Assembly: GCF_042100115.1 (NCBI RefSeq)
Contig: NC_091275.1
Span: 62,001 to 126,000 of the forward strand
Origin: Alternaria dauci
Taxonomy: Eukaryota; Ascomycota; Dothideomycetes; Pleosporales; Pleosporaceae
Direction of reading: 5' to 3'
DNA: 64,000 nt
Shown: in pieces, positions 1 to 64,000 of the stretch
Layout of the letters: each line of letters opens with the position of its first letter
How positions within the stretch are numbered: the first letter of the stretch is position 1
The notes under the pieces: model-generated
What the model was told of the DNA's origin: nothing
The model's database searches: none
What the model saw: only the letters and a program-made list of their open reading frames with translations
Position numbers and translations under genes: made by a program

Positions 1-82
1 CGACGCTCGCCGCAACACCACCCACCCACCACGTACCGCAGCATCGTCAACCTGCATACACCTTCTACCACGGGTGACTAGG

Positions 83-3000
83 ATGGACGATAACACGCAG
101 TCACCCGCCCATCCACCGGCAGGCGACCCCAGCTCCCTTAGCTACTCGGGGAACCAAACAGAGATCTTCCGCGGCTTCGGCATCGACGACGCCACCAGAC
201 AAAAGGAGATAGCCAGGACGATTGACAAGATTCTTGTGGACAACTACCCCGATGCACGCAATCGAGGTGCAGCAAAGCTCAGCGACACTGCCAATGAAGA
301 CCTGAACAAGAACCTACACGCCCTGGTCTGGAAGTCCGTACCCGACTTCCGCAACGAACCCAAGGCGTGGAGGACAATGGCGATTAGCAAGTTGATCACA
401 CATTCTCTCAATCGCCTGAGGAAGCGTAAAGCGGAAGGCGACCATGCTAAAGCCCCAACCCCCAACCCCTTGACGGCAACCTCTACACTCCAAAAGCGCG
501 AGTTATCGCCAGAATCAACGCACAACTCCAAAGACCACCCACCTAAGCGCTCTCGATCCAGAACCGTTCCTACAGGATTCACGCCTACTCCGAACAACGA
601 CAAGCCTGCTAATCCTCCCATGCCAACCGCTTCAAATCTCGACACACAGGTACATATATGCGCCGTAAAGGATGGAGAGATCAGCGAAGTAGTCAGCATG
701 GTCGAATTCAGTGACATATGTTGGGAGGGCATCCCCAACTGGGAAAAACTACGCGACGAAGCTGAGCAATGCTACGAAACTGCGCAAGGCCTAGGACTCG
801 ATGGATTCGACTTCAAGGGCCGCTTGTTTATCGCTCCAAGAGCAAATCAGCATATCGGAATTGGAAGCCAAGGTGGATTCAACTTTGCTATGCGAGAAAT
901 CCCAGCTGGCACAGCCGTAGTGTTTGTCACGACGGTTAGATTGAACGTAACCGACACGCAAGTTGCCTCCTCCAAAGTCGTCCCGCCAGCAGAGGTGCAA
1001 GATGGTCAGCAACAAGATGCCACCCACATGCAAGTTGCCTCCTCCGAGCCCGCCCCGCCAGCAGAGGTGCAAGGTGACCAGCAACAAGATGCCACCCACA
1101 TGCAAGTTGCCTCCTCCGAGCCCGCCCCGCCAGCAGAGGTGCAAGATGGTCAGCAACAAGATGCCACCCACATGCAAGTTGCCTCCTCCGAGCCCGCCCC
1201 GCCAGCAGAGGTGCAAGGTGACCAGCAACAAGATGCCACCCACATGCAAGTTGCCTCCTCCGAGCCCGCCCCGCCAGCAGAGGTGCAAGATGGTCAGCAA
1301 CAAGATGCCACCCACATGCAAGTTGCCTCCTCCGAGCCCGCCCCGCCAGCAGAGGTGCAAGGTGACCAGCAACAAGATGCCACCCACATGCAAGTTGCCT
1401 CCTCCGAAGCCGTCCCACCGGAAAGTAAGGAGCTTACACCCAAGACACTCAAGGAGATACTAGATTTGGCGGCCAACATACATCCATTATCCTGGTCGAG
1501 GGAAGAATCCACACCTAGCAACAGCGCACACAAGCAGCATCCTGTAGGTCCGTTCTCGTCATACATGTCCAGGAATAACAGCATCGCCTTCCCCCGCACA
1601 CTTCAACCCTCGTCGTTCACACCCGTGAATCTGCTACCGCTCGCCAGACCTGCCAAACCACCGTCCAGCGCACCTAAGTCCTTTCTCAAGTTTGTCGAGA
1701 CCTTCCCTTCTAATAGCTACCACGGTAGCGGACTAGACGACCCAATACATATCAGCGACGATAGTGGTAGCAGCGATTCTAGTGACAGCGAGTCTAGTAA
1801 CAACATGGACATTCTCGTAGACGATGAAGAGGTGCTAGAAGAATGCATGTTAGACGAAGGCGAACCGGAACAACCCCCATTGAACGAACAAGCTAAGACC
1901 CAGGCAAACGCGCATTTCTCGAGCACTATGAAGGTGAAGATGGATGGTATGTCTGCTTTTGCGCACGCGCAAAAGTCGAACATAGACTTGTGGGACTTAG
2001 CCGCGCAAACCTTCGGCCTTGCGCTCGACGACCTCAAAGGCGACCAGATCAACCTCGGAACTGGGGTCGGCTTAAACCCAGATTTCCACCCGCTACCCCA
2101 TCAGTTGGTCGGCGCCAAGGATGGCTTGGATGTCCTCGCCGGCGACCGAGGAGCACTTGTCATCGCCGACGACATGGGCATGGGCAAGACGATCACCGAT
2201 GTCCTCATATGGTATCTCAATTTTGCTAGATCGTACCAGCGCCTCGGCATCAGCGCGACGCCAGACTTCCCCTACACTGCTCTCAAATCGAACGGAGACG
2301 AGATAGAGACGCCGAATCTGTTTGGATGCACCTACTTTGTTGCGAGTGCAGCAGGCCTTGAAACATTGGTACAAGCATGGCGTATGATCATGGGTGGCAG
2401 CGCCCACTTGGCTCAAGGATCAGAGTACAAGCCACCGAAGCTGATAGTCTTGCACGGTACGGGCGAAGAGATTGTACAGCGTTATGGCGGTGCGAAGAAC
2501 AGCATCTACTCTAGCATGACACCAAAAGAGTGGGATGAAGTCAACCGTCGCCCTAACTGGTTGAAATCACGATTGGCCTATGGGGAGTACAACAAGGTGT
2601 GGAAGTTGAACAACCCGACTAAGGAATGGGCAAACAGCGTCCCTGAGACATCGGACTTCAGACCTCAAAAGACGAGCGTTAGGTTCTTGATAGTCTCAAC
2701 TCGCGAGTCTTGGAAGACGAAGATCTTTGGCACGCTTGTCGATACCTCTGCGCCCCCTCAGTACAAGAGGCTAAAACAACAGTTAGAAAAGACCGACAAG
2801 AGGCATACTAAGAAGAGGGCGGCGTTGAGAGCACAGCTGAGCCTGTGCGCCAAGACGCATATGGACACTTCACGATTGCCTGCGCTTGATGGTCTCGGCC
2901 CTTGGCAGGCTCGTCGCATGCAAATATGGACAGACGACAAAGGTGTGAGGGTCGAGGTGTGGTTGGTCACATTCGTTGGTTGCGCTGCAATAATCATGGT

Positions 3001-4444
3001 CGACGAGCTGCATACCGCCCCGGGTACAAAAACTCAAACCTACACCCACATCATCGACCCCATTTTGGACTACAGGCCCAATGATCATCGTACTGGTATA
3101 GTAGGTCAGACGGGCACAGCTCTCACGAACGGGGTCGACCTGGTGTTAGGATTCGCCGACCACGTGATCCAGCGGTTAGTACAAAAGCAGTCCACCGATC
3201 CAGGCGCCAAAGCTTTAGCCAATTTGAAAGGGGTAGATTGTACTGCAGTGTGGAGAAAGCTCCTCAATAGCTACAAGAAGTATCACGACGGGATGCAGCG
3301 TTGTAAAACCGAGAAGGAAAAGAACAAAGTACAGTCCGCGCTCGACAAGCAACTCCAGTCCGGCGAGATCAAGGACATGCTGAACAATTTTCGGGACATG
3401 GTTCGGTGGTGTTTCATAATGCGCGACACCGACAGTCTGGATCCCTGGCGCAAACCCCTCAACGTTGTCACAGCAAAGCTTACTGTCAACTTCACGTATC
3501 TGCAGCACGATGCGTGTTACTTCGCTAACGTGGAACAAGAAGAGTCTCGCGTGCTAGCCGCGGTCAAACAGCATTACGAGAAGGAAGTGGAGGCCTGGGA
3601 AGACCAAGGGGGAGAGAGCAGCAAGAAGTCCAAGCCCACCATGCCCCCAGGCGCAGTCGCAGACTCCGAGGCCTACCGCATTGCGCGACATGTCAGCATC
3701 TTTCCTAACCTTATGGCCGCAATCAACAATTGGGATGCCGACCAGCTTATCGGAGATCGGATCCTCGACCCTCACCGCAGTCTCAGTAATAACAACGAAA
3801 ACCTCCGCACAGCTCTTGTGAACAGCGACACAATTCGACACTCATTCATCTGGGACATTGCATTGGAGGCTTGCAAGGGCTCAGCCAAGGTCGCATACAT
3901 TCACAAGACGTTGGAAGAGCTACGCAACAAGAAGACGACCATTCCCCATCCCCGTCCTCGCGCACACCAAGGAGAAACCCTAGAGTACAGAGCCAAGTAC
4001 GTCGTACTCGCGAGCTCGACATTGTCACGTGCTCTGATCTACGCTTACATCTGCCAAACGTTTGGAGAGAAACACGTTGTTCATGCCTACAACGCCGTGA
4101 CACGGGACAAGGAAGTACCCAAGTGGAAGAAGGTCTGGGATGAGGGGGGCGGCAAGGTCGACGATGGCGTCTATATTCTCGTGGGTGCAACGGGCGCGAT
4201 GTGTCAGTCAATATCGCTTACAGAGGGCAACATCTTGCATGGTCTTGAGCCTCAGAGTAACGCGCATATTGCTGAACAGGCTGCGAAACGCCAACATCGC
4301 ATTAATACGAGGTTCGCCGAAGTCTTCGTTGAATGGCTGACAACTACTGCCCCTCAAGGATGCCGAGACACCATTGACATGAGGATAGTCAAGAACCTCC
4401 AAGCTAAAGGCTATTTTCAGAGCACGATAAAGGCGCAAGACTGA
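83..4444 (+). CDS. Gene A copy 1: SNF2-type helicase/ATPase, 1453 aa
   Basis: Superfamily 2 helicase of SNF2 type, presumably nuclear and acting on chromatin or DNA. Visible motifs: motif I DDMGMGKT (T703), DELH as motif II at 974-977, TGTALTN as motif III at 1010-1016, GATGAMCQS as a motif V-like block, and EQAAKRQHRIN as motif VI from 1398 with R1403 and R1406. The N-terminal 290 residues are unrecognised; then come six 24-residue repeats (294-437), then a Ser/Asp-rich stretch PIHISDDSGSSDSS (from 554) resembling a SUMO-interacting motif. No intron is needed. The ATG at 83 is chosen for its A at -3 and G at +4; the frame is open further upstream in copies 2 and 3, but that stretch looks like promoter. 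The SNF2 assignment is from motifs; subfamily and substrate are unknown. Confidence 0.85.
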   Translation: MDDNTQSPAHPPAGDPSSLSYSGNQTEIFRGFGIDDATRQKEIARTIDKILVDNYPDARNRGAAKLSDTANEDLNKNLHALVWKSVPDFRNEPKAWRTMAISKLITHSLNRLRKRKAEGDHAKAPTPNPLTATSTLQKRELSPESTHNSKDHPPKRSRSRTVPTGFTPTPNNDKPANPPMPTASNLDTQVHICAVKDGEISEVVSMVEFSDICWEGIPNWEKLRDEAEQCYETAQGLGLDGFDFKGRLFIAPRANQHIGIGSQGGFNFAMREIPAGTAVVFVTTVRLNVTDTQVASSKVVPPAEVQDGQQQDATHMQVASSEPAPPAEVQGDQQQDATHMQVASSEPAPPAEVQDGQQQDATHMQVASSEPAPPAEVQGDQQQDATHMQVASSEPAPPAEVQDGQQQDATHMQVASSEPAPPAEVQGDQQQDATHMQVASSEAVPPESKELTPKTLKEILDLAANIHPLSWSREESTPSNSAHKQHPVGPFSSYMSRNNSIAFPRTLQPSSFTPVNLLPLARPAKPPSSAPKSFLKFVETFPSNSYHGSGLDDPIHISDDSGSSDSSDSESSNNMDILVDDEEVLEECMLDEGEPEQPPLNEQAKTQANAHFSSTMKVKMDGMSAFAHAQKSNIDLWDLAAQTFGLALDDLKGDQINLGTGVGLNPDFHPLPHQLVGAKDGLDVLAGDRGALVIADDMGMGKTITDVLIWYLNFARSYQRLGISATPDFPYTALKSNGDEIETPNLFGCTYFVASAAGLETLVQAWRMIMGGSAHLAQGSEYKPPKLIVLHGTGEEIVQRYGGAKNSIYSSMTPKEWDEVNRRPNWLKSRLAYGEYNKVWKLNNPTKEWANSVPETSDFRPQKTSVRFLIVSTRESWKTKIFGTLVDTSAPPQYKRLKQQLEKTDKRHTKKRAALRAQLSLCAKTHMDTSRLPALDGLGPWQARRMQIWTDDKGVRVEVWLVTFVGCAAIIMVDELHTAPGTKTQTYTHIIDPILDYRPNDHRTGIVGQTGTALTNGVDLVLGFADHVIQRLVQKQSTDPGAKALANLKGVDCTAVWRKLLNSYKKYHDGMQRCKTEKEKNKVQSALDKQLQSGEIKDMLNNFRDMVRWCFIMRDTDSLDPWRKPLNVVTAKLTVNFTYLQHDACYFANVEQEESRVLAAVKQHYEKEVEAWEDQGGESSKKSKPTMPPGAVADSEAYRIARHVSIFPNLMAAINNWDADQLIGDRILDPHRSLSNNNENLRTALVNSDTIRHSFIWDIALEACKGSAKVAYIHKTLEELRNKKTTIPHPRPRAHQGETLEYRAKYVVLASSTLSRALIYAYICQTFGEKHVVHAYNAVTRDKEVPKWKKVWDEGGGKVDDGVYILVGATGAMCQSISLTEGNILHGLEPQSNAHIAEQAAKRQHRINTRFAEVFVEWLTTTAPQGCRDTIDMRIVKNLQAKGYFQSTIKAQD
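962..1393 (+). repeat. 72-bp coding repeats in gene A, six units
   Basis: Six 24-residue units inside gene A, each VASSEPAPPAEVQ followed by DG or GD and then QQQDATHMQ. The DG and GD versions alternate strictly, so the true repeating block is 144 bp. Copy 3 has exactly one more 144-bp block. All reading frames across the array are open, which produces spurious antisense ORFs. Confidence 0.95.
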
Positions 4445-4756
4445 GATACTTTGAAGGAATGACTGCCCGGAAATCGCGGAGACATACTGTAACTTTCTCA
4501 AGTAGTCTGTAGTACAAAATCGATCCCATGACTCAATACCGATATAGGCGCACCAGACTAACATAGAGTAACGCTGTACGTATTGCCTACTGCTGCCACT
4601 GTAGGAAGCCTAGAAAGTTGCCTCTGTTAGCAATAGCAAGTTACTGCTGTACCTAGGTAACGTTGTGAGTGGAAGCGCTGCTGTCAGCCTGACTTGCGGG
4701 CGCGTGGTCTTCCGAGTCAGGCCGAATGCAACCTACCACACTAAATACTACTCCAT
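4445..4756. other. 3' flank of gene A
   Basis: About 310 bases between the gene A stop and the 68-bp array. I see no open frame of note and no RNA gene; it probably holds the gene A 3' untranslated region. Confidence 0.5.
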
Positions 4757-5170
4757 GCTTCGCAACCGCTTCGCAATGTGCCCTCGCTAGCAACCAACCG
4801 TTGCGGCAACTTGCGTCCCAAGCCATATCGCAACCGCTTCGCAACGTGCCCTCGCTAGCAACCAACCGTTGCGGCAACTTGCGTCCCAAGCCATATCGCA
4901 ACCGCTTCGCAACGTGCCCTCGCTAGCAACCAACCGTTGCGGCAACTTGCGTCCCAAGCCATATCGCAACCGCTTCGCAACGTGCCCTCGCTAGCAACCA
5001 ACCGTTGCGGCAACTTGCGTCCCAAGCCATATCGCAACCGCTTCGCAACGTGCCCTCGCTAGCAACCAACCGTTGCGGCAACTTGCGTCCCAAGCCATAT
5101 CGCAACCGCTTCGCAACGTGCCCTCGCTAGCAACCAACCGTTGCGGCAACTTGCTTCCCAAGCCATATCG
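4757..5170. repeat. 68-bp minisatellite, six units
   Basis: Six tandem 68-bp units, each containing CCCTCGCTAGCAACCAACCG, then TTGCGGCAACTTGCG and CCCAAGCCATATCG. The first unit has an AATGTG variant and the last has CTTGCTTCCC. The core GCAACTTGC is palindromic except for its centre base. A seventh, isolated and diverged unit lies at 6136-6197 beyond the inserted element. Sixty-eight is not a multiple of three and nothing suggests coding. Confidence 0.95.
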
Positions 5171-5219
5171 TGATCTAATGACATAGTTTTGTACGACGGC
5201 TTACGCCGAAAAGTCAGAC

Positions 5220-5640
5220 ATGGATGCGATACAGGCTCTAGCTGCAGCCTATAGGGTATATAAGCTCTCGGCGGTACAGCCACCTACTGCACTGAAATAC
5301 GAGCTAGACCAGGGACAGGACTTCAACAAGAATGCGATTCGGAACACGGTGCTGTGCAACACCAAGGCGTTTGCAGATTCCAATGAAGCGAATCTACCAA
5401 AGCGAGAATCGGAGACTGAACAGCAGCATCACGACAGGATTGCACGCCGCATTTCAGGAGAATCAAACTAGGGCGATCGACTCGTTCGTGGAAGATCTGA
5501 GGAACCAGTGGCCAAGGCAGAGTCCCAGCGTGCCGTCCAGGACTGAGTATACTGCCTACCTCGACGTTTTCTCTACAGCGACAACCATTAGGAATCAGTT
5601 TGTTCATTGGTTCAACAACCGTCTGTTCATGCAGCAGACT
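5220..5640 (+). pseudogene. Gene B copy 1: broken gene interrupted by an inverted-repeat element
   Basis: Two overlapping frames look like one protein split by a frameshift. The first begins MDAIQALAAAYRVYKLS at 5220 and stops at 5471. The second becomes protein-like from about 5450 (AAFQENQTRAIDSFVEDL, then RNQWPRQSPSVP and HWFNNRLFMQQ) and runs into the inserted element at 5641. There is no GT donor at the switch, so a frameshift is more likely than an intron. The QWP...P...Y plus WFNNR pattern reminds me of fungal proteins linked to RecQ-like helicases, from memory only. The identical lesion in all three units shows it predates amplification. Confidence 0.5.
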
Positions 5641-6051
5641 TGTCAACAATCAAGCCAGCTTGATCGCTATCAAGCTGGGGCATCAAGCTGGCGTATCAAT
5701 CAAGCTAAGCTAGAGTAGAGGTATAAATCAATTAAGCCAAGCTACTATAAGCTAGCTTGATTGTTTGGCTTGATTGGCTTGATAGAATTAATACTCTATA
5801 AAGAAGGTTAAAGTAAGTAAGTAAGGTCACGTGGTGATAAGATCACGTGGTGATAAGATTATATAAGGATACCCCTACACTATCCCCTTTTAAGCTTCTT
5901 GAAAGGGGGATTAATTTTGTTAAGCTAATCAAGCTAAACAAGCCAAGCTTATTAATTTTAACCATCAAGCCAATCAAGCTAAGCTGAGGTAGAGGTACCC
6001 ACTAATCAAGCTAAGCTGGGGCACCCAGCTTGATTGGCTTGATTGTTGACA
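5641..6051. mobile_element. MITE-like element, 411 bp, 16-bp terminal inverted repeats
   Basis: The left end TGTCAACAATCAAGCC is matched in reverse complement by the right end GGCTTGATTGTTGACA. Both sides are flanked by ACT (5638-5640 and 6052-6054), a likely 3-bp target duplication. Inside are many CAAGCTAAGCT/TTGATTGGCTTGAT subterminal repeats and two copies of TCACGTGGTGATAAGA. There is no coding capacity, so it is a non-autonomous DNA transposon. A 3-bp duplication fits PIF/Harbinger- or CACTA-like families, but the ends do not identify one. Confidence 0.75.
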
Positions 6052-6054
6052 ACT

Positions 6055-6642
6055 CTGTCATGCAGTACCTTGGACAGTCCAGAGAGTTGCCCAAAAGGTG
6101 TTAGTAGGTGTATGAAGCCATACCGTGGTCTCTGCGTAACTTGCCCTCGCTGGCAACCAACCGTTGCGGCAACTTGCGTCCCAAGCCATATCGCAACCTT
6201 GCAGCTGGAACATTCGGACGCTTTAACTACCTTAGGGCTGGCGCTCCAACCTTCTTCACGCTGCACCTCTAAAGGCAAATACTAGTGTTATATTATTTGG
6301 AACTGCGCTCTTAGATGTACGAGGCAGAGCGACCCTCCCTATCTAGGACTACCTCTTTGAGATCTTTCGTGTCTTCAACAACTAAACTTTAGTATTCAAT
6401 ATTATATAAGAATAGCACTCTAAAAAGAGAAATAACATGTATTCTACACTCAAGGACGCGACCTCTTCTGGGATTAGGGACCGTACTCTACCTTGTTAGT
6501 CGGTGCGACTATATGCCGCACCTTGCCGGCACGCCCTGGCCCCCTGCTTTCCATGCCACGTCTTCTTTTCTCTGCTGTTATTCTTACTACTTTTCTACCC
6601 ACACACTAATCGCTGGCTTAGAGCGTCAGCCTTGGTTCTAAA
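6055..6642. promoter_or_regulatory. Interval with isolated 68-bp unit and upstream region of gene C
   Basis: Holds one diverged 68-bp unit at 6136-6197, an AT-rich patch near 6365-6440, and a pyrimidine-rich tract at about 6555-6600 just upstream of the gene C start. The CT-rich stretch is typical of fungal promoters. No TATA box is clear. Confidence 0.45.
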
Positions 6643-8633
6643 ATGGATCAGTTACAGCTCGATAGTGACCATTGTCAGGATAAACACAGCGGAAGAGGCT
6701 TTCCTGCACAGTGGGACGCTACAGTCGCTAACAACTTAGCATACAGCCCACCTAACCCGTCCTACAGCAGATTTCTTGCGCGTCGTCTCGCAGAACCATG
6801 CCGTGTACCAGGCGATGTACGATACGCGGGATGGATCGTTCCAGAAGTAGGCGACGACGAAGCGTGCAAGCCGGTTTTCATAGCCCACTCGACACTAGAT
6901 GCGATATGGCTGCTGAAAGAGACGCTGGGTGCCAGCACACTTGACGCAGAAAATTGGGGGCGTCTCACAAGCGCTGCTATGGACTTTGCTAGTAGTAAGT
7001 CTCTAGAGCCTAGAAACTTAACTACAGCGCGGCTAATGACGCCAACGGAAGGCATCGCGGAGGACCGCATGGCTATAGACTCAGACAAGGACGATAGCAT
7101 ACCGCCATCAGCACAGAGGGCTACAGGCGACCTTGTGCCGTACCGTAAACGTCCAGCCTCCTCATCGCCTATTCGCAGCGAGATCCGTGCCAACAGCTTA
7201 AACCGCCTAGCAATACAGGAGGACAGCGCGGACGAATCGACGGCTAGGGCTAGCGAAGTCAACACTATGACAGTACACGCTGGCAAAGACACAGCTAGAG
7301 CGGAGGGGGGACACGAGCGCGGAACAAGCGACGAGGACAGCGAAAACCAGAGTGCGACGACGCCTCTATCCGTAAAGAGGTCCGCAACAGTTACAAACAA
7401 GAATCGTCTTGCAGAGCTACGGCGTACAAGAAAGCTAGAAAGATCGCGTGTAATAAAGCTCGAGGCGATAGGCTTAAAGGAACCGCCTGAGAAGATGCCT
7501 GCGCAGGAACGTATGGCGTACGGCAGCATTGCGCCAGACGATGAGCCGACGATCTCTTGGATCTTCAAGCAAAAAGTCGCGGAAGATGCTGATTTCTATA
7601 CAGCCTCGCCAACACCCTACTATACTGCCTGCAGCATGCTAGCAAAAGCGCGTGCTTTTGGAAATGCAACCTCGCAGTACAGCGCTGCGCAGTTCCTGCA
7701 TAATTGGCGGAAACAGGGCACGCCGTTCTTGGTAAAACCAGTAGATCGTTATGTTCTTACCCAGACGCAAATGTCGCAGTCAGTGGATAGTAGCGCAACA
7801 CTTCATACTGATGCCGACAATGCATTCTGCTTTGCCTGGGACATGTGCACACGGTACGAGACGATGCTTGCAGCTGTAAACATTGGCACTCGCTGGGCTT
7901 TCGCTTTGCTAGGGAAGGCGTACGCTCGCAAGGTCGACGAAATCCAGGTCGCTGATCGTCTAGCCAGTAACGACAGAACTCGCAACAGGTACGGGAAGGG
8001 CCAGGCACGAACAGAGGCTATCACATATTTGGTCCATCTGGTTTGCCAATCACCATCTAAATCTGACCACGCAGCCTTTCGTTACCGCCTAAAGCGAGCG
8101 ACACGATGGTTCGACATAGTTCAAGCTCTAGGCTGGGGATCGCTGCTGCTCATACCCCACGAAGAGGTCTCAAACCATTGGCTCGAGCGTGTGCTGCGGA
8201 AGAACCAGCGCGATGTTTTTCTTGAGCTAGTGAAGCGCGAACGGCCGGAAATTTGCACGGCAAGCAGGGCCCTCGAAGCCTGGCTAGGGCCGGATGGAAT
8301 TACTGGTGCGCCGATTGCTGGAAAGGAGAGGCTTAGCATTGAAGCGAATGCGCTAGCTACGGCGGTGGGGTTAACAGAGATTCCAGACAGCGAAGCCGAA
8401 GATGACACTGATTCTGACGCATCGGAAAGTATCCCGGCATCGCCGGCGCCATTGCGACAGATGTCGGTACTTGAATTATTCTGTCCTGTAAGCCCTATAG
8501 GTTGAACAATAAACCGGGTTACCTGACGACCCTGAACTATGCGCTGCGGAAAAAGAGTGATGGGCTCGAAGAGCACAATGCTGAGCTTCTAGCGACACTC
8601 TACGGAAGTAGTGAGGTAGACGAGAGTTGCTAG
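6643..8633 (+). CDS. Gene C copy 1: unknown protein, about 640 aa, probable two exons
   Basis: I do not recognise the family. The main frame runs 6643-8507. The N-terminal ~115 residues look folded (RYAGWIVPEVGDDEACKPVF). A low-complexity acidic/Ser-rich linker follows (~130-250), then a basic stretch RLAELRRTRKLERSRVIKLE and a Trp/Tyr-rich helical C-terminal part. The main frame stops soon after a good GTAAGC donor at 8488. Removing 8488-8555 (68 nt, CTGAC/CTGAAC branch candidates, AAAAAG acceptor) joins in phase to SDGLEEHNAELLATLYG and a stop at 8631-8633. The sequence before that acceptor also reads protein-like in the same frame, so the boundary is uncertain. The ATG at 6643 has A at -3 and G at +4. 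Nuclear location is a guess from basic clusters. Confidence 0.7.
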
Positions 8634-9273
8634 TCATAGCGGTGCTTATTAGCAGGTGGGGTGTATGCGTCCGTGTTGCGGAAGCTTGCCAATTTAGTGT
8701 TAGGCTAGGTCTGTCGTCTAAGTCACCGGCTGTACCGTGGCTCTCGACGATTACAGCCTGCTAGGAAGCTGCTGTCGTATTGCGATACAGATAAGTCAAC
8801 AACACCGCAGGCTACAAATCTACAAATAACTACAAAGAAGAGCGAAACACATAGCGGCTTCCTCTCTTTTCCTTAAAGGTTGCCGCGCAAGGTGCTATTA
8901 CCTTTGCCTGCGGAGAATAGTAACAGGATGCCTCTACACTGTGCTACTTCAGCCACTAATGCAATGTAGACTTCGCAGGCTCTATTCTCTAGTGCCTGCG
9001 TCTTTTTACTATTACGTTAATTATGTAAATAGTAGAGAAGAGACACAGTTAAGATTAAGAAACGGATTACATGCGACAACGATAGTACGGTTAATATTGG
9101 GGTTGGTGTTTTTCTGAATTTACAGTTAATACGAAATATTTTAAAAAATCATAACACTACGTAACGTGTATTAATCTCTTCAAAAGCTGTATAGGATAGA
9201 AGATGTATATAGTATATACGTGTTTTATAGGAGAGAAGATGTAAAATTATAGTGGAAGCTATAATAGCTTACT
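8634..9273. other. Convergent 3' interval between genes C and E
   Basis: About 640 bases between the ends of two convergent genes. It is moderately AT-rich around 9000-9250 but, unlike the spacer at 17.5-19.6 kb, keeps CA and TG dinucleotides. A loose inverted pair TACTATTAC/GTAAATAGTA lies near 9007-9034. No gene or RNA is seen. Confidence 0.5.
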
Positions 9274-12200
9274 CTACACTGGGGACTCCTGTATAATAGT
9301 ATGACATCGGTCAACCCATGCATAATCAGAACTACCAAACACGCATTGAATAAAACCTTTAGCATCGCTCCGTAGTCGCATTAACTCTGTACGTCTCTTC
9401 TCAAGAACGGAATCATAGTTGATCGCTATGTCGCTGTTCCTTGGGGAGTCTCGACGCCCACTAGTAACCCGAATCCATTGCAGTTGTCGAAGGAAGCGGT
9501 TGTTGCAACCTTTGTGCTCTACCCCAGATAGTACTATGTTAGCAATGCTTCTTACTTGGGAAAAGGGCCTCTCTTAGGGAAGTCTTACCAATCTTCTTCG
9601 TCATCTCCCGTACCGAAAGCACCCAACCATCGTCTTCCTCCGACGGGAAGTAATCTGGTCGAAGAGACCAGAGCATTCTTGTTACCAAGGCGGCCGCAAA
9701 CATTTCAGAGTTCTTGGTTGGTCCTTTGGAAAACTCAGTCGCATTCACCGCTACAGTAGGGGTAGCTGAAGAGGATGCAAGGGTTAACACCAACATGAGC
9801 ATTAGATCGCATTTTGGCTGACCTAAGCACTCGATGAGGCACTGACGTGCTCTGTGGTAGTGTTCACGAACCTTCTGATTCATGCCGGACTTTGAGAACT
9901 GGCCGTCCAACTGCTGAAAACCTTTTTCAACTAGCGGCGGGATGGCGTTAAAAGGGATTTGGCAACCAAAGTCGATAGTACTCTTTGTTTGCGAGCGCCG
10001 CTTTGCTTGGTGTACTGCCTCAATCGCTGCCCGCTTGAGGCTGCCCGGTCTCGCCGCTATAGCGGATGGGGCCGGAACGTTACCGACTAGCCGCGTCATT
10101 CTCCGGTAGCTCAATCGGCCATGGTATGAACCAGGCACACAGTCAATGCGGCACGCCGCTAGAGCTGACATTATGGCGCTGATCCAGTATTCCTCCTTCA
10201 TCGCCTTGGCCCTGGCGTGTTGCACGGCAGCGCGTAACACAGTGAACCAGCTCGCGTTCTTTGAAAAGAGGTAGCTACTAGATTGGCCATGGCTGTTAAC
10301 ACACTCCCAGTAGAGCTCTTGCGCAAAGTCGCGTCGCGTCTGGCTTCTCAAACCCGAAGTCGCTTCTGGATAAAAGACAGGAAAGATCGACTCGTACTCC
10401 CTGTACTGTGTTAGCGGCTGATATTTGAAACGCTAATTGCACGAACCCTGCAGAGAAGGGGTGCTCGCTTTCAGCCCAACGCGTCACCTGCTCTTGCGCC
10501 TCCTGTCGTGCCTGCAGTGTTGTTAGGCTTACGCTTTGAGCATTGCCCCGTCCGCCCTTGTTCAGAGCGCGATAGAATTGGTGTGTTACGAAAGCGATTG
10601 TCTGCGGCTTCCACATCTCTTCGAGCACCTCTACTAGGAACTCTTCTGCGCCACGAGGCCCTTTACCTGTGAGCCCACCAAGCTCACGGAACCATACCTC
10701 GCTGTGACAATAAGCGGCAACCTGGGGCCCATAGTGGTGGCGAATGGAAGCAACGTGCATCATAATAGGTCGTCCATTGTCCATGCGCGGCCAACGCACT
10801 AGGTTAGCATGGCCACTGCCTTGCAGATTGAGCATGTTGGGGTCGATAAACGGCCACCCACCCTGCTCAATGCTTTCTATGGTGCAGAGAGGCCCGAGCA
10901 CTGAGCCCACTAAAGACCGGGGGAACCCAGTAAAGCAGTAGCTGCCAAGGCGATCGAATGCGGCCACACCTTCCGCTAGGGCAAAAGGCAGCCCTTTAGA
11001 GCCAGCAGCCTTGAAGCGACGATAAAACTCGTCTGATGCGTGCGCGAACAGACTAGCAAAGGAGGAGAGAACCTTTGGAAAGATGCGTTCTTTGAACGCG
11101 AAGAGGACATCAATGTAGGTAGGTTGTTCCAGCGAGAAGTACCGGATTAGCTGGAGGATAGGTTGAAGCACTGTCGCAAAATTCCGTTGACCGTCAGCTA
11201 ACTGCGACACCTGCACAGACAGAACTTGCTCCATCCTAAACGCGTACAGTTCTTCCTTTATAGCGGCTTTAATCCGCTGTTGCTCGCGAGCGAACGGTTG
11301 GGAAGACGTAGGGTTATCAGGAGTCTGTTCGCCTCGCAATTTCCGCAGTAAACGCTGCCGCTTCGCCGCTACCCGAGGGTTTAGGTTGCCATCCTGATCT
11401 GGCAGCGTCAGGGCAGCCGTGGCAATGCCCTTGGTAGCAAGTAAGTTGCCGGGGCTATGGCGTATAGTTCGCTTAATGTTGGAGTACGCCTGAAAATAAC
11501 CACTAGTCAACACGCTCGCACCGTTGTTCTGATAGCTCATGTTGTCCTCCATTACAGCGAGCACGTTGTCGCGTAGGAATGCTGGGGGCTGCGCGGAGGA
11601 GAAGTTGCCGTACGATGGATGGAAGGCAAGAGGGTAGAAGGTAAAGTCGCGCGGGTGTTGGTATTGGCGAACAACGTTGTTGCGATTGGCAAGGAGGCAG
11701 CGCGCAGGTGCGAGAATGACACCGACGTCATTAGAGGCGTTAGGGAGGTTGGAAGATGCTATTGAGTGGATGTCGACCGCTAGCGCGTAGGAGACCGTCT
11801 CAATGCTCTCCAGTCTATACTTGTCCTCTAGTGCGCGTAGAAGATCCTGTGTGTAGTTATCAAACGGCTGTTGATGGTCGTGCGGCGGGGGAATTGGATC
11901 GCCTGTTTGTGTACCGCTCTGTGGGGGCGTAGCCCCCTCTGCGCCGCCTTCGGACCTAGCCGCCGCGTCTTCAGAGTTAGATAAATCATTCTGAGAGTTT
12001 GGTAAATCATTCCCAGAGTTTGACAAATCATTCCCAGAATCAGACGTCTCGCTATCAGAGTCAGACGTCTCGTCATCAGAGTCAGACGTCTCGTCATCAG
12101 AGTCAGACGTCTCGTCATCAGGGCGCAACCGGGTTTCCTTAGGCAGACTATTGAGTTGCTCAGTAGACAACTCAATTGGAAGGTTCTGCCCGTAGTCATA

Positions 12201-13149
12201 CGCATGGAACGCTGGCAGGTTCTCAGTCCAGAACGGATCCTGCGTGTTCTTGCGCACGTACTCTGGCCACCCTTCCATGAACTGCTCCTGGAACGTTTCC
12301 CACTTGACGATTGAGATCGATTGCGACTGGGGTCCATCCAATTTCCAAGAAGCCTCAACACCCTCTCCAAGTAATACGCCTGTAAGGAAGACTTTCTTAA
12401 TGTACGACGTAAGGAACAGGGCATGGGAGGGTTTGAGAGCGCTGTGCTCAGACGCCTTCTCGCGGCGTTTGCGACGTTCGCTGCCTGACAGAAGAGGGTC
12501 TACTGTGCTATCGACAGGGTGCATAACAATAAACCAAGATTCGCGCGTTCCACCCTTTGCAAGACGGAAGGTACGATGCTCCATATCAAACGACAGTCCG
12601 TGGCTGTGTTTAGCGCTGTATGGAGCTCGCCAGTGTTTAAAGCTGATTGTTACGTGGTCGAAGAACGTAGAGAACTTCACAATGGGTTGGAGCGGCCGGC
12701 CGATGATAATGATAAGGTCGAGGTGGAACTCAGGGATAAATTTGTCCTCAGGCTTGGCTGGTCGGGACCCAACGCGCCTCGATCCGTAGTCTATCGTGTA
12801 TCGCTTCTGCAGCATTCCAATAGCCTTACTGCCGTTAAATTCGGGGCTGTCTATCATCTTGATAAATCCCTTCACTACTACGTAGTTACTATATGCGTAC
12901 AAGTAGGATGCTCTTAAACTCACCAGGTAGTCGGTGGTCACCTCCGCTGTGGTCAATAGCCCAGGTAAGTTGATTATTCGCTATTGCGTCTTCGTCCCCA
13001 AGGCTGCTCTCGTGGTATTCTTCTCCATCATGCTCGTCAGGTTCTCTATCGTGCTCATCAGGTTGCACATCTTGGTACAGGCCGTCCTCCTCTCCAGCAC
13101 TGCTGTTATCGTAATCGCTATCGTTTTGTTGTGCAAGATCTAAAGACAT
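9274..13149 (-). CDS. Gene E copy 1: four-exon gene for an unknown 1239-aa protein
   Basis: Inferred exons: 13149-12924, 12877-10488, 10432-9589, 9533-9274. Intron 1 (46 nt, GTGAGT...TAACTACGTAG), intron 2 (55 nt, GTGACG...ATTAG) and intron 3 (55 nt, GTAAGA...GCTAACATAG) all join in frame, and the total is 3720 nt. Intron 2 could instead use a GTAAGC donor upstream or an ACACAG acceptor downstream, also in frame. The protein starts MSLDLAQQND with an acidic first 60 residues; a hydrophobic block LDLIIIIGRPLQPIV lies near 128-142, DDETSDS repeats near the first third, and a long helical C-terminal half follows. I recognise no domain. The last exon (FLRQLQWIRVTSGRRDSP) is coding by frame alone. 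It lies 158 bases downstream of gene P on the same strand. Confidence 0.72.
11960..12122 (-). repeat. Acidic short repeats inside gene E
   Basis: A run of 21-bp units encoding DDETSDS, three in this copy followed by a DSETSDS variant, and then NDLSNSG/NDLPNSQ 7-residue units. Copy 2 has one extra 21-bp unit (four). The result is a flexible, strongly acidic Ser/Asp linker, a possible casein kinase 2 substrate region by composition only. Confidence 0.85.
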
Positions 13150-13307
13150 GATGATAAGAACAGTATTATATAAAATAGTACGTTGGCTAAGGGCTGAGGA
13201 TCTTGTAGGGTAGATCGATAGATGATGATCGAGAATCACAATATCCAGTGCAGAGGAAAGAGGAGAGGAACAGTGTCTATTGGGTTAGGGCTAGGGTCAG
13301 ATACGGA

Positions 13308-15575
13308 TTACTTCCTCCAAGCCCCTCGTTGTTTCTGTCGAGTCTTTTCGCTTGGAGAAGCACTGCCCTCTACAGCTACCTGGTCGCCAAGGGTGTGTTT
13401 CTTACGGTGTTTCTTTCGGGTCTTTTCGCTTAGAGAAGCACTGCCCTTTACAGCTACCTGGTCGCTAAGGGTGCGTTTCTGACGGTGTTTCTCTCGGGCT
13501 GCAGCAAGGTCGCTTAGACTCAAGTCCTCAATCCCCCTGTTTTGAACTTTGGTCTGCTGGGATGCCTTGGGTATGCGCGGCTCAGTTGAGGGGTGAGAAA
13601 TTAGCTCTGGGGTAAGCTGGTCCGAACTCGACCGTGCTGAAACGCTACGTGCCGCTTCAGAGACTGTCAGATTGAGCTCTCTCTCTCTGCTAGACTCGGC
13701 GTTAGAGTGCCTTGCGGGCAGCGGAACCTCTTGACTTGTATTATCAGAGTCTTCTAGAGTGTGTCTAGACATCCATTCAGTGATTGCGACCTGAATTGTC
13801 TCTAGCAAGTCGTTTGCTGCCCTAGTAGACTGGAGCGCAGGTTCGTTGACGACTTCAGGGACCTGACAGATAGCATCACACGCGATTTGTGCGATTGTAG
13901 GCGTTCGCGCTATGTAGGTATCGCTTTGAATTAGGCACGCCAAGTGCTTGTTGTGCAAGGTTGGCCCTGTGAAACTGGTCACAATTGACAGCAGTTCTCT
14001 CCACACCTTATGCTGGAAGCGTGCGCCGTAGTTCTTGATCTCTGCACTTGGGTACTCGTCAATATAGCGGTCTAGTATAGAGCTTGTGAATGCTTCCGCA
14101 TTTTGCTGTACGTGTTGCAGTACTTCTTGTTGGAGGTCAAGAGATTTTTGATCAGCCTGGCCGGCATGCCTGCTCTGCAGCACGGGCACTAGATACTTCC
14201 GCAGTGCGGGTTTGTTGTTGTCGCTGTCAGACACCTTGGCGGATCCGCTGTTTACCCATTGGCTGACGTGGGTCATAATACTCCTCATAAGCTTCCCCTC
14301 TTTCTTCGGGGTTTTTAAGAGAGCGAGGATGTTTGTGTACGTGTGTGTGGGCTTTGAAAGTACAGTGGAGTATAGCGCATGGTAGGCCTCATTGCTTAGA
14401 GTTGGGAAGAAGCCCTGCCGGCGCGTATGGGAAGGGCCAGGATCCTTGTCTAACTCCTCGCCAGGGTAGAACAGGTCTTGTACGTCATGGGGACTTCGTG
14501 CCTGGGGCAGGCTAGCTAGCGTGTTCCAGTCTGCTAAACTGGCGTCAACCCCATACTGCTTTCGAATAGATGTAGAGATGCGAAGTACGTTCTCAAACGC
14601 AGCGAACCAATGCTAGACAGTAGATTAGCAAGACAGGTCAGAGTATTTCGGCGGCGGGTTACACATACGTCATCTATCCGACAACTAGCCATCCACTCAA
14701 AAGTGGAGAGATTAAACGTTGCCTGCCCAATTGCGGTAGAACACCAACGCGTAAGCAGGGGCTGCCAGTTTTGATTTCTCCACAGGGTAACTAGCCGCCG
14801 TATTGGGAACTTGACGCGGCTACTAAGCTGAAGATGCTCTCTCATCTCTTTCTCAACTGACTTGCTTGAGCCTTGAAAGAGATTGGCGTTTGTGCAGAAC
14901 AGGCTGGTTAACTCGGACCATATCTGGCCATGATTGTCAGGGAGCGTAATATCGGCCCGATTCGCCCGAAGTTTAACACGAGTGTCTGGTGGTAGCGTGT
15001 CTAAAAAGGTTAGGGGCTGTTGTTCACAGTACGCGCGTTAAGGGGCACCCGCCTTTATCGTAGATGCGGCACACCCACCACCTCTCCTCTTCTCCTAACT
15101 GCCGAAGGCGAAGATACTCTTTGAATGCCTCTACACGATGGTGACCCGTAATAAGTTCCGCTGTCCCTCCAGTCACGCTTTTCCAGCTCTTGAACGACGG
15201 CCATTCCAATCCTTCCTTATCCGCAAACGTGGCAGAAGTAACTGTGCTCTGAGCTGGCAATTCCACCTTCAGATGATGAAGCATCTGCTCTACGTGTTCC
15301 TTAGAACAGGCAATCTGCAGTTGGTGGCTAGGGTCTCGTCGAAGAATACCAGTTTCGTTAAAGATCTCGCAGAGGCGGCGCTGGTGTGCTGTGTCAATAG
15401 ACCTATTGACACCAAAACTCCATTCTGCGCTAAGCGCATCGATTGGAAACTTCGCTATAGCGAGTAGGTATGGCGCAGCTTGTTCGTGGATAGGAGTTGT
15501 CTCTTCAATCTCTGGATCATTCGTACGCTGCCGTTTGCTGTTTTTGGTTAAAACGTTTGCTAGAGGGCGCTTCAT
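13308..15575 (-). CDS. Gene P copy 1: ParB-like domain protein, about 719 aa, three exons
   Basis: Inferred exons: 15575-15053, 15000-14669, 14612-13308. Intron 2 (56 nt) is classical: GTATGT donor, GCTAAT branch, CTAG acceptor, phase 0. Intron 1 (15052-15001, 52 nt) has a CCTAAC branch and TTTTTAG acceptor but a GC donor (AAAG then GCGGGT); it gives the smooth join RIYDK-DTLPPDTRVKL. An alternative is GTGTGC...ACAACAG (58 nt), also in frame. The N-terminus has a KNSKRQR nuclear-signal candidate (11-17) and the ParB-type box GHHRVEAF (144-151), as in ParB/sulfiredoxin-fold nucleases and NTPases. The rest is unrecognised, ending in two basic repeats (TLSDQVAVKGSASLSEKT and TLGDQVAVEGSASPSEKT). 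Whether it cuts, binds or only regulates DNA is unknown. Upstream 15576-15734 is unremarkable. Confidence 0.75.
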
Positions 15576-15734
15576 TGCAACGTTGTTAGAAAGAACACAG
15601 AAACTAAGGTAAGTGGAAAAGAGATAAGAGAAGGTAAGAAAGCAATAGAGAGGTACTACACAAGGTATAAGTAGGCGAGAAGCCGTCTATTCTTGCATAG
15701 GCCGCTGTAAGTCTAGCGGTGAGTGTTAGTCACT

Positions 15735-17520
15735 CTCGCCCCCAAGGGCAGCACCTTACGGCAATCCGCGGCTACTATCTCGCCCCTGGGGGCAGCACTC
15801 TACGCCTACTATCTCGCCCCCGGGGGCAGCACTCTACGGCTACTATCTCGCCCCCGGGGGCAGCACTCTACGGCTACTATCTCGCCCCTGGGGGCAGCAC
15901 TCTACGGCTACTATCTCGCCCCCGGGGGCAGCACTCTACGGCTACTATCTCGCCCCTGGGGGCAGCACTCTACGGCTACTATCTCGCCCCCGGGGGTAGT
16001 AACTTACAGCAACTTGCCGCAACCCGCGCCTACTATCTCGCCCCTGGGGGCAGCACTCTACGCCTACTATCTCGCCCCCGGGGGCAGCACTCTACGGCTA
16101 CTATCTCGCCCCCGGGGGCAGCACTCTACGGCTACTATCTCGCCCCTGGGGGCAGCACTCTACGGCTACTATCTCGCCCCTAGGGGCAGCACTCTACGGC
16201 TACTATCTCGCCCCTGGGGGCAGTAACTTACAGCAACTTGCAGCAACCCGCGCCTACTATCTCGCCCCTGGGGGCAGCACTCTACGGCTACTATCTCGCC
16301 CCCGGGGGCAGCACTCTACGGCTACTATCTCGCCCCTGGGGGCAGCACTCTACGGCTACTATCTCGCCCCCGGGGGTAGTAACTTACAGCAACTTGCCGC
16401 AACCCGCGCCTACTATCTCGCCCCTGGGGGCAGCACTCTACGCCTACTATCTCGCCCCCGGGGGCAGCACTCTACGGCTACTATCTCGCCCCCGGGGGCA
16501 GCACTCTACGGCTACTATCTCGCCCCTGGGGGCAGCACTCTACGGCTACTATCTCGCCCCTAGGGGCAGCACTCTACGGCTACTATCTCGCCCCTGGGGG
16601 CAGTAACTTGCAGCAACTTGCAGCAACCCGCGCCTACTATCTCGCCCCTGGGGGCAGCACTCTACGGCTACTATCTCGCCCCCGGGGGCAGCAACTTGTA
16701 GTAACTTGCAGCAACCCGCGCCTACTATCTCGCCCCTGGGGGCAGCACTCTACGCCTACTATCTCGCCCCCAGGGGCAGCAACTTACCGCAACCCGCGCC
16801 TACTATCTCGCCCCTAGGGGCAGCACTCTACGGCTACTATCTCGCCCCTAGGGGCAGCACTCTACGCCTACTATCTCGCCCCCAGGGGCAGCAACTTGCC
16901 GCAACCCGCGCCTACTATCTCGCCCCTGGGGGCAGCACTCTACGGCTACTATCTCGCCCCTAGGGGCAGCACTCCACGGCTACTATCTCGCCCCCAGGGG
17001 CAGCACTCTACGGCTACTATCTCGCCCCTGGGGGCAGCACTCTACGGCTACTATCTCGCCCCCGGGGGCAGCACTCTACGGCTACTATCTCGCCCCTGGG
17101 GGCAGCACTCTACGGCTACTATCTCGCCCCTGGGGGTAGCACTCTACGGCTACTATCTCGCCCCCGGGGGCAGCACTCTACGGCTACTATCTCGCCCCCG
17201 GGGGTAGCACTCTACGGCTACTATCTCGCCCCTGGGGGCAGCACTCTACGGCTACTATCTCGCCCCCGGGGGCAGCACTCTACGGCTACTATCTCGCCCC
17301 CGGGGGCAGCACTCTACGGCTACTATCTCGCCCCTGGGGGCAGCACTCTACGGCTACTATCTCGCCCCCGGGGGCAGCACTCTACGGCTACTATCTTGCC
17401 CCTGGGGGCAGCACTCTACGCCTACTATCTCGCCCCCGGGGGTAGCAACTTGCAGTAACTTGCAGCAACCCGCGCCTACTATCTCGCCCCTGGGGGCAGC
17501 ACTCTACGCCTACTATCTCG
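15735..17520. repeat. 34-bp GC-rich palindromic minisatellite, ~1.8 kb
   Basis: Tandem 34-bp units built from CTACTATCTCGCCCC, a variable base, GGGGGCAGCACTCTACG. The core GCCCCCGGGGGC is a perfect 12-bp palindrome in many units; others have T or A in the middle. Longer variant units insert GCAACTTGC-containing stretches (for example near 16220, 16390, 16610, 16700, 16890 and 17450). Open frames across it are artefacts of the repeat. Confidence 0.95.
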
Positions 17521-19640
17521 CCCCTAAGGGTAGTACTCTATAGATACTATCTTACCCCTAGGGGTAGACCTCTATAGCTACTCTCTTACCTCTAACCCTA
17601 TGCTAGTTATACTGTTTACCTCTATAGTATTTAGGGCTTCTTAGTTATTTAGGGCTTCTTAGTTATTTAAGGCTTCTTAGTTATTTAGGGCTTCTTAGTT
17701 ATTTAAGGCTTCTTAGTTACTTAGGGCTTCTTAGTTATTTAGGGCTTCTTAGTTATTTAGGGCTTCTTAGTTATTTAGGGCTTCTTAGTTATTTAAGGCT
17801 TCTTAGTTATTTAGGGCTTCTTAGTTATTTAGGGCTTCTTAGTTATTTAGGGCTTCTTAGTTATTTAGGGCTTCTTAGTTACTTAGGGCTTCTTAGTTAC
17901 TTAAGGCTTCTTAGTTATTTAGGGCTTCTTAGTTACTTAGGGCTTCTTAGTTACTTAGGGCTTCTTAGTTACTTAGGGCTTCTTAGTTACTTAGGGCTTC
18001 TTAGTTACTTAAGGCTTCTTAGTTATTTAGGGCTTCTTAGTTACTTAGGGCTTCTTAGTTACTTAAGGCTTTTAAGATTAATTTATATTAAAGTTAAAGT
18101 AAAATAGTAGTAAAGTTTATATTTATTTTATTCTTATAATATTATTAGCTATATAGTAATATAAATAATAAAACTATATACTTTAGAAATAAATCTTACT
18201 ATTAGTAATAAAGGATTTAAAAAACTATACTAACTATTACTTAAAATACTTAAAAACTCTTTTTTTAAATAAAATAAAAAAAAATTTATTTTTACCTTAA
18301 ATCTTTTATTAACTTTTAATAAATACTACTTTTAAAATTATTTCTTTCTACTAGTTTACTTAATTAAAAATAGCTATATAGTTAGAAGTAGTATATAAAA
18401 GGCTATACTTAAGGAGCTATTATATAAGTATACTATTATTTTATTAAATAAGAAAAGAAGTTAAGGAAAGCTATAGTTTAAAAGTTATTTAGGAGGTAGT
18501 AGCTTAGAGTATTATTTATCTAGTATACTAGTATAGAATCTAAGTAAACTACTTACTACTTAGATTTTATAAATAGTATACTTTATATATATAACTAAGA
18601 TCTTATTAAGGAATAAACTAAATAAGCTTTAGCTTATTATATAGTAAGTTAATTAGAAGTAACTAGTTATTATAAAATAATAAATTATAAAAAACTACTT
18701 CTTATTTTTTAAATAACTATACTTAGTAGTTACTAATACTTTATTATACTTTTTTTTCTTAAAGAAAAAATACTAAATTTTTATAAAATATTTTTTATTT
18801 TAAAGTATTAAATATTTTATTCTTTTACTTTATAAATATCTTTATCTTAAATATAAGTTATACTCTTTTCTTCTTTTTATAAAGTAGTTAAAAGTTATTA
18901 AATCTAAGTAAACCTTTATATAAGAATATAGATAAATAAAAAAGTAAAAAAATCTTATTTAATATATTACTATATACTATATACTTACCCTTAGTTAAGT
19001 AAAATAAATAACTTTTTTTAAAAGGTTTCTTAATTATAGTAAAACTTTATAAATTCTTAATCTTTATTTAAGTTTTATATATAGTAGTATAAATTTCTTT
19101 TATAAAGATAATATAAGAAAGTCTTACTTAGTAGTAACTAGTATTTAGTTAATATAGCTTTAAACTATCTTTACTTATTACTTAATTAAATACTTAATAA
19201 CTTTATTCTTACTTTAGTATTTATTATTCTACTTATTTAAATAAAATTTAATTTAACTAGCTTTATTTTATACTTTTTCTTTATTTATTACTTTATTATT
19301 ATAAAGTAAAAGTAGTCTAGTTTTATTACTTCTATAGTAATATTATTAAATAATAAATAAGAAAGAAAAAAATTAATTATTATAAATATATTTAGTAGAA
19401 AGTATATTTTTTAAAGATATAGTAAAAGGATTACTAACTATTTATACTAATAGATATATAAATTTTTAAAAGATTAGGTAATACTAACTTTAATATTTAT
19501 TAAAAGTTACTATAATATAAACCTTAACTTACTATAATATAAACCTTAACTTACTATAATATAAACCTTAACTTACTATAATATAAACCTTAACTTACTA
19601 TAATATAAACCTTAACTTACTATAATATAAACCGTAACTT
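17521..19640. other. RIP-mutated AT-rich spacer of unit 1
   Basis: Very AT-rich, and by eye almost devoid of CA and TG dinucleotides while TA is abundant, as produced by repeat-induced point mutation (CpA to TpA). At its left edge are degraded 34-bp satellite units (CTTACCCCTAGGGGTAG) and at its right edge degraded 22-bp units (CTATAATATAAACCTTAAC). The original content of the middle cannot be recognised and no open frame is worth calling. Confidence 0.85.
17631..18070. repeat. 18-bp TTAGGG-containing array, ~24 units, unit 1 only
   Basis: Tandem units TTAGTTATTTAGGGCTTC, with variants in which TTAGGG is TTAAGG or TTATTT is TTACTT. Each full unit carries one copy of the telomeric hexamer TTAGGG, but the period is 18, so it is not a telomere tract. 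Unit 2 lacks this array together with flanking AT-rich sequence, 560 bp in total. Confidence 0.92.
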
Positions 19641-20514
19641 GCTGTAACATGAACCTTAACTTACTGTAACATCAACCTTAACTTACGGCAACATCAACCG
19701 CAACTTACTGCAATATTAACCGCAACTTACTGTAACATGAACCTCAACTTGCTGCAACATAAACCTCAACTTGCTGCAACATCAACCGCAACTTGCTGCA
19801 ACATAAACCTCAACTTGCTGCAACATGAACCTCAACTTGCTGCAACATAAACCTCAACTTGCTGCAACATGAACCTCAACTTGCGGCAACATCAACCGCA
19901 ACTTGCTGCAACATCAACCGCAACTTGCTGCAACATGAACCTCAACTTGCGGCAACATCAACCGCAACTTGCTGCAACATGAACCTCAACTTGCTGCAAC
20001 ATGAACCTCAACTTGCTGCAACATCAACCGCAACTTGCTGCAACATGAACCTCAACTTGCTGCAACATTAACTGCAACTTGCTGTAACATTAACCGCAAC
20101 TTGCTGTAATATGAACCTCAACTTGCGGCAACATCAACCGCAACTTGCTGCAACATTAACCGCAACTTGCTGCAACATGAACCTCAACTTGCTGCAACAT
20201 TAACCGCAACTTACTGCAACATCAACCGCAACTTGCTGCAACATGAACCTCAACTTGCTGCAACATCAACCGCAACTTGCTGCAACATGAACCTCAACTT
20301 GCTGCAACATTAACTGCAACTTGCTGTAACATTAACCGCAACTTGCTGTAATATGAACCTCAACTTGCGGCAACATCAACCGCAACTTGCTGCAACATTA
20401 ACCGCAACTTGCTGCAACATGAACCTCAACTTGCTGCAACATTAACCGCAACTTACTGCAACATCAACCGCAACTTGCTGCAACATGAACCTCAACTTGC
20501 TGCAACATCAACCG
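19507..20514. repeat. 22-bp minisatellite, ~1 kb, ~45 units
   Basis: Units of CAACTTGCTGCAACAT followed by GAACCT or CAACCG-type hexamers. The first six or so copies are fully RIP-converted, the next five are mixed, and from about 19,750 they are clean. A larger block recurs within it (compare 20060-20230 with 20320-20490). GCAACTTGC and TTGCTGCAA are both palindromic apart from the centre base. Confidence 0.93.
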
Positions 20515-21068
20515 TGATATATCGTAATGTATAATACAACATACTATAGTACATATTACCAACTATTGTACCACCTATTGTACCTTACTATACTACATAT
20601 TACAGCTTTATACACCCGTATAAGTTCTACATACAGTATATTATTACTTCTCCTCCAAAATCCTCTTCTGCCTTAACTCCTCTTCTCCCCAACGTAGCCG
20701 CAACTCTCCAGAACCGCTTGAAGTTCAGGGCTTTACTTCCAACCCATCTATTGTCAAACATATACAGCTGCATACGGTGAACTCAAGGTGTTTAGGAAAC
20801 ACACCTTTACCGCGATTTATTACAGTGTCTTTCAACAGTGTTGTGCTTGCGTCTTTTACCAGCACGTTTATTATTTTGATACAGTGTATTATCACTTTAA
20901 GAGGAATAGAGTAAGCGCATAAACTCTTACTCTACTACTTCTCTTCATTACTACGTACTGGCTTTCAAAGAACAAGAAGAGATCGATATTAGCCTAGTCC
21001 CACACTATCCTACTGGGAGGCTTGTCTTCCTTGATCTCCAAATCACCTCCAGCGTCTCTAGAACCTTT
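20515..21068. other. Interval between 22-bp array and the 3' end of gene D
   Basis: About 550 bases, AT-rich at the left and with a TTGTACC-type short repeat near 20570-20585. It probably includes the gene D 3' untranslated region. No gene seen. Confidence 0.45.
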
Positions 21069-24000
21069 TCAATCGTACTGGTTCCAGTCGTGTGCTACGT
21101 TGCTGCACTGATCTCCACCGTGACCCTCATCATTGCCGGCGTGATCCTCATCATCGTCAGCGTGATCCTCACCCTCTGGCTTGTCCTTGGCTTCGTCTCC
21201 ACCATCGTCGGCGTGATCCTCACCCTCTGGCTTGTCCTTGGCTTCGTCTCCACCATCGTCGGCATGATCCTCACCCTCTGGCTTGTCCTTGGCTTCGTCT
21301 CCACCATCGTCGGCGTGATCCTCACCCTCTGGCTTGTCCTTGGCTTCGTCTCCACCATCGTCGGCGTGATCCTCACCCTCTGGCTTGTCCTTGGCGTCAT
21401 CCCGATTCCAGTCATCTCCACCGGAATAGAAAGGAATCCCATCATCATTTGGCTTGTCCTTGGCGTCATCCCGATTCCAGTCATCTCCACCGGAATAGAA
21501 AGGAACCCCATCATCATTTGGCTTGTCCTTGGCGTCATCCCGATTCCAGTCATCTCCACCGGAATAGAAAGGAACCCCATCATCATTTGGCTTGTCCTTG
21601 GCGTCATCCCGATTCCAGTCATCTCCACCGGAATAGAAATCAATTCCATCACCGTCGACGGGGGAGGCTGTGGAAAATGTGGGGAGAGGTCCGTAGTTGG
21701 CATCGGGAAACATCTTTATGGGCTCTTCAGTGGCCTGAGAGCCCGCAGCGAAGGCCTCTATATGCTCGGCGACATTGAACGGGGGGTTGAACTCGCACCA
21801 ACCTTGAGCCAATTCTGGATCAACGTGCAATTGGATGGCGGATTTTCGGTCTAGGCACCATTTCCAAACCTTGTAGTAGGCGAGCTTGACGTACCGCTTG
21901 TCCTTGTCGGTCGCACCAGTGTATTCGGCGAGGACGCTCACAGGATTACCAACGATAACGAGGAGGGAACGCGCGCGTCCAACGGCTAGGAGCATTCGTG
22001 TGGTATGCTTGACGAAACCGAGGTCGCCAGCGTTGGTGGTGTCGAATACAATACCTTCCTTCTCGGCGCCCTGCATTTTGTCGACTGTGAAGACTTCGAC
22101 GTCTCGCAGCTGGACGCTAAGTTTGAACAGCTCCTCCTCGTCAACCTGATTGGCTAAGTGCTCCATGAATCTAGCCAATACGAAGCGGATAGCGGCAACT
22201 TGCGCTACATACGGGGTGATGATAGCGACCTGCTTACCAGAAAACCCGCCAGCGATCATCTTGCAGACGGCCCGGAGGGTATAGGGAATGAAGTCCTTGT
22301 TGTAGCGAGACTTGGTGGCACCGACGATGTCGTGGCTACCTTTGACGCTGACGAAGATGACGCGATGGCCGGAGGAAATGTTGAACTGCTCCATCGCGAT
22401 CTCCATGGCGCGAATGTTTTCTTCCCGGTCATCTACCCCGGGGGCCACTTCCATACGGCCACGAGGAAGGATGTGGTTGGTGAGAGCGTTGATGTCGGAA
22501 TTGAAGCGGTACTGTGTGTGCAGGTAAATAGTGGTACAGCCGCCTAGCATCGCACGATGGAAGAAAGGTAGGTCCTGCTGATCACTGAAGACGTGACGTT
22601 CCTCCGAACCACCGGCAGCAGAAGGCTTTGGCTGATGGATATCGCCGAAGAACAGGTGGGGTGTTATGGCCTTGCGCTCGACCATCAGCGGGCCCTCGTT
22701 ATTATAGGCGTGCGTGTACACGAGAGGAGCGAGCGTGCTTGACTCGCTTGACTTGCCAGCCTCGTCGTGATGAACGGCATACGGCTGCTCGAGCGTATGA
22801 GTACGCGGCTGCGAGATTACGTCGGAGGTCATGCCAATGGCTACGGCCAGTTGAGCGAGGTCCCTAATGATCTCGTTGGTGAGAGCAGTCAGTCGGCGCA
22901 TGTCATCGGCGTCGAATTCTTGGCCTGAAGCATAGAGGTCGAGCTGAAAACGGAAATCGCGGTACTTTTTTGGTTGGGCGATTTCGTGTACCACTAACTC
23001 GTTCGTATCGGCATTACGCTCCGGCACTCCGGCGAGGCGCAGAACCCACGCACCCTCCGACAGCATTTCCAACTGAAGTCGCTTGTCGGTGAAAGACGAC
23101 TTTGTCTCGGACGTCTCAAGAAGGATGCGGAATTGCGAGTCCACTGTCAGTGCGTCAAGGAACGCCATGGTCCGCCTGTCTTCACTGGACTTCTCCTGGT
23201 AAGCCGCTGCCTGCTCTTTCAGCTGGTCCTTGGTGAAGTGCTCTTCTTCGATGTATTCAAAGTAGGGCGGCTTCTCGTTCTTTAGCAGGACGTTGCGAGC
23301 AGCTTCGGACTCCTTGCGAACAACCGCTGTCTCCGTCTCTTTCATATGGCGTCGGATTACGATAGGGAAACGTGCCTGGATGCCAGCGGCCTTGAGCTCC
23401 TTCCGTCGCTCTAGGCAGGCCGTGTAGATCCTGAGCATAGCGTCGTCGAGCTGCTTGTTCAACGGCGACGTGACCCAGAAAGCAGCAAGGCGACCAAGGC
23501 CATGGATAACGCCAGTTTGTTGAGCCTCGTAGTGCGCAACAGCCAGAGCCTCGATGATGCGTGTCTTGCCAACGCCACCAGGACCTTGGATGAGCGCTAC
23601 ACCACCGGCAAGGGCGCGAAGCTTCTGCAAAACGTCGGGTTGGAGTGAGCGGTTCAGACGCTCCATGATGCTGTCCTTAGCACCGTTGTCTCCCAAATAC
23701 GCGAACATGCCGGCGAAGTAGTCCACGATCTTGTCGTCTGGGAAGCGAAGGTAGGAGTTGTGGAGGATTTGAGTGACATCGCTAAAGGCATCGCCGCCTC
23801 GGAAGTAATGGTTAAGGGCGTTGATCTGGCGCTTGATTCCCACGGTGGCAGGGTTCAAGCGAGCAAAGACGTAGATGCCGCGAAGCTTACGCAATGCCTC
23901 TTCAGCTTCAGGCAAAGTACGATAGTTAAATGCACAGCTGTAGTGAACGCCCTCCTTGAACAGGGGCTGCTCGGCGAAGGATGCACCCAAGCGAGGGCGG

Positions 24001-25475
24001 TAGAGAAAGCCGCCTATGTAGCTAGCGGGCGTGATGCCTGCGGACGGTTTGATCTCAAATCGCCAGGTGTCCGCTTGCTCCTGGTAGGGACTGAACTGGA
24101 TGTCCACGAAGGCGCCCTCGCGGTAGCTGGCGCCCTCTGGTACCCTGAGCTCGGCGTAGTATAACCGGTCACCGCCGCCGCGAACCTTCATAATCTTGGT
24201 GTCGGTGATCTCGAAACCCTTCTGCTTGGCGGCCTTGCGCAGTTCGTGGACAAGGTTCTGGTAGTGCACGGTGACGTACTGTGTGTTGTTCTGGAATGCC
24301 CACTGGGGAGGGACCTTGAATCCTTTCGGCTGCTTGTCGACAGAGATCTCCATGCCAGTCTGAGGGTTGACACGACAGTCCTTCCAGTAGAGCAGAATCG
24401 GGTCGTTCTTGTATTGAGCTTGCATCTCTTTGTACACGGTATCCATGCGCTCTTGTGCTGACTCTGTGGCGACCGTGAAGAAGTGCAGCACGGTGCCCTC
24501 GCCGCCATTCTCGAGGATATCGCGAGCACGATGGATGACTTCATCGAAGATCCCAAAGTTCTGGTGGGAGAAGAACCCCAATCCGTAGAGGGGGCGGGAG
24601 TTCAGAGGTTGTCCGTCAGGTTGTTCGGTTTGGAGGTCGAAGCGGAAGTGTAGGAGCATCCCTAGTTCGCTGAGTGCAAGCTTACTAGCAGCTCGCTTAA
24701 CATCTTCTTGGGAAACCCTTGAGGTGAAGAACTCATCGGTGATCTTCATGGGAAGTACAGTGCAGTTGACGATGTTGTGGGCTGTCAGGGTAATGGAGGC
24801 TGCCCGATGAGCGTGGCCACGGAGGGTGATACTAGCGTCGTCGCTCGGATAGGAAATATCCATCTCTACACTAACGGAGGAGACATAGTGAGGGATCTTC
24901 CGAGTGAATAACTTTGTTGTGAAGCTAGGTTTATCCAGTGGTGGGGCCATGGTTTGGGCAGGAGGAAGCTCGTCTTTGCCATCCTTGGAGACGTCCTCCT
25001 TGGAGACGTCCTCCTTGGAGGCGTCCTCCTTAGGAGCACGAAACTTGCGGGTTTTGATCGGCTGGGGATAGAAGCAATCCGAGGCAACGTGGCCGAGACG
25101 GTTACAGCCGTTGCACCTAGGGCCCTGGTCTGCTGCTGGCTCACTAGGGCATTGCTTGGAGAGGTGCCCGTGACCACCGCAGTTGAAGCACTCGTTCGTG
25201 GGACAGTCGCGGTAGACATGGCCAACCTCGCCGCAGTTGGAACACGCTTGCTGTTCGAGCTTCTTGGGGCAATCTTTGGCCCTGTGGCCTGGTTCTTTGC
25301 AGGTGAAGCAGGCGTGCTTCTCTCGGTCAGGGGCGTCGGGAAGGCCTCCGAGCTGGACAGAGTCTTTGCCGGGTGCCTCCAAGACAGCAATGCCCTGGTC
25401 GTAGACTTCTGTATCATGCGGCGCCGACGTCGGCCGGTCATTGACCATGTAGTGCATGACAGACTGGTCGGCCAT
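21069..25475 (-). CDS. Gene D copy 1: zinc-knuckle UPF1-like SF1 helicase, 1468 aa
   Basis: Predicted RNA/DNA helicase of the UPF1-like superfamily 1 group. Four CCHC zinc knuckles sit at 56-69, 78-91, 96-109 and 121-134. The helicase core has Walker A GPGGVGKT (631-638), DEAG as motif II (904-907, where UPF1 has DEAA), GDIHQPKP as motif III (944-951), QYRFN (988-992), VDKMQGAEKEG as motif V (1131-1141) and MLLAVGRARSLLVIVGN as motif VI (from 1161). An unusually long ~265-residue stretch separates Walker A and motif II. The tail has four FYSGGDDWNRDDAKDKP repeats and about five 17-residue EGEDHADDGGDEAKDKP repeats. The ATG at 25475 (A at -3, G at +4) starts MADQSVMHY. A 60-nt 5' leader intron is likely at 25585-25526. 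The helicase class is clear; the biological substrate is not. Confidence 0.87.
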   Translation of the reverse strand: MADQSVMHYMVNDRPTSAPHDTEVYDQGIAVLEAPGKDSVQLGGLPDAPDREKHACFTCKEPGHRAKDCPKKLEQQACSNCGEVGHVYRDCPTNECFNCGGHGHLSKQCPSEPAADQGPRCNGCNRLGHVASDCFYPQPIKTRKFRAPKEDASKEDVSKEDVSKDGKDELPPAQTMAPPLDKPSFTTKLFTRKIPHYVSSVSVEMDISYPSDDASITLRGHAHRAASITLTAHNIVNCTVLPMKITDEFFTSRVSQEDVKRAASKLALSELGMLLHFRFDLQTEQPDGQPLNSRPLYGLGFFSHQNFGIFDEVIHRARDILENGGEGTVLHFFTVATESAQERMDTVYKEMQAQYKNDPILLYWKDCRVNPQTGMEISVDKQPKGFKVPPQWAFQNNTQYVTVHYQNLVHELRKAAKQKGFEITDTKIMKVRGGGDRLYYAELRVPEGASYREGAFVDIQFSPYQEQADTWRFEIKPSAGITPASYIGGFLYRPRLGASFAEQPLFKEGVHYSCAFNYRTLPEAEEALRKLRGIYVFARLNPATVGIKRQINALNHYFRGGDAFSDVTQILHNSYLRFPDDKIVDYFAGMFAYLGDNGAKDSIMERLNRSLQPDVLQKLRALAGGVALIQGPGGVGKTRIIEALAVAHYEAQQTGVIHGLGRLAAFWVTSPLNKQLDDAMLRIYTACLERRKELKAAGIQARFPIVIRRHMKETETAVVRKESEAARNVLLKNEKPPYFEYIEEEHFTKDQLKEQAAAYQEKSSEDRRTMAFLDALTVDSQFRILLETSETKSSFTDKRLQLEMLSEGAWVLRLAGVPERNADTNELVVHEIAQPKKYRDFRFQLDLYASGQEFDADDMRRLTALTNEIIRDLAQLAVAIGMTSDVISQPRTHTLEQPYAVHHDEAGKSSESSTLAPLVYTHAYNNEGPLMVERKAITPHLFFGDIHQPKPSAAGGSEERHVFSDQQDLPFFHRAMLGGCTTIYLHTQYRFNSDINALTNHILPRGRMEVAPGVDDREENIRAMEIAMEQFNISSGHRVIFVSVKGSHDIVGATKSRYNKDFIPYTLRAVCKMIAGGFSGKQVAIITPYVAQVAAIRFVLARFMEHLANQVDEEELFKLSVQLRDVEVFTVDKMQGAEKEGIVFDTTNAGDLGFVKHTTRMLLAVGRARSLLVIVGNPVSVLAEYTGATDKDKRYVKLAYYKVWKWCLDRKSAIQLHVDPELAQGWCEFNPPFNVAEHIEAFAAGSQATEEPIKMFPDANYGPLPTFSTASPVDGDGIDFYSGGDDWNRDDAKDKPNDDGVPFYSGGDDWNRDDAKDKPNDDGVPFYSGGDDWNRDDAKDKPNDDGIPFYSGGDDWNRDDAKDKPEGEDHADDGGDEAKDKPEGEDHADDGGDEAKDKPEGEDHADDGGDEAKDKPEGEDHADDGGDEAKDKPEGEDHADDDEDHAGNDEGHGGDQCSNVAHDWNQYD
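21150..21650 (-). repeat. C-terminal coding repeats of gene D (51-bp and 69-bp)
   Basis: On the coding strand a set of 69-bp units (DDWNRDDAKDKP plus DDGVPFYSGG) is followed by 51-bp units (EGEDHADDGG plus DEAKDKP). Both share the DAKDKP/EAKDKP element, so the second array may have arisen from the first. The product is a highly acidic tail. Repeat number is the same in units 1 and 2. Confidence 0.9.
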
Positions 25476-26585
25476 GCTGGACGATATGCAAAAACAGAGT
25501 TTCAACGGTAGGTGAGACTTTGTTTCTATACGGACAGCACATCGTTAGCAATCGATCAGCGGAACAGGAGGCCACAACAACTTACCGACAAGGGTCAATG
25601 GGTAGGTAGAGATATCGACGTTGAGAGTGGTTTGCTTTCAAGAGAAGCAATTCGGGGAAGGTGTCAAGTAGTTGGTGTGGAGGAAAGTGTTATTTGTGCA
25701 GGACTAGGTAGCGCGAGCGCGAGAGACGCTAACGCCAAGCAAATTTTGCGTTGCTCACCTTGGGTTGTGCGTGAGGAAGCGAGGAGCAAGATAAAGACAC
25801 GTGAAAAGAAGGATTGGATGGAGAACGATAGGGACGCGAAGAGGATATGGGGATCACCCGAGTTCTACAAGTTGGTACCAAGAGACAGAAGTGGACAGCC
25901 AGTCGACCTTTGGGCAATAGGAAGATAACTATCGGACCGGCCATACAAATAAGCGAGGACATGCCAAGGTGAATGGGAGATCTAGCGAGCGTCAAGGCCA
26001 CAGCAATGCGCAGCGTGTAGCCGGCTACGTCTTGGCTCTCTCCTTCGCGACTACAGTTAGTCCTACGGCTGGGTGATCCCCATATCTCTTTTCGCTTTCT
26101 TTTGTTTGGTTCTATCAACTTCTATGCTCGATTCAGTTCACGATGACGGCCAGAACTGCGTTTGGGTGATCCCCATGTCTCTCCCTACTTTCCCTGCTCC
26201 TTGTCTCTCTTCTCCCTCTGCTCGCTTTCTATACACTCGGGTGATCCCCATATCTTTTATCAACTTTCTCTGTTTCGCGCGTACGCAACGTGAGCCCGCG
26301 TCAGAGTCTTGTGCGCTGTACCCGCAATGCTCAACAGTGAGCGCTCACGCCAGAACCGGGTGGCTATACTATGCCCTACTCCTGGTCATCGTTCTACTAG
26401 GCTCAGTACGGGCGACGAGGCTAAAATTACTGGGAGCTTCCCCTTTCACTTTTCACCGCTCTCCGGCTGTTTCCTCGCGCATGTTGCCACAACACGAACG
26501 TTGCGACGCTCGCCGCAACACCACCCACCCACCACGTACCGCAGCATCGTCAACCTGCATACACCTTCTACCACGGGTGACTAGG
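25476..26585. promoter_or_regulatory. Divergent promoter between gene D and gene A copy 2
   Basis: Both flanking helicase genes are transcribed outward from here. GGGTGATCCCCATATC occurs at 26071 and 26239, a GGGTGATCCCCATGTC variant at 26164, and the inverted copy at 25844-25859. Pyrimidine-rich tracts lie beside them on the strand of each gene, as is usual near fungal transcription starts. On the D side 25585-25526 has a full intron signature (GTAAGT, GCTAAC, TATAG). Short frames here, including a 138-codon one at 25512-25928, show no protein character. Confidence 0.6.
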
Positions 26586-29500
26586 ATGGACGATAACACG
26601 CAGTCACCCGCCCATCCACCGGCAGGCGACCCCAGCTCCCTTAGCTACTCGGGGAACCAAACAGAGATCTTCCGCGGCTTCGGCATCGACGACGCCACCA
26701 GACAAAAGGAGATAGCCAGGACGATTGACAAGATTCTTGTGGACAACTACCCCGATGCACGCAATCGAGGTGCAGCAAAGCTCAGCGACACTGCCAATGA
26801 AGACCTGAACAAGAACCTACACGCCCTGGTCTGGAAGTCCGTACCCGACTTCCGCAACGAACCCAAGGCGTGGAGGACAATGGCGATTAGCAAGTTGATC
26901 ACACATTCTCTCAATCGCCTGAGGAAGCGTAAAGCGGAAGGCGACCATGCTAAAGCCCCAACCCCCAACCCCTTGACGGCAACCTCTACACTCCAAAAGC
27001 GCGAGTTATCGCCAGAATCAACGCACAACTCCAAAGACCACCCACCTAAGCGCTCTCGATCCAGAACCGTTCCTACAGGATTCACGCCTACTCCGAACAA
27101 CGACAAGCCTGCTAATCCTCCCATGCCAACCGCTTCAAATCTCGACACACAGGTACATATATGCGCCGTAAAGGATGGAGAGATCAGCGAAGTAGTCAGC
27201 ATGGTCGAATTCAGTGACATATGTTGGGAGGGCATCCCCAACTGGGAAAAACTACGCGACGAAGCTGAGCAATGCTACGAAACTGCGCAAGGCCTAGGAC
27301 TCGATGGATTCGACTTCAAGGGCCGCTTGTTTATCGCTCCAAGAGCAAATCAGCATATCGGAATTGGAAGCCAAGGTGGATTCAACTTTGCTATGCGAGA
27401 AATCCCAGCTGGCACAGCCGTAGTGTTTGTCACGACGGTTAGATTGAACGTAACCGACACGCAAGTTGCCTCCTCCAAAGTCGTCCCGCCAGCAGAGGTG
27501 CAAGATGGTCAGCAACAAGATGCCACCCACATGCAAGTTGCCTCCTCCGAGCCCGCCCCGCCAGCAGAGGTGCAAGGTGACCAGCAACAAGATGCCACCC
27601 ACATGCAAGTTGCCTCCTCCGAGCCCGCCCCGCCAGCAGAGGTGCAAGATGGTCAGCAACAAGATGCCACCCACATGCAAGTTGCCTCCTCCGAGCCCGC
27701 CCCGCCAGCAGAGGTGCAAGGTGACCAGCAACAAGATGCCACCCACATGCAAGTTGCCTCCTCCGAGCCCGCCCCGCCAGCAGAGGTGCAAGATGGTCAG
27801 CAACAAGATGCCACCCACATGCAAGTTGCCTCCTCCGAGCCCGCCCCGCCAGCAGAGGTGCAAGGTGACCAGCAACAAGATGCCACCCACATGCAAGTTG
27901 CCTCCTCCGAAGCCGTCCCACCGGAAAGTAAGGAGCTTACACCCAAGACACTCAAGGAGATACTAGATTTGGCGGCCAACATACATCCATTATCCTGGTC
28001 GAGGGAAGAATCCACACCTAGCAACAGCGCACACAAGCAGCATCCTGTAGGTCCGTTCTCGTCATACATGTCCAGGAATAACAGCATCGCCTTCCCCCGC
28101 ACACTTCAACCCTCGTCGTTCACACCCGTGAATCTGCTACCGCTCGCCAGACCTGCCAAACCACCGTCCAGCGCACCTAAGTCCTTTCTCAAGTTTGTCG
28201 AGACCTTCCCTTCTAATAGCTACCACGGTAGCGGACTAGACGACCCAATACATATCAGCGACGATAGTGGTAGCAGCGATTCTAGTGACAGCGAGTCTAG
28301 TAACAACATGGACATTCTCGTAGACGATGAAGAGGTGCTAGAAGAATGCATGTTAGACGAAGGCGAACCGGAACAACCCCCATTGAACGAACAAGCTAAG
28401 ACCCAGGCAAACGCGCATTTCTCGAGCACTATGAAGGTGAAGATGGATGGTATGTCTGCTTTTGCGCACGCGCAAAAGTCGAACATAGACTTGTGGGACT
28501 TAGCCGCGCAAACCTTCGGCCTTGCGCTCGACGACCTCAAAGGCGACCAGATCAACCTCGGAACTGGGGTCGGCTTAAACCCAGATTTCCACCCGCTACC
28601 CCATCAGTTGGTCGGCGCCAAGGATGGCTTGGATGTCCTCGCCGGCGACCGAGGAGCACTTGTCATCGCCGACGACATGGGCATGGGCAAGACGATCACC
28701 GATGTCCTCATATGGTATCTCAATTTTGCTAGATCGTACCAGCGCCTCGGCATCAGCGCGACGCCAGACTTCCCCTACACTGCTCTCAAATCGAACGGAG
28801 ACGAGATAGAGACGCCGAATCTGTTTGGATGCACCTACTTTGTTGCGAGTGCAGCAGGCCTTGAAACATTGGTACAAGCATGGCGTATGATCATGGGTGG
28901 CAGCGCCCACTTGGCTCAAGGATCAGAGTACAAGCCACCGAAGCTGATAGTCTTGCACGGTACGGGCGAAGAGATTGTACAGCGTTATGGCGGTGCGAAG
29001 AACAGCATCTACTCTAGCATGACACCAAAAGAGTGGGATGAAGTCAACCGTCGCCCTAACTGGTTGAAATCACGATTGGCCTATGGGGAGTACAACAAGG
29101 TGTGGAAGTTGAACAACCCGACTAAGGAATGGGCAAACAGCGTCCCTGAGACATCGGACTTCAGACCTCAAAAGACGAGCGTTAGGTTCTTGATAGTCTC
29201 AACTCGCGAGTCTTGGAAGACGAAGATCTTTGGCACGCTTGTCGATACCTCTGCGCCCCCTCAGTACAAGAGGCTAAAACAACAGTTAGAAAAGACCGAC
29301 AAGAGGCATACTAAGAAGAGGGCGGCGTTGAGAGCACAGCTGAGCCTGTGCGCCAAGACGCATATGGACACTTCACGATTGCCTGCGCTTGATGGTCTCG
29401 GCCCTTGGCAGGCTCGTCGCATGCAAATATGGACAGACGACAAAGGTGTGAGGGTCGAGGTGTGGTTGGTCACATTCGTTGGTTGCGCTGCAATAATCAT

Positions 29501-30947
29501 GGTCGACGAGCTGCATACCGCCCCGGGTACAAAAACTCAAACCTACACCCACATCATCGACCCCATTTTGGACTACAGGCCCAATGATCATCGTACTGGT
29601 ATAGTAGGTCAGACGGGCACAGCTCTCACGAACGGGGTCGACCTGGTGTTAGGATTCGCCGACCACGTGATCCAGCGGTTAGTACAAAAGCAGTCCACCG
29701 ATCCAGGCGCCAAAGCTTTAGCCAATTTGAAAGGGGTAGATTGTACTGCAGTGTGGAGAAAGCTCCTCAATAGCTACAAGAAGTATCACGACGGGATGCA
29801 GCGTTGTAAAACCGAGAAGGAAAAGAACAAAGTACAGTCCGCGCTCGACAAGCAACTCCAGTCCGGCGAGATCAAGGACATGCTGAACAATTTTCGGGAC
29901 ATGGTTCGGTGGTGTTTCATAATGCGCGACACCGACAGTCTGGATCCCTGGCGCAAACCCCTCAACGTTGTCACAGCAAAGCTTACTGTCAACTTCACGT
30001 ATCTGCAGCACGATGCGTGTTACTTCGCTAACGTGGAACAAGAAGAGTCTCGCGTGCTAGCCGCGGTCAAACAGCATTACGAGAAGGAAGTGGAGGCCTG
30101 GGAAGACCAAGGGGGAGAGAGCAGCAAGAAGTCCAAGCCCACCATGCCCCCAGGCGCAGTCGCAGACTCCGAGGCCTACCGCATTGCGCGACATGTCAGC
30201 ATCTTTCCTAACCTTATGGCCGCAATCAACAATTGGGATGCCGACCAGCTTATCGGAGATCGGATCCTCGACCCTCACCGCAGTCTCAGTAATAACAACG
30301 AAAACCTCCGCACAGCTCTTGTGAACAGCGACACAATTCGACACTCATTCATCTGGGACATTGCATTGGAGGCTTGCAAGGGCTCAGCCAAGGTCGCATA
30401 CATTCACAAGACGTTGGAAGAGCTACGCAACAAGAAGACGACCATTCCCCATCCCCGTCCTCGCGCACACCAAGGAGAAACCCTAGAGTACAGAGCCAAG
30501 TACGTCGTACTCGCGAGCTCGACATTGTCACGTGCTCTGATCTACGCTTACATCTGCCAAACGTTTGGAGAGAAACACGTTGTTCATGCCTACAACGCCG
30601 TGACACGGGACAAGGAAGTACCCAAGTGGAAGAAGGTCTGGGATGAGGGGGGCGGCAAGGTCGACGATGGCGTCTATATTCTCGTGGGTGCAACGGGCGC
30701 GATGTGTCAGTCAATATCGCTTACAGAGGGCAACATCTTGCATGGTCTTGAGCCTCAGAGTAACGCGCATATTGCTGAACAGGCTGCGAAACGCCAACAT
30801 CGCATTAATACGAGGTTCGCCGAAGTCTTCGTTGAATGGCTGACAACTACTGCCCCTCAAGGATGCCGAGACACCATTGACATGAGGATAGTCAAGAACC
30901 TCCAAGCTAAAGGCTATTTTCAGAGCACGATAAAGGCGCAAGACTGA
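26586..30947 (+). CDS. Gene A copy 2: SNF2-type helicase/ATPase, 1453 aa
   Basis: Same protein as copy 1, with six 24-residue repeats. Here the upstream region is present: the frame stays open for 171 codons back to 26073, but that part encodes the promoter motif GGGTGATCCCCATATC three times and pyrimidine tracts, so I start at the ATG at 26586. Helicase motifs are intact, so this copy should be functional if transcribed. Confidence 0.85.
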   Translation: MDDNTQSPAHPPAGDPSSLSYSGNQTEIFRGFGIDDATRQKEIARTIDKILVDNYPDARNRGAAKLSDTANEDLNKNLHALVWKSVPDFRNEPKAWRTMAISKLITHSLNRLRKRKAEGDHAKAPTPNPLTATSTLQKRELSPESTHNSKDHPPKRSRSRTVPTGFTPTPNNDKPANPPMPTASNLDTQVHICAVKDGEISEVVSMVEFSDICWEGIPNWEKLRDEAEQCYETAQGLGLDGFDFKGRLFIAPRANQHIGIGSQGGFNFAMREIPAGTAVVFVTTVRLNVTDTQVASSKVVPPAEVQDGQQQDATHMQVASSEPAPPAEVQGDQQQDATHMQVASSEPAPPAEVQDGQQQDATHMQVASSEPAPPAEVQGDQQQDATHMQVASSEPAPPAEVQDGQQQDATHMQVASSEPAPPAEVQGDQQQDATHMQVASSEAVPPESKELTPKTLKEILDLAANIHPLSWSREESTPSNSAHKQHPVGPFSSYMSRNNSIAFPRTLQPSSFTPVNLLPLARPAKPPSSAPKSFLKFVETFPSNSYHGSGLDDPIHISDDSGSSDSSDSESSNNMDILVDDEEVLEECMLDEGEPEQPPLNEQAKTQANAHFSSTMKVKMDGMSAFAHAQKSNIDLWDLAAQTFGLALDDLKGDQINLGTGVGLNPDFHPLPHQLVGAKDGLDVLAGDRGALVIADDMGMGKTITDVLIWYLNFARSYQRLGISATPDFPYTALKSNGDEIETPNLFGCTYFVASAAGLETLVQAWRMIMGGSAHLAQGSEYKPPKLIVLHGTGEEIVQRYGGAKNSIYSSMTPKEWDEVNRRPNWLKSRLAYGEYNKVWKLNNPTKEWANSVPETSDFRPQKTSVRFLIVSTRESWKTKIFGTLVDTSAPPQYKRLKQQLEKTDKRHTKKRAALRAQLSLCAKTHMDTSRLPALDGLGPWQARRMQIWTDDKGVRVEVWLVTFVGCAAIIMVDELHTAPGTKTQTYTHIIDPILDYRPNDHRTGIVGQTGTALTNGVDLVLGFADHVIQRLVQKQSTDPGAKALANLKGVDCTAVWRKLLNSYKKYHDGMQRCKTEKEKNKVQSALDKQLQSGEIKDMLNNFRDMVRWCFIMRDTDSLDPWRKPLNVVTAKLTVNFTYLQHDACYFANVEQEESRVLAAVKQHYEKEVEAWEDQGGESSKKSKPTMPPGAVADSEAYRIARHVSIFPNLMAAINNWDADQLIGDRILDPHRSLSNNNENLRTALVNSDTIRHSFIWDIALEACKGSAKVAYIHKTLEELRNKKTTIPHPRPRAHQGETLEYRAKYVVLASSTLSRALIYAYICQTFGEKHVVHAYNAVTRDKEVPKWKKVWDEGGGKVDDGVYILVGATGAMCQSISLTEGNILHGLEPQSNAHIAEQAAKRQHRINTRFAEVFVEWLTTTAPQGCRDTIDMRIVKNLQAKGYFQSTIKAQD
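27465..27896 (+). repeat. 72-bp coding repeats in gene A copy 2, six units
   Basis: Identical in number and alternation (DG/GD) to copy 1. Confidence 0.95.
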
Positions 30948-31259
30948 GATACTTTGAAGGAATGACTGCCCGGAAATCGCGGAGACATACTGTAACTTTC
31001 TCAAGTAGTCTGTAGTACAAAATCGATCCCATGACTCAATACCGATATAGGCGCACCAGACTAACATAGAGTAACGCTGTACGTATTGCCTACTGCTGCC
31101 ACTGTAGGAAGCCTAGAAAGTTGCCTCTGTTAGCAATAGCAAGTTACTGCTGTACCTAGGTAACGTTGTGAGTGGAAGCGCTGCTGTCAGCCTGACTTGC
31201 GGGCGCGTGGTCTTCCGAGTCAGGCCGAATGCAACCTACCACACTAAATACTACTCCAT
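30948..31259. other. 3' flank of gene A copy 2
   Basis: Matches the interval after copy 1; nothing recognisable apart from the probable 3' untranslated region. Confidence 0.5.
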
Positions 31260-31673
31260 GCTTCGCAACCGCTTCGCAATGTGCCCTCGCTAGCAACCAA
31301 CCGTTGCGGCAACTTGCGTCCCAAGCCATATCGCAACCGCTTCGCAACGTGCCCTCGCTAGCAACCAACCGTTGCGGCAACTTGCGTCCCAAGCCATATC
31401 GCAACCGCTTCGCAACGTGCCCTCGCTAGCAACCAACCGTTGCGGCAACTTGCGTCCCAAGCCATATCGCAACCGCTTCGCAACGTGCCCTCGCTAGCAA
31501 CCAACCGTTGCGGCAACTTGCGTCCCAAGCCATATCGCAACCGCTTCGCAACGTGCCCTCGCTAGCAACCAACCGTTGCGGCAACTTGCGTCCCAAGCCA
31601 TATCGCAACCGCTTCGCAACGTGCCCTCGCTAGCAACCAACCGTTGCGGCAACTTGCTTCCCAAGCCATATCG
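31260..31673. repeat. 68-bp minisatellite, unit 2, six units
   Basis: Same six units and same end variants as unit 1. Confidence 0.95.
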
Positions 31674-31722
31674 TGATCTAATGACATAGTTTTGTACGAC
31701 GGCTTACGCCGAAAAGTCAGAC

Positions 31723-32143
31723 ATGGATGCGATACAGGCTCTAGCTGCAGCCTATAGGGTATATAAGCTCTCGGCGGTACAGCCACCTACTGCACTGAAA
31801 TACGAGCTAGACCAGGGACAGGACTTCAACAAGAATGCGATTCGGAACACGGTGCTGTGCAACACCAAGGCGTTTGCAGATTCCAATGAAGCGAATCTAC
31901 CAAAGCGAGAATCGGAGACTGAACAGCAGCATCACGACAGGATTGCACGCCGCATTTCAGGAGAATCAAACTAGGGCGATCGACTCGTTCGTGGAAGATC
32001 TGAGGAACCAGTGGCCAAGGCAGAGTCCCAGCGTGCCGTCCAGGACTGAGTATACTGCCTACCTCGACGTTTTCTCTACAGCGACAACCATTAGGAATCA
32101 GTTTGTTCATTGGTTCAACAACCGTCTGTTCATGCAGCAGACT
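31723..32143 (+). pseudogene. Gene B copy 2: broken gene
   Basis: Carries the same frame switch near 31,955 and the same element insertion after the FMQQT codons as copy 1, so it was broken before the array formed. Confidence 0.5.
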
Positions 32144-32554
32144 TGTCAACAATCAAGCCAGCTTGATCGCTATCAAGCTGGGGCATCAAGCTGGCGTATC
32201 AATCAAGCTAAGCTAGAGTAGAGGTATAAATCAATTAAGCCAAGCTACTATAAGCTAGCTTGATTGTTTGGCTTGATTGGCTTGATAGAATTAATACTCT
32301 ATAAAGAAGGTTAAAGTAAGTAAGTAAGGTCACGTGGTGATAAGATCACGTGGTGATAAGATTATATAAGGATACCCCTACACTATCCCCTTTTAAGCTT
32401 CTTGAAAGGGGGATTAATTTTGTTAAGCTAATCAAGCTAAACAAGCCAAGCTTATTAATTTTAACCATCAAGCCAATCAAGCTAAGCTGAGGTAGAGGTA
32501 CCCACTAATCAAGCTAAGCTGGGGCACCCAGCTTGATTGGCTTGATTGTTGACA
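32144..32554. mobile_element. MITE-like element, unit 2
   Basis: Same ends, length and ACT flanks as in unit 1. Confidence 0.75.
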
Positions 32555-32557
32555 ACT

Positions 32558-33145
32558 CTGTCATGCAGTACCTTGGACAGTCCAGAGAGTTGCCCAAAAG
32601 GTGTTAGTAGGTGTATGAAGCCATACCGTGGTCTCTGCGTAACTTGCCCTCGCTGGCAACCAACCGTTGCGGCAACTTGCGTCCCAAGCCATATCGCAAC
32701 CTTGCAGCTGGAACATTCGGACGCTTTAACTACCTTAGGGCTGGCGCTCCAACCTTCTTCACGCTGCACCTCTAAAGGCAAATACTAGTGTTATATTATT
32801 TGGAACTGCGCTCTTAGATGTACGAGGCAGAGCGACCCTCCCTATCTAGGACTACCTCTTTGAGATCTTTCGTGTCTTCAACAACTAAACTTTAGTATTC
32901 AATATTATATAAGAATAGCACTCTAAAAAGAGAAATAACATGTATTCTACACTCAAGGACGCGACCTCTTCTGGGATTAGGGACCGTACTCTACCTTGTT
33001 AGTCGGTGCGACTATATGCCGCACCTTGCCGGCACGCCCTGGCCCCCTGCTTTCCATGCCACGTCTTCTTTTCTCTGCTGTTATTCTTACTACTTTTCTA
33101 CCCACACACTAATCGCTGGCTTAGAGCGTCAGCCTTGGTTCTAAA
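32558..33145. promoter_or_regulatory. Upstream region of gene C copy 2 with isolated 68-bp unit
   Basis: The isolated 68-bp unit is at 32639-32700, and the pyrimidine-rich tract before gene C is near 33060-33105. Confidence 0.45.
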
Positions 33146-35136
33146 ATGGATCAGTTACAGCTCGATAGTGACCATTGTCAGGATAAACACAGCGGAAGAG
33201 GCTTTCCTGCACAGTGGGACGCTACAGTCGCTAACAACTTAGCATACAGCCCACCTAACCCGTCCTACAGCAGATTTCTTGCGCGTCGTCTCGCAGAACC
33301 ATGCCGTGTACCAGGCGATGTACGATACGCGGGATGGATCGTTCCAGAAGTAGGCGACGACGAAGCGTGCAAGCCGGTTTTCATAGCCCACTCGACACTA
33401 GATGCGATATGGCTGCTGAAAGAGACGCTGGGTGCCAGCACACTTGACGCAGAAAATTGGGGGCGTCTCACAAGCGCTGCTATGGACTTTGCTAGTAGTA
33501 AGTCTCTAGAGCCTAGAAACTTAACTACAGCGCGGCTAATGACGCCAACGGAAGGCATCGCGGAGGACCGCATGGCTATAGACTCAGACAAGGACGATAG
33601 CATACCGCCATCAGCACAGAGGGCTACAGGCGACCTTGTGCCGTACCGTAAACGTCCAGCCTCCTCATCGCCTATTCGCAGCGAGATCCGTGCCAACAGC
33701 TTAAACCGCCTAGCAATACAGGAGGACAGCGCGGACGAATCGACGGCTAGGGCTAGCGAAGTCAACACTATGACAGTACACGCTGGCAAAGACACAGCTA
33801 GAGCGGAGGGGGGACACGAGCGCGGAACAAGCGACGAGGACAGCGAAAACCAGAGTGCGACGACGCCTCTATCCGTAAAGAGGTCCGCAACAGTTACAAA
33901 CAAGAATCGTCTTGCAGAGCTACGGCGTACAAGAAAGCTAGAAAGATCGCGTGTAATAAAGCTCGAGGCGATAGGCTTAAAGGAACCGCCTGAGAAGATG
34001 CCTGCGCAGGAACGTATGGCGTACGGCAGCATTGCGCCAGACGATGAGCCGACGATCTCTTGGATCTTCAAGCAAAAAGTCGCGGAAGATGCTGATTTCT
34101 ATACAGCCTCGCCAACACCCTACTATACTGCCTGCAGCATGCTAGCAAAAGCGCGTGCTTTTGGAAATGCAACCTCGCAGTACAGCGCTGCGCAGTTCCT
34201 GCATAATTGGCGGAAACAGGGCACGCCGTTCTTGGTAAAACCAGTAGATCGTTATGTTCTTACCCAGACGCAAATGTCGCAGTCAGTGGATAGTAGCGCA
34301 ACACTTCATACTGATGCCGACAATGCATTCTGCTTTGCCTGGGACATGTGCACACGGTACGAGACGATGCTTGCAGCTGTAAACATTGGCACTCGCTGGG
34401 CTTTCGCTTTGCTAGGGAAGGCGTACGCTCGCAAGGTCGACGAAATCCAGGTCGCTGATCGTCTAGCCAGTAACGACAGAACTCGCAACAGGTACGGGAA
34501 GGGCCAGGCACGAACAGAGGCTATCACATATTTGGTCCATCTGGTTTGCCAATCACCATCTAAATCTGACCACGCAGCCTTTCGTTACCGCCTAAAGCGA
34601 GCGACACGATGGTTCGACATAGTTCAAGCTCTAGGCTGGGGATCGCTGCTGCTCATACCCCACGAAGAGGTCTCAAACCATTGGCTCGAGCGTGTGCTGC
34701 GGAAGAACCAGCGCGATGTTTTTCTTGAGCTAGTGAAGCGCGAACGGCCGGAAATTTGCACGGCAAGCAGGGCCCTCGAAGCCTGGCTAGGGCCGGATGG
34801 AATTACTGGTGCGCCGATTGCTGGAAAGGAGAGGCTTAGCATTGAAGCGAATGCGCTAGCTACGGCGGTGGGGTTAACAGAGATTCCAGACAGCGAAGCC
34901 GAAGATGACACTGATTCTGACGCATCGGAAAGTATCCCGGCATCGCCGGCGCCATTGCGACAGATGTCGGTACTTGAATTATTCTGTCCTGTAAGCCCTA
35001 TAGGTTGAACAATAAACCGGGTTACCTGACGACCCTGAACTATGCGCTGCGGAAAAAGAGTGATGGGCTCGAAGAGCACAATGCTGAGCTTCTAGCGACA
35101 CTCTACGGAAGTAGTGAGGTAGACGAGAGTTGCTAG
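33146..35136 (+). CDS. Gene C copy 2: unknown protein, about 640 aa
   Basis: Identical protein to copy 1. Proposed exons are 33146-34990 and 35059-35136, the intron using the same GTAAGC donor and AAAAAG acceptor. Without splicing the frame ends at 35008 after 620 residues. Confidence 0.7.
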
Positions 35137-35776
35137 TCATAGCGGTGCTTATTAGCAGGTGGGGTGTATGCGTCCGTGTTGCGGAAGCTTGCCAATTTAG
35201 TGTTAGGCTAGGTCTGTCGTCTAAGTCACCGGCTGTACCGTGGCTCTCGACGATTACAGCCTGCTAGGAAGCTGCTGTCGTATTGCGATACAGATAAGTC
35301 AACAACACCGCAGGCTACAAATCTACAAATAACTACAAAGAAGAGCGAAACACATAGCGGCTTCCTCTCTTTTCCTTAAAGGTTGCCGCGCAAGGTGCTA
35401 TTACCTTTGCCTGCGGAGAATAGTAACAGGATGCCTCTACACTGTGCTACTTCAGCCACTAATGCAATGTAGACTTCGCAGGCTCTATTCTCTAGTGCCT
35501 GCGTCTTTTTACTATTACGTTAATTATGTAAATAGTAGAGAAGAGACACAGTTAAGATTAAGAAACGGATTACATGCGACAACGATAGTACGGTTAATAT
35601 TGGGGTTGGTGTTTTTCTGAATTTACAGTTAATACGAAATATTTTAAAAAATCATAACACTACGTAACGTGTATTAATCTCTTCAAAAGCTGTATAGGAT
35701 AGAAGATGTATATAGTATATACGTGTTTTATAGGAGAGAAGATGTAAAATTATAGTGGAAGCTATAATAGCTTACT
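35137..35776. other. Convergent interval between genes C and E, unit 2
   Basis: No gene or RNA recognised; same as the unit 1 interval. Confidence 0.5.
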
Positions 35777-38700
35777 CTACACTGGGGACTCCTGTATAAT
35801 AGTATGACATCGGTCAACCCATGCATAATCAGAACTACCAAACACGCATTGAATAAAACCTTTAGCATCGCTCCGTAGTCGCATTAACTCTGTACGTCTC
35901 TTCTCAAGAACGGAATCATAGTTGATCGCTATGTCGCTGTTCCTTGGGGAGTCTCGACGCCCACTAGTAACCCGAATCCATTGCAGTTGTCGAAGGAAGC
36001 GGTTGTTGCAACCTTTGTGCTCTACCCCAGATAGTACTATGTTAGCAATGCTTCTTACTTGGGAAAAGGGCCTCTCTTAGGGAAGTCTTACCAATCTTCT
36101 TCGTCATCTCCCGTACCGAAAGCACCCAACCATCGTCTTCCTCCGACGGGAAGTAATCTGGTCGAAGAGACCAGAGCATTCTTGTTACCAAGGCGGCCGC
36201 AAACATTTCAGAGTTCTTGGTTGGTCCTTTGGAAAACTCAGTCGCATTCACCGCTACAGTAGGGGTAGCTGAAGAGGATGCAAGGGTTAACACCAACATG
36301 AGCATTAGATCGCATTTTGGCTGACCTAAGCACTCGATGAGGCACTGACGTGCTCTGTGGTAGTGTTCACGAACCTTCTGATTCATGCCGGACTTTGAGA
36401 ACTGGCCGTCCAACTGCTGAAAACCTTTTTCAACTAGCGGCGGGATGGCGTTAAAAGGGATTTGGCAACCAAAGTCGATAGTACTCTTTGTTTGCGAGCG
36501 CCGCTTTGCTTGGTGTACTGCCTCAATCGCTGCCCGCTTGAGGCTGCCCGGTCTCGCCGCTATAGCGGATGGGGCCGGAACGTTACCGACTAGCCGCGTC
36601 ATTCTCCGGTAGCTCAATCGGCCATGGTATGAACCAGGCACACAGTCAATGCGGCACGCCGCTAGAGCTGACATTATGGCGCTGATCCAGTATTCCTCCT
36701 TCATCGCCTTGGCCCTGGCGTGTTGCACGGCAGCGCGTAACACAGTGAACCAGCTCGCGTTCTTTGAAAAGAGGTAGCTACTAGATTGGCCATGGCTGTT
36801 AACACACTCCCAGTAGAGCTCTTGCGCAAAGTCGCGTCGCGTCTGGCTTCTCAAACCCGAAGTCGCTTCTGGATAAAAGACAGGAAAGATCGACTCGTAC
36901 TCCCTGTACTGTGTTAGCGGCTGATATTTGAAACGCTAATTGCACGAACCCTGCAGAGAAGGGGTGCTCGCTTTCAGCCCAACGCGTCACCTGCTCTTGC
37001 GCCTCCTGTCGTGCCTGCAGTGTTGTTAGGCTTACGCTTTGAGCATTGCCCCGTCCGCCCTTGTTCAGAGCGCGATAGAATTGGTGTGTTACGAAAGCGA
37101 TTGTCTGCGGCTTCCACATCTCTTCGAGCACCTCTACTAGGAACTCTTCTGCGCCACGAGGCCCTTTACCTGTGAGCCCACCAAGCTCACGGAACCATAC
37201 CTCGCTGTGACAATAAGCGGCAACCTGGGGCCCATAGTGGTGGCGAATGGAAGCAACGTGCATCATAATAGGTCGTCCATTGTCCATGCGCGGCCAACGC
37301 ACTAGGTTAGCATGGCCACTGCCTTGCAGATTGAGCATGTTGGGGTCGATAAACGGCCACCCACCCTGCTCAATGCTTTCTATGGTGCAGAGAGGCCCGA
37401 GCACTGAGCCCACTAAAGACCGGGGGAACCCAGTAAAGCAGTAGCTGCCAAGGCGATCGAATGCGGCCACACCTTCCGCTAGGGCAAAAGGCAGCCCTTT
37501 AGAGCCAGCAGCCTTGAAGCGACGATAAAACTCGTCTGATGCGTGCGCGAACAGACTAGCAAAGGAGGAGAGAACCTTTGGAAAGATGCGTTCTTTGAAC
37601 GCGAAGAGGACATCAATGTAGGTAGGTTGTTCCAGCGAGAAGTACCGGATTAGCTGGAGGATAGGTTGAAGCACTGTCGCAAAATTCCGTTGACCGTCAG
37701 CTAACTGCGACACCTGCACAGACAGAACTTGCTCCATCCTAAACGCGTACAGTTCTTCCTTTATAGCGGCTTTAATCCGCTGTTGCTCGCGAGCGAACGG
37801 TTGGGAAGACGTAGGGTTATCAGGAGTCTGTTCGCCTCGCAATTTCCGCAGTAAACGCTGCCGCTTCGCCGCTACCCGAGGGTTTAGGTTGCCATCCTGA
37901 TCTGGCAGCGTCAGGGCAGCCGTGGCAATGCCCTTGGTAGCAAGTAAGTTGCCGGGGCTATGGCGTATAGTTCGCTTAATGTTGGAGTACGCCTGAAAAT
38001 AACCACTAGTCAACACGCTCGCACCGTTGTTCTGATAGCTCATGTTGTCCTCCATTACAGCGAGCACGTTGTCGCGTAGGAATGCTGGGGGCTGCGCGGA
38101 GGAGAAGTTGCCGTACGATGGATGGAAGGCAAGAGGGTAGAAGGTAAAGTCGCGCGGGTGTTGGTATTGGCGAACAACGTTGTTGCGATTGGCAAGGAGG
38201 CAGCGCGCAGGTGCGAGAATGACACCGACGTCATTAGAGGCGTTAGGGAGGTTGGAAGATGCTATTGAGTGGATGTCGACCGCTAGCGCGTAGGAGACCG
38301 TCTCAATGCTCTCCAGTCTATACTTGTCCTCTAGTGCGCGTAGAAGATCCTGTGTGTAGTTATCAAACGGCTGTTGATGGTCGTGCGGCGGGGGAATTGG
38401 ATCGCCTGTTTGTGTACCGCTCTGTGGGGGCGTAGCCCCCTCTGCGCCGCCTTCGGACCTAGCCGCCGCGTCTTCAGAGTTAGATAAATCATTCTGAGAG
38501 TTTGGTAAATCATTCCCAGAGTTTGACAAATCATTCCTAGAATCAGACGTCTCGCTATCAGAGTCAGACGTCTCGTCATCAGAGTCAGACGTCTCGTCAT
38601 CAGAGTCAGACGTCTCGTCATCAGAGTCAGACGTCTCGTCATCAGGGCGCAACCGGGTTTCCTTAGGCAGACTATTGAGTTGCTCAGTAGACAACTCAAT

Positions 38701-39673
38701 TGGAAGGTTCTGCCCGTAGTCATACGCATGGAACGCTGGCAGGTTCTTAGTCCAGAACGGATCCTGCGTGTTCTTGCGCACGTACTCTGGCCACCCTTCC
38801 ATGAACTGCTCCTGGAACGTTTCCCACTTGACGATTGAGATCGATTGCGACTGGGGTCCATCCAATTTCCAAGAAGCCTCAACACCCTCTCCAAGTAATA
38901 CGCCTGTAAGGAAGACTTTCTTAATGTACGACGTAAGGAACAGGGCATGGGAGGGTTTGAGAGCGCTGTGCTCAGACGCCTTCTCGCGGCGTTTGCGACG
39001 TTCGCTGCCTGACAGAAGAGGGTCTACTGTGCTATCGACAGGGTGCATAACAATAAACCAAGATTCGCGCGTTCCACCCTTTGCAAGACGGAAGGTACGA
39101 TGCTCCATATCAAACGACAGTCCGTGGCTGTGTTTAGCGCTGTATGGAGCTCGCCAGTGTTTAAAGCTGATTGTTACGTGGTCGAAGAACGTAGAGAACT
39201 TCACAATGGGTTGGAGCGGCCGGCCGATGATAATGATAAGGTCGAGGTGGAACTCAGGGATAAATTTGTCCTCAGGCTTGGCTGGTCGGGACCCAACGCG
39301 CCTCGATCCGTAGTCTATCGTGTATCGCTTCTGCAGCATTCCAATAGCCTTACTGCCGTTAAATTCGGGGCTGTCTATCATCTTGATAAATCCCTTCACT
39401 ACTACGTAGTTACTATATGCGTACAAGTAGGATGCTCTTAAACTCACCAGGTAGTCGGTGGTCACCTCCGCTGTGGTCAATAGCCCAGGTAAGTTGATTA
39501 TTCGCTATTGCGTCTTCGTCCCCAAGGCTGCTCTCGTGGTATTCTTCTCCATCATGCTCGTCAGGTTCTCTATCGTGCTCATCAGGTTGCACATCTTGGT
39601 ACAGGCCGTCCTCCTCTCCAGCACTGCTGTTATCGTAATCGCTATCGTTTTGTTGTGCAAGATCTAAAGACAT
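35777..39673 (-). CDS. Gene E copy 2: unknown protein, 1246 aa
   Basis: Inferred exons: 39673-39448, 39401-36991, 36935-36092, 36036-35777, with the same introns as copy 1. It is seven residues longer because there are four DDETSDS units. It also has two substitutions against copy 1: Gly to Arg in DSGNDLSN (base 38538) and Glu to Lys in FWTENLPAF (base 38748). Both are C-to-T changes at CpA on the + strand, the RIP-preferred context. Confidence 0.72.
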
Positions 39674-39831
39674 GATGATAAGAACAGTATTATATAAAAT
39701 AGTACGTTGGCTAAGGGCTGAGGATCTTGTAGGGTAGATCGATAGATGATGATCGAGAATCACAATATCCAGTGCAGAGGAAAGAGGAGAGGAACAGTGT
39801 CTATTGGGTTAGGGCTAGGGTCAGATACGGA

Positions 39832-42099
39832 TTACTTCCTCCAAGCCCCTCGTTGTTTCTGTCGAGTCTTTTCGCTTGGAGAAGCACTGCCCTCTACAGC
39901 TACCTGGTCGCCAAGGGTGTGTTTCTTACGGTGTTTCTTTCGGGTCTTTTCGCTTAGAGAAGCACTGCCCTTTACAGCTACCTGGTCGCTAAGGGTGCGT
40001 TTCTGACGGTGTTTCTCTCGGGCTGCAGCAAGGTCGCTTAGACTCAAGTCCTCAATCCCCCTGTTTTGAACTTTGGTCTGCTGGGATGCCTTGGGTATGC
40101 GCGGCTCAGTTGAGGGGTGAGAAATTAGCTCTGGGGTAAGCTGGTCCGAACTCGACCGTGCTGAAACGCTACGTGCCGCTTCAGAGACTGTCAGATTGAG
40201 CTCTCTCTCTCTGCTAGACTCGGCGTTAGAGTGCCTTGCGGGCAGCGGAACCTCTTGACTTGTATTATCAGAGTCTTCTAGAGTGTGTCTAGACATCCAT
40301 TCAGTGATTGCGACCTGAATTGTCTCTAGCAAGTCGTTTGCTGCCCTAGTAGACTGGAGCGCAGGTTCGTTGACGACTTCAGGGACCTGACAGATAGCAT
40401 CACACGCGATTTGTGCGATTGTAGGCGTTCGCGCTATGTAGGTATCGCTTTGAATTAGGCACGCCAAGTGCTTGTTGTGCAAGGTTGGCCCTGTGAAACT
40501 GGTCACAATTGACAGCAGTTCTCTCCACACCTTATGCTGGAAGCGTGCGCCGTAGTTCTTGATCTCTGCACTTGGGTACTCGTCAATATAGCGGTCTAGT
40601 ATAGAGCTTGTGAATGCTTCCGCATTTTGCTGTACGTGTTGCAGTACTTCTTGTTGGAGGTCAAGAGATTTTTGATCAGCCTGGCCGGCATGCCTGCTCT
40701 GCAGCACGGGCACTAGATACTTCCGCAGTGCGGGTTTGTTGTTGTCGCTGTCAGACACCTTGGCGGATCCGCTGTTTACCCATTGGCTGACGTGGGTCAT
40801 AATACTCCTCATAAGCTTCCCCTCTTTCTTCGGGGTTTTTAAGAGAGCGAGGATGTTTGTGTACGTGTGTGTGGGCTTTGAAAGTACAGTGGAGTATAGC
40901 GCATGGTAGGCCTCATTGCTTAGAGTTGGGAAGAAGCCCTGCCGGCGCGTATGGGAAGGGCCAGGATCCTTGTCTAACTCCTCGCCAGGGTAGAACAGGT
41001 CTTGTACGTCATGGGGACTTCGTGCCTGGGGCAGGCTAGCTAGCGTGTTCCAGTCTGCTAAACTGGCGTCAACCCCATACTGCTTTCGAATAGATGTAGA
41101 GATGCGAAGTACGTTCTCAAACGCAGCGAACCAATGCTAGACAGTAGATTAGCAAGACAGGTCAGAGTATTTCGGCGGCGGGTTACACATACGTCATCTA
41201 TCCGACAACTAGCCATCCACTCAAAAGTGGAGAGATTAAACGTTGCCTGCCCAATTGCGGTAGAACACCAACGCGTAAGCAGGGGCTGCCAGTTTTGATT
41301 TCTCCACAGGGTAACTAGCCGCCGTATTGGGAACTTGACGCGGCTACTAAGCTGAAGATGCTCTCTCATCTCTTTCTCAACTGACTTGCTTGAGCCTTGA
41401 AAGAGATTGGCGTTTGTGCAGAACAGGCTGGTTAACTCGGACCATATCTGGCCATGATTGTCAGGGAGCGTAATATCGGCCCGATTCGCCCGAAGTTTAA
41501 CACGAGTGTCTGGTGGTAGCGTGTCTAAAAAGGTTAGGGGCTGTTGTTCACAGTACGCGCGTTAAGGGGCACCCGCCTTTATCGTAGATGCGGCACACCC
41601 ACCACCTCTCCTCTTCTCCTAACTGCCGAAGGCGAAGATACTCTTTGAATGCCTCTACACGATGGTGACCCGTAATAAGTTCCGCTGTCCCTCCAGTCAC
41701 GCTTTTCCAGCTCTTGAACGACGGCCATTCCAATCCTTCCTTATCCGCAAACGTGGCAGAAGTAACTGTGCTCTGAGCTGGCAATTCCACCTTCAGATGA
41801 TGAAGCATCTGCTCTACGTGTTCCTTAGAACAGGCAATCTGCAGTTGGTGGCTAGGGTCTCGTCGAAGAATACCAGTTTCGTTAAAGATCTCGCAGAGGC
41901 GGCGCTGGTGTGCTGTGTCAATAGACCTATTGACACCAAAACTCCATTCTGCGCTAAGCGCATCGATTGGAAACTTCGCTATAGCGAGTAGGTATGGCGC
42001 AGCTTGTTCGTGGATAGGAGTTGTCTCTTCAATCTCTGGATCATTCGTACGCTGCCGTTTGCTGTTTTTGGTTAAAACGTTTGCTAGAGGGCGCTTCAT
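39832..42099 (-). CDS. Gene P copy 2: ParB-like domain protein, about 719 aa
   Basis: Same protein and exon plan as copy 1: 42099-41577, 41524-41193, 41136-39832. The unusual GC donor of intron 1 is also present here, so it is not a sequencing slip in one copy. Confidence 0.75.
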
Positions 42100-42258
42100 T
42101 GCAACGTTGTTAGAAAGAACACAGAAACTAAGGTAAGTGGAAAAGAGATAAGAGAAGGTAAGAAAGCAATAGAGAGGTACTACACAAGGTATAAGTAGGC
42201 GAGAAGCCGTCTATTCTTGCATAGGCCGCTGTAAGTCTAGCGGTGAGTGTTAGTCACT

Positions 42259-43451
42259 CTCGCCCCCAAGGGCAGCACCTTACGGCAATCCGCGGCTACT
42301 ATCTCGCCCCTGGGGGCAGCACTCTACGCCTACTATCTCGCCCCCGGGGGCAGCACTCTACGGCTACTATCTCGCCCCCGGGGGCAGCACTCTACGGCTA
42401 CTATCTCGCCCCCGGGGGCAGCACTCTACGCCTACTATCTCGCCCCCAGGGGCAGCAACTTGCCGCAACCCGCGCCTACTATCTCGCCCCTGGGGGCAGC
42501 ACTCTACGGCTACTATCTCGCCCCCGGGGGCAGCACTCTACGGCTACTATCTCGCCCCTGGGGGCAGCACTCTACGGCTACTATCTCGCCCCCGGGGGCA
42601 GCAACTTGTAGTAACTTGCAGCAACCCGCGCCTACTATCTCGCCCCTGGGGGCAGCACTCTACGCCTACTATCTCGCCCCTGGGGGCAGTAACTTGCAGC
42701 AACTTGCAGCAACCCGCGCCTACTATCTCGCCCCTGGGGGCAGCACTCTACGGCTACTATCTCGCCCCCGGGGGCAGCACTCTACGGCTACTATCTCGCC
42801 CCTAGGGGCAGCACTCTACGCCTACTATCTCGCCCCTAGGGGCAGCACTCTACAGCTACTATCTCGCCCCTGGGGGCAGCACTCTACGGCTACTATCTCG
42901 CCCCTGGGGGCAGCACTCCACGGCTACTATCTCGCCCCTGGGGGCAGCACTCTACGGCTACTATCTCGCCCCCGGGGGTAGCACTCTACGGCTACTATCT
43001 CGCCCCCGGGGGCAGCACTCTATGCCTACTATCTCGCCCCGGGGGCAGCACTCTACGCCTACTATCTCGCCCCTGGGGGCAGCAACTTACAGCACTCTAC
43101 ATCTACTATCTAGATACTACTATACGCACCATCTACGAAGAGTAGACAGGCGGAGGTGCAATTTCACTCATTAGATCTACAGACACAGCATTTCACCAAG
43201 CATAACGACAGTAACATTAGCGCTACGTGTACGCCTACTATCTCGCCCCTAGGGGCAGCAACTTACAGCAACTTGCCGCAACCCGCGCCTACTATCTCGC
43301 CCCTGGGGGCAGCACTCTACGGCTACTATCTCGCCCCCGGGGGTAGTAACTTACAGCAACTTGCCGCAACCCGCGCCTACTATCTCGCCCCTGGGGGCAG
43401 CACTCTACGGCTACTATCTCGCCCCCGGGGGTAGCACTCTACGGCTACTAT
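42259..43451. repeat. 34-bp GC-rich minisatellite, unit 2, ~1.2 kb with an interruption
   Basis: Same 34-bp unit as in unit 1, but the array is 589 bp shorter and its units occur in a different order. A ~145-bp non-repeat segment at about 43,092-43,236 interrupts it and is absent from unit 1. Confidence 0.93.
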
Positions 43452-45015
43452 CTCGCCCCTAAGGGTAGTACTCTATAGATACTATCTTACCCTTAGGGGT
43501 AGACTTCTATAGCTACTATCTTACTTCTAACCCTATACTAGTAGTACTATTTACCTCTATAGTATAAATCTTACTATTAGTAATAAAGGATTTAAAAAAC
43601 TATACTAACTATTACTTAAAATACTTAAAAACTCTTTTTTTAAATAAAATAAAAAAAAATTTATTTTTACCTTAAATCTTTTATTAACTTTTAATAAATA
43701 CTACTTTTAAAATTATTTCTTTCTACTAGTTTACTTAATTAAAAATAGCTATATAGTTAGAAGTAGTATATAAGGGGCTATACTTAGGGAGCTATTATAT
43801 AAGTATACTATTATTATATTTAATAAGGAAAGAAGCTAAGGAAAGCTATAGTCTAAAGGCTATTTAGGAGGTAGTAGCTTAGAGTATTATTTATCTAGTA
43901 TACTAGTATAGAATCTAAGTAAACTACTTACTACTTAGATTTTATAAATAGTATACTTTATATATATAACTAAGATACTATTAAGGAATAAACTAAATAA
44001 GCTTTAGCTTATTATATAGTAAGTTAATTAGAAGTAACTAGTTATTATAAAATAATAAATTATAAAAAACTACTTCTTATTTTTTAAATAACTATACTTA
44101 GTAGTTACTAATACTTTATTATACTTTTTTTTCTTAAAGAAAAAATACTAAATTTTTATAAAATATTTTTTATTTTAAAGTATTAAATATTTTATTCTTT
44201 TACTTTATAAATATCTTTATCTTAAATATAAGTTATACTCTTTTCTTCTTTTTATAAAGTAGTTAAAAGTTATTAAATCTAAGTAAACCTTTATATAAGA
44301 ATATAGATAAATAAAAAAGTAAAAAAATCTTATTTAATATATTACTATATACTATATACTTACCCTTAGTTAAGTAAAATAAATGACTTTTTTTAAAAGG
44401 TTTCTTAATTATAGTAAAACTTTATAAATTCTTAATCTTTATTTAAGTTTTATATATAGTAGTATAAATTTCTTTTATAAAGATAATATAAGAAAGTCTT
44501 ACTTAGTAGTAACTAGTATTTAGTTAATATAGCTTTAAACTATCTTTACTTATTACTTAATTAAATACTTAATAACTTTATTCTTACTTTAGTATTTATT
44601 ATTCTACTTATTTAAATAAAATTTAATTTAACTAGCTTTATTTTATACTTTTTCTTTATTTATTACTTTATTATTATAAAGTAAAAGTAGTCTAGTTTTA
44701 TTACTTCTATAGTAATATTATTAAATAATAAATAAGAAAGAAAAAAATTAATTATTATAAATATATTTAGTAGAAAGTATATTTTTTAAAGATATAGTAA
44801 AAGGATTACTAACTATTTATACTAATAGATATATAAATTTTTAAAAGATTAGGTAATACTAACTTTAATATTTATTAAAAGTTACTATAATATAAACCTT
44901 AACTTACTATAATATAAACCTTAACTTACTATAATATAAACCTTAACTTACTATAATATAAACCTTAACTTACTATAATATAAACCTTAACTTACTATAA
45001 TATAAACCGTAACTT
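43452..45015. other. RIP-mutated AT-rich spacer of unit 2
   Basis: Same CA/TG-free sequence as the unit 1 spacer but 560 bp shorter, lacking the 18-bp TTAGGG-type array and the following ~120 bases. In one stretch (around 43,770-43,870) it keeps G or C at several sites where unit 1 has A or T. Confidence 0.85.
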
Positions 45016-45889
45016 GCTGTAACATGAACCTTAACTTACTGTAACATCAACCTTAACTTACGGCAACATCAACCGCAACTTACTGCAATATTAACCGCAA
45101 CTTACTGTAACATGAACCTCAACTTGCTGCAACATAAACCTCAACTTGCTGCAACATCAACCGCAACTTGCTGCAACATAAACCTCAACTTGCTGCAACA
45201 TGAACCTCAACTTGCTGCAACATAAACCTCAACTTGCTGCAACATGAACCTCAACTTGCGGCAACATCAACCGCAACTTGCTGCAACATCAACCGCAACT
45301 TGCTGCAACATGAACCTCAACTTGCGGCAACATCAACCGCAACTTGCTGCAACATGAACCTCAACTTGCTGCAACATGAACCTCAACTTGCTGCAACATC
45401 AACCGCAACTTGCTGCAACATGAACCTCAACTTGCTGCAACATTAACTGCAACTTGCTGTAACATTAACCGCAACTTGCTGTAATATGAACCTCAACTTG
45501 CGGCAACATCAACCGCAACTTGCTGCAACATTAACCGCAACTTGCTGCAACATGAACCTCAACTTGCTGCAACATTAACCGCAACTTACTGCAACATCAA
45601 CCGCAACTTGCTGCAACATGAACCTCAACTTGCTGCAACATCAACCGCAACTTGCTGCAACATGAACCTCAACTTGCTGCAACATTAACTGCAACTTGCT
45701 GTAACATTAACCGCAACTTGCTGTAATATGAACCTCAACTTGCGGCAACATCAACCGCAACTTGCTGCAACATTAACCGCAACTTGCTGCAACATGAACC
45801 TCAACTTGCTGCAACATTAACCGCAACTTACTGCAACATCAACCGCAACTTGCTGCAACATGAACCTCAACTTGCTGCAACATCAACCG
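44882..45889. repeat. 22-bp minisatellite, unit 2
   Basis: Same length and same left-to-right gradient from RIP-converted to clean units as in unit 1. Confidence 0.93.
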
Positions 45890-46443
45890 TGATATATCGT
45901 AATGTATAATACAACATACTATAGTACATATTACCAACTATTGTACCACCTATTGTACCTTACTATACTACATATTACAGCTTTATACACCCGTATAAGT
46001 TCTACATACAGTATATTATTACTTCTCCTCCAAAATCCTCTTCTGCCTTAACTCCTCTTCTCCCCAACGTAGCCGCAACTCTCCAGAACCGCTTGAAGTT
46101 CAGGGCTTTACTTCCAACCCATCTATTGTCAAACATATACAGCTGCATACGGTGAACTCAAGGTGTTTAGGAAACACACCTTTACCGCGATTTATTACAG
46201 TGTCTTTCAACAGTGTTGTGCTTGCGTCTTTTACCAGCACGTTTATTATTTTGATACAGTGTATTATCACTTTAAGAGGAATAGAGTAAGCGCATAAACT
46301 CTTACTCTACTACTTCTCTTCATTACTACGTACTGGCTTTCAAAGAACAAGAAGAGATCGATATTAGCCTAGTCCCACACTATCCTACTGGGAGGCTTGT
46401 CTTCCTTGATCTCCAAATCACCTCCAGCGTCTCTAGAACCTTT
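45890..46443. other. Interval before the 3' end of gene D copy 2
   Basis: Same as 20515-21068; nothing recognisable. Confidence 0.45.
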
Positions 46444-49400
46444 TCAATCGTACTGGTTCCAGTCGTGTGCTACGTTGCTGCACTGATCTCCACCGTGACC
46501 CTCATCATTGCCGGCGTGATCCTCATCATCGTCAGCGTGATCCTCACCCTCTGGCTTGTCCTTGGCTTCGTCTCCACCATCGTCGGCGTGATCCTCACCC
46601 TCTGGCTTGTCCTTGGCTTCGTCTCCACCATCGTCGGCATGATCCTCACCCTCTGGCTTGTCCTTGGCTTCGTCTCCACCATCGTCGGCGTGATCCTCAC
46701 CCTCTGGCTTGTCCTTGGCTTCGTCTCCACCATCGTCGGCGTGATCCTCACCCTCTGGCTTGTCCTTGGCGTCATCCCGATTCCAGTCATCTCCACCGGA
46801 ATAGAAAGGAATCCCATCATCATTTGGCTTGTCCTTGGCGTCATCCCGATTCCAGTCATCTCCACCGGAATAGAAAGGAACCCCATCATCATTTGGCTTG
46901 TCCTTGGCGTCATCCCGATTCCAGTCATCTCCACCGGAATAGAAAGGAACCCCATCATCATTTGGCTTGTCCTTGGCGTCATCCCGATTCCAGTCATCTC
47001 CACCGGAATAGAAATCAATTCCATCACCGTCGACGGGGGAGGCTGTGGAAAATGTGGGGAGAGGTCCGTAGTTGGCATCGGGAAACATCTTTATGGGCTC
47101 TTCAGTGGCCTGAGAGCCCGCAGCGAAGGCCTCTATATGCTCGGCGACATTGAACGGGGGGTTGAACTCGCACCAACCTTGAGCCAATTCTGGATCAACG
47201 TGCAATTGGATGGCGGATTTTCGGTCTAGGCACCATTTCCAAACCTTGTAGTAGGCGAGCTTGACGTACCGCTTGTCCTTGTCGGTCGCACCAGTGTATT
47301 CGGCGAGGACGCTCACAGGATTACCAACGATAACGAGGAGGGAACGCGCGCGTCCAACGGCTAGGAGCATTCGTGTGGTATGCTTGACGAAACCGAGGTC
47401 GCCAGCGTTGGTGGTGTCGAATACAATACCTTCCTTCTCGGCGCCCTGCATTTTGTCGACTGTGAAGACTTCGACGTCTCGCAGCTGGACGCTAAGTTTG
47501 AACAGCTCCTCCTCGTCAACCTGATTGGCTAAGTGCTCCATGAATCTAGCCAATACGAAGCGGATAGCGGCAACTTGCGCTACATACGGGGTGATGATAG
47601 CGACCTGCTTACCAGAAAACCCGCCAGCGATCATCTTGCAGACGGCCCGGAGGGTATAGGGAATGAAGTCCTTGTTGTAGCGAGACTTGGTGGCACCGAC
47701 GATGTCGTGGCTACCTTTGACGCTGACGAAGATGACGCGATGGCCGGAGGAAATGTTGAACTGCTCCATCGCGATCTCCATGGCGCGAATGTTTTCTTCC
47801 CGGTCATCTACCCCGGGGGCCACTTCCATACGGCCACGAGGAAGGATGTGGTTGGTGAGAGCGTTGATGTCGGAATTGAAGCGGTACTGTGTGTGCAGGT
47901 AAATAGTGGTACAGCCGCCTAGCATCGCACGATGGAAGAAAGGTAGGTCCTGCTGATCACTGAAGACGTGACGTTCCTCCGAACCACCGGCAGCAGAAGG
48001 CTTTGGCTGATGGATATCGCCGAAGAACAGGTGGGGTGTTATGGCCTTGCGCTCGACCATCAGCGGGCCCTCGTTATTATAGGCGTGCGTGTACACGAGA
48101 GGAGCGAGCGTGCTTGACTCGCTTGACTTGCCAGCCTCGTCGTGATGAACGGCATACGGCTGCTCGAGCGTATGAGTACGCGGCTGCGAGATTACGTCGG
48201 AGGTCATGCCAATGGCTACGGCCAGTTGAGCGAGGTCCCTAATGATCTCGTTGGTGAGAGCAGTCAGTCGGCGCATGTCATCGGCGTCGAATTCTTGGCC
48301 TGAAGCATAGAGGTCGAGCTGAAAACGGAAATCGCGGTACTTTTTTGGTTGGGCGATTTCGTGTACCACTAACTCGTTCGTATCGGCATTACGCTCCGGC
48401 ACTCCGGCGAGGCGCAGAACCCACGCACCCTCCGACAGCATTTCCAACTGAAGTCGCTTGTCGGTGAAAGACGACTTTGTCTCGGACGTCTCAAGAAGGA
48501 TGCGGAATTGCGAGTCCACTGTCAGTGCGTCAAGGAACGCCATGGTCCGCCTGTCTTCACTGGACTTCTCCTGGTAAGCCGCTGCCTGCTCTTTCAGCTG
48601 GTCCTTGGTGAAGTGCTCTTCTTCGATGTATTCAAAGTAGGGCGGCTTCTCGTTCTTTAGCAGGACGTTGCGAGCAGCTTCGGACTCCTTGCGAACAACC
48701 GCTGTCTCCGTCTCTTTCATATGGCGTCGGATTACGATAGGGAAACGTGCCTGGATGCCAGCGGCCTTGAGCTCCTTCCGTCGCTCTAGGCAGGCCGTGT
48801 AGATCCTGAGCATAGCGTCGTCGAGCTGCTTGTTCAACGGCGACGTGACCCAGAAAGCAGCAAGGCGACCAAGGCCATGGATAACGCCAGTTTGTTGAGC
48901 CTCGTAGTGCGCAACAGCCAGAGCCTCGATGATGCGTGTCTTGCCAACGCCACCAGGACCTTGGATGAGCGCTACACCACCGGCAAGGGCGCGAAGCTTC
49001 TGCAAAACGTCGGGTTGGAGTGAGCGGTTCAGACGCTCCATGATGCTGTCCTTAGCACCGTTGTCTCCCAAATACGCGAACATGCCGGCGAAGTAGTCCA
49101 CGATCTTGTCGTCTGGGAAGCGAAGGTAGGAGTTGTGGAGGATTTGAGTGACATCGCTAAAGGCATCGCCGCCTCGGAAGTAATGGTTAAGGGCGTTGAT
49201 CTGGCGCTTGATTCCCACGGTGGCAGGGTTCAAGCGAGCAAAGACGTAGATGCCGCGAAGCTTACGCAATGCCTCTTCAGCTTCAGGCAAAGTACGATAG
49301 TTAAATGCACAGCTGTAGTGAACGCCCTCCTTGAACAGGGGCTGCTCGGCGAAGGATGCACCCAAGCGAGGGCGGTAGAGAAAGCCGCCTATGTAGCTAG

Positions 49401-50850
49401 CGGGCGTGATGCCTGCGGACGGTTTGATCTCAAATCGCCAGGTGTCCGCTTGCTCCTGGTAGGGACTGAACTGGATGTCCACGAAGGCGCCCTCGCGGTA
49501 GCTGGCGCCCTCTGGTACCCTGAGCTCGGCGTAGTATAACCGGTCACCGCCGCCGCGAACCTTCATAATCTTGGTGTCGGTGATCTCGAAACCCTTCTGC
49601 TTGGCGGCCTTGCGCAGTTCGTGGACAAGGTTCTGGTAGTGCACGGTGACGTACTGTGTGTTGTTCTGGAATGCCCACTGGGGAGGGACCTTGAATCCTT
49701 TCGGCTGCTTGTCGACAGAGATCTCCATGCCAGTCTGAGGGTTGACACGACAGTCCTTCCAGTAGAGCAGAATCGGGTCGTTCTTGTATTGAGCTTGCAT
49801 CTCTTTGTACACGGTATCCATGCGCTCTTGTGCTGACTCTGTGGCGACCGTGAAGAAGTGCAGCACGGTGCCCTCGCCGCCATTCTCGAGGATATCGCGA
49901 GCACGATGGATGACTTCATCGAAGATCCCAAAGTTCTGGTGGGAGAAGAACCCCAATCCGTAGAGGGGGCGGGAGTTCAGAGGTTGTCCGTCAGGTTGTT
50001 CGGTTTGGAGGTCGAAGCGGAAGTGTAGGAGCATCCCTAGTTCGCTGAGTGCAAGCTTACTAGCAGCTCGCTTAACATCTTCTTGGGAAACCCTTGAGGT
50101 GAAGAACTCATCGGTGATCTTCATGGGAAGTACAGTGCAGTTGACGATGTTGTGGGCTGTCAGGGTAATGGAGGCTGCCCGATGAGCGTGGCCACGGAGG
50201 GTGATACTAGCGTCGTCGCTCGGATAGGAAATATCCATCTCTACACTAACGGAGGAGACATAGTGAGGGATCTTCCGAGTGAATAACTTTGTTGTGAAGC
50301 TAGGTTTATCCAGTGGTGGGGCCATGGTTTGGGCAGGAGGAAGCTCGTCTTTGCCATCCTTGGAGACGTCCTCCTTGGAGACGTCCTCCTTGGAGGCGTC
50401 CTCCTTAGGAGCACGAAACTTGCGGGTTTTGATCGGCTGGGGATAGAAGCAATCCGAGGCAACGTGGCCGAGACGGTTACAGCCGTTGCACCTAGGGCCC
50501 TGGTCTGCTGCTGGCTCACTAGGGCATTGCTTGGAGAGGTGCCCGTGACCACCGCAGTTGAAGCACTCGTTCGTGGGACAGTCGCGGTAGACATGGCCAA
50601 CCTCGCCGCAGTTGGAACACGCTTGCTGTTCGAGCTTCTTGGGGCAATCTTTGGCCCTGTGGCCTGGTTCTTTGCAGGTGAAGCAGGCGTGCTTCTCTCG
50701 GTCAGGGGCGTCGGGAAGGCCTCCGAGCTGGACAGAGTCTTTGCCGGGTGCCTCCAAGACAGCAATGCCCTGGTCGTAGACTTCTGTATCATGCGGCGCC
50801 GACGTCGGCCGGTCATTGACCATGTAGTGCATGACAGACTGGTCGGCCAT
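46444..50850 (-). CDS. Gene D copy 2: zinc-knuckle UPF1-like SF1 helicase, 1468 aa
   Basis: Identical to copy 1 over all 1468 residues, including the number of tail repeats. The zinc knuckles, Walker A and motifs II-VI are all intact. The start ATG is at 50850, and the likely 5' leader intron is at 50960-50901. Confidence 0.87.
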   Translation of the reverse strand: MADQSVMHYMVNDRPTSAPHDTEVYDQGIAVLEAPGKDSVQLGGLPDAPDREKHACFTCKEPGHRAKDCPKKLEQQACSNCGEVGHVYRDCPTNECFNCGGHGHLSKQCPSEPAADQGPRCNGCNRLGHVASDCFYPQPIKTRKFRAPKEDASKEDVSKEDVSKDGKDELPPAQTMAPPLDKPSFTTKLFTRKIPHYVSSVSVEMDISYPSDDASITLRGHAHRAASITLTAHNIVNCTVLPMKITDEFFTSRVSQEDVKRAASKLALSELGMLLHFRFDLQTEQPDGQPLNSRPLYGLGFFSHQNFGIFDEVIHRARDILENGGEGTVLHFFTVATESAQERMDTVYKEMQAQYKNDPILLYWKDCRVNPQTGMEISVDKQPKGFKVPPQWAFQNNTQYVTVHYQNLVHELRKAAKQKGFEITDTKIMKVRGGGDRLYYAELRVPEGASYREGAFVDIQFSPYQEQADTWRFEIKPSAGITPASYIGGFLYRPRLGASFAEQPLFKEGVHYSCAFNYRTLPEAEEALRKLRGIYVFARLNPATVGIKRQINALNHYFRGGDAFSDVTQILHNSYLRFPDDKIVDYFAGMFAYLGDNGAKDSIMERLNRSLQPDVLQKLRALAGGVALIQGPGGVGKTRIIEALAVAHYEAQQTGVIHGLGRLAAFWVTSPLNKQLDDAMLRIYTACLERRKELKAAGIQARFPIVIRRHMKETETAVVRKESEAARNVLLKNEKPPYFEYIEEEHFTKDQLKEQAAAYQEKSSEDRRTMAFLDALTVDSQFRILLETSETKSSFTDKRLQLEMLSEGAWVLRLAGVPERNADTNELVVHEIAQPKKYRDFRFQLDLYASGQEFDADDMRRLTALTNEIIRDLAQLAVAIGMTSDVISQPRTHTLEQPYAVHHDEAGKSSESSTLAPLVYTHAYNNEGPLMVERKAITPHLFFGDIHQPKPSAAGGSEERHVFSDQQDLPFFHRAMLGGCTTIYLHTQYRFNSDINALTNHILPRGRMEVAPGVDDREENIRAMEIAMEQFNISSGHRVIFVSVKGSHDIVGATKSRYNKDFIPYTLRAVCKMIAGGFSGKQVAIITPYVAQVAAIRFVLARFMEHLANQVDEEELFKLSVQLRDVEVFTVDKMQGAEKEGIVFDTTNAGDLGFVKHTTRMLLAVGRARSLLVIVGNPVSVLAEYTGATDKDKRYVKLAYYKVWKWCLDRKSAIQLHVDPELAQGWCEFNPPFNVAEHIEAFAAGSQATEEPIKMFPDANYGPLPTFSTASPVDGDGIDFYSGGDDWNRDDAKDKPNDDGVPFYSGGDDWNRDDAKDKPNDDGVPFYSGGDDWNRDDAKDKPNDDGIPFYSGGDDWNRDDAKDKPEGEDHADDGGDEAKDKPEGEDHADDGGDEAKDKPEGEDHADDGGDEAKDKPEGEDHADDGGDEAKDKPEGEDHADDDEDHAGNDEGHGGDQCSNVAHDWNQYD
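46525..47025 (-). repeat. C-terminal coding repeats of gene D copy 2
   Basis: Same 69-bp and 51-bp units as copy 1. Confidence 0.9.
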
Positions 50851-51960
50851 GCTGGACGATATGCAAAAACAGAGTTTCAACGGTAGGTGAGACTTTGTTT
50901 CTATACGGACAGCACATCGTTAGCAATCGATCAGCGGAACAGGAGGCCACAACAACTTACCGACAAGGGTCAATGGGTAGGTAGAGATATCGACGTTGAG
51001 AGTGGTTTGCTTTCAAGAGAAGCAATTCGGGGAAGGTGTCAAGTAGTTGGTGTGGAGGAAAGTGTTATTTGTGCAGGACTAGGTAGCGCGAGCGCGAGAG
51101 ACGCTAACGCCAAGCAAATTTTGCGTTGCTCACCTTGGGTTGTGCGTGAGGAAGCGAGGAGCAAGATAAAGACACGTGAAAAGAAGGATTGGATGGAGAA
51201 CGATAGGGACGCGAAGAGGATATGGGGATCACCCGAGTTCTACAAGTTGGTACCAAGAGACAGAAGTGGACAGCCAGTCGACCTTTGGGCAATAGGAAGA
51301 TAACTATCGGACCGGCCATACAAATAAGCGAGGACATGCCAAGGTGAATGGGAGATCTAGCGAGCGTCAAGGCCACAGCAATGCGCAGCGTGTAGCCGGC
51401 TACGTCTTGGCTCTCTCCTTCGCGACTACAGTTAGTCCTACGGCTGGGTGATCCCCATATCTCTTTTCGCTTTCTTTTGTTTGGTTCTATCAACTTCTAT
51501 GCTCGATTCAGTTCACGATGACGGCCAGAACTGCGTTTGGGTGATCCCCATGTCTCTCCCTACTTTCCCTGCTCCTTGTCTCTCTTCTCCCTCTGCTCGC
51601 TTTCTATACACTCGGGTGATCCCCATATCTTTTATCAACTTTCTCTGTTTCGCGCGTACGCAACGTGAGCCCGCGTCAGAGTCTTGTGCGCTGTACCCGC
51701 AATGCTCAACAGTGAGCGCTCACGCCAGAACCGGGTGGCTATACTATGCCCTACTCCTGGTCATCGTTCTACTAGGCTCAGTACGGGCGACGAGGCTAAA
51801 ATTACTGGGAGCTTCCCCTTTCACTTTTCACCGCTCTCCGGCTGTTTCCTCGCGCATGTTGCCACAACACGAACGTTGCGACGCTCGCCGCAACACCACC
51901 CACCCACCACGTACCGCAGCATCGTCAACCTGCATACACCTTCTACCACGGGTGACTAGG
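50851..51960. promoter_or_regulatory. Divergent promoter between gene D copy 2 and gene A copy 3
   Basis: Same four GGGTGATCCCCAT motifs, at 51446, 51539 and 51614 on + and at 51219-51234 inverted. It is unchanged from the preceding unit, so regulation should be shared by all copies. Confidence 0.6.
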
Positions 51961-54900
51961 ATGGACGATAACACGCAGTCACCCGCCCATCCACCGGCAG
52001 GCGACCCCAGCTCCCTTAGCTACTCGGGGAACCAAACAGAGATCTTCCGCGGCTTCGGCATCGACGACGCCACCAGACAAAAGGAGATAGCCAGGACGAT
52101 TGACAAGATTCTTGTGGACAACTACCCCGATGCACGCAATCGAGGTGCAGCAAAGCTCAGCGACACTGCCAATGAAGACCTGAACAAGAACCTACACGCC
52201 CTGGTCTGGAAGTCCGTACCCGACTTCCGCAACGAACCCAAGGCGTGGAGGACAATGGCGATTAGCAAGTTGATCACACATTCTCTCAATCGCCTGAGGA
52301 AGCGTAAAGCGGAAGGCGACCATGCTAAAGCCCCAACCCCCAACCCCTTGACGGCAACCTCTACACTCCAAAAGCGCGAGTTATCGCCAGAATCAACGCA
52401 CAACTCCAAAGACCACCCACCTAAGCGCTCTCGATCCAGAACCGTTCCTACAGGATTCACGCCTACTCCGAACAACGACAAGCCTGCTAATCCTCCCATG
52501 CCAACCGCTTCAAATCTCGACACACAGGTACATATATGCGCCGTAAAGGATGGAGAGATCAGCGAAGTAGTCAGCATGGTCGAATTCAGTGACATATGTT
52601 GGGAGGGCATCCCCAACTGGGAAAAACTACGCGACGAAGCTGAGCAATGCTACGAAACTGCGCAAGGCCTAGGACTCGATGGATTCGACTTCAAGGGCCG
52701 CTTGTTTATCGCTCCAAGAGCAAATCAGCATATCGGAATTGGAAGCCAAGGTGGATTCAACTTTGCTATGCGAGAAATCCCAGCTGGCACAGCCGTAGTG
52801 TTTGTCACGACGGTTAGATTGAACGTAACCGACACGCAAGTTGCCTCCTCCAAAGTCGTCCCGCCAGCAGAGGTGCAAGATGGTCAGCAACAAGATGCCA
52901 CCCACATGCAAGTTGCCTCCTCCGAGCCCGCCCCGCCAGCAGAGGTGCAAGGTGACCAGCAACAAGATGCCACCCACATGCAAGTTGCCTCCTCCGAGCC
53001 CGCCCCGCCAGCAGAGGTGCAAGATGGTCAGCAACAAGATGCCACCCACATGCAAGTTGCCTCCTCCGAGCCCGCCCCGCCAGCAGAGGTGCAAGGTGAC
53101 CAGCAACAAGATGCCACCCACATGCAAGTTGCCTCCTCCGAGCCCGCCCCGCCAGCAGAGGTGCAAGATGGTCAGCAACAAGATGCCACCCACATGCAAG
53201 TTGCCTCCTCCGAGCCCGCCCCGCCAGCAGAGGTGCAAGGTGACCAGCAACAAGATGCCACCCACATGCAAGTTGCCTCCTCCGAGCCCGCCCCGCCAGC
53301 AGAGGTGCAAGATGGTCAGCAACAAGATGCCACCCACATGCAAGTTGCCTCCTCCGAGCCCGCCCCGCCAGCAGAGGTGCAAGGTGACCAGCAACAAGAT
53401 GCCACCCACATGCAAGTTGCCTCCTCCGAAGCCGTCCCACCGGAAAGTAAGGAGCTTACACCCAAGACACTCAAGGAGATACTAGATTTGGCGGCCAACA
53501 TACATCCATTATCCTGGTCGAGGGAAGAATCCACACCTAGCAACAGCGCACACAAGCAGCATCCTGTAGGTCCGTTCTCGTCATACATGTCCAGGAATAA
53601 CAGCATCGCCTTCCCCCGCACACTTCAACCCTCGTCGTTCACACCCGTGAATCTGCTACCGCTCGCCAGACCTGCCAAACCACCGTCCAGCGCACCTAAG
53701 TCCTTTCTCAAGTTTGTCGAGACCTTCCCTTCTAATAGCTACCACGGTAGCGGACTAGACGACCCAATACATATCAGCGACGATAGTGGTAGCAGCGATT
53801 CTAGTGACAGCGAGTCTAGTAACAACATGGACATTCTCGTAGACGATGAAGAGGTGCTAGAAGAATGCATGTTAGACGAAGGCGAACCGGAACAACCCCC
53901 ATTGAACGAACAAGCTAAGACCCAGGCAAACGCGCATTTCTCGAGCACTATGAAGGTGAAGATGGATGGTATGTCTGCTTTTGCGCACGCGCAAAAGTCG
54001 AACATAGACTTGTGGGACTTAGCCGCGCAAACCTTCGGCCTTGCGCTCGACGACCTCAAAGGCGACCAGATCAACCTCGGAACTGGGGTCGGCTTAAACC
54101 CAGATTTCCACCCGCTACCCCATCAGTTGGTCGGCGCCAAGGATGGCTTGGATGTCCTCGCCGGCGACCGAGGAGCACTTGTCATCGCCGACGACATGGG
54201 CATGGGCAAGACGATCACCGATGTCCTCATATGGTATCTCAATTTTGCTAGATCGTACCAGCGCCTCGGCATCAGCGCGACGCCAGACTTCCCCTACACT
54301 GCTCTCAAATCGAACGGAGACGAGATAGAGACGCCGAATCTGTTTGGATGCACCTACTTTGTTGCGAGTGCAGCAGGCCTTGAAACATTGGTACAAGCAT
54401 GGCGTATGATCATGGGTGGCAGCGCCCACTTGGCTCAAGGATCAGAGTACAAGCCACCGAAGCTGATAGTCTTGCACGGTACGGGCGAAGAGATTGTACA
54501 GCGTTATGGCGGTGCGAAGAACAGCATCTACTCTAGCATGACACCAAAAGAGTGGGATGAAGTCAACCGTCGCCCTAACTGGTTGAAATCACGATTGGCC
54601 TATGGGGAGTACAACAAGGTGTGGAAGTTGAACAACCCGACTAAGGAATGGGCAAACAGCGTCCCTGAGACATCGGACTTCAGACCTCAAAAGACGAGCG
54701 TTAGGTTCTTGATAGTCTCAACTCGCGAGTCTTGGAAGACGAAGATCTTTGGCACGCTTGTCGATACCTCTGCGCCCCCTCAGTACAAGAGGCTAAAACA
54801 ACAGTTAGAAAAGACCGACAAGAGGCATACTAAGAAGAGGGCGGCGTTGAGAGCACAGCTGAGCCTGTGCGCCAAGACGCATATGGACACTTCACGATTG

Positions 54901-56466
54901 CCTGCGCTTGATGGTCTCGGCCCTTGGCAGGCTCGTCGCATGCAAATATGGACAGACGACAAAGGTGTGAGGGTCGAGGTGTGGTTGGTCACATTCGTTG
55001 GTTGCGCTGCAATAATCATGGTCGACGAGCTGCATACCGCCCCGGGTACAAAAACTCAAACCTACACCCACATCATCGACCCCATTTTGGACTACAGGCC
55101 CAATGATCATCGTACTGGTATAGTAGGTCAGACGGGCACAGCTCTCACGAACGGGGTCGACCTGGTGTTAGGATTCGCCGACCACGTGATCCAGCGGTTA
55201 GTACAAAAGCAGTCCACCGATCCAGGCGCCAAAGCTTTAGCCAATTTGAAAGGGGTAGATTGTACTGCAGTGTGGAGAAAGCTCCTCAATAGCTACAAGA
55301 AGTATCACGACGGGATGCAGCGTTGTAAAACCGAGAAGGAAAAGAACAAAGTACAGTCCGCGCTCGACAAGCAACTCCAGTCCGGCGAGATCAAGGACAT
55401 GCTGAACAATTTTCGGGACATGGTTCGGTGGTGTTTCATAATGCGCGACACCGACAGTCTGGATCCCTGGCGCAAACCCCTCAACGTTGTCACAGCAAAG
55501 CTTACTGTCAACTTCACGTATCTGCAGCACGATGCGTGTTACTTCGCTAACGTGGAACAAGAAGAGTCTCGCGTGCTAGCCGCGGTCAAACAGCATTACG
55601 AGAAGGAAGTGGAGGCCTGGGAAGACCAAGGGGGAGAGAGCAGCAAGAAGTCCAAGCCCACCATGCCCCCAGGCGCAGTCGCAGACTCCGAGGCCTACCG
55701 CATTGCGCGACATGTCAGCATCTTTCCTAACCTTATGGCCGCAATCAACAATTGGGATGCCGACCAGCTTATCGGAGATCGGATCCTCGACCCTCACCGC
55801 AGTCTCAGTAATAACAACGAAAACCTCCGCACAGCTCTTGTGAACAGCGACACAATTCGACACTCATTCATCTGGGACATTGCATTGGAGGCTTGCAAGG
55901 GCTCAGCCAAGGTCGCATACATTCACAAGACGTTGGAAGAGCTACGCAACAAGAAGACGACCATTCCCCATCCCCGTCCTCGCGCACACCAAGGAGAAAC
56001 CCTAGAGTACAGAGCCAAGTACGTCGTACTCGCGAGCTCGACATTGTCACGTGCTCTGATCTACGCTTACATCTGCCAAACGTTTGGAGAGAAACACGTT
56101 GTTCATGCCTACAACGCCGTGACACGGGACAAGGAAGTACCCAAGTGGAAGAAGGTCTGGGATGAGGGGGGCGGCAAGGTCGACGATGGCGTCTATATTC
56201 TCGTGGGTGCAACGGGCGCGATGTGTCAGTCAATATCGCTTACAGAGGGCAACATCTTGCATGGTCTTGAGCCTCAGAGTAACGCGCATATTGCTGAACA
56301 GGCTGCGAAACGCCAACATCGCATTAATACGAGGTTCGCCGAAGTCTTCGTTGAATGGCTGACAACTACTGCCCCTCAAGGATGCCGAGACACCATTGAC
56401 ATGAGGATAGTCAAGAACCTCCAAGCTAAAGGCTATTTTCAGAGCACGATAAAGGCGCAAGACTGA
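51961..56466 (+). CDS. Gene A copy 3: SNF2-type helicase/ATPase, 1501 aa
   Basis: Same as copies 1 and 2 except for eight rather than six 24-residue repeats, adding 48 residues (144 bp) in frame. All helicase motifs are shifted by 48 but unchanged. The repeat region sits outside the helicase core and evidently tolerates length change. Confidence 0.85.
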   Translation: MDDNTQSPAHPPAGDPSSLSYSGNQTEIFRGFGIDDATRQKEIARTIDKILVDNYPDARNRGAAKLSDTANEDLNKNLHALVWKSVPDFRNEPKAWRTMAISKLITHSLNRLRKRKAEGDHAKAPTPNPLTATSTLQKRELSPESTHNSKDHPPKRSRSRTVPTGFTPTPNNDKPANPPMPTASNLDTQVHICAVKDGEISEVVSMVEFSDICWEGIPNWEKLRDEAEQCYETAQGLGLDGFDFKGRLFIAPRANQHIGIGSQGGFNFAMREIPAGTAVVFVTTVRLNVTDTQVASSKVVPPAEVQDGQQQDATHMQVASSEPAPPAEVQGDQQQDATHMQVASSEPAPPAEVQDGQQQDATHMQVASSEPAPPAEVQGDQQQDATHMQVASSEPAPPAEVQDGQQQDATHMQVASSEPAPPAEVQGDQQQDATHMQVASSEPAPPAEVQDGQQQDATHMQVASSEPAPPAEVQGDQQQDATHMQVASSEAVPPESKELTPKTLKEILDLAANIHPLSWSREESTPSNSAHKQHPVGPFSSYMSRNNSIAFPRTLQPSSFTPVNLLPLARPAKPPSSAPKSFLKFVETFPSNSYHGSGLDDPIHISDDSGSSDSSDSESSNNMDILVDDEEVLEECMLDEGEPEQPPLNEQAKTQANAHFSSTMKVKMDGMSAFAHAQKSNIDLWDLAAQTFGLALDDLKGDQINLGTGVGLNPDFHPLPHQLVGAKDGLDVLAGDRGALVIADDMGMGKTITDVLIWYLNFARSYQRLGISATPDFPYTALKSNGDEIETPNLFGCTYFVASAAGLETLVQAWRMIMGGSAHLAQGSEYKPPKLIVLHGTGEEIVQRYGGAKNSIYSSMTPKEWDEVNRRPNWLKSRLAYGEYNKVWKLNNPTKEWANSVPETSDFRPQKTSVRFLIVSTRESWKTKIFGTLVDTSAPPQYKRLKQQLEKTDKRHTKKRAALRAQLSLCAKTHMDTSRLPALDGLGPWQARRMQIWTDDKGVRVEVWLVTFVGCAAIIMVDELHTAPGTKTQTYTHIIDPILDYRPNDHRTGIVGQTGTALTNGVDLVLGFADHVIQRLVQKQSTDPGAKALANLKGVDCTAVWRKLLNSYKKYHDGMQRCKTEKEKNKVQSALDKQLQSGEIKDMLNNFRDMVRWCFIMRDTDSLDPWRKPLNVVTAKLTVNFTYLQHDACYFANVEQEESRVLAAVKQHYEKEVEAWEDQGGESSKKSKPTMPPGAVADSEAYRIARHVSIFPNLMAAINNWDADQLIGDRILDPHRSLSNNNENLRTALVNSDTIRHSFIWDIALEACKGSAKVAYIHKTLEELRNKKTTIPHPRPRAHQGETLEYRAKYVVLASSTLSRALIYAYICQTFGEKHVVHAYNAVTRDKEVPKWKKVWDEGGGKVDDGVYILVGATGAMCQSISLTEGNILHGLEPQSNAHIAEQAAKRQHRINTRFAEVFVEWLTTTAPQGCRDTIDMRIVKNLQAKGYFQSTIKAQD
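52840..53415 (+). repeat. 72-bp coding repeats in gene A copy 3, eight units
   Basis: One additional DG/GD pair relative to copies 1 and 2, consistent with gain or loss of a 144-bp block by unequal exchange or slippage. Confidence 0.95.
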
Positions 56467-56778
56467 GATACTTTGAAGGAATGACTGCCCGGAAATCGCG
56501 GAGACATACTGTAACTTTCTCAAGTAGTCTGTAGTACAAAATCGATCCCATGACTCAATACCGATATAGGCGCACCAGACTAACATAGAGTAACGCTGTA
56601 CGTATTGCCTACTGCTGCCACTGTAGGAAGCCTAGAAAGTTGCCTCTGTTAGCAATAGCAAGTTACTGCTGTACCTAGGTAACGTTGTGAGTGGAAGCGC
56701 TGCTGTCAGCCTGACTTGCGGGCGCGTGGTCTTCCGAGTCAGGCCGAATGCAACCTACCACACTAAATACTACTCCAT
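56467..56778. other. 3' flank of gene A copy 3
   Basis: Same as in units 1 and 2. Confidence 0.5.
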
Positions 56779-57056
56779 GCTTCGCAACCGCTTCGCAATG
56801 TGCCCTCGCTAGCAACCAACCGTTGCGGCAACTTGCGTCCCAAGCCATATCGCAACCGCTTCGCAACGTGCCCTCGCTAGCAACCAACCGTTGCGGCAAC
56901 TTGCGTCCCAAGCCATATCGCAACCGCTTCGCAACGTGCCCTCGCTAGCAACCAACCGTTGCGGCAACTTGCGTCCCAAGCCATATCGCAACCGCTTCGC
57001 AACGTGCCCTCGCTAGCAACCAACCGTTGCGGCAACTTGCTTCCCAAGCCATATCG
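56779..57056. repeat. 68-bp minisatellite, unit 3, four units
   Basis: Two units (136 bp) fewer than in units 1 and 2; the first and last variant units are kept, so an internal loss or gain occurred. Confidence 0.95.
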
Positions 57057-57105
57057 TGATCTAATGACATAGTTTTGTACGACGGCTTACGCCGAAAAGT
57101 CAGAC

Positions 57106-57526
57106 ATGGATGCGATACAGGCTCTAGCTGCAGCCTATAGGGTATATAAGCTCTCGGCGGTACAGCCACCTACTGCACTGAAATACGAGCTAGACCAGGG
57201 ACAGGACTTCAACAAGAATGCGATTCGGAACACGGTGCTGTGCAACACCAAGGCGTTTGCAGATTCCAATGAAGCGAATCTACCAAAGCGAGAATCGGAG
57301 ACTGAACAGCAGCATCACGACAGGATTGCACGCCGCATTTCAGGAGAATCAAACTAGGGCGATCGACTCGTTCGTGGAAGATCTGAGGAACCAGTGGCCA
57401 AGGCAGAGTCCCAGCGTGCCGTCCAGGACTGAGTATACTGCCTACCTCGACGTTTTCTCTACAGCGACAACCATTAGGAATCAGTTTGTTCATTGGTTCA
57501 ACAACCGTCTGTTCATGCAGCAGACT
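57106..57526 (+). pseudogene. Gene B copy 3: broken gene
   Basis: Same frame switch and same insertion point as the other copies. Confidence 0.5.
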
Positions 57527-57937
57527 TGTCAACAATCAAGCCAGCTTGATCGCTATCAAGCTGGGGCATCAAGCTGGCGTATCAATCAAGCCAAGCTAGA
57601 GTAGAGGTATAAATCAATTAAGCCAAGCTACTATAAGCTAGCTTGATTGTTTGGCTTGATTGGCTTGATAGAATTAATACTCTATAAAGAAGGTTAAAGT
57701 AAGTAAGTAAGGTCACGTGGTGATAAGATCACGTGGTGATAAGATTATATAAGGATACCCCTACACTATCCCCTTTTAAGCTTCTTGAAAGGGGGATTAA
57801 TTTTGTTAAGCTAATCAAGCTAAACAAGCCAAGCTTATTAATTTTAACCATCAAGCCAATCAAGCTAAGCTGAGGTAGAGGTACCCACTAATCAAGCTAA
57901 GCTGGGGCACCCAGCTTGATTGGCTTGATTGTTGACA
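57527..57937. mobile_element. MITE-like element, unit 3
   Basis: Same as the other copies except base 57592, which is C here (CAAGCCAAGC) and T in units 1 and 2. C looks ancestral because CAAGCC matches the terminal repeat. Confidence 0.75.
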
Positions 57938-57940
57938 ACT

Positions 57941-58528
57941 CTGTCATGCAGTACCTTGGACAGTCCAGAGAGTTGCCCAAAAGGTGTTAGTAGGTGTATG
58001 AAGCCATACCGTGGTCTCTGCGTAACTTGCCCTCGCTGGCAACCAACCGTTGCGGCAACTTGCGTCCCAAGCCATATCGCAACCTTGCAGCTGGAACATT
58101 CGGACGCTTTAACTACCTTAGGGCTGGCGCTCCAACCTTCTTCACGCTGCACCTCTAAAGGCAAATACTAGTGTTATATTATTTGGAACTGCGCTCTTAG
58201 ATGTACGAGGCAGAGCGACCCTCCCTATCTAGGACTACCTCTTTGAGATCTTTCGTGTCTTCAACAACTAAACTTTAGTATTCAATATTATATAAGAATA
58301 GCACTCTAAAAAGAGAAATAACATGTATTCTACACTCAAGGACGCGACCTCTTCTGGGATTAGGGACCGTACTCTACCTTGTTAGTCGGTGCGACTATAT
58401 GCCGCACCTTGCCGGCACGCCCTGGCCCCCTGCTTTCCATGCCACGTCTTCTTTTCTCTGCTGTTATTCTTACTACTTTTCTACCCACACACTAATCGCT
58501 GGCTTAGAGCGTCAGCCTTGGTTCTAAA
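57941..58528. promoter_or_regulatory. Upstream region of gene C copy 3 with isolated 68-bp unit
   Basis: Isolated 68-bp unit at 58022-58083 and a pyrimidine tract upstream of the start, as in the other units. Confidence 0.45.
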
Positions 58529-60519
58529 ATGGATCAGTTACAGCTCGATAGTGACCATTGTCAGGATAAACACAGCGGAAGAGGCTTTCCTGCACAGTGG
58601 GACGCTACAGTCGCTAACAACTTAGCATACAGCCCACCTAACCCGTCCTACAGCAGATTTCTTGCGCGTCGTCTCGCAGAACCATGCCGTGTACCAGGCG
58701 ATGTACGATACGCGGGATGGATCGTTCCAGAAGTAGGCGACGACGAAGCGTGCAAGCCGGTTTTCATAGCCCACTCGACACTAGATGCGATATGGCTGCT
58801 GAAAGAGACGCTGGGTGCCAGCACACTTGACGCAGAAAATTGGGGGCGTCTCACAAGCGCTGCTATGGACTTTGCTAGTAGTAAGTCTCTAGAGCCTAGA
58901 AACTTAACTACAGCGCGGCTAATGACGCCAACGGAAGGCATCGCGGAGGACCGCATGGCTATAGACTCAGACAAGGACGATAGCATACCGCCATCAGCAC
59001 AGAGGGCTACAGGCGACCTTGTGCCGTACCGTAAACGTCCAGCCTCCTCATCGCCTATTCGCAGCGAGATCCGTGCCAACAGCTTAAACCGCCTAGCAAT
59101 ACAGGAGGACAGCGCGGACGAATCGACGGCTAGGGCTAGCGAAGTCAACACTATGACAGTACACGCTGGCAAAGACACAGCTAGAGCGGAGGGGGGACAC
59201 GAGCGCGGAACAAGCGACGAGGACAGCGAAAACCAGAGTGCGACGACGCCTCTATCCGTAAAGAGGTCCGCAACAGTTACAAACAAGAATCGTCTTGCAG
59301 AGCTACGGCGTACAAGAAAGCTAGAAAGATCGCGTGTAATAAAGCTCGAGGCGATAGGCTTAAAGGAACCGCCTGAGAAGATGCCTGCGCAGGAACGTAT
59401 GGCGTACGGCAGCATTGCGCCAGACGATGAGCCGACGATCTCTTGGATCTTCAAGCAAAAAGTCGCGGAAGATGCTGATTTCTATACAGCCTCGCCAACA
59501 CCCTACTATACTGCCTGCAGCATGCTAGCAAAAGCGCGTGCTTTTGGAAATGCAACCTCGCAGTACAGCGCTGCGCAGTTCCTGCATAATTGGCGGAAAC
59601 AGGGCACGCCGTTCTTGGTAAAACCAGTAGATCGTTATGTTCTTACCCAGACGCAAATGTCGCAGTCAGTGGATAGTAGCGCAACACTTCATACTGATGC
59701 CGACAATGCATTCTGCTTTGCCTGGGACATGTGCACACGGTACGAGACGATGCTTGCAGCTGTAAACATTGGCACTCGCTGGGCTTTCGCTTTGCTAGGG
59801 AAGGCGTACGCTCGCAAGGTCGACGAAATCCAGGTCGCTGATCGTCTAGCCAGTAACGACAGAACTCGCAACAGGTACGGGAAGGGCCAGGCACGAACAG
59901 AGGCTATCACATATTTGGTCCATCTGGTTTGCCAATCACCATCTAAATCTGACCACGCAGCCTTTCGTTACCGCCTAAAGCGAGCGACACGATGGTTCGA
60001 CATAGTTCAAGCTCTAGGCTGGGGATCGCTGCTGCTCATACCCCACGAAGAGGTCTCAAACCATTGGCTCGAGCGTGTGCTGCGGAAGAACCAGCGCGAT
60101 GTTTTTCTTGAGCTAGTGAAGCGCGAACGGCCGGAAATTTGCACGGCAAGCAGGGCCCTCGAAGCCTGGCTAGGGCCGGATGGAATTACTGGTGCGCCGA
60201 TTGCTGGAAAGGAGAGGCTTAGCATTGAAGCGAATGCGCTAGCTACGGCGGTGGGGTTAACAGAGATTCCAGACAGCGAAGCCGAAGATGACACTGATTC
60301 TGACGCATCGGAAAGTATCCCGGCATCGCCGGCGCCATTGCGACAGATGTCGGTACTTGAATTATTCTGTCCTGTAAGCCCTATAGGTTGAACAATAAAC
60401 CGGGTTACCTGACGACCCTGAACTATGCGCTGCGGAAAAAGAGTGATGGGCTCGAAGAGCACAATGCTGAGCTTCTAGCGACACTCTACGGAAGTAGTGA
60501 GGTAGACGAGAGTTGCTAG
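58529..60519 (+). CDS. Gene C copy 3: unknown protein, about 640 aa
   Basis: Identical to the other copies. Proposed exons are 58529-60373 and 60442-60519. Confidence 0.7.
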
Positions 60520-61159
60520 TCATAGCGGTGCTTATTAGCAGGTGGGGTGTATGCGTCCGTGTTGCGGAAGCTTGCCAATTTAGTGTTAGGCTAGGTCTGT
60601 CGTCTAAGTCACCGGCTGTACCGTGGCTCTCGACGATTACAGCCTGCTAGGAAGCTGCTGTCGTATTGCGATACAGATAAGTCAACAACACCGCAGGCTA
60701 CAAATCTACAAATAACTACAAAGAAGAGCGAAACACATAGCGGCTTCCTCTCTTTTCCTTAAAGGTTGCCGCGCAAGGTGCTATTACCTTTGCCTGCGGA
60801 GAATAGTAACAGGATGCCTCTACACTGTGCTACTTCAGCCACTAATGCAATGTAGACTTCGCAGGCTCTATTCTCTAGTGCCTGCGTCTTTTTACTATTA
60901 CGTTAATTATGTAAATAGTAGAGAAGAGACACAGTTAAGATTAAGAAACGGATTACATGCGACAACGATAGTACGGTTAATATTGGGGTTGGTGTTTTTC
61001 TGAATTTACAGTTAATACGAAATATTTTAAAAAATCATAACACTACGTAACGTGTATTAATCTCTTCAAAAGCTGTATAGGATAGAAGATGTATATAGTA
61101 TATACGTGTTTTATAGGAGAGAAGATGTAAAATTATAGTGGAAGCTATAATAGCTTACT
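60520..61159. other. Convergent interval between genes C and E, unit 3
   Basis: Nothing recognisable; same as units 1 and 2. Confidence 0.5.
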
Positions 61160-64000
61160 CTACACTGGGGACTCCTGTATAATAGTATGACATCGGTCAA
61201 CCCATGCATAATCAGAACTACCAAACACGCATTGAATAAAACCTTTAGCATCGCTCCGTAGTCGCATTAACTCTGTACGTCTCTTCTCAAGAACGGAATC
61301 ATAGTTGATCGCTATGTCGCTGTTCCTTGGGGAGTCTCGACGCCCACTAGTAACCCGAATCCATTGCAGTTGTCGAAGGAAGCGGTTGTTGCAACCTTTG
61401 TGCTCTACCCCAGATAGTACTATGTTAGCAATGCTTCTTACTTGGGAAAAGGGCCTCTCTTAGGGAAGTCTTACCAATCTTCTTCGTCATCTCCCGTACC
61501 GAAAGCACCCAACCATCGTCTTCCTCCGACGGGAAGTAATCTGGTCGAAGAGACCAGAGCATTCTTGTTACCAAGGCGGCCGCAAACATTTCAGAGTTCT
61601 TGGTTGGTCCTTTGGAAAACTCAGTCGCATTCACCGCTACAGTAGGGGTAGCTGAAGAGGATGCAAGGGTTAACACCAACATGAGCATTAGATCGCATTT
61701 TGGCTGACCTAAGCACTCGATGAGGCACTGACGTGCTCTGTGGTAGTGTTCACGAACCTTCTGATTCATGCCGGACTTTGAGAACTGGCCGTCCAACTGC
61801 TGAAAACCTTTTTCAACTAGCGGCGGGATGGCGTTAAAAGGGATTTGGCAACCAAAGTCGATAGTACTCTTTGTTTGCGAGCGCCGCTTTGCTTGGTGTA
61901 CTGCCTCAATCGCTGCCCGCTTGAGGCTGCCCGGTCTCGCCGCTATAGCGGATGGGGCCGGAACGTTACCGACTAGCCGCGTCATTCTCCGGTAGCTCAA
62001 TCGGCCATGGTATGAACCAGGCACACAGTCAATGCGGCACGCCGCTAGAGCTGACATTATGGCGCTGATCCAGTATTCCTCCTTCATCGCCTTGGCCCTG
62101 GCGTGTTGCACGGCAGCGCGTAACACAGTGAACCAGCTCGCGTTCTTTGAAAAGAGGTAGCTACTAGATTGGCCATGGCTGTTAACACACTCCCAGTAGA
62201 GCTCTTGCGCAAAGTCGCGTCGCGTCTGGCTTCTCAAACCCGAAGTCGCTTCTGGATAAAAGACAGGAAAGATCGACTCGTACTCCCTGTACTGTGTTAG
62301 CGGCTGATATTTGAAACGCTAATTGCACGAACCCTGCAGAGAAGGGGTGCTCGCTTTCAGCCCAACGCGTCACCTGCTCTTGCGCCTCCTGTCGTGCCTG
62401 CAGTGTTGTTAGGCTTACGCTTTGAGCATTGCCCCGTCCGCCCTTGTTCAGAGCGCGATAGAATTGGTGTGTTACGAAAGCGATTGTCTGCGGCTTCCAC
62501 ATCTCTTCGAGCACCTCTACTAGGAACTCTTCTGCGCCACGAGGCCCTTTACCTGTGAGCCCACCAAGCTCACGGAACCATACCTCGCTGTGACAATAAG
62601 CGGCAACCTGGGGCCCATAGTGGTGGCGAATGGAAGCAACGTGCATCATAATAGGTCGTCCATTGTCCATGCGCGGCCAACGCACTAGGTTAGCATGGCC
62701 ACTGCCTTGCAGATTGAGCATGTTGGGGTCGATAAACGGCCACCCACCCTGCTCAATGCTTTCTATGGTGCAGAGAGGCCCGAGCACTGAGCCCACTAAA
62801 GACCGGGGGAACCCAGTAAAGCAGTAGCTGCCAAGGCGATCGAATGCGGCCACACCTTCCGCTAGGGCAAAAGGCAGCCCTTTAGAGCCAGCAGCCTTGA
62901 AGCGACGATAAAACTCGTCTGATGCGTGCGCGAACAGACTAGCAAAGGAGGAGAGAACCTTTGGAAAGATGCGTTCTTTGAACGCGAAGAGGACATCAAT
63001 GTAGGTAGGTTGTTCCAGCGAGAAGTACCGGATTAGCTGGAGGATAGGTTGAAGCACTGTCGCAAAATTCCGTTGACCGTCAGCTAACTGCGACACCTGC
63101 ACAGACAGAACTTGCTCCATCCTAAACGCGTACAGTTCTTCCTTTATAGCGGCTTTAATCCGCTGTTGCTCGCGAGCGAACGGTTGGGAAGACGTAGGGT
63201 TATCAGGAGTCTGTTCGCCTCGCAATTTCCGCAGTAAACGCTGCCGCTTCGCCGCTACCCGAGGGTTTAGGTTGCCATCCTGATCTGGCAGCGTCAGGGC
63301 AGCCGTGGCAATGCCCTTGGTAGCAAGTAAGTTGCCGGGGCTATGGCGTATAGTTCGCTTAATGTTGGAGTACGCCTGAAAATAACCACTAGTCAACACG
63401 CTCGCACCGTTGTTCTGATAGCTCATGTTGTCCTCCATTACAGCGAGCACGTTGTCGCGTAGGAATGCTGGGGGCTGCGCGGAGGAGAAGTTGCCGTACG
63501 ATGGATGGAAGGCAAGAGGGTAGAAGGTAAAGTCGCGCGGGTGTTGGTATTGGCGAACAACGTTGTTGCGATTGGCAAGGAGGCAGCGCGCAGGTGCGAG
63601 AATGACACCGACGTCATTAGAGGCGTTAGGGAGGTTGGAAGATGCTATTGAGTGGATGTCGACCGCTAGCGCGTAGGAGACCGTCTCAATGCTCTCCAGT
63701 CTATACTTGTCCTCTAGTGCGCGTAGAAGATCCTGTGTGTAGTTATCAAACGGCTGTTGATGGTCGTGCGGCGGGGGAATTGGATCGCCTGTTTGTGTAC
63801 CGCTCTGTGGGGGCGTAGCCCCCTCTGCGCCGCCTTCGGACCTAGCCGCCGCGTCTTCAGAGTTAGATAAATCATTCTGAGAGTTTGGTAAATCATTCCC
63901 AGAGTTTGACAAATCATTCCTAGAATCAGACGTCTCGCTATCAGAGTCAGACGTCTCGTCATCAGAGTCAGACGTCTCGTCATCAGAGTCAGACGTCTCG
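61160..64000 (-). CDS. Gene E copy 3: unknown protein, 5' part outside the window
   Basis: Exons 4 (61419-61160), 3 (62318-61475) and most of 2 (from 62374 to the window edge) are present. The window ends within the DDETSDS repeats, so at least three units can be counted. It shares the T at 63921 with copy 2 (the Gly-to-Arg change), which groups copies 2 and 3 together at this site. Confidence 0.7.

Follow-up and report, generated by a model that had tools for sequence, protein, structure and literature searches.

The 64,000-nt stretch of Alternaria dauci DNA analyzed here (the window), located 62 kb from the telomere of contig C4 with the telomere to its left, consists of copies of a multigene unit present at least 34 times in the genome, at 19 of the 20 contig ends; the 20th, the right end of C7, is rDNA. 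We propose, with a probability of roughly 0.6, that this unit is a giant mobile element that caps telomeres and is added to chromosome ends left exposed or eroded, by a mechanism that we infer. The proposal is founded on four observations: the unit has two defined ends, its full copies are exclusively terminal, they all point in one direction, and their inner joins to many different sequences are base-precise.

Within the window, shared 32-mers return at offsets of 26,503, 25,375, and 25,383 bases. The longest exact block covers 12,034 bases (1-12034 versus +26503) and another 8,900 bases (19011-27910 versus +25375), bearing out the multigene head-to-tail array recognized in a previous sequence-only reading. 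That reading counted three units with five intact genes each. Five intact genes are indeed seen as long frames. However, the window contains a single complete unit (25.9 kb, 17630-43564), flanked by two partial ones, and two of the genes are split over several frames, 36045-39808 by introns and 39835-42210 by what is likely an intron plus a frame break. The features are as follows.

1-17629: inner part of the telomere-side neighbor unit; exact blocks 1-12034 (+26503) and 12225-15888 (+26524)
17603-17629, plus strand: inner terminus of the unit (CTAGTTATACTGTTTACCTCTATAGTA), joined here to the 18-mer array; same sequence at other inner ends
17630-43564: complete unit, 25,935 bp, from its outer part (18-mers, AT block, 22-mers) to its inner terminus, based on offset matches and junction reads
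17630-18071, plus strand: 18-mer array (TATTTAGGGCTTCTTAGT), the telomere-touching sequence in terminal units
18072-19506: AT-rich block, 14.6% GC
19507-20513, plus strand: 22/44-mer minisatellite
21069-25505, minus strand: g7, product of about 1,478 aa with three CCHC zinc knuckles and a UPF1/SEN1-type superfamily 1 helicase
26073-30947, plus strand: g1, up to 1,624 aa, SWI2/SNF2-like ATPase (motifs DDMGMGKT and DELH) that contains a 72-bp repeat in frame
31263-31673, plus strand: 68-mer minisatellite, outside the named genes
33146-35008, plus strand: g2, 620 aa, without recognized domain in profile searches
36045-39808, minus strand: g4, with three exons and a product of over 1,070 aa, from an unnamed family
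39835-42210, minus strand: g5/6, frames 41551-42210, 41061-41561, and 39835-41136
42250-43521, plus strand: 34-mer minisatellite, preceding the inner terminus
43538-43564, plus strand: inner terminus of the complete unit, in a variant with three differing bases, followed at once by the AT-rich block of its neighbor
43565-64000: outer part of the next centromere-side unit, starting within the AT-rich block, without 18-mers
43565-44881: AT-rich block belonging to that unit and lacking its outer bases; TA/AT 1.68, CA+TG over AC+GT 0.01

The telomere-side neighbor and the complete unit are unequal in the length of a 21-mer stretch and of the 34-mer tail. Between units, the 72-mer is found in 6.4 versus 8.4 copies and the 68-mer in 6.0 versus 4.0, and the 18-mer array is present at one in-window unit junction and missing from the other. 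As the sequence-only reading had argued, these differences in repeat number speak against a duplicated assembly piece. The joint at 43564/43565 has one match in the genome. The AT-rich block shows an extreme RIP-type dinucleotide bias (TA/AT 1.65 and CA+TG over AC+GT 0.00 in 18072-19500). No Rfam family reached its gathering score in the window and no tRNA was detected there, and an rDNA or other RNA-gene array was rejected, in agreement with the earlier statement that the array is not ribosomal; the rRNA search does match the right end of C7.

Genome-wide, we counted 34 full copies of g2 and 34 matches of a stretch of g1 on the 10 chromosome-sized contigs. Full copies lie at chromosome ends only among these contigs, and their orientation relative to the nearer contig end is identical in 34/34. 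Twelve ends carry a single full unit, and C6R has one full unit plus another that the contig end truncates. The tandem array exists in the assembly but is not primarily local; because 12 of the 19 ends show a single full unit, it is a by-product. The earlier interpretation is partly supported overall, having missed the telomere-adjacent distribution, which only shows beyond the window. Its view that near identity implies recent spread or homogenization is upheld: over 4,860 bp, 30 of the 34 copies display three variable sites, all C/T. Older layers are represented by g6 relics with 18 and 8 stops, located further inward on C8L and C3R, respectively.

The comparison covers the assembly of one strain of one species. 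Some irregularities could betray an artefact in which one or a few units were put on many ends: contigs C2, C5, and C6 have right ends that fall within a unit, C3R and C4R continue beyond a telomere into DNA that is partly mitochondrial, and C9L begins with an inverted unit piece. We nevertheless judge this hardly credible, as each end read has a distinct flank, junction types and minisatellite counts differ, and telomeres are in place.

Among 16 contig ends that bear the element and could be read, 15 have its outer end, composed of CGGTTACAG and the 18-mer array, directly against telomere repeats. An exact telomere joint is found at 13 ends (16 sites) and at none of the array-internal unit starts; C5L and C10R have the joint with telomere-repeat indels, and C2L differs. 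Such a constant joint could also have been passed on when whole ends were copied, a point against the capping reading. At the other extremity, the unit stops exactly at ...CTCTATAGTA, followed by other DNA, in all 18 ends read (of 19), and the next base is a T in 18/18. The flanks beyond it are of 17 types, at unrelated sites, among the 18 ends. The only alike pair, C2L and C8R, is separated by four RIP-type transitions and a 5-base offset. A RIP-aware comparison of the flanks with the unit, using a three-letter alphabet, gave only noise. The inner-end 28-mer has 40 genome matches with at most two mismatches, 37 of which correspond to one of two sequences (25 and 12). Because no more than two mismatches were allowed, the 40 do not include the complete unit of the window, which has three, and inner-end variety thus exceeds the two main sequences. 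In all four ends read that far (4/4), a lone CTAACCCTA is located within the unit, 29 bases from its inner end.

Searches for other terminal signals were negative. Inner and outer ends align as terminal inverted repeats no better than shuffled sequences, and inner-end folds are not clearly above shuffles (z −0.4 to −1.6). With a sub-threshold snoRNA match (E 0.77) as the only hit, a ribozyme or structured end was also rejected.

Since 17 unrelated flanks are joined at the same base, local tandem amplification alone is insufficient. The same evidence bears on Y'-type recombination as the sole process, with break-induced replication and gene conversion between ends, and precise inner joints that are old and preserved. 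The yeast Y' layout is indeed alike (telomere side, tandem copies, helicase genes), the copies are near identical, variants are mosaic along the C4L array, and the nine 18-mer joins are in one phase. However, homology-driven copying would not start 17 unrelated flanks at the same base. Moreover, two inner-end sequences make up 37/40 of the matches within two mismatches, yet the C2L and C8R flanks differ by four RIP-type transitions, which speaks for joints that postdate their flanks. We regard recombination alone as rather unlikely.

By position, 17 tandem junctions were defined: nine into 18-mers, six read elsewhere, one in the window, and one without reading. In 16 of the 17, the next unit follows the inner end without any intervening sequence. 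The same inner end meets five different join points, all in the outer 2 kb of the following unit, where the native sequence reads TA then T at four points and A then T at the fifth; the joins show 2-3 base overlaps. The unit thereby combines a fixed attached end with a variably shortened outer end of its neighbor, as telomeric retroelements do. The 18-mer join, seen nine times in one phase, and join c, seen four times (C3R and C5R), are recurrent, and recombination therefore probably accounts for some of the array growth, a further point against the capping reading. No telomere tract was found between the tandem units examined; telomere repeats in the window amount to two 18-base matches with three mismatches each (13279 and 39803), at no junction.

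The g7 product, whose gene recurs at 46444-50880 in the next unit, matches Pfam AAA_12 (3.5e-27) and zf-CCHC (1.5e-18) in the second copy, in addition to AAA_11 and AAA_16, and UPF1 chains at 6e-10. Without a Pfam match, g1 is similar to the PHROG 62 DNA helicase (9.5e-8) and weakly to the ZorD SNF2 model (8.8e-4). The matches of defence-system profiles to g7, and the weak one to g1, reflect generic helicase similarity only, and no RecQ-type profile is among the matches. Homolog searches for g7 and g1, each scoring 8,000 candidates, yielded none, a result that probably stems from the word filter and is not taken to mean that homologs are lacking. The introns of g4 are also present in the public gene model P0001. 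With 153 homologs at E<=1e-3, including ones in Fusarium, Metarhizium, and Pyrenochaeta, its family is, judging from these sequences, old and widespread in fungi; the tree groups the window copy with P0015 (Pyrenochaeta) and further sequences, and no solved relative was found. The g4 frame 36802-39504 contains one or two TAG codons in 7 of 36 full-length genome matches. The N-terminal frame of g5/6 has what we take, by eye, to be a ParB-like look. The only domain match of g6 is DUF3723, below threshold (0.027; 13.6 bits versus a cut-off of 22).

No reverse transcriptase, transposase, integrase, tyrosine recombinase, or other mobility enzyme was recognized in the frames scanned, a point against the capping reading. 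The combination of several genes with no recognized mobility enzyme, one telomeric end, one fixed end, and 2-3 base overlaps could also be expected from an integrated linear replicon, either a telomere-tailed linear plasmid or a viral genome, ligated to broken ends by microhomology. Against it, short peptide patterns of g1, g2, g4, and g7 found no relatives in IMG/VR, leading us to reject a viral origin; no replication, capsid, or polymerase gene was recognized in the frames scanned; and all copies found sit on the 10 chromosome-sized contigs. We consider this origin improbable.

Under the telomere-capping reading, new units would be placed on exposed or eroded chromosome ends. An end with TAT (or AT) would take the inner terminus CTCTATAGTA via a 2-3 base overlap, the unit would be copied or ligated outward to its fixed outer end CGGTTACAG, and telomerase or an accompanying telomere tract would then cap it. 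Repetition on a unit-bearing end, once as much as about 2 kb has been lost from it, would generate head-to-tail arrays, and unequal exchange among ends would spread and homogenize variants. The two helicase-type proteins may drive the copying of this long template; g4 and g5/6 would be, as a guess, the best candidates for inner-end recognition or cutting. More tentatively, the unit may be a self-mobile telomere-capping DNA element of ~26 kb that attaches to eroded chromosome ends by a fixed inner terminus, without a reverse transcriptase of its own, its machinery combining an SNF2-like ATPase and a UPF1-type helicase with new protein families found across fungi (g4 and kin).

Chromosome-tip elements are known mostly as retroelements or recombining Y'-type repeats. 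We found no 25 kb multigene telomeric unit described in Alternaria or other fungi in the part of the literature covered, and novelty is unproven. If our reading is true, a five-gene 26 kb unit capping 19 of 20 contig ends would add another way of occupying chromosome ends, and perhaps of maintaining them, and would give the chromosome tips of a plant pathogen a large pool of fast-moving DNA. The precise joins make its mechanism directly testable.

Several known systems resemble the unit in part. Like Starships, it is a giant multigene fungal element; according to one report, the Starship Voyager uses DUF3435 and DUF3723 proteins (PMC10128009). The unit, however, is terminal and not interstitial, the Pfam search revealed no DUF3435 in its long frames, and its DUF3723 match is sub-threshold, whereas a genome scan with this domain (PF12520) gave four matches, all on C5; a Starship was therefore rejected. 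Y' elements occur in one orientation, single or in tandem, and encode a helicase, and telomere repeats between tandem copies are typical. The unit is likewise a subtelomeric repeat, telomere-adjacent and in the same orientation at many ends. In contrast to Y', it is about four times larger and has five genes, its UPF1-type and SNF2-type proteins are set apart by description from the Y' helicase, its inner end is base-precise on unrelated flanks, and no telomere tract separates the tandem units examined. In Saccharomyces, Y' is reported at 17/32 telomeres (PMC11042809). Telomere-linked helicases (TLH) and the FoTeR and MoTeR elements are, like the unit, telomeric, tandem, minisatellite-rich, and fungal. 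The helicases of the unit are not recognized as RecQ, unlike TLH. FoTeR and MoTeR are located in telomere repeats, and FoTeRs measure 4.3-7.3 kb and are in majority truncated (PMC12857005, PMC8381367). By contrast, the unit has no recognized reverse transcriptase, and the DNA it meets at its inner joins is unrelated or AT-rich. The layout of rotifer Terminons includes sizes of up to 40 kb, several genes, a head-to-tail arrangement at telomeres, and a fixed inner end, all shared by our giant unit, together with a Penelope-type reverse transcriptase, a hammerhead motif, telomere repeats at the attached end, and mostly truncated copies (PMC6431247). None of these last four features was found in the unit, which shows only the lone CTAACCCTA near its inner end. 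HeT-A itself lacks a reverse transcriptase. The varied joins of the unit fit repeated terminal addition, as for HeT-A and Terminons, better than simple tandem duplication.

Units homologous to those of the window occupy nearly every chromosome end, in a single orientation. We scanned 34.9 Mb in 10 contigs, from one assembly of one strain, in which the window corresponds to C4:62001-126000. A g1 stretch of 1,001 bases is matched 34 times at 100% identity, g4 and g6 have 36 full-length matches each, and g2 is represented by 34 full copies plus two pieces at the ends of contigs. All 34 full g2 copies have the same orientation relative to the nearer contig end. As the right ends of C2, C5, and C6 fall within a unit, the genome carries at least 34 units.

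Full g2 copies at the left (L) and right (R) end of each contig
C1L 1, C2L 1, C3L 1, C4L 6, C5L 1, C6L 1, C7L 1, C8L 1, C9L 1, C10L 1
C1R 4, C2R 2, C3R 4, C4R 1, C5R 2, C6R 1, C7R 0, C8R 3, C9R 1, C10R 1

Comparison of 32-mer offsets shows that the sequence of the window recurs at spacings of 26.5 and 25.4 kb, the longest exact block being 12,034 bases. It contains a single complete unit, its neighbors being cut by the window ends:

17630-43564, 25,935 bp, complete unit

The units differ in minisatellite copy number. Within long frames the periods (72, 51, 69, 21, 78, and 15 bases) are all multiples of three; among the main minisatellites outside them, 18 and 24 are multiples of three and 68, 34, and 22 are not. 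Among copies, the g1 frame is 1580, 1604, 1628, or 1676 residues long, the differences being multiples of 24. Between g4 and g5/6, each of the two units covering that place contains a degenerate telomere-like 18-mer with three mismatches (13279-13296 and 39803-39820).

Profile searches identified three CCHC knuckles and a UPF1/SEN1-type helicase in g7, and no accepted domain in g2, g4, or g5/6. From its motifs, which we take to be those of a SNF2-like ATPase, and weak profile matches, g1 is predicted to encode such an enzyme. The g4 protein is on record as Alternaria dauci ACET3X_004695. Among 7,999 scored candidates, 153 homologs reached E ≤ 0.001; organisms named among the best 120 of these include Pyrenochaeta, Fusarium, Metarhizium, and Pochonia. 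Because of these homologs and the 74 invariant columns of a 44-row alignment, g4 is, judged from its sequence, a conserved gene and not a chance frame.

From the telomere inward, the outer end reads (CCCTAA)n, CGGTTACAG, the 18-mer array, the AT-rich block, the 22-mers, and g7. The exact 29-base pattern of the telomere joint occurs at 16 sites at 13 ends (twice at C3L, three times at C6L), and a genome search found it at none of the array-internal unit starts. The joint is also present at C5L and C10R, where the telomere repeat has an indel; at C2L it lacks six bases. CGGTTACAG is present at 15 of the 16 ends judged, a set excluding C2R, C5R, and C6R. Between the telomere tracts of C3L (C3:1-400) and C6L (C6:1-700), short cassettes combining telomere, CGGTTACAG, and a few 18-mers recur.

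Several ends carry additional DNA. At C3R, the telomere is followed by about 120 kb of further sequence (C3:3325300-3445196); a cox3-like frame in the mould mitochondrial code, recognized by eye at the far end, suggests that mitochondrial DNA was joined to this chromosome end during assembly. On C4, some 20 kb of other DNA lie beyond the right-hand telomere tract (C4:3421500-3442401), reflecting either a misjoin or a telomere that is interstitial. An inverted unit piece, 34-mers and g6, opens C9 (C9:1-1747) outside the telomere joint at 3224, and C7 opens with 177 bases of other DNA outside the telomere (C7:1-177). The extensions at C3R and C4R and the inverted piece at C9L look like misjoins, a sign of how hard the chromosome ends were to assemble.

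Among 30 of the 34 copies of 4,860 bases around g2, we distinguished four sequence types by three sites, all C/T. Small differences between copies may be hidden or created by polishing. The types are scattered over chromosomes and intermixed within the C4L array. Stops interrupt 7 of the 36 full-length g4 matches and 5 of the 32 g7 copies scored. Relics of g6 lie farther inward at C8L and C3R (55% and 54% identity, 18 and 8 stops, respectively); past these relics, the inner-end pattern is matched at C8:50941 and C3:3193722. At C5R, a fragment of 39 residues with 59% identity to g4 (C5:2795912-2796028) lies about 75 kb inward of the innermost unit. A genome profile scan also located DUF3723, a domain associated with Starships, in relics riddled with stops on C5 (154239-155535, 192064-192414, and 239729-240079). 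RIP-type bias is extreme in both AT-rich blocks of the window (TA/AT 1.65 and 1.68; CA+TG ratio 0.00 and 0.01), whereas the genes lack it (composite index −0.56 to 0.17); other stretches scoring for RIP are 35100-36000 (0.62) and, itself a repeat, the 34-mer array (1.89). RIP-like mutation thus probably hit older layers and one block now carried inside the unit, and hardly the present genes.

The inner end is fixed. A 28-base pattern with terminal CTCTATAGTAT has 40 genomic matches with at most two mismatches, a set leaving out the window's complete unit (three mismatches): 25 are exact, 12 share one two-base variant, and the three others all lie inward of intact units. We read 18 chromosome-side joints base by base (10 left and 8 right, C5R not included). 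All share CTCTATAGTA and then diverge. The first base beyond is T in 18/18, T making up 36.5% of flank bases, and the second is A in 11/18. Three flanks start with TTAGG (C3L, C6R, and C8L). Only C2L and C8R clearly share flanks, which differ by four transitions and by five additional bases at C2L; of the 153 flank pairs, the next best scored one point above its shuffles. An extra TAGTA following the inner terminus at C2L (C2:27570-27650) and C10R (C10:1946690-1946768) resembles stuttering during joining.

Counted by position, there are 17 tandem junctions, of which we characterized 16, leaving out the third of C3R. Nine run from the inner end into the 18-mer array, always in the same phase (seven match exactly and two have one mismatch). 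Six others use join point b (once, C2R), c (twice each at C3R and C5R), or d (once, C8R). The window junction uses e, and its joint matches one place in the genome. Every join point lies within the outer 2 kb of the 25-kb unit. The junctions thus combine a precise side, the fixed inner end, with a variable one, the join point in the next unit. One pair of inner ends is separated by 114 bases at C4L and another by 236 at C9R, as if the earlier unit had been almost completely lost before the next addition.

Homologous recombination among ends, without terminal addition, accounts for unit homogeneity and for the recurring junction types, but leaves unrelated flanks cut at the same base unexplained. 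For this reason, we favor self-addition of a mobile element to chromosome ends, with exchange between ends as a later step. The addition may equally proceed by RNA-primed copying, with an enzyme from elsewhere, or by a DNA route. A unit would join the chromosome end through its fixed inner end, to an acceptor that varies, and exchange between ends would come after the addition. Units attached by a fixed inner end to varying acceptors, always in one orientation and at chromosome tips, are the products that terminal addition yields.
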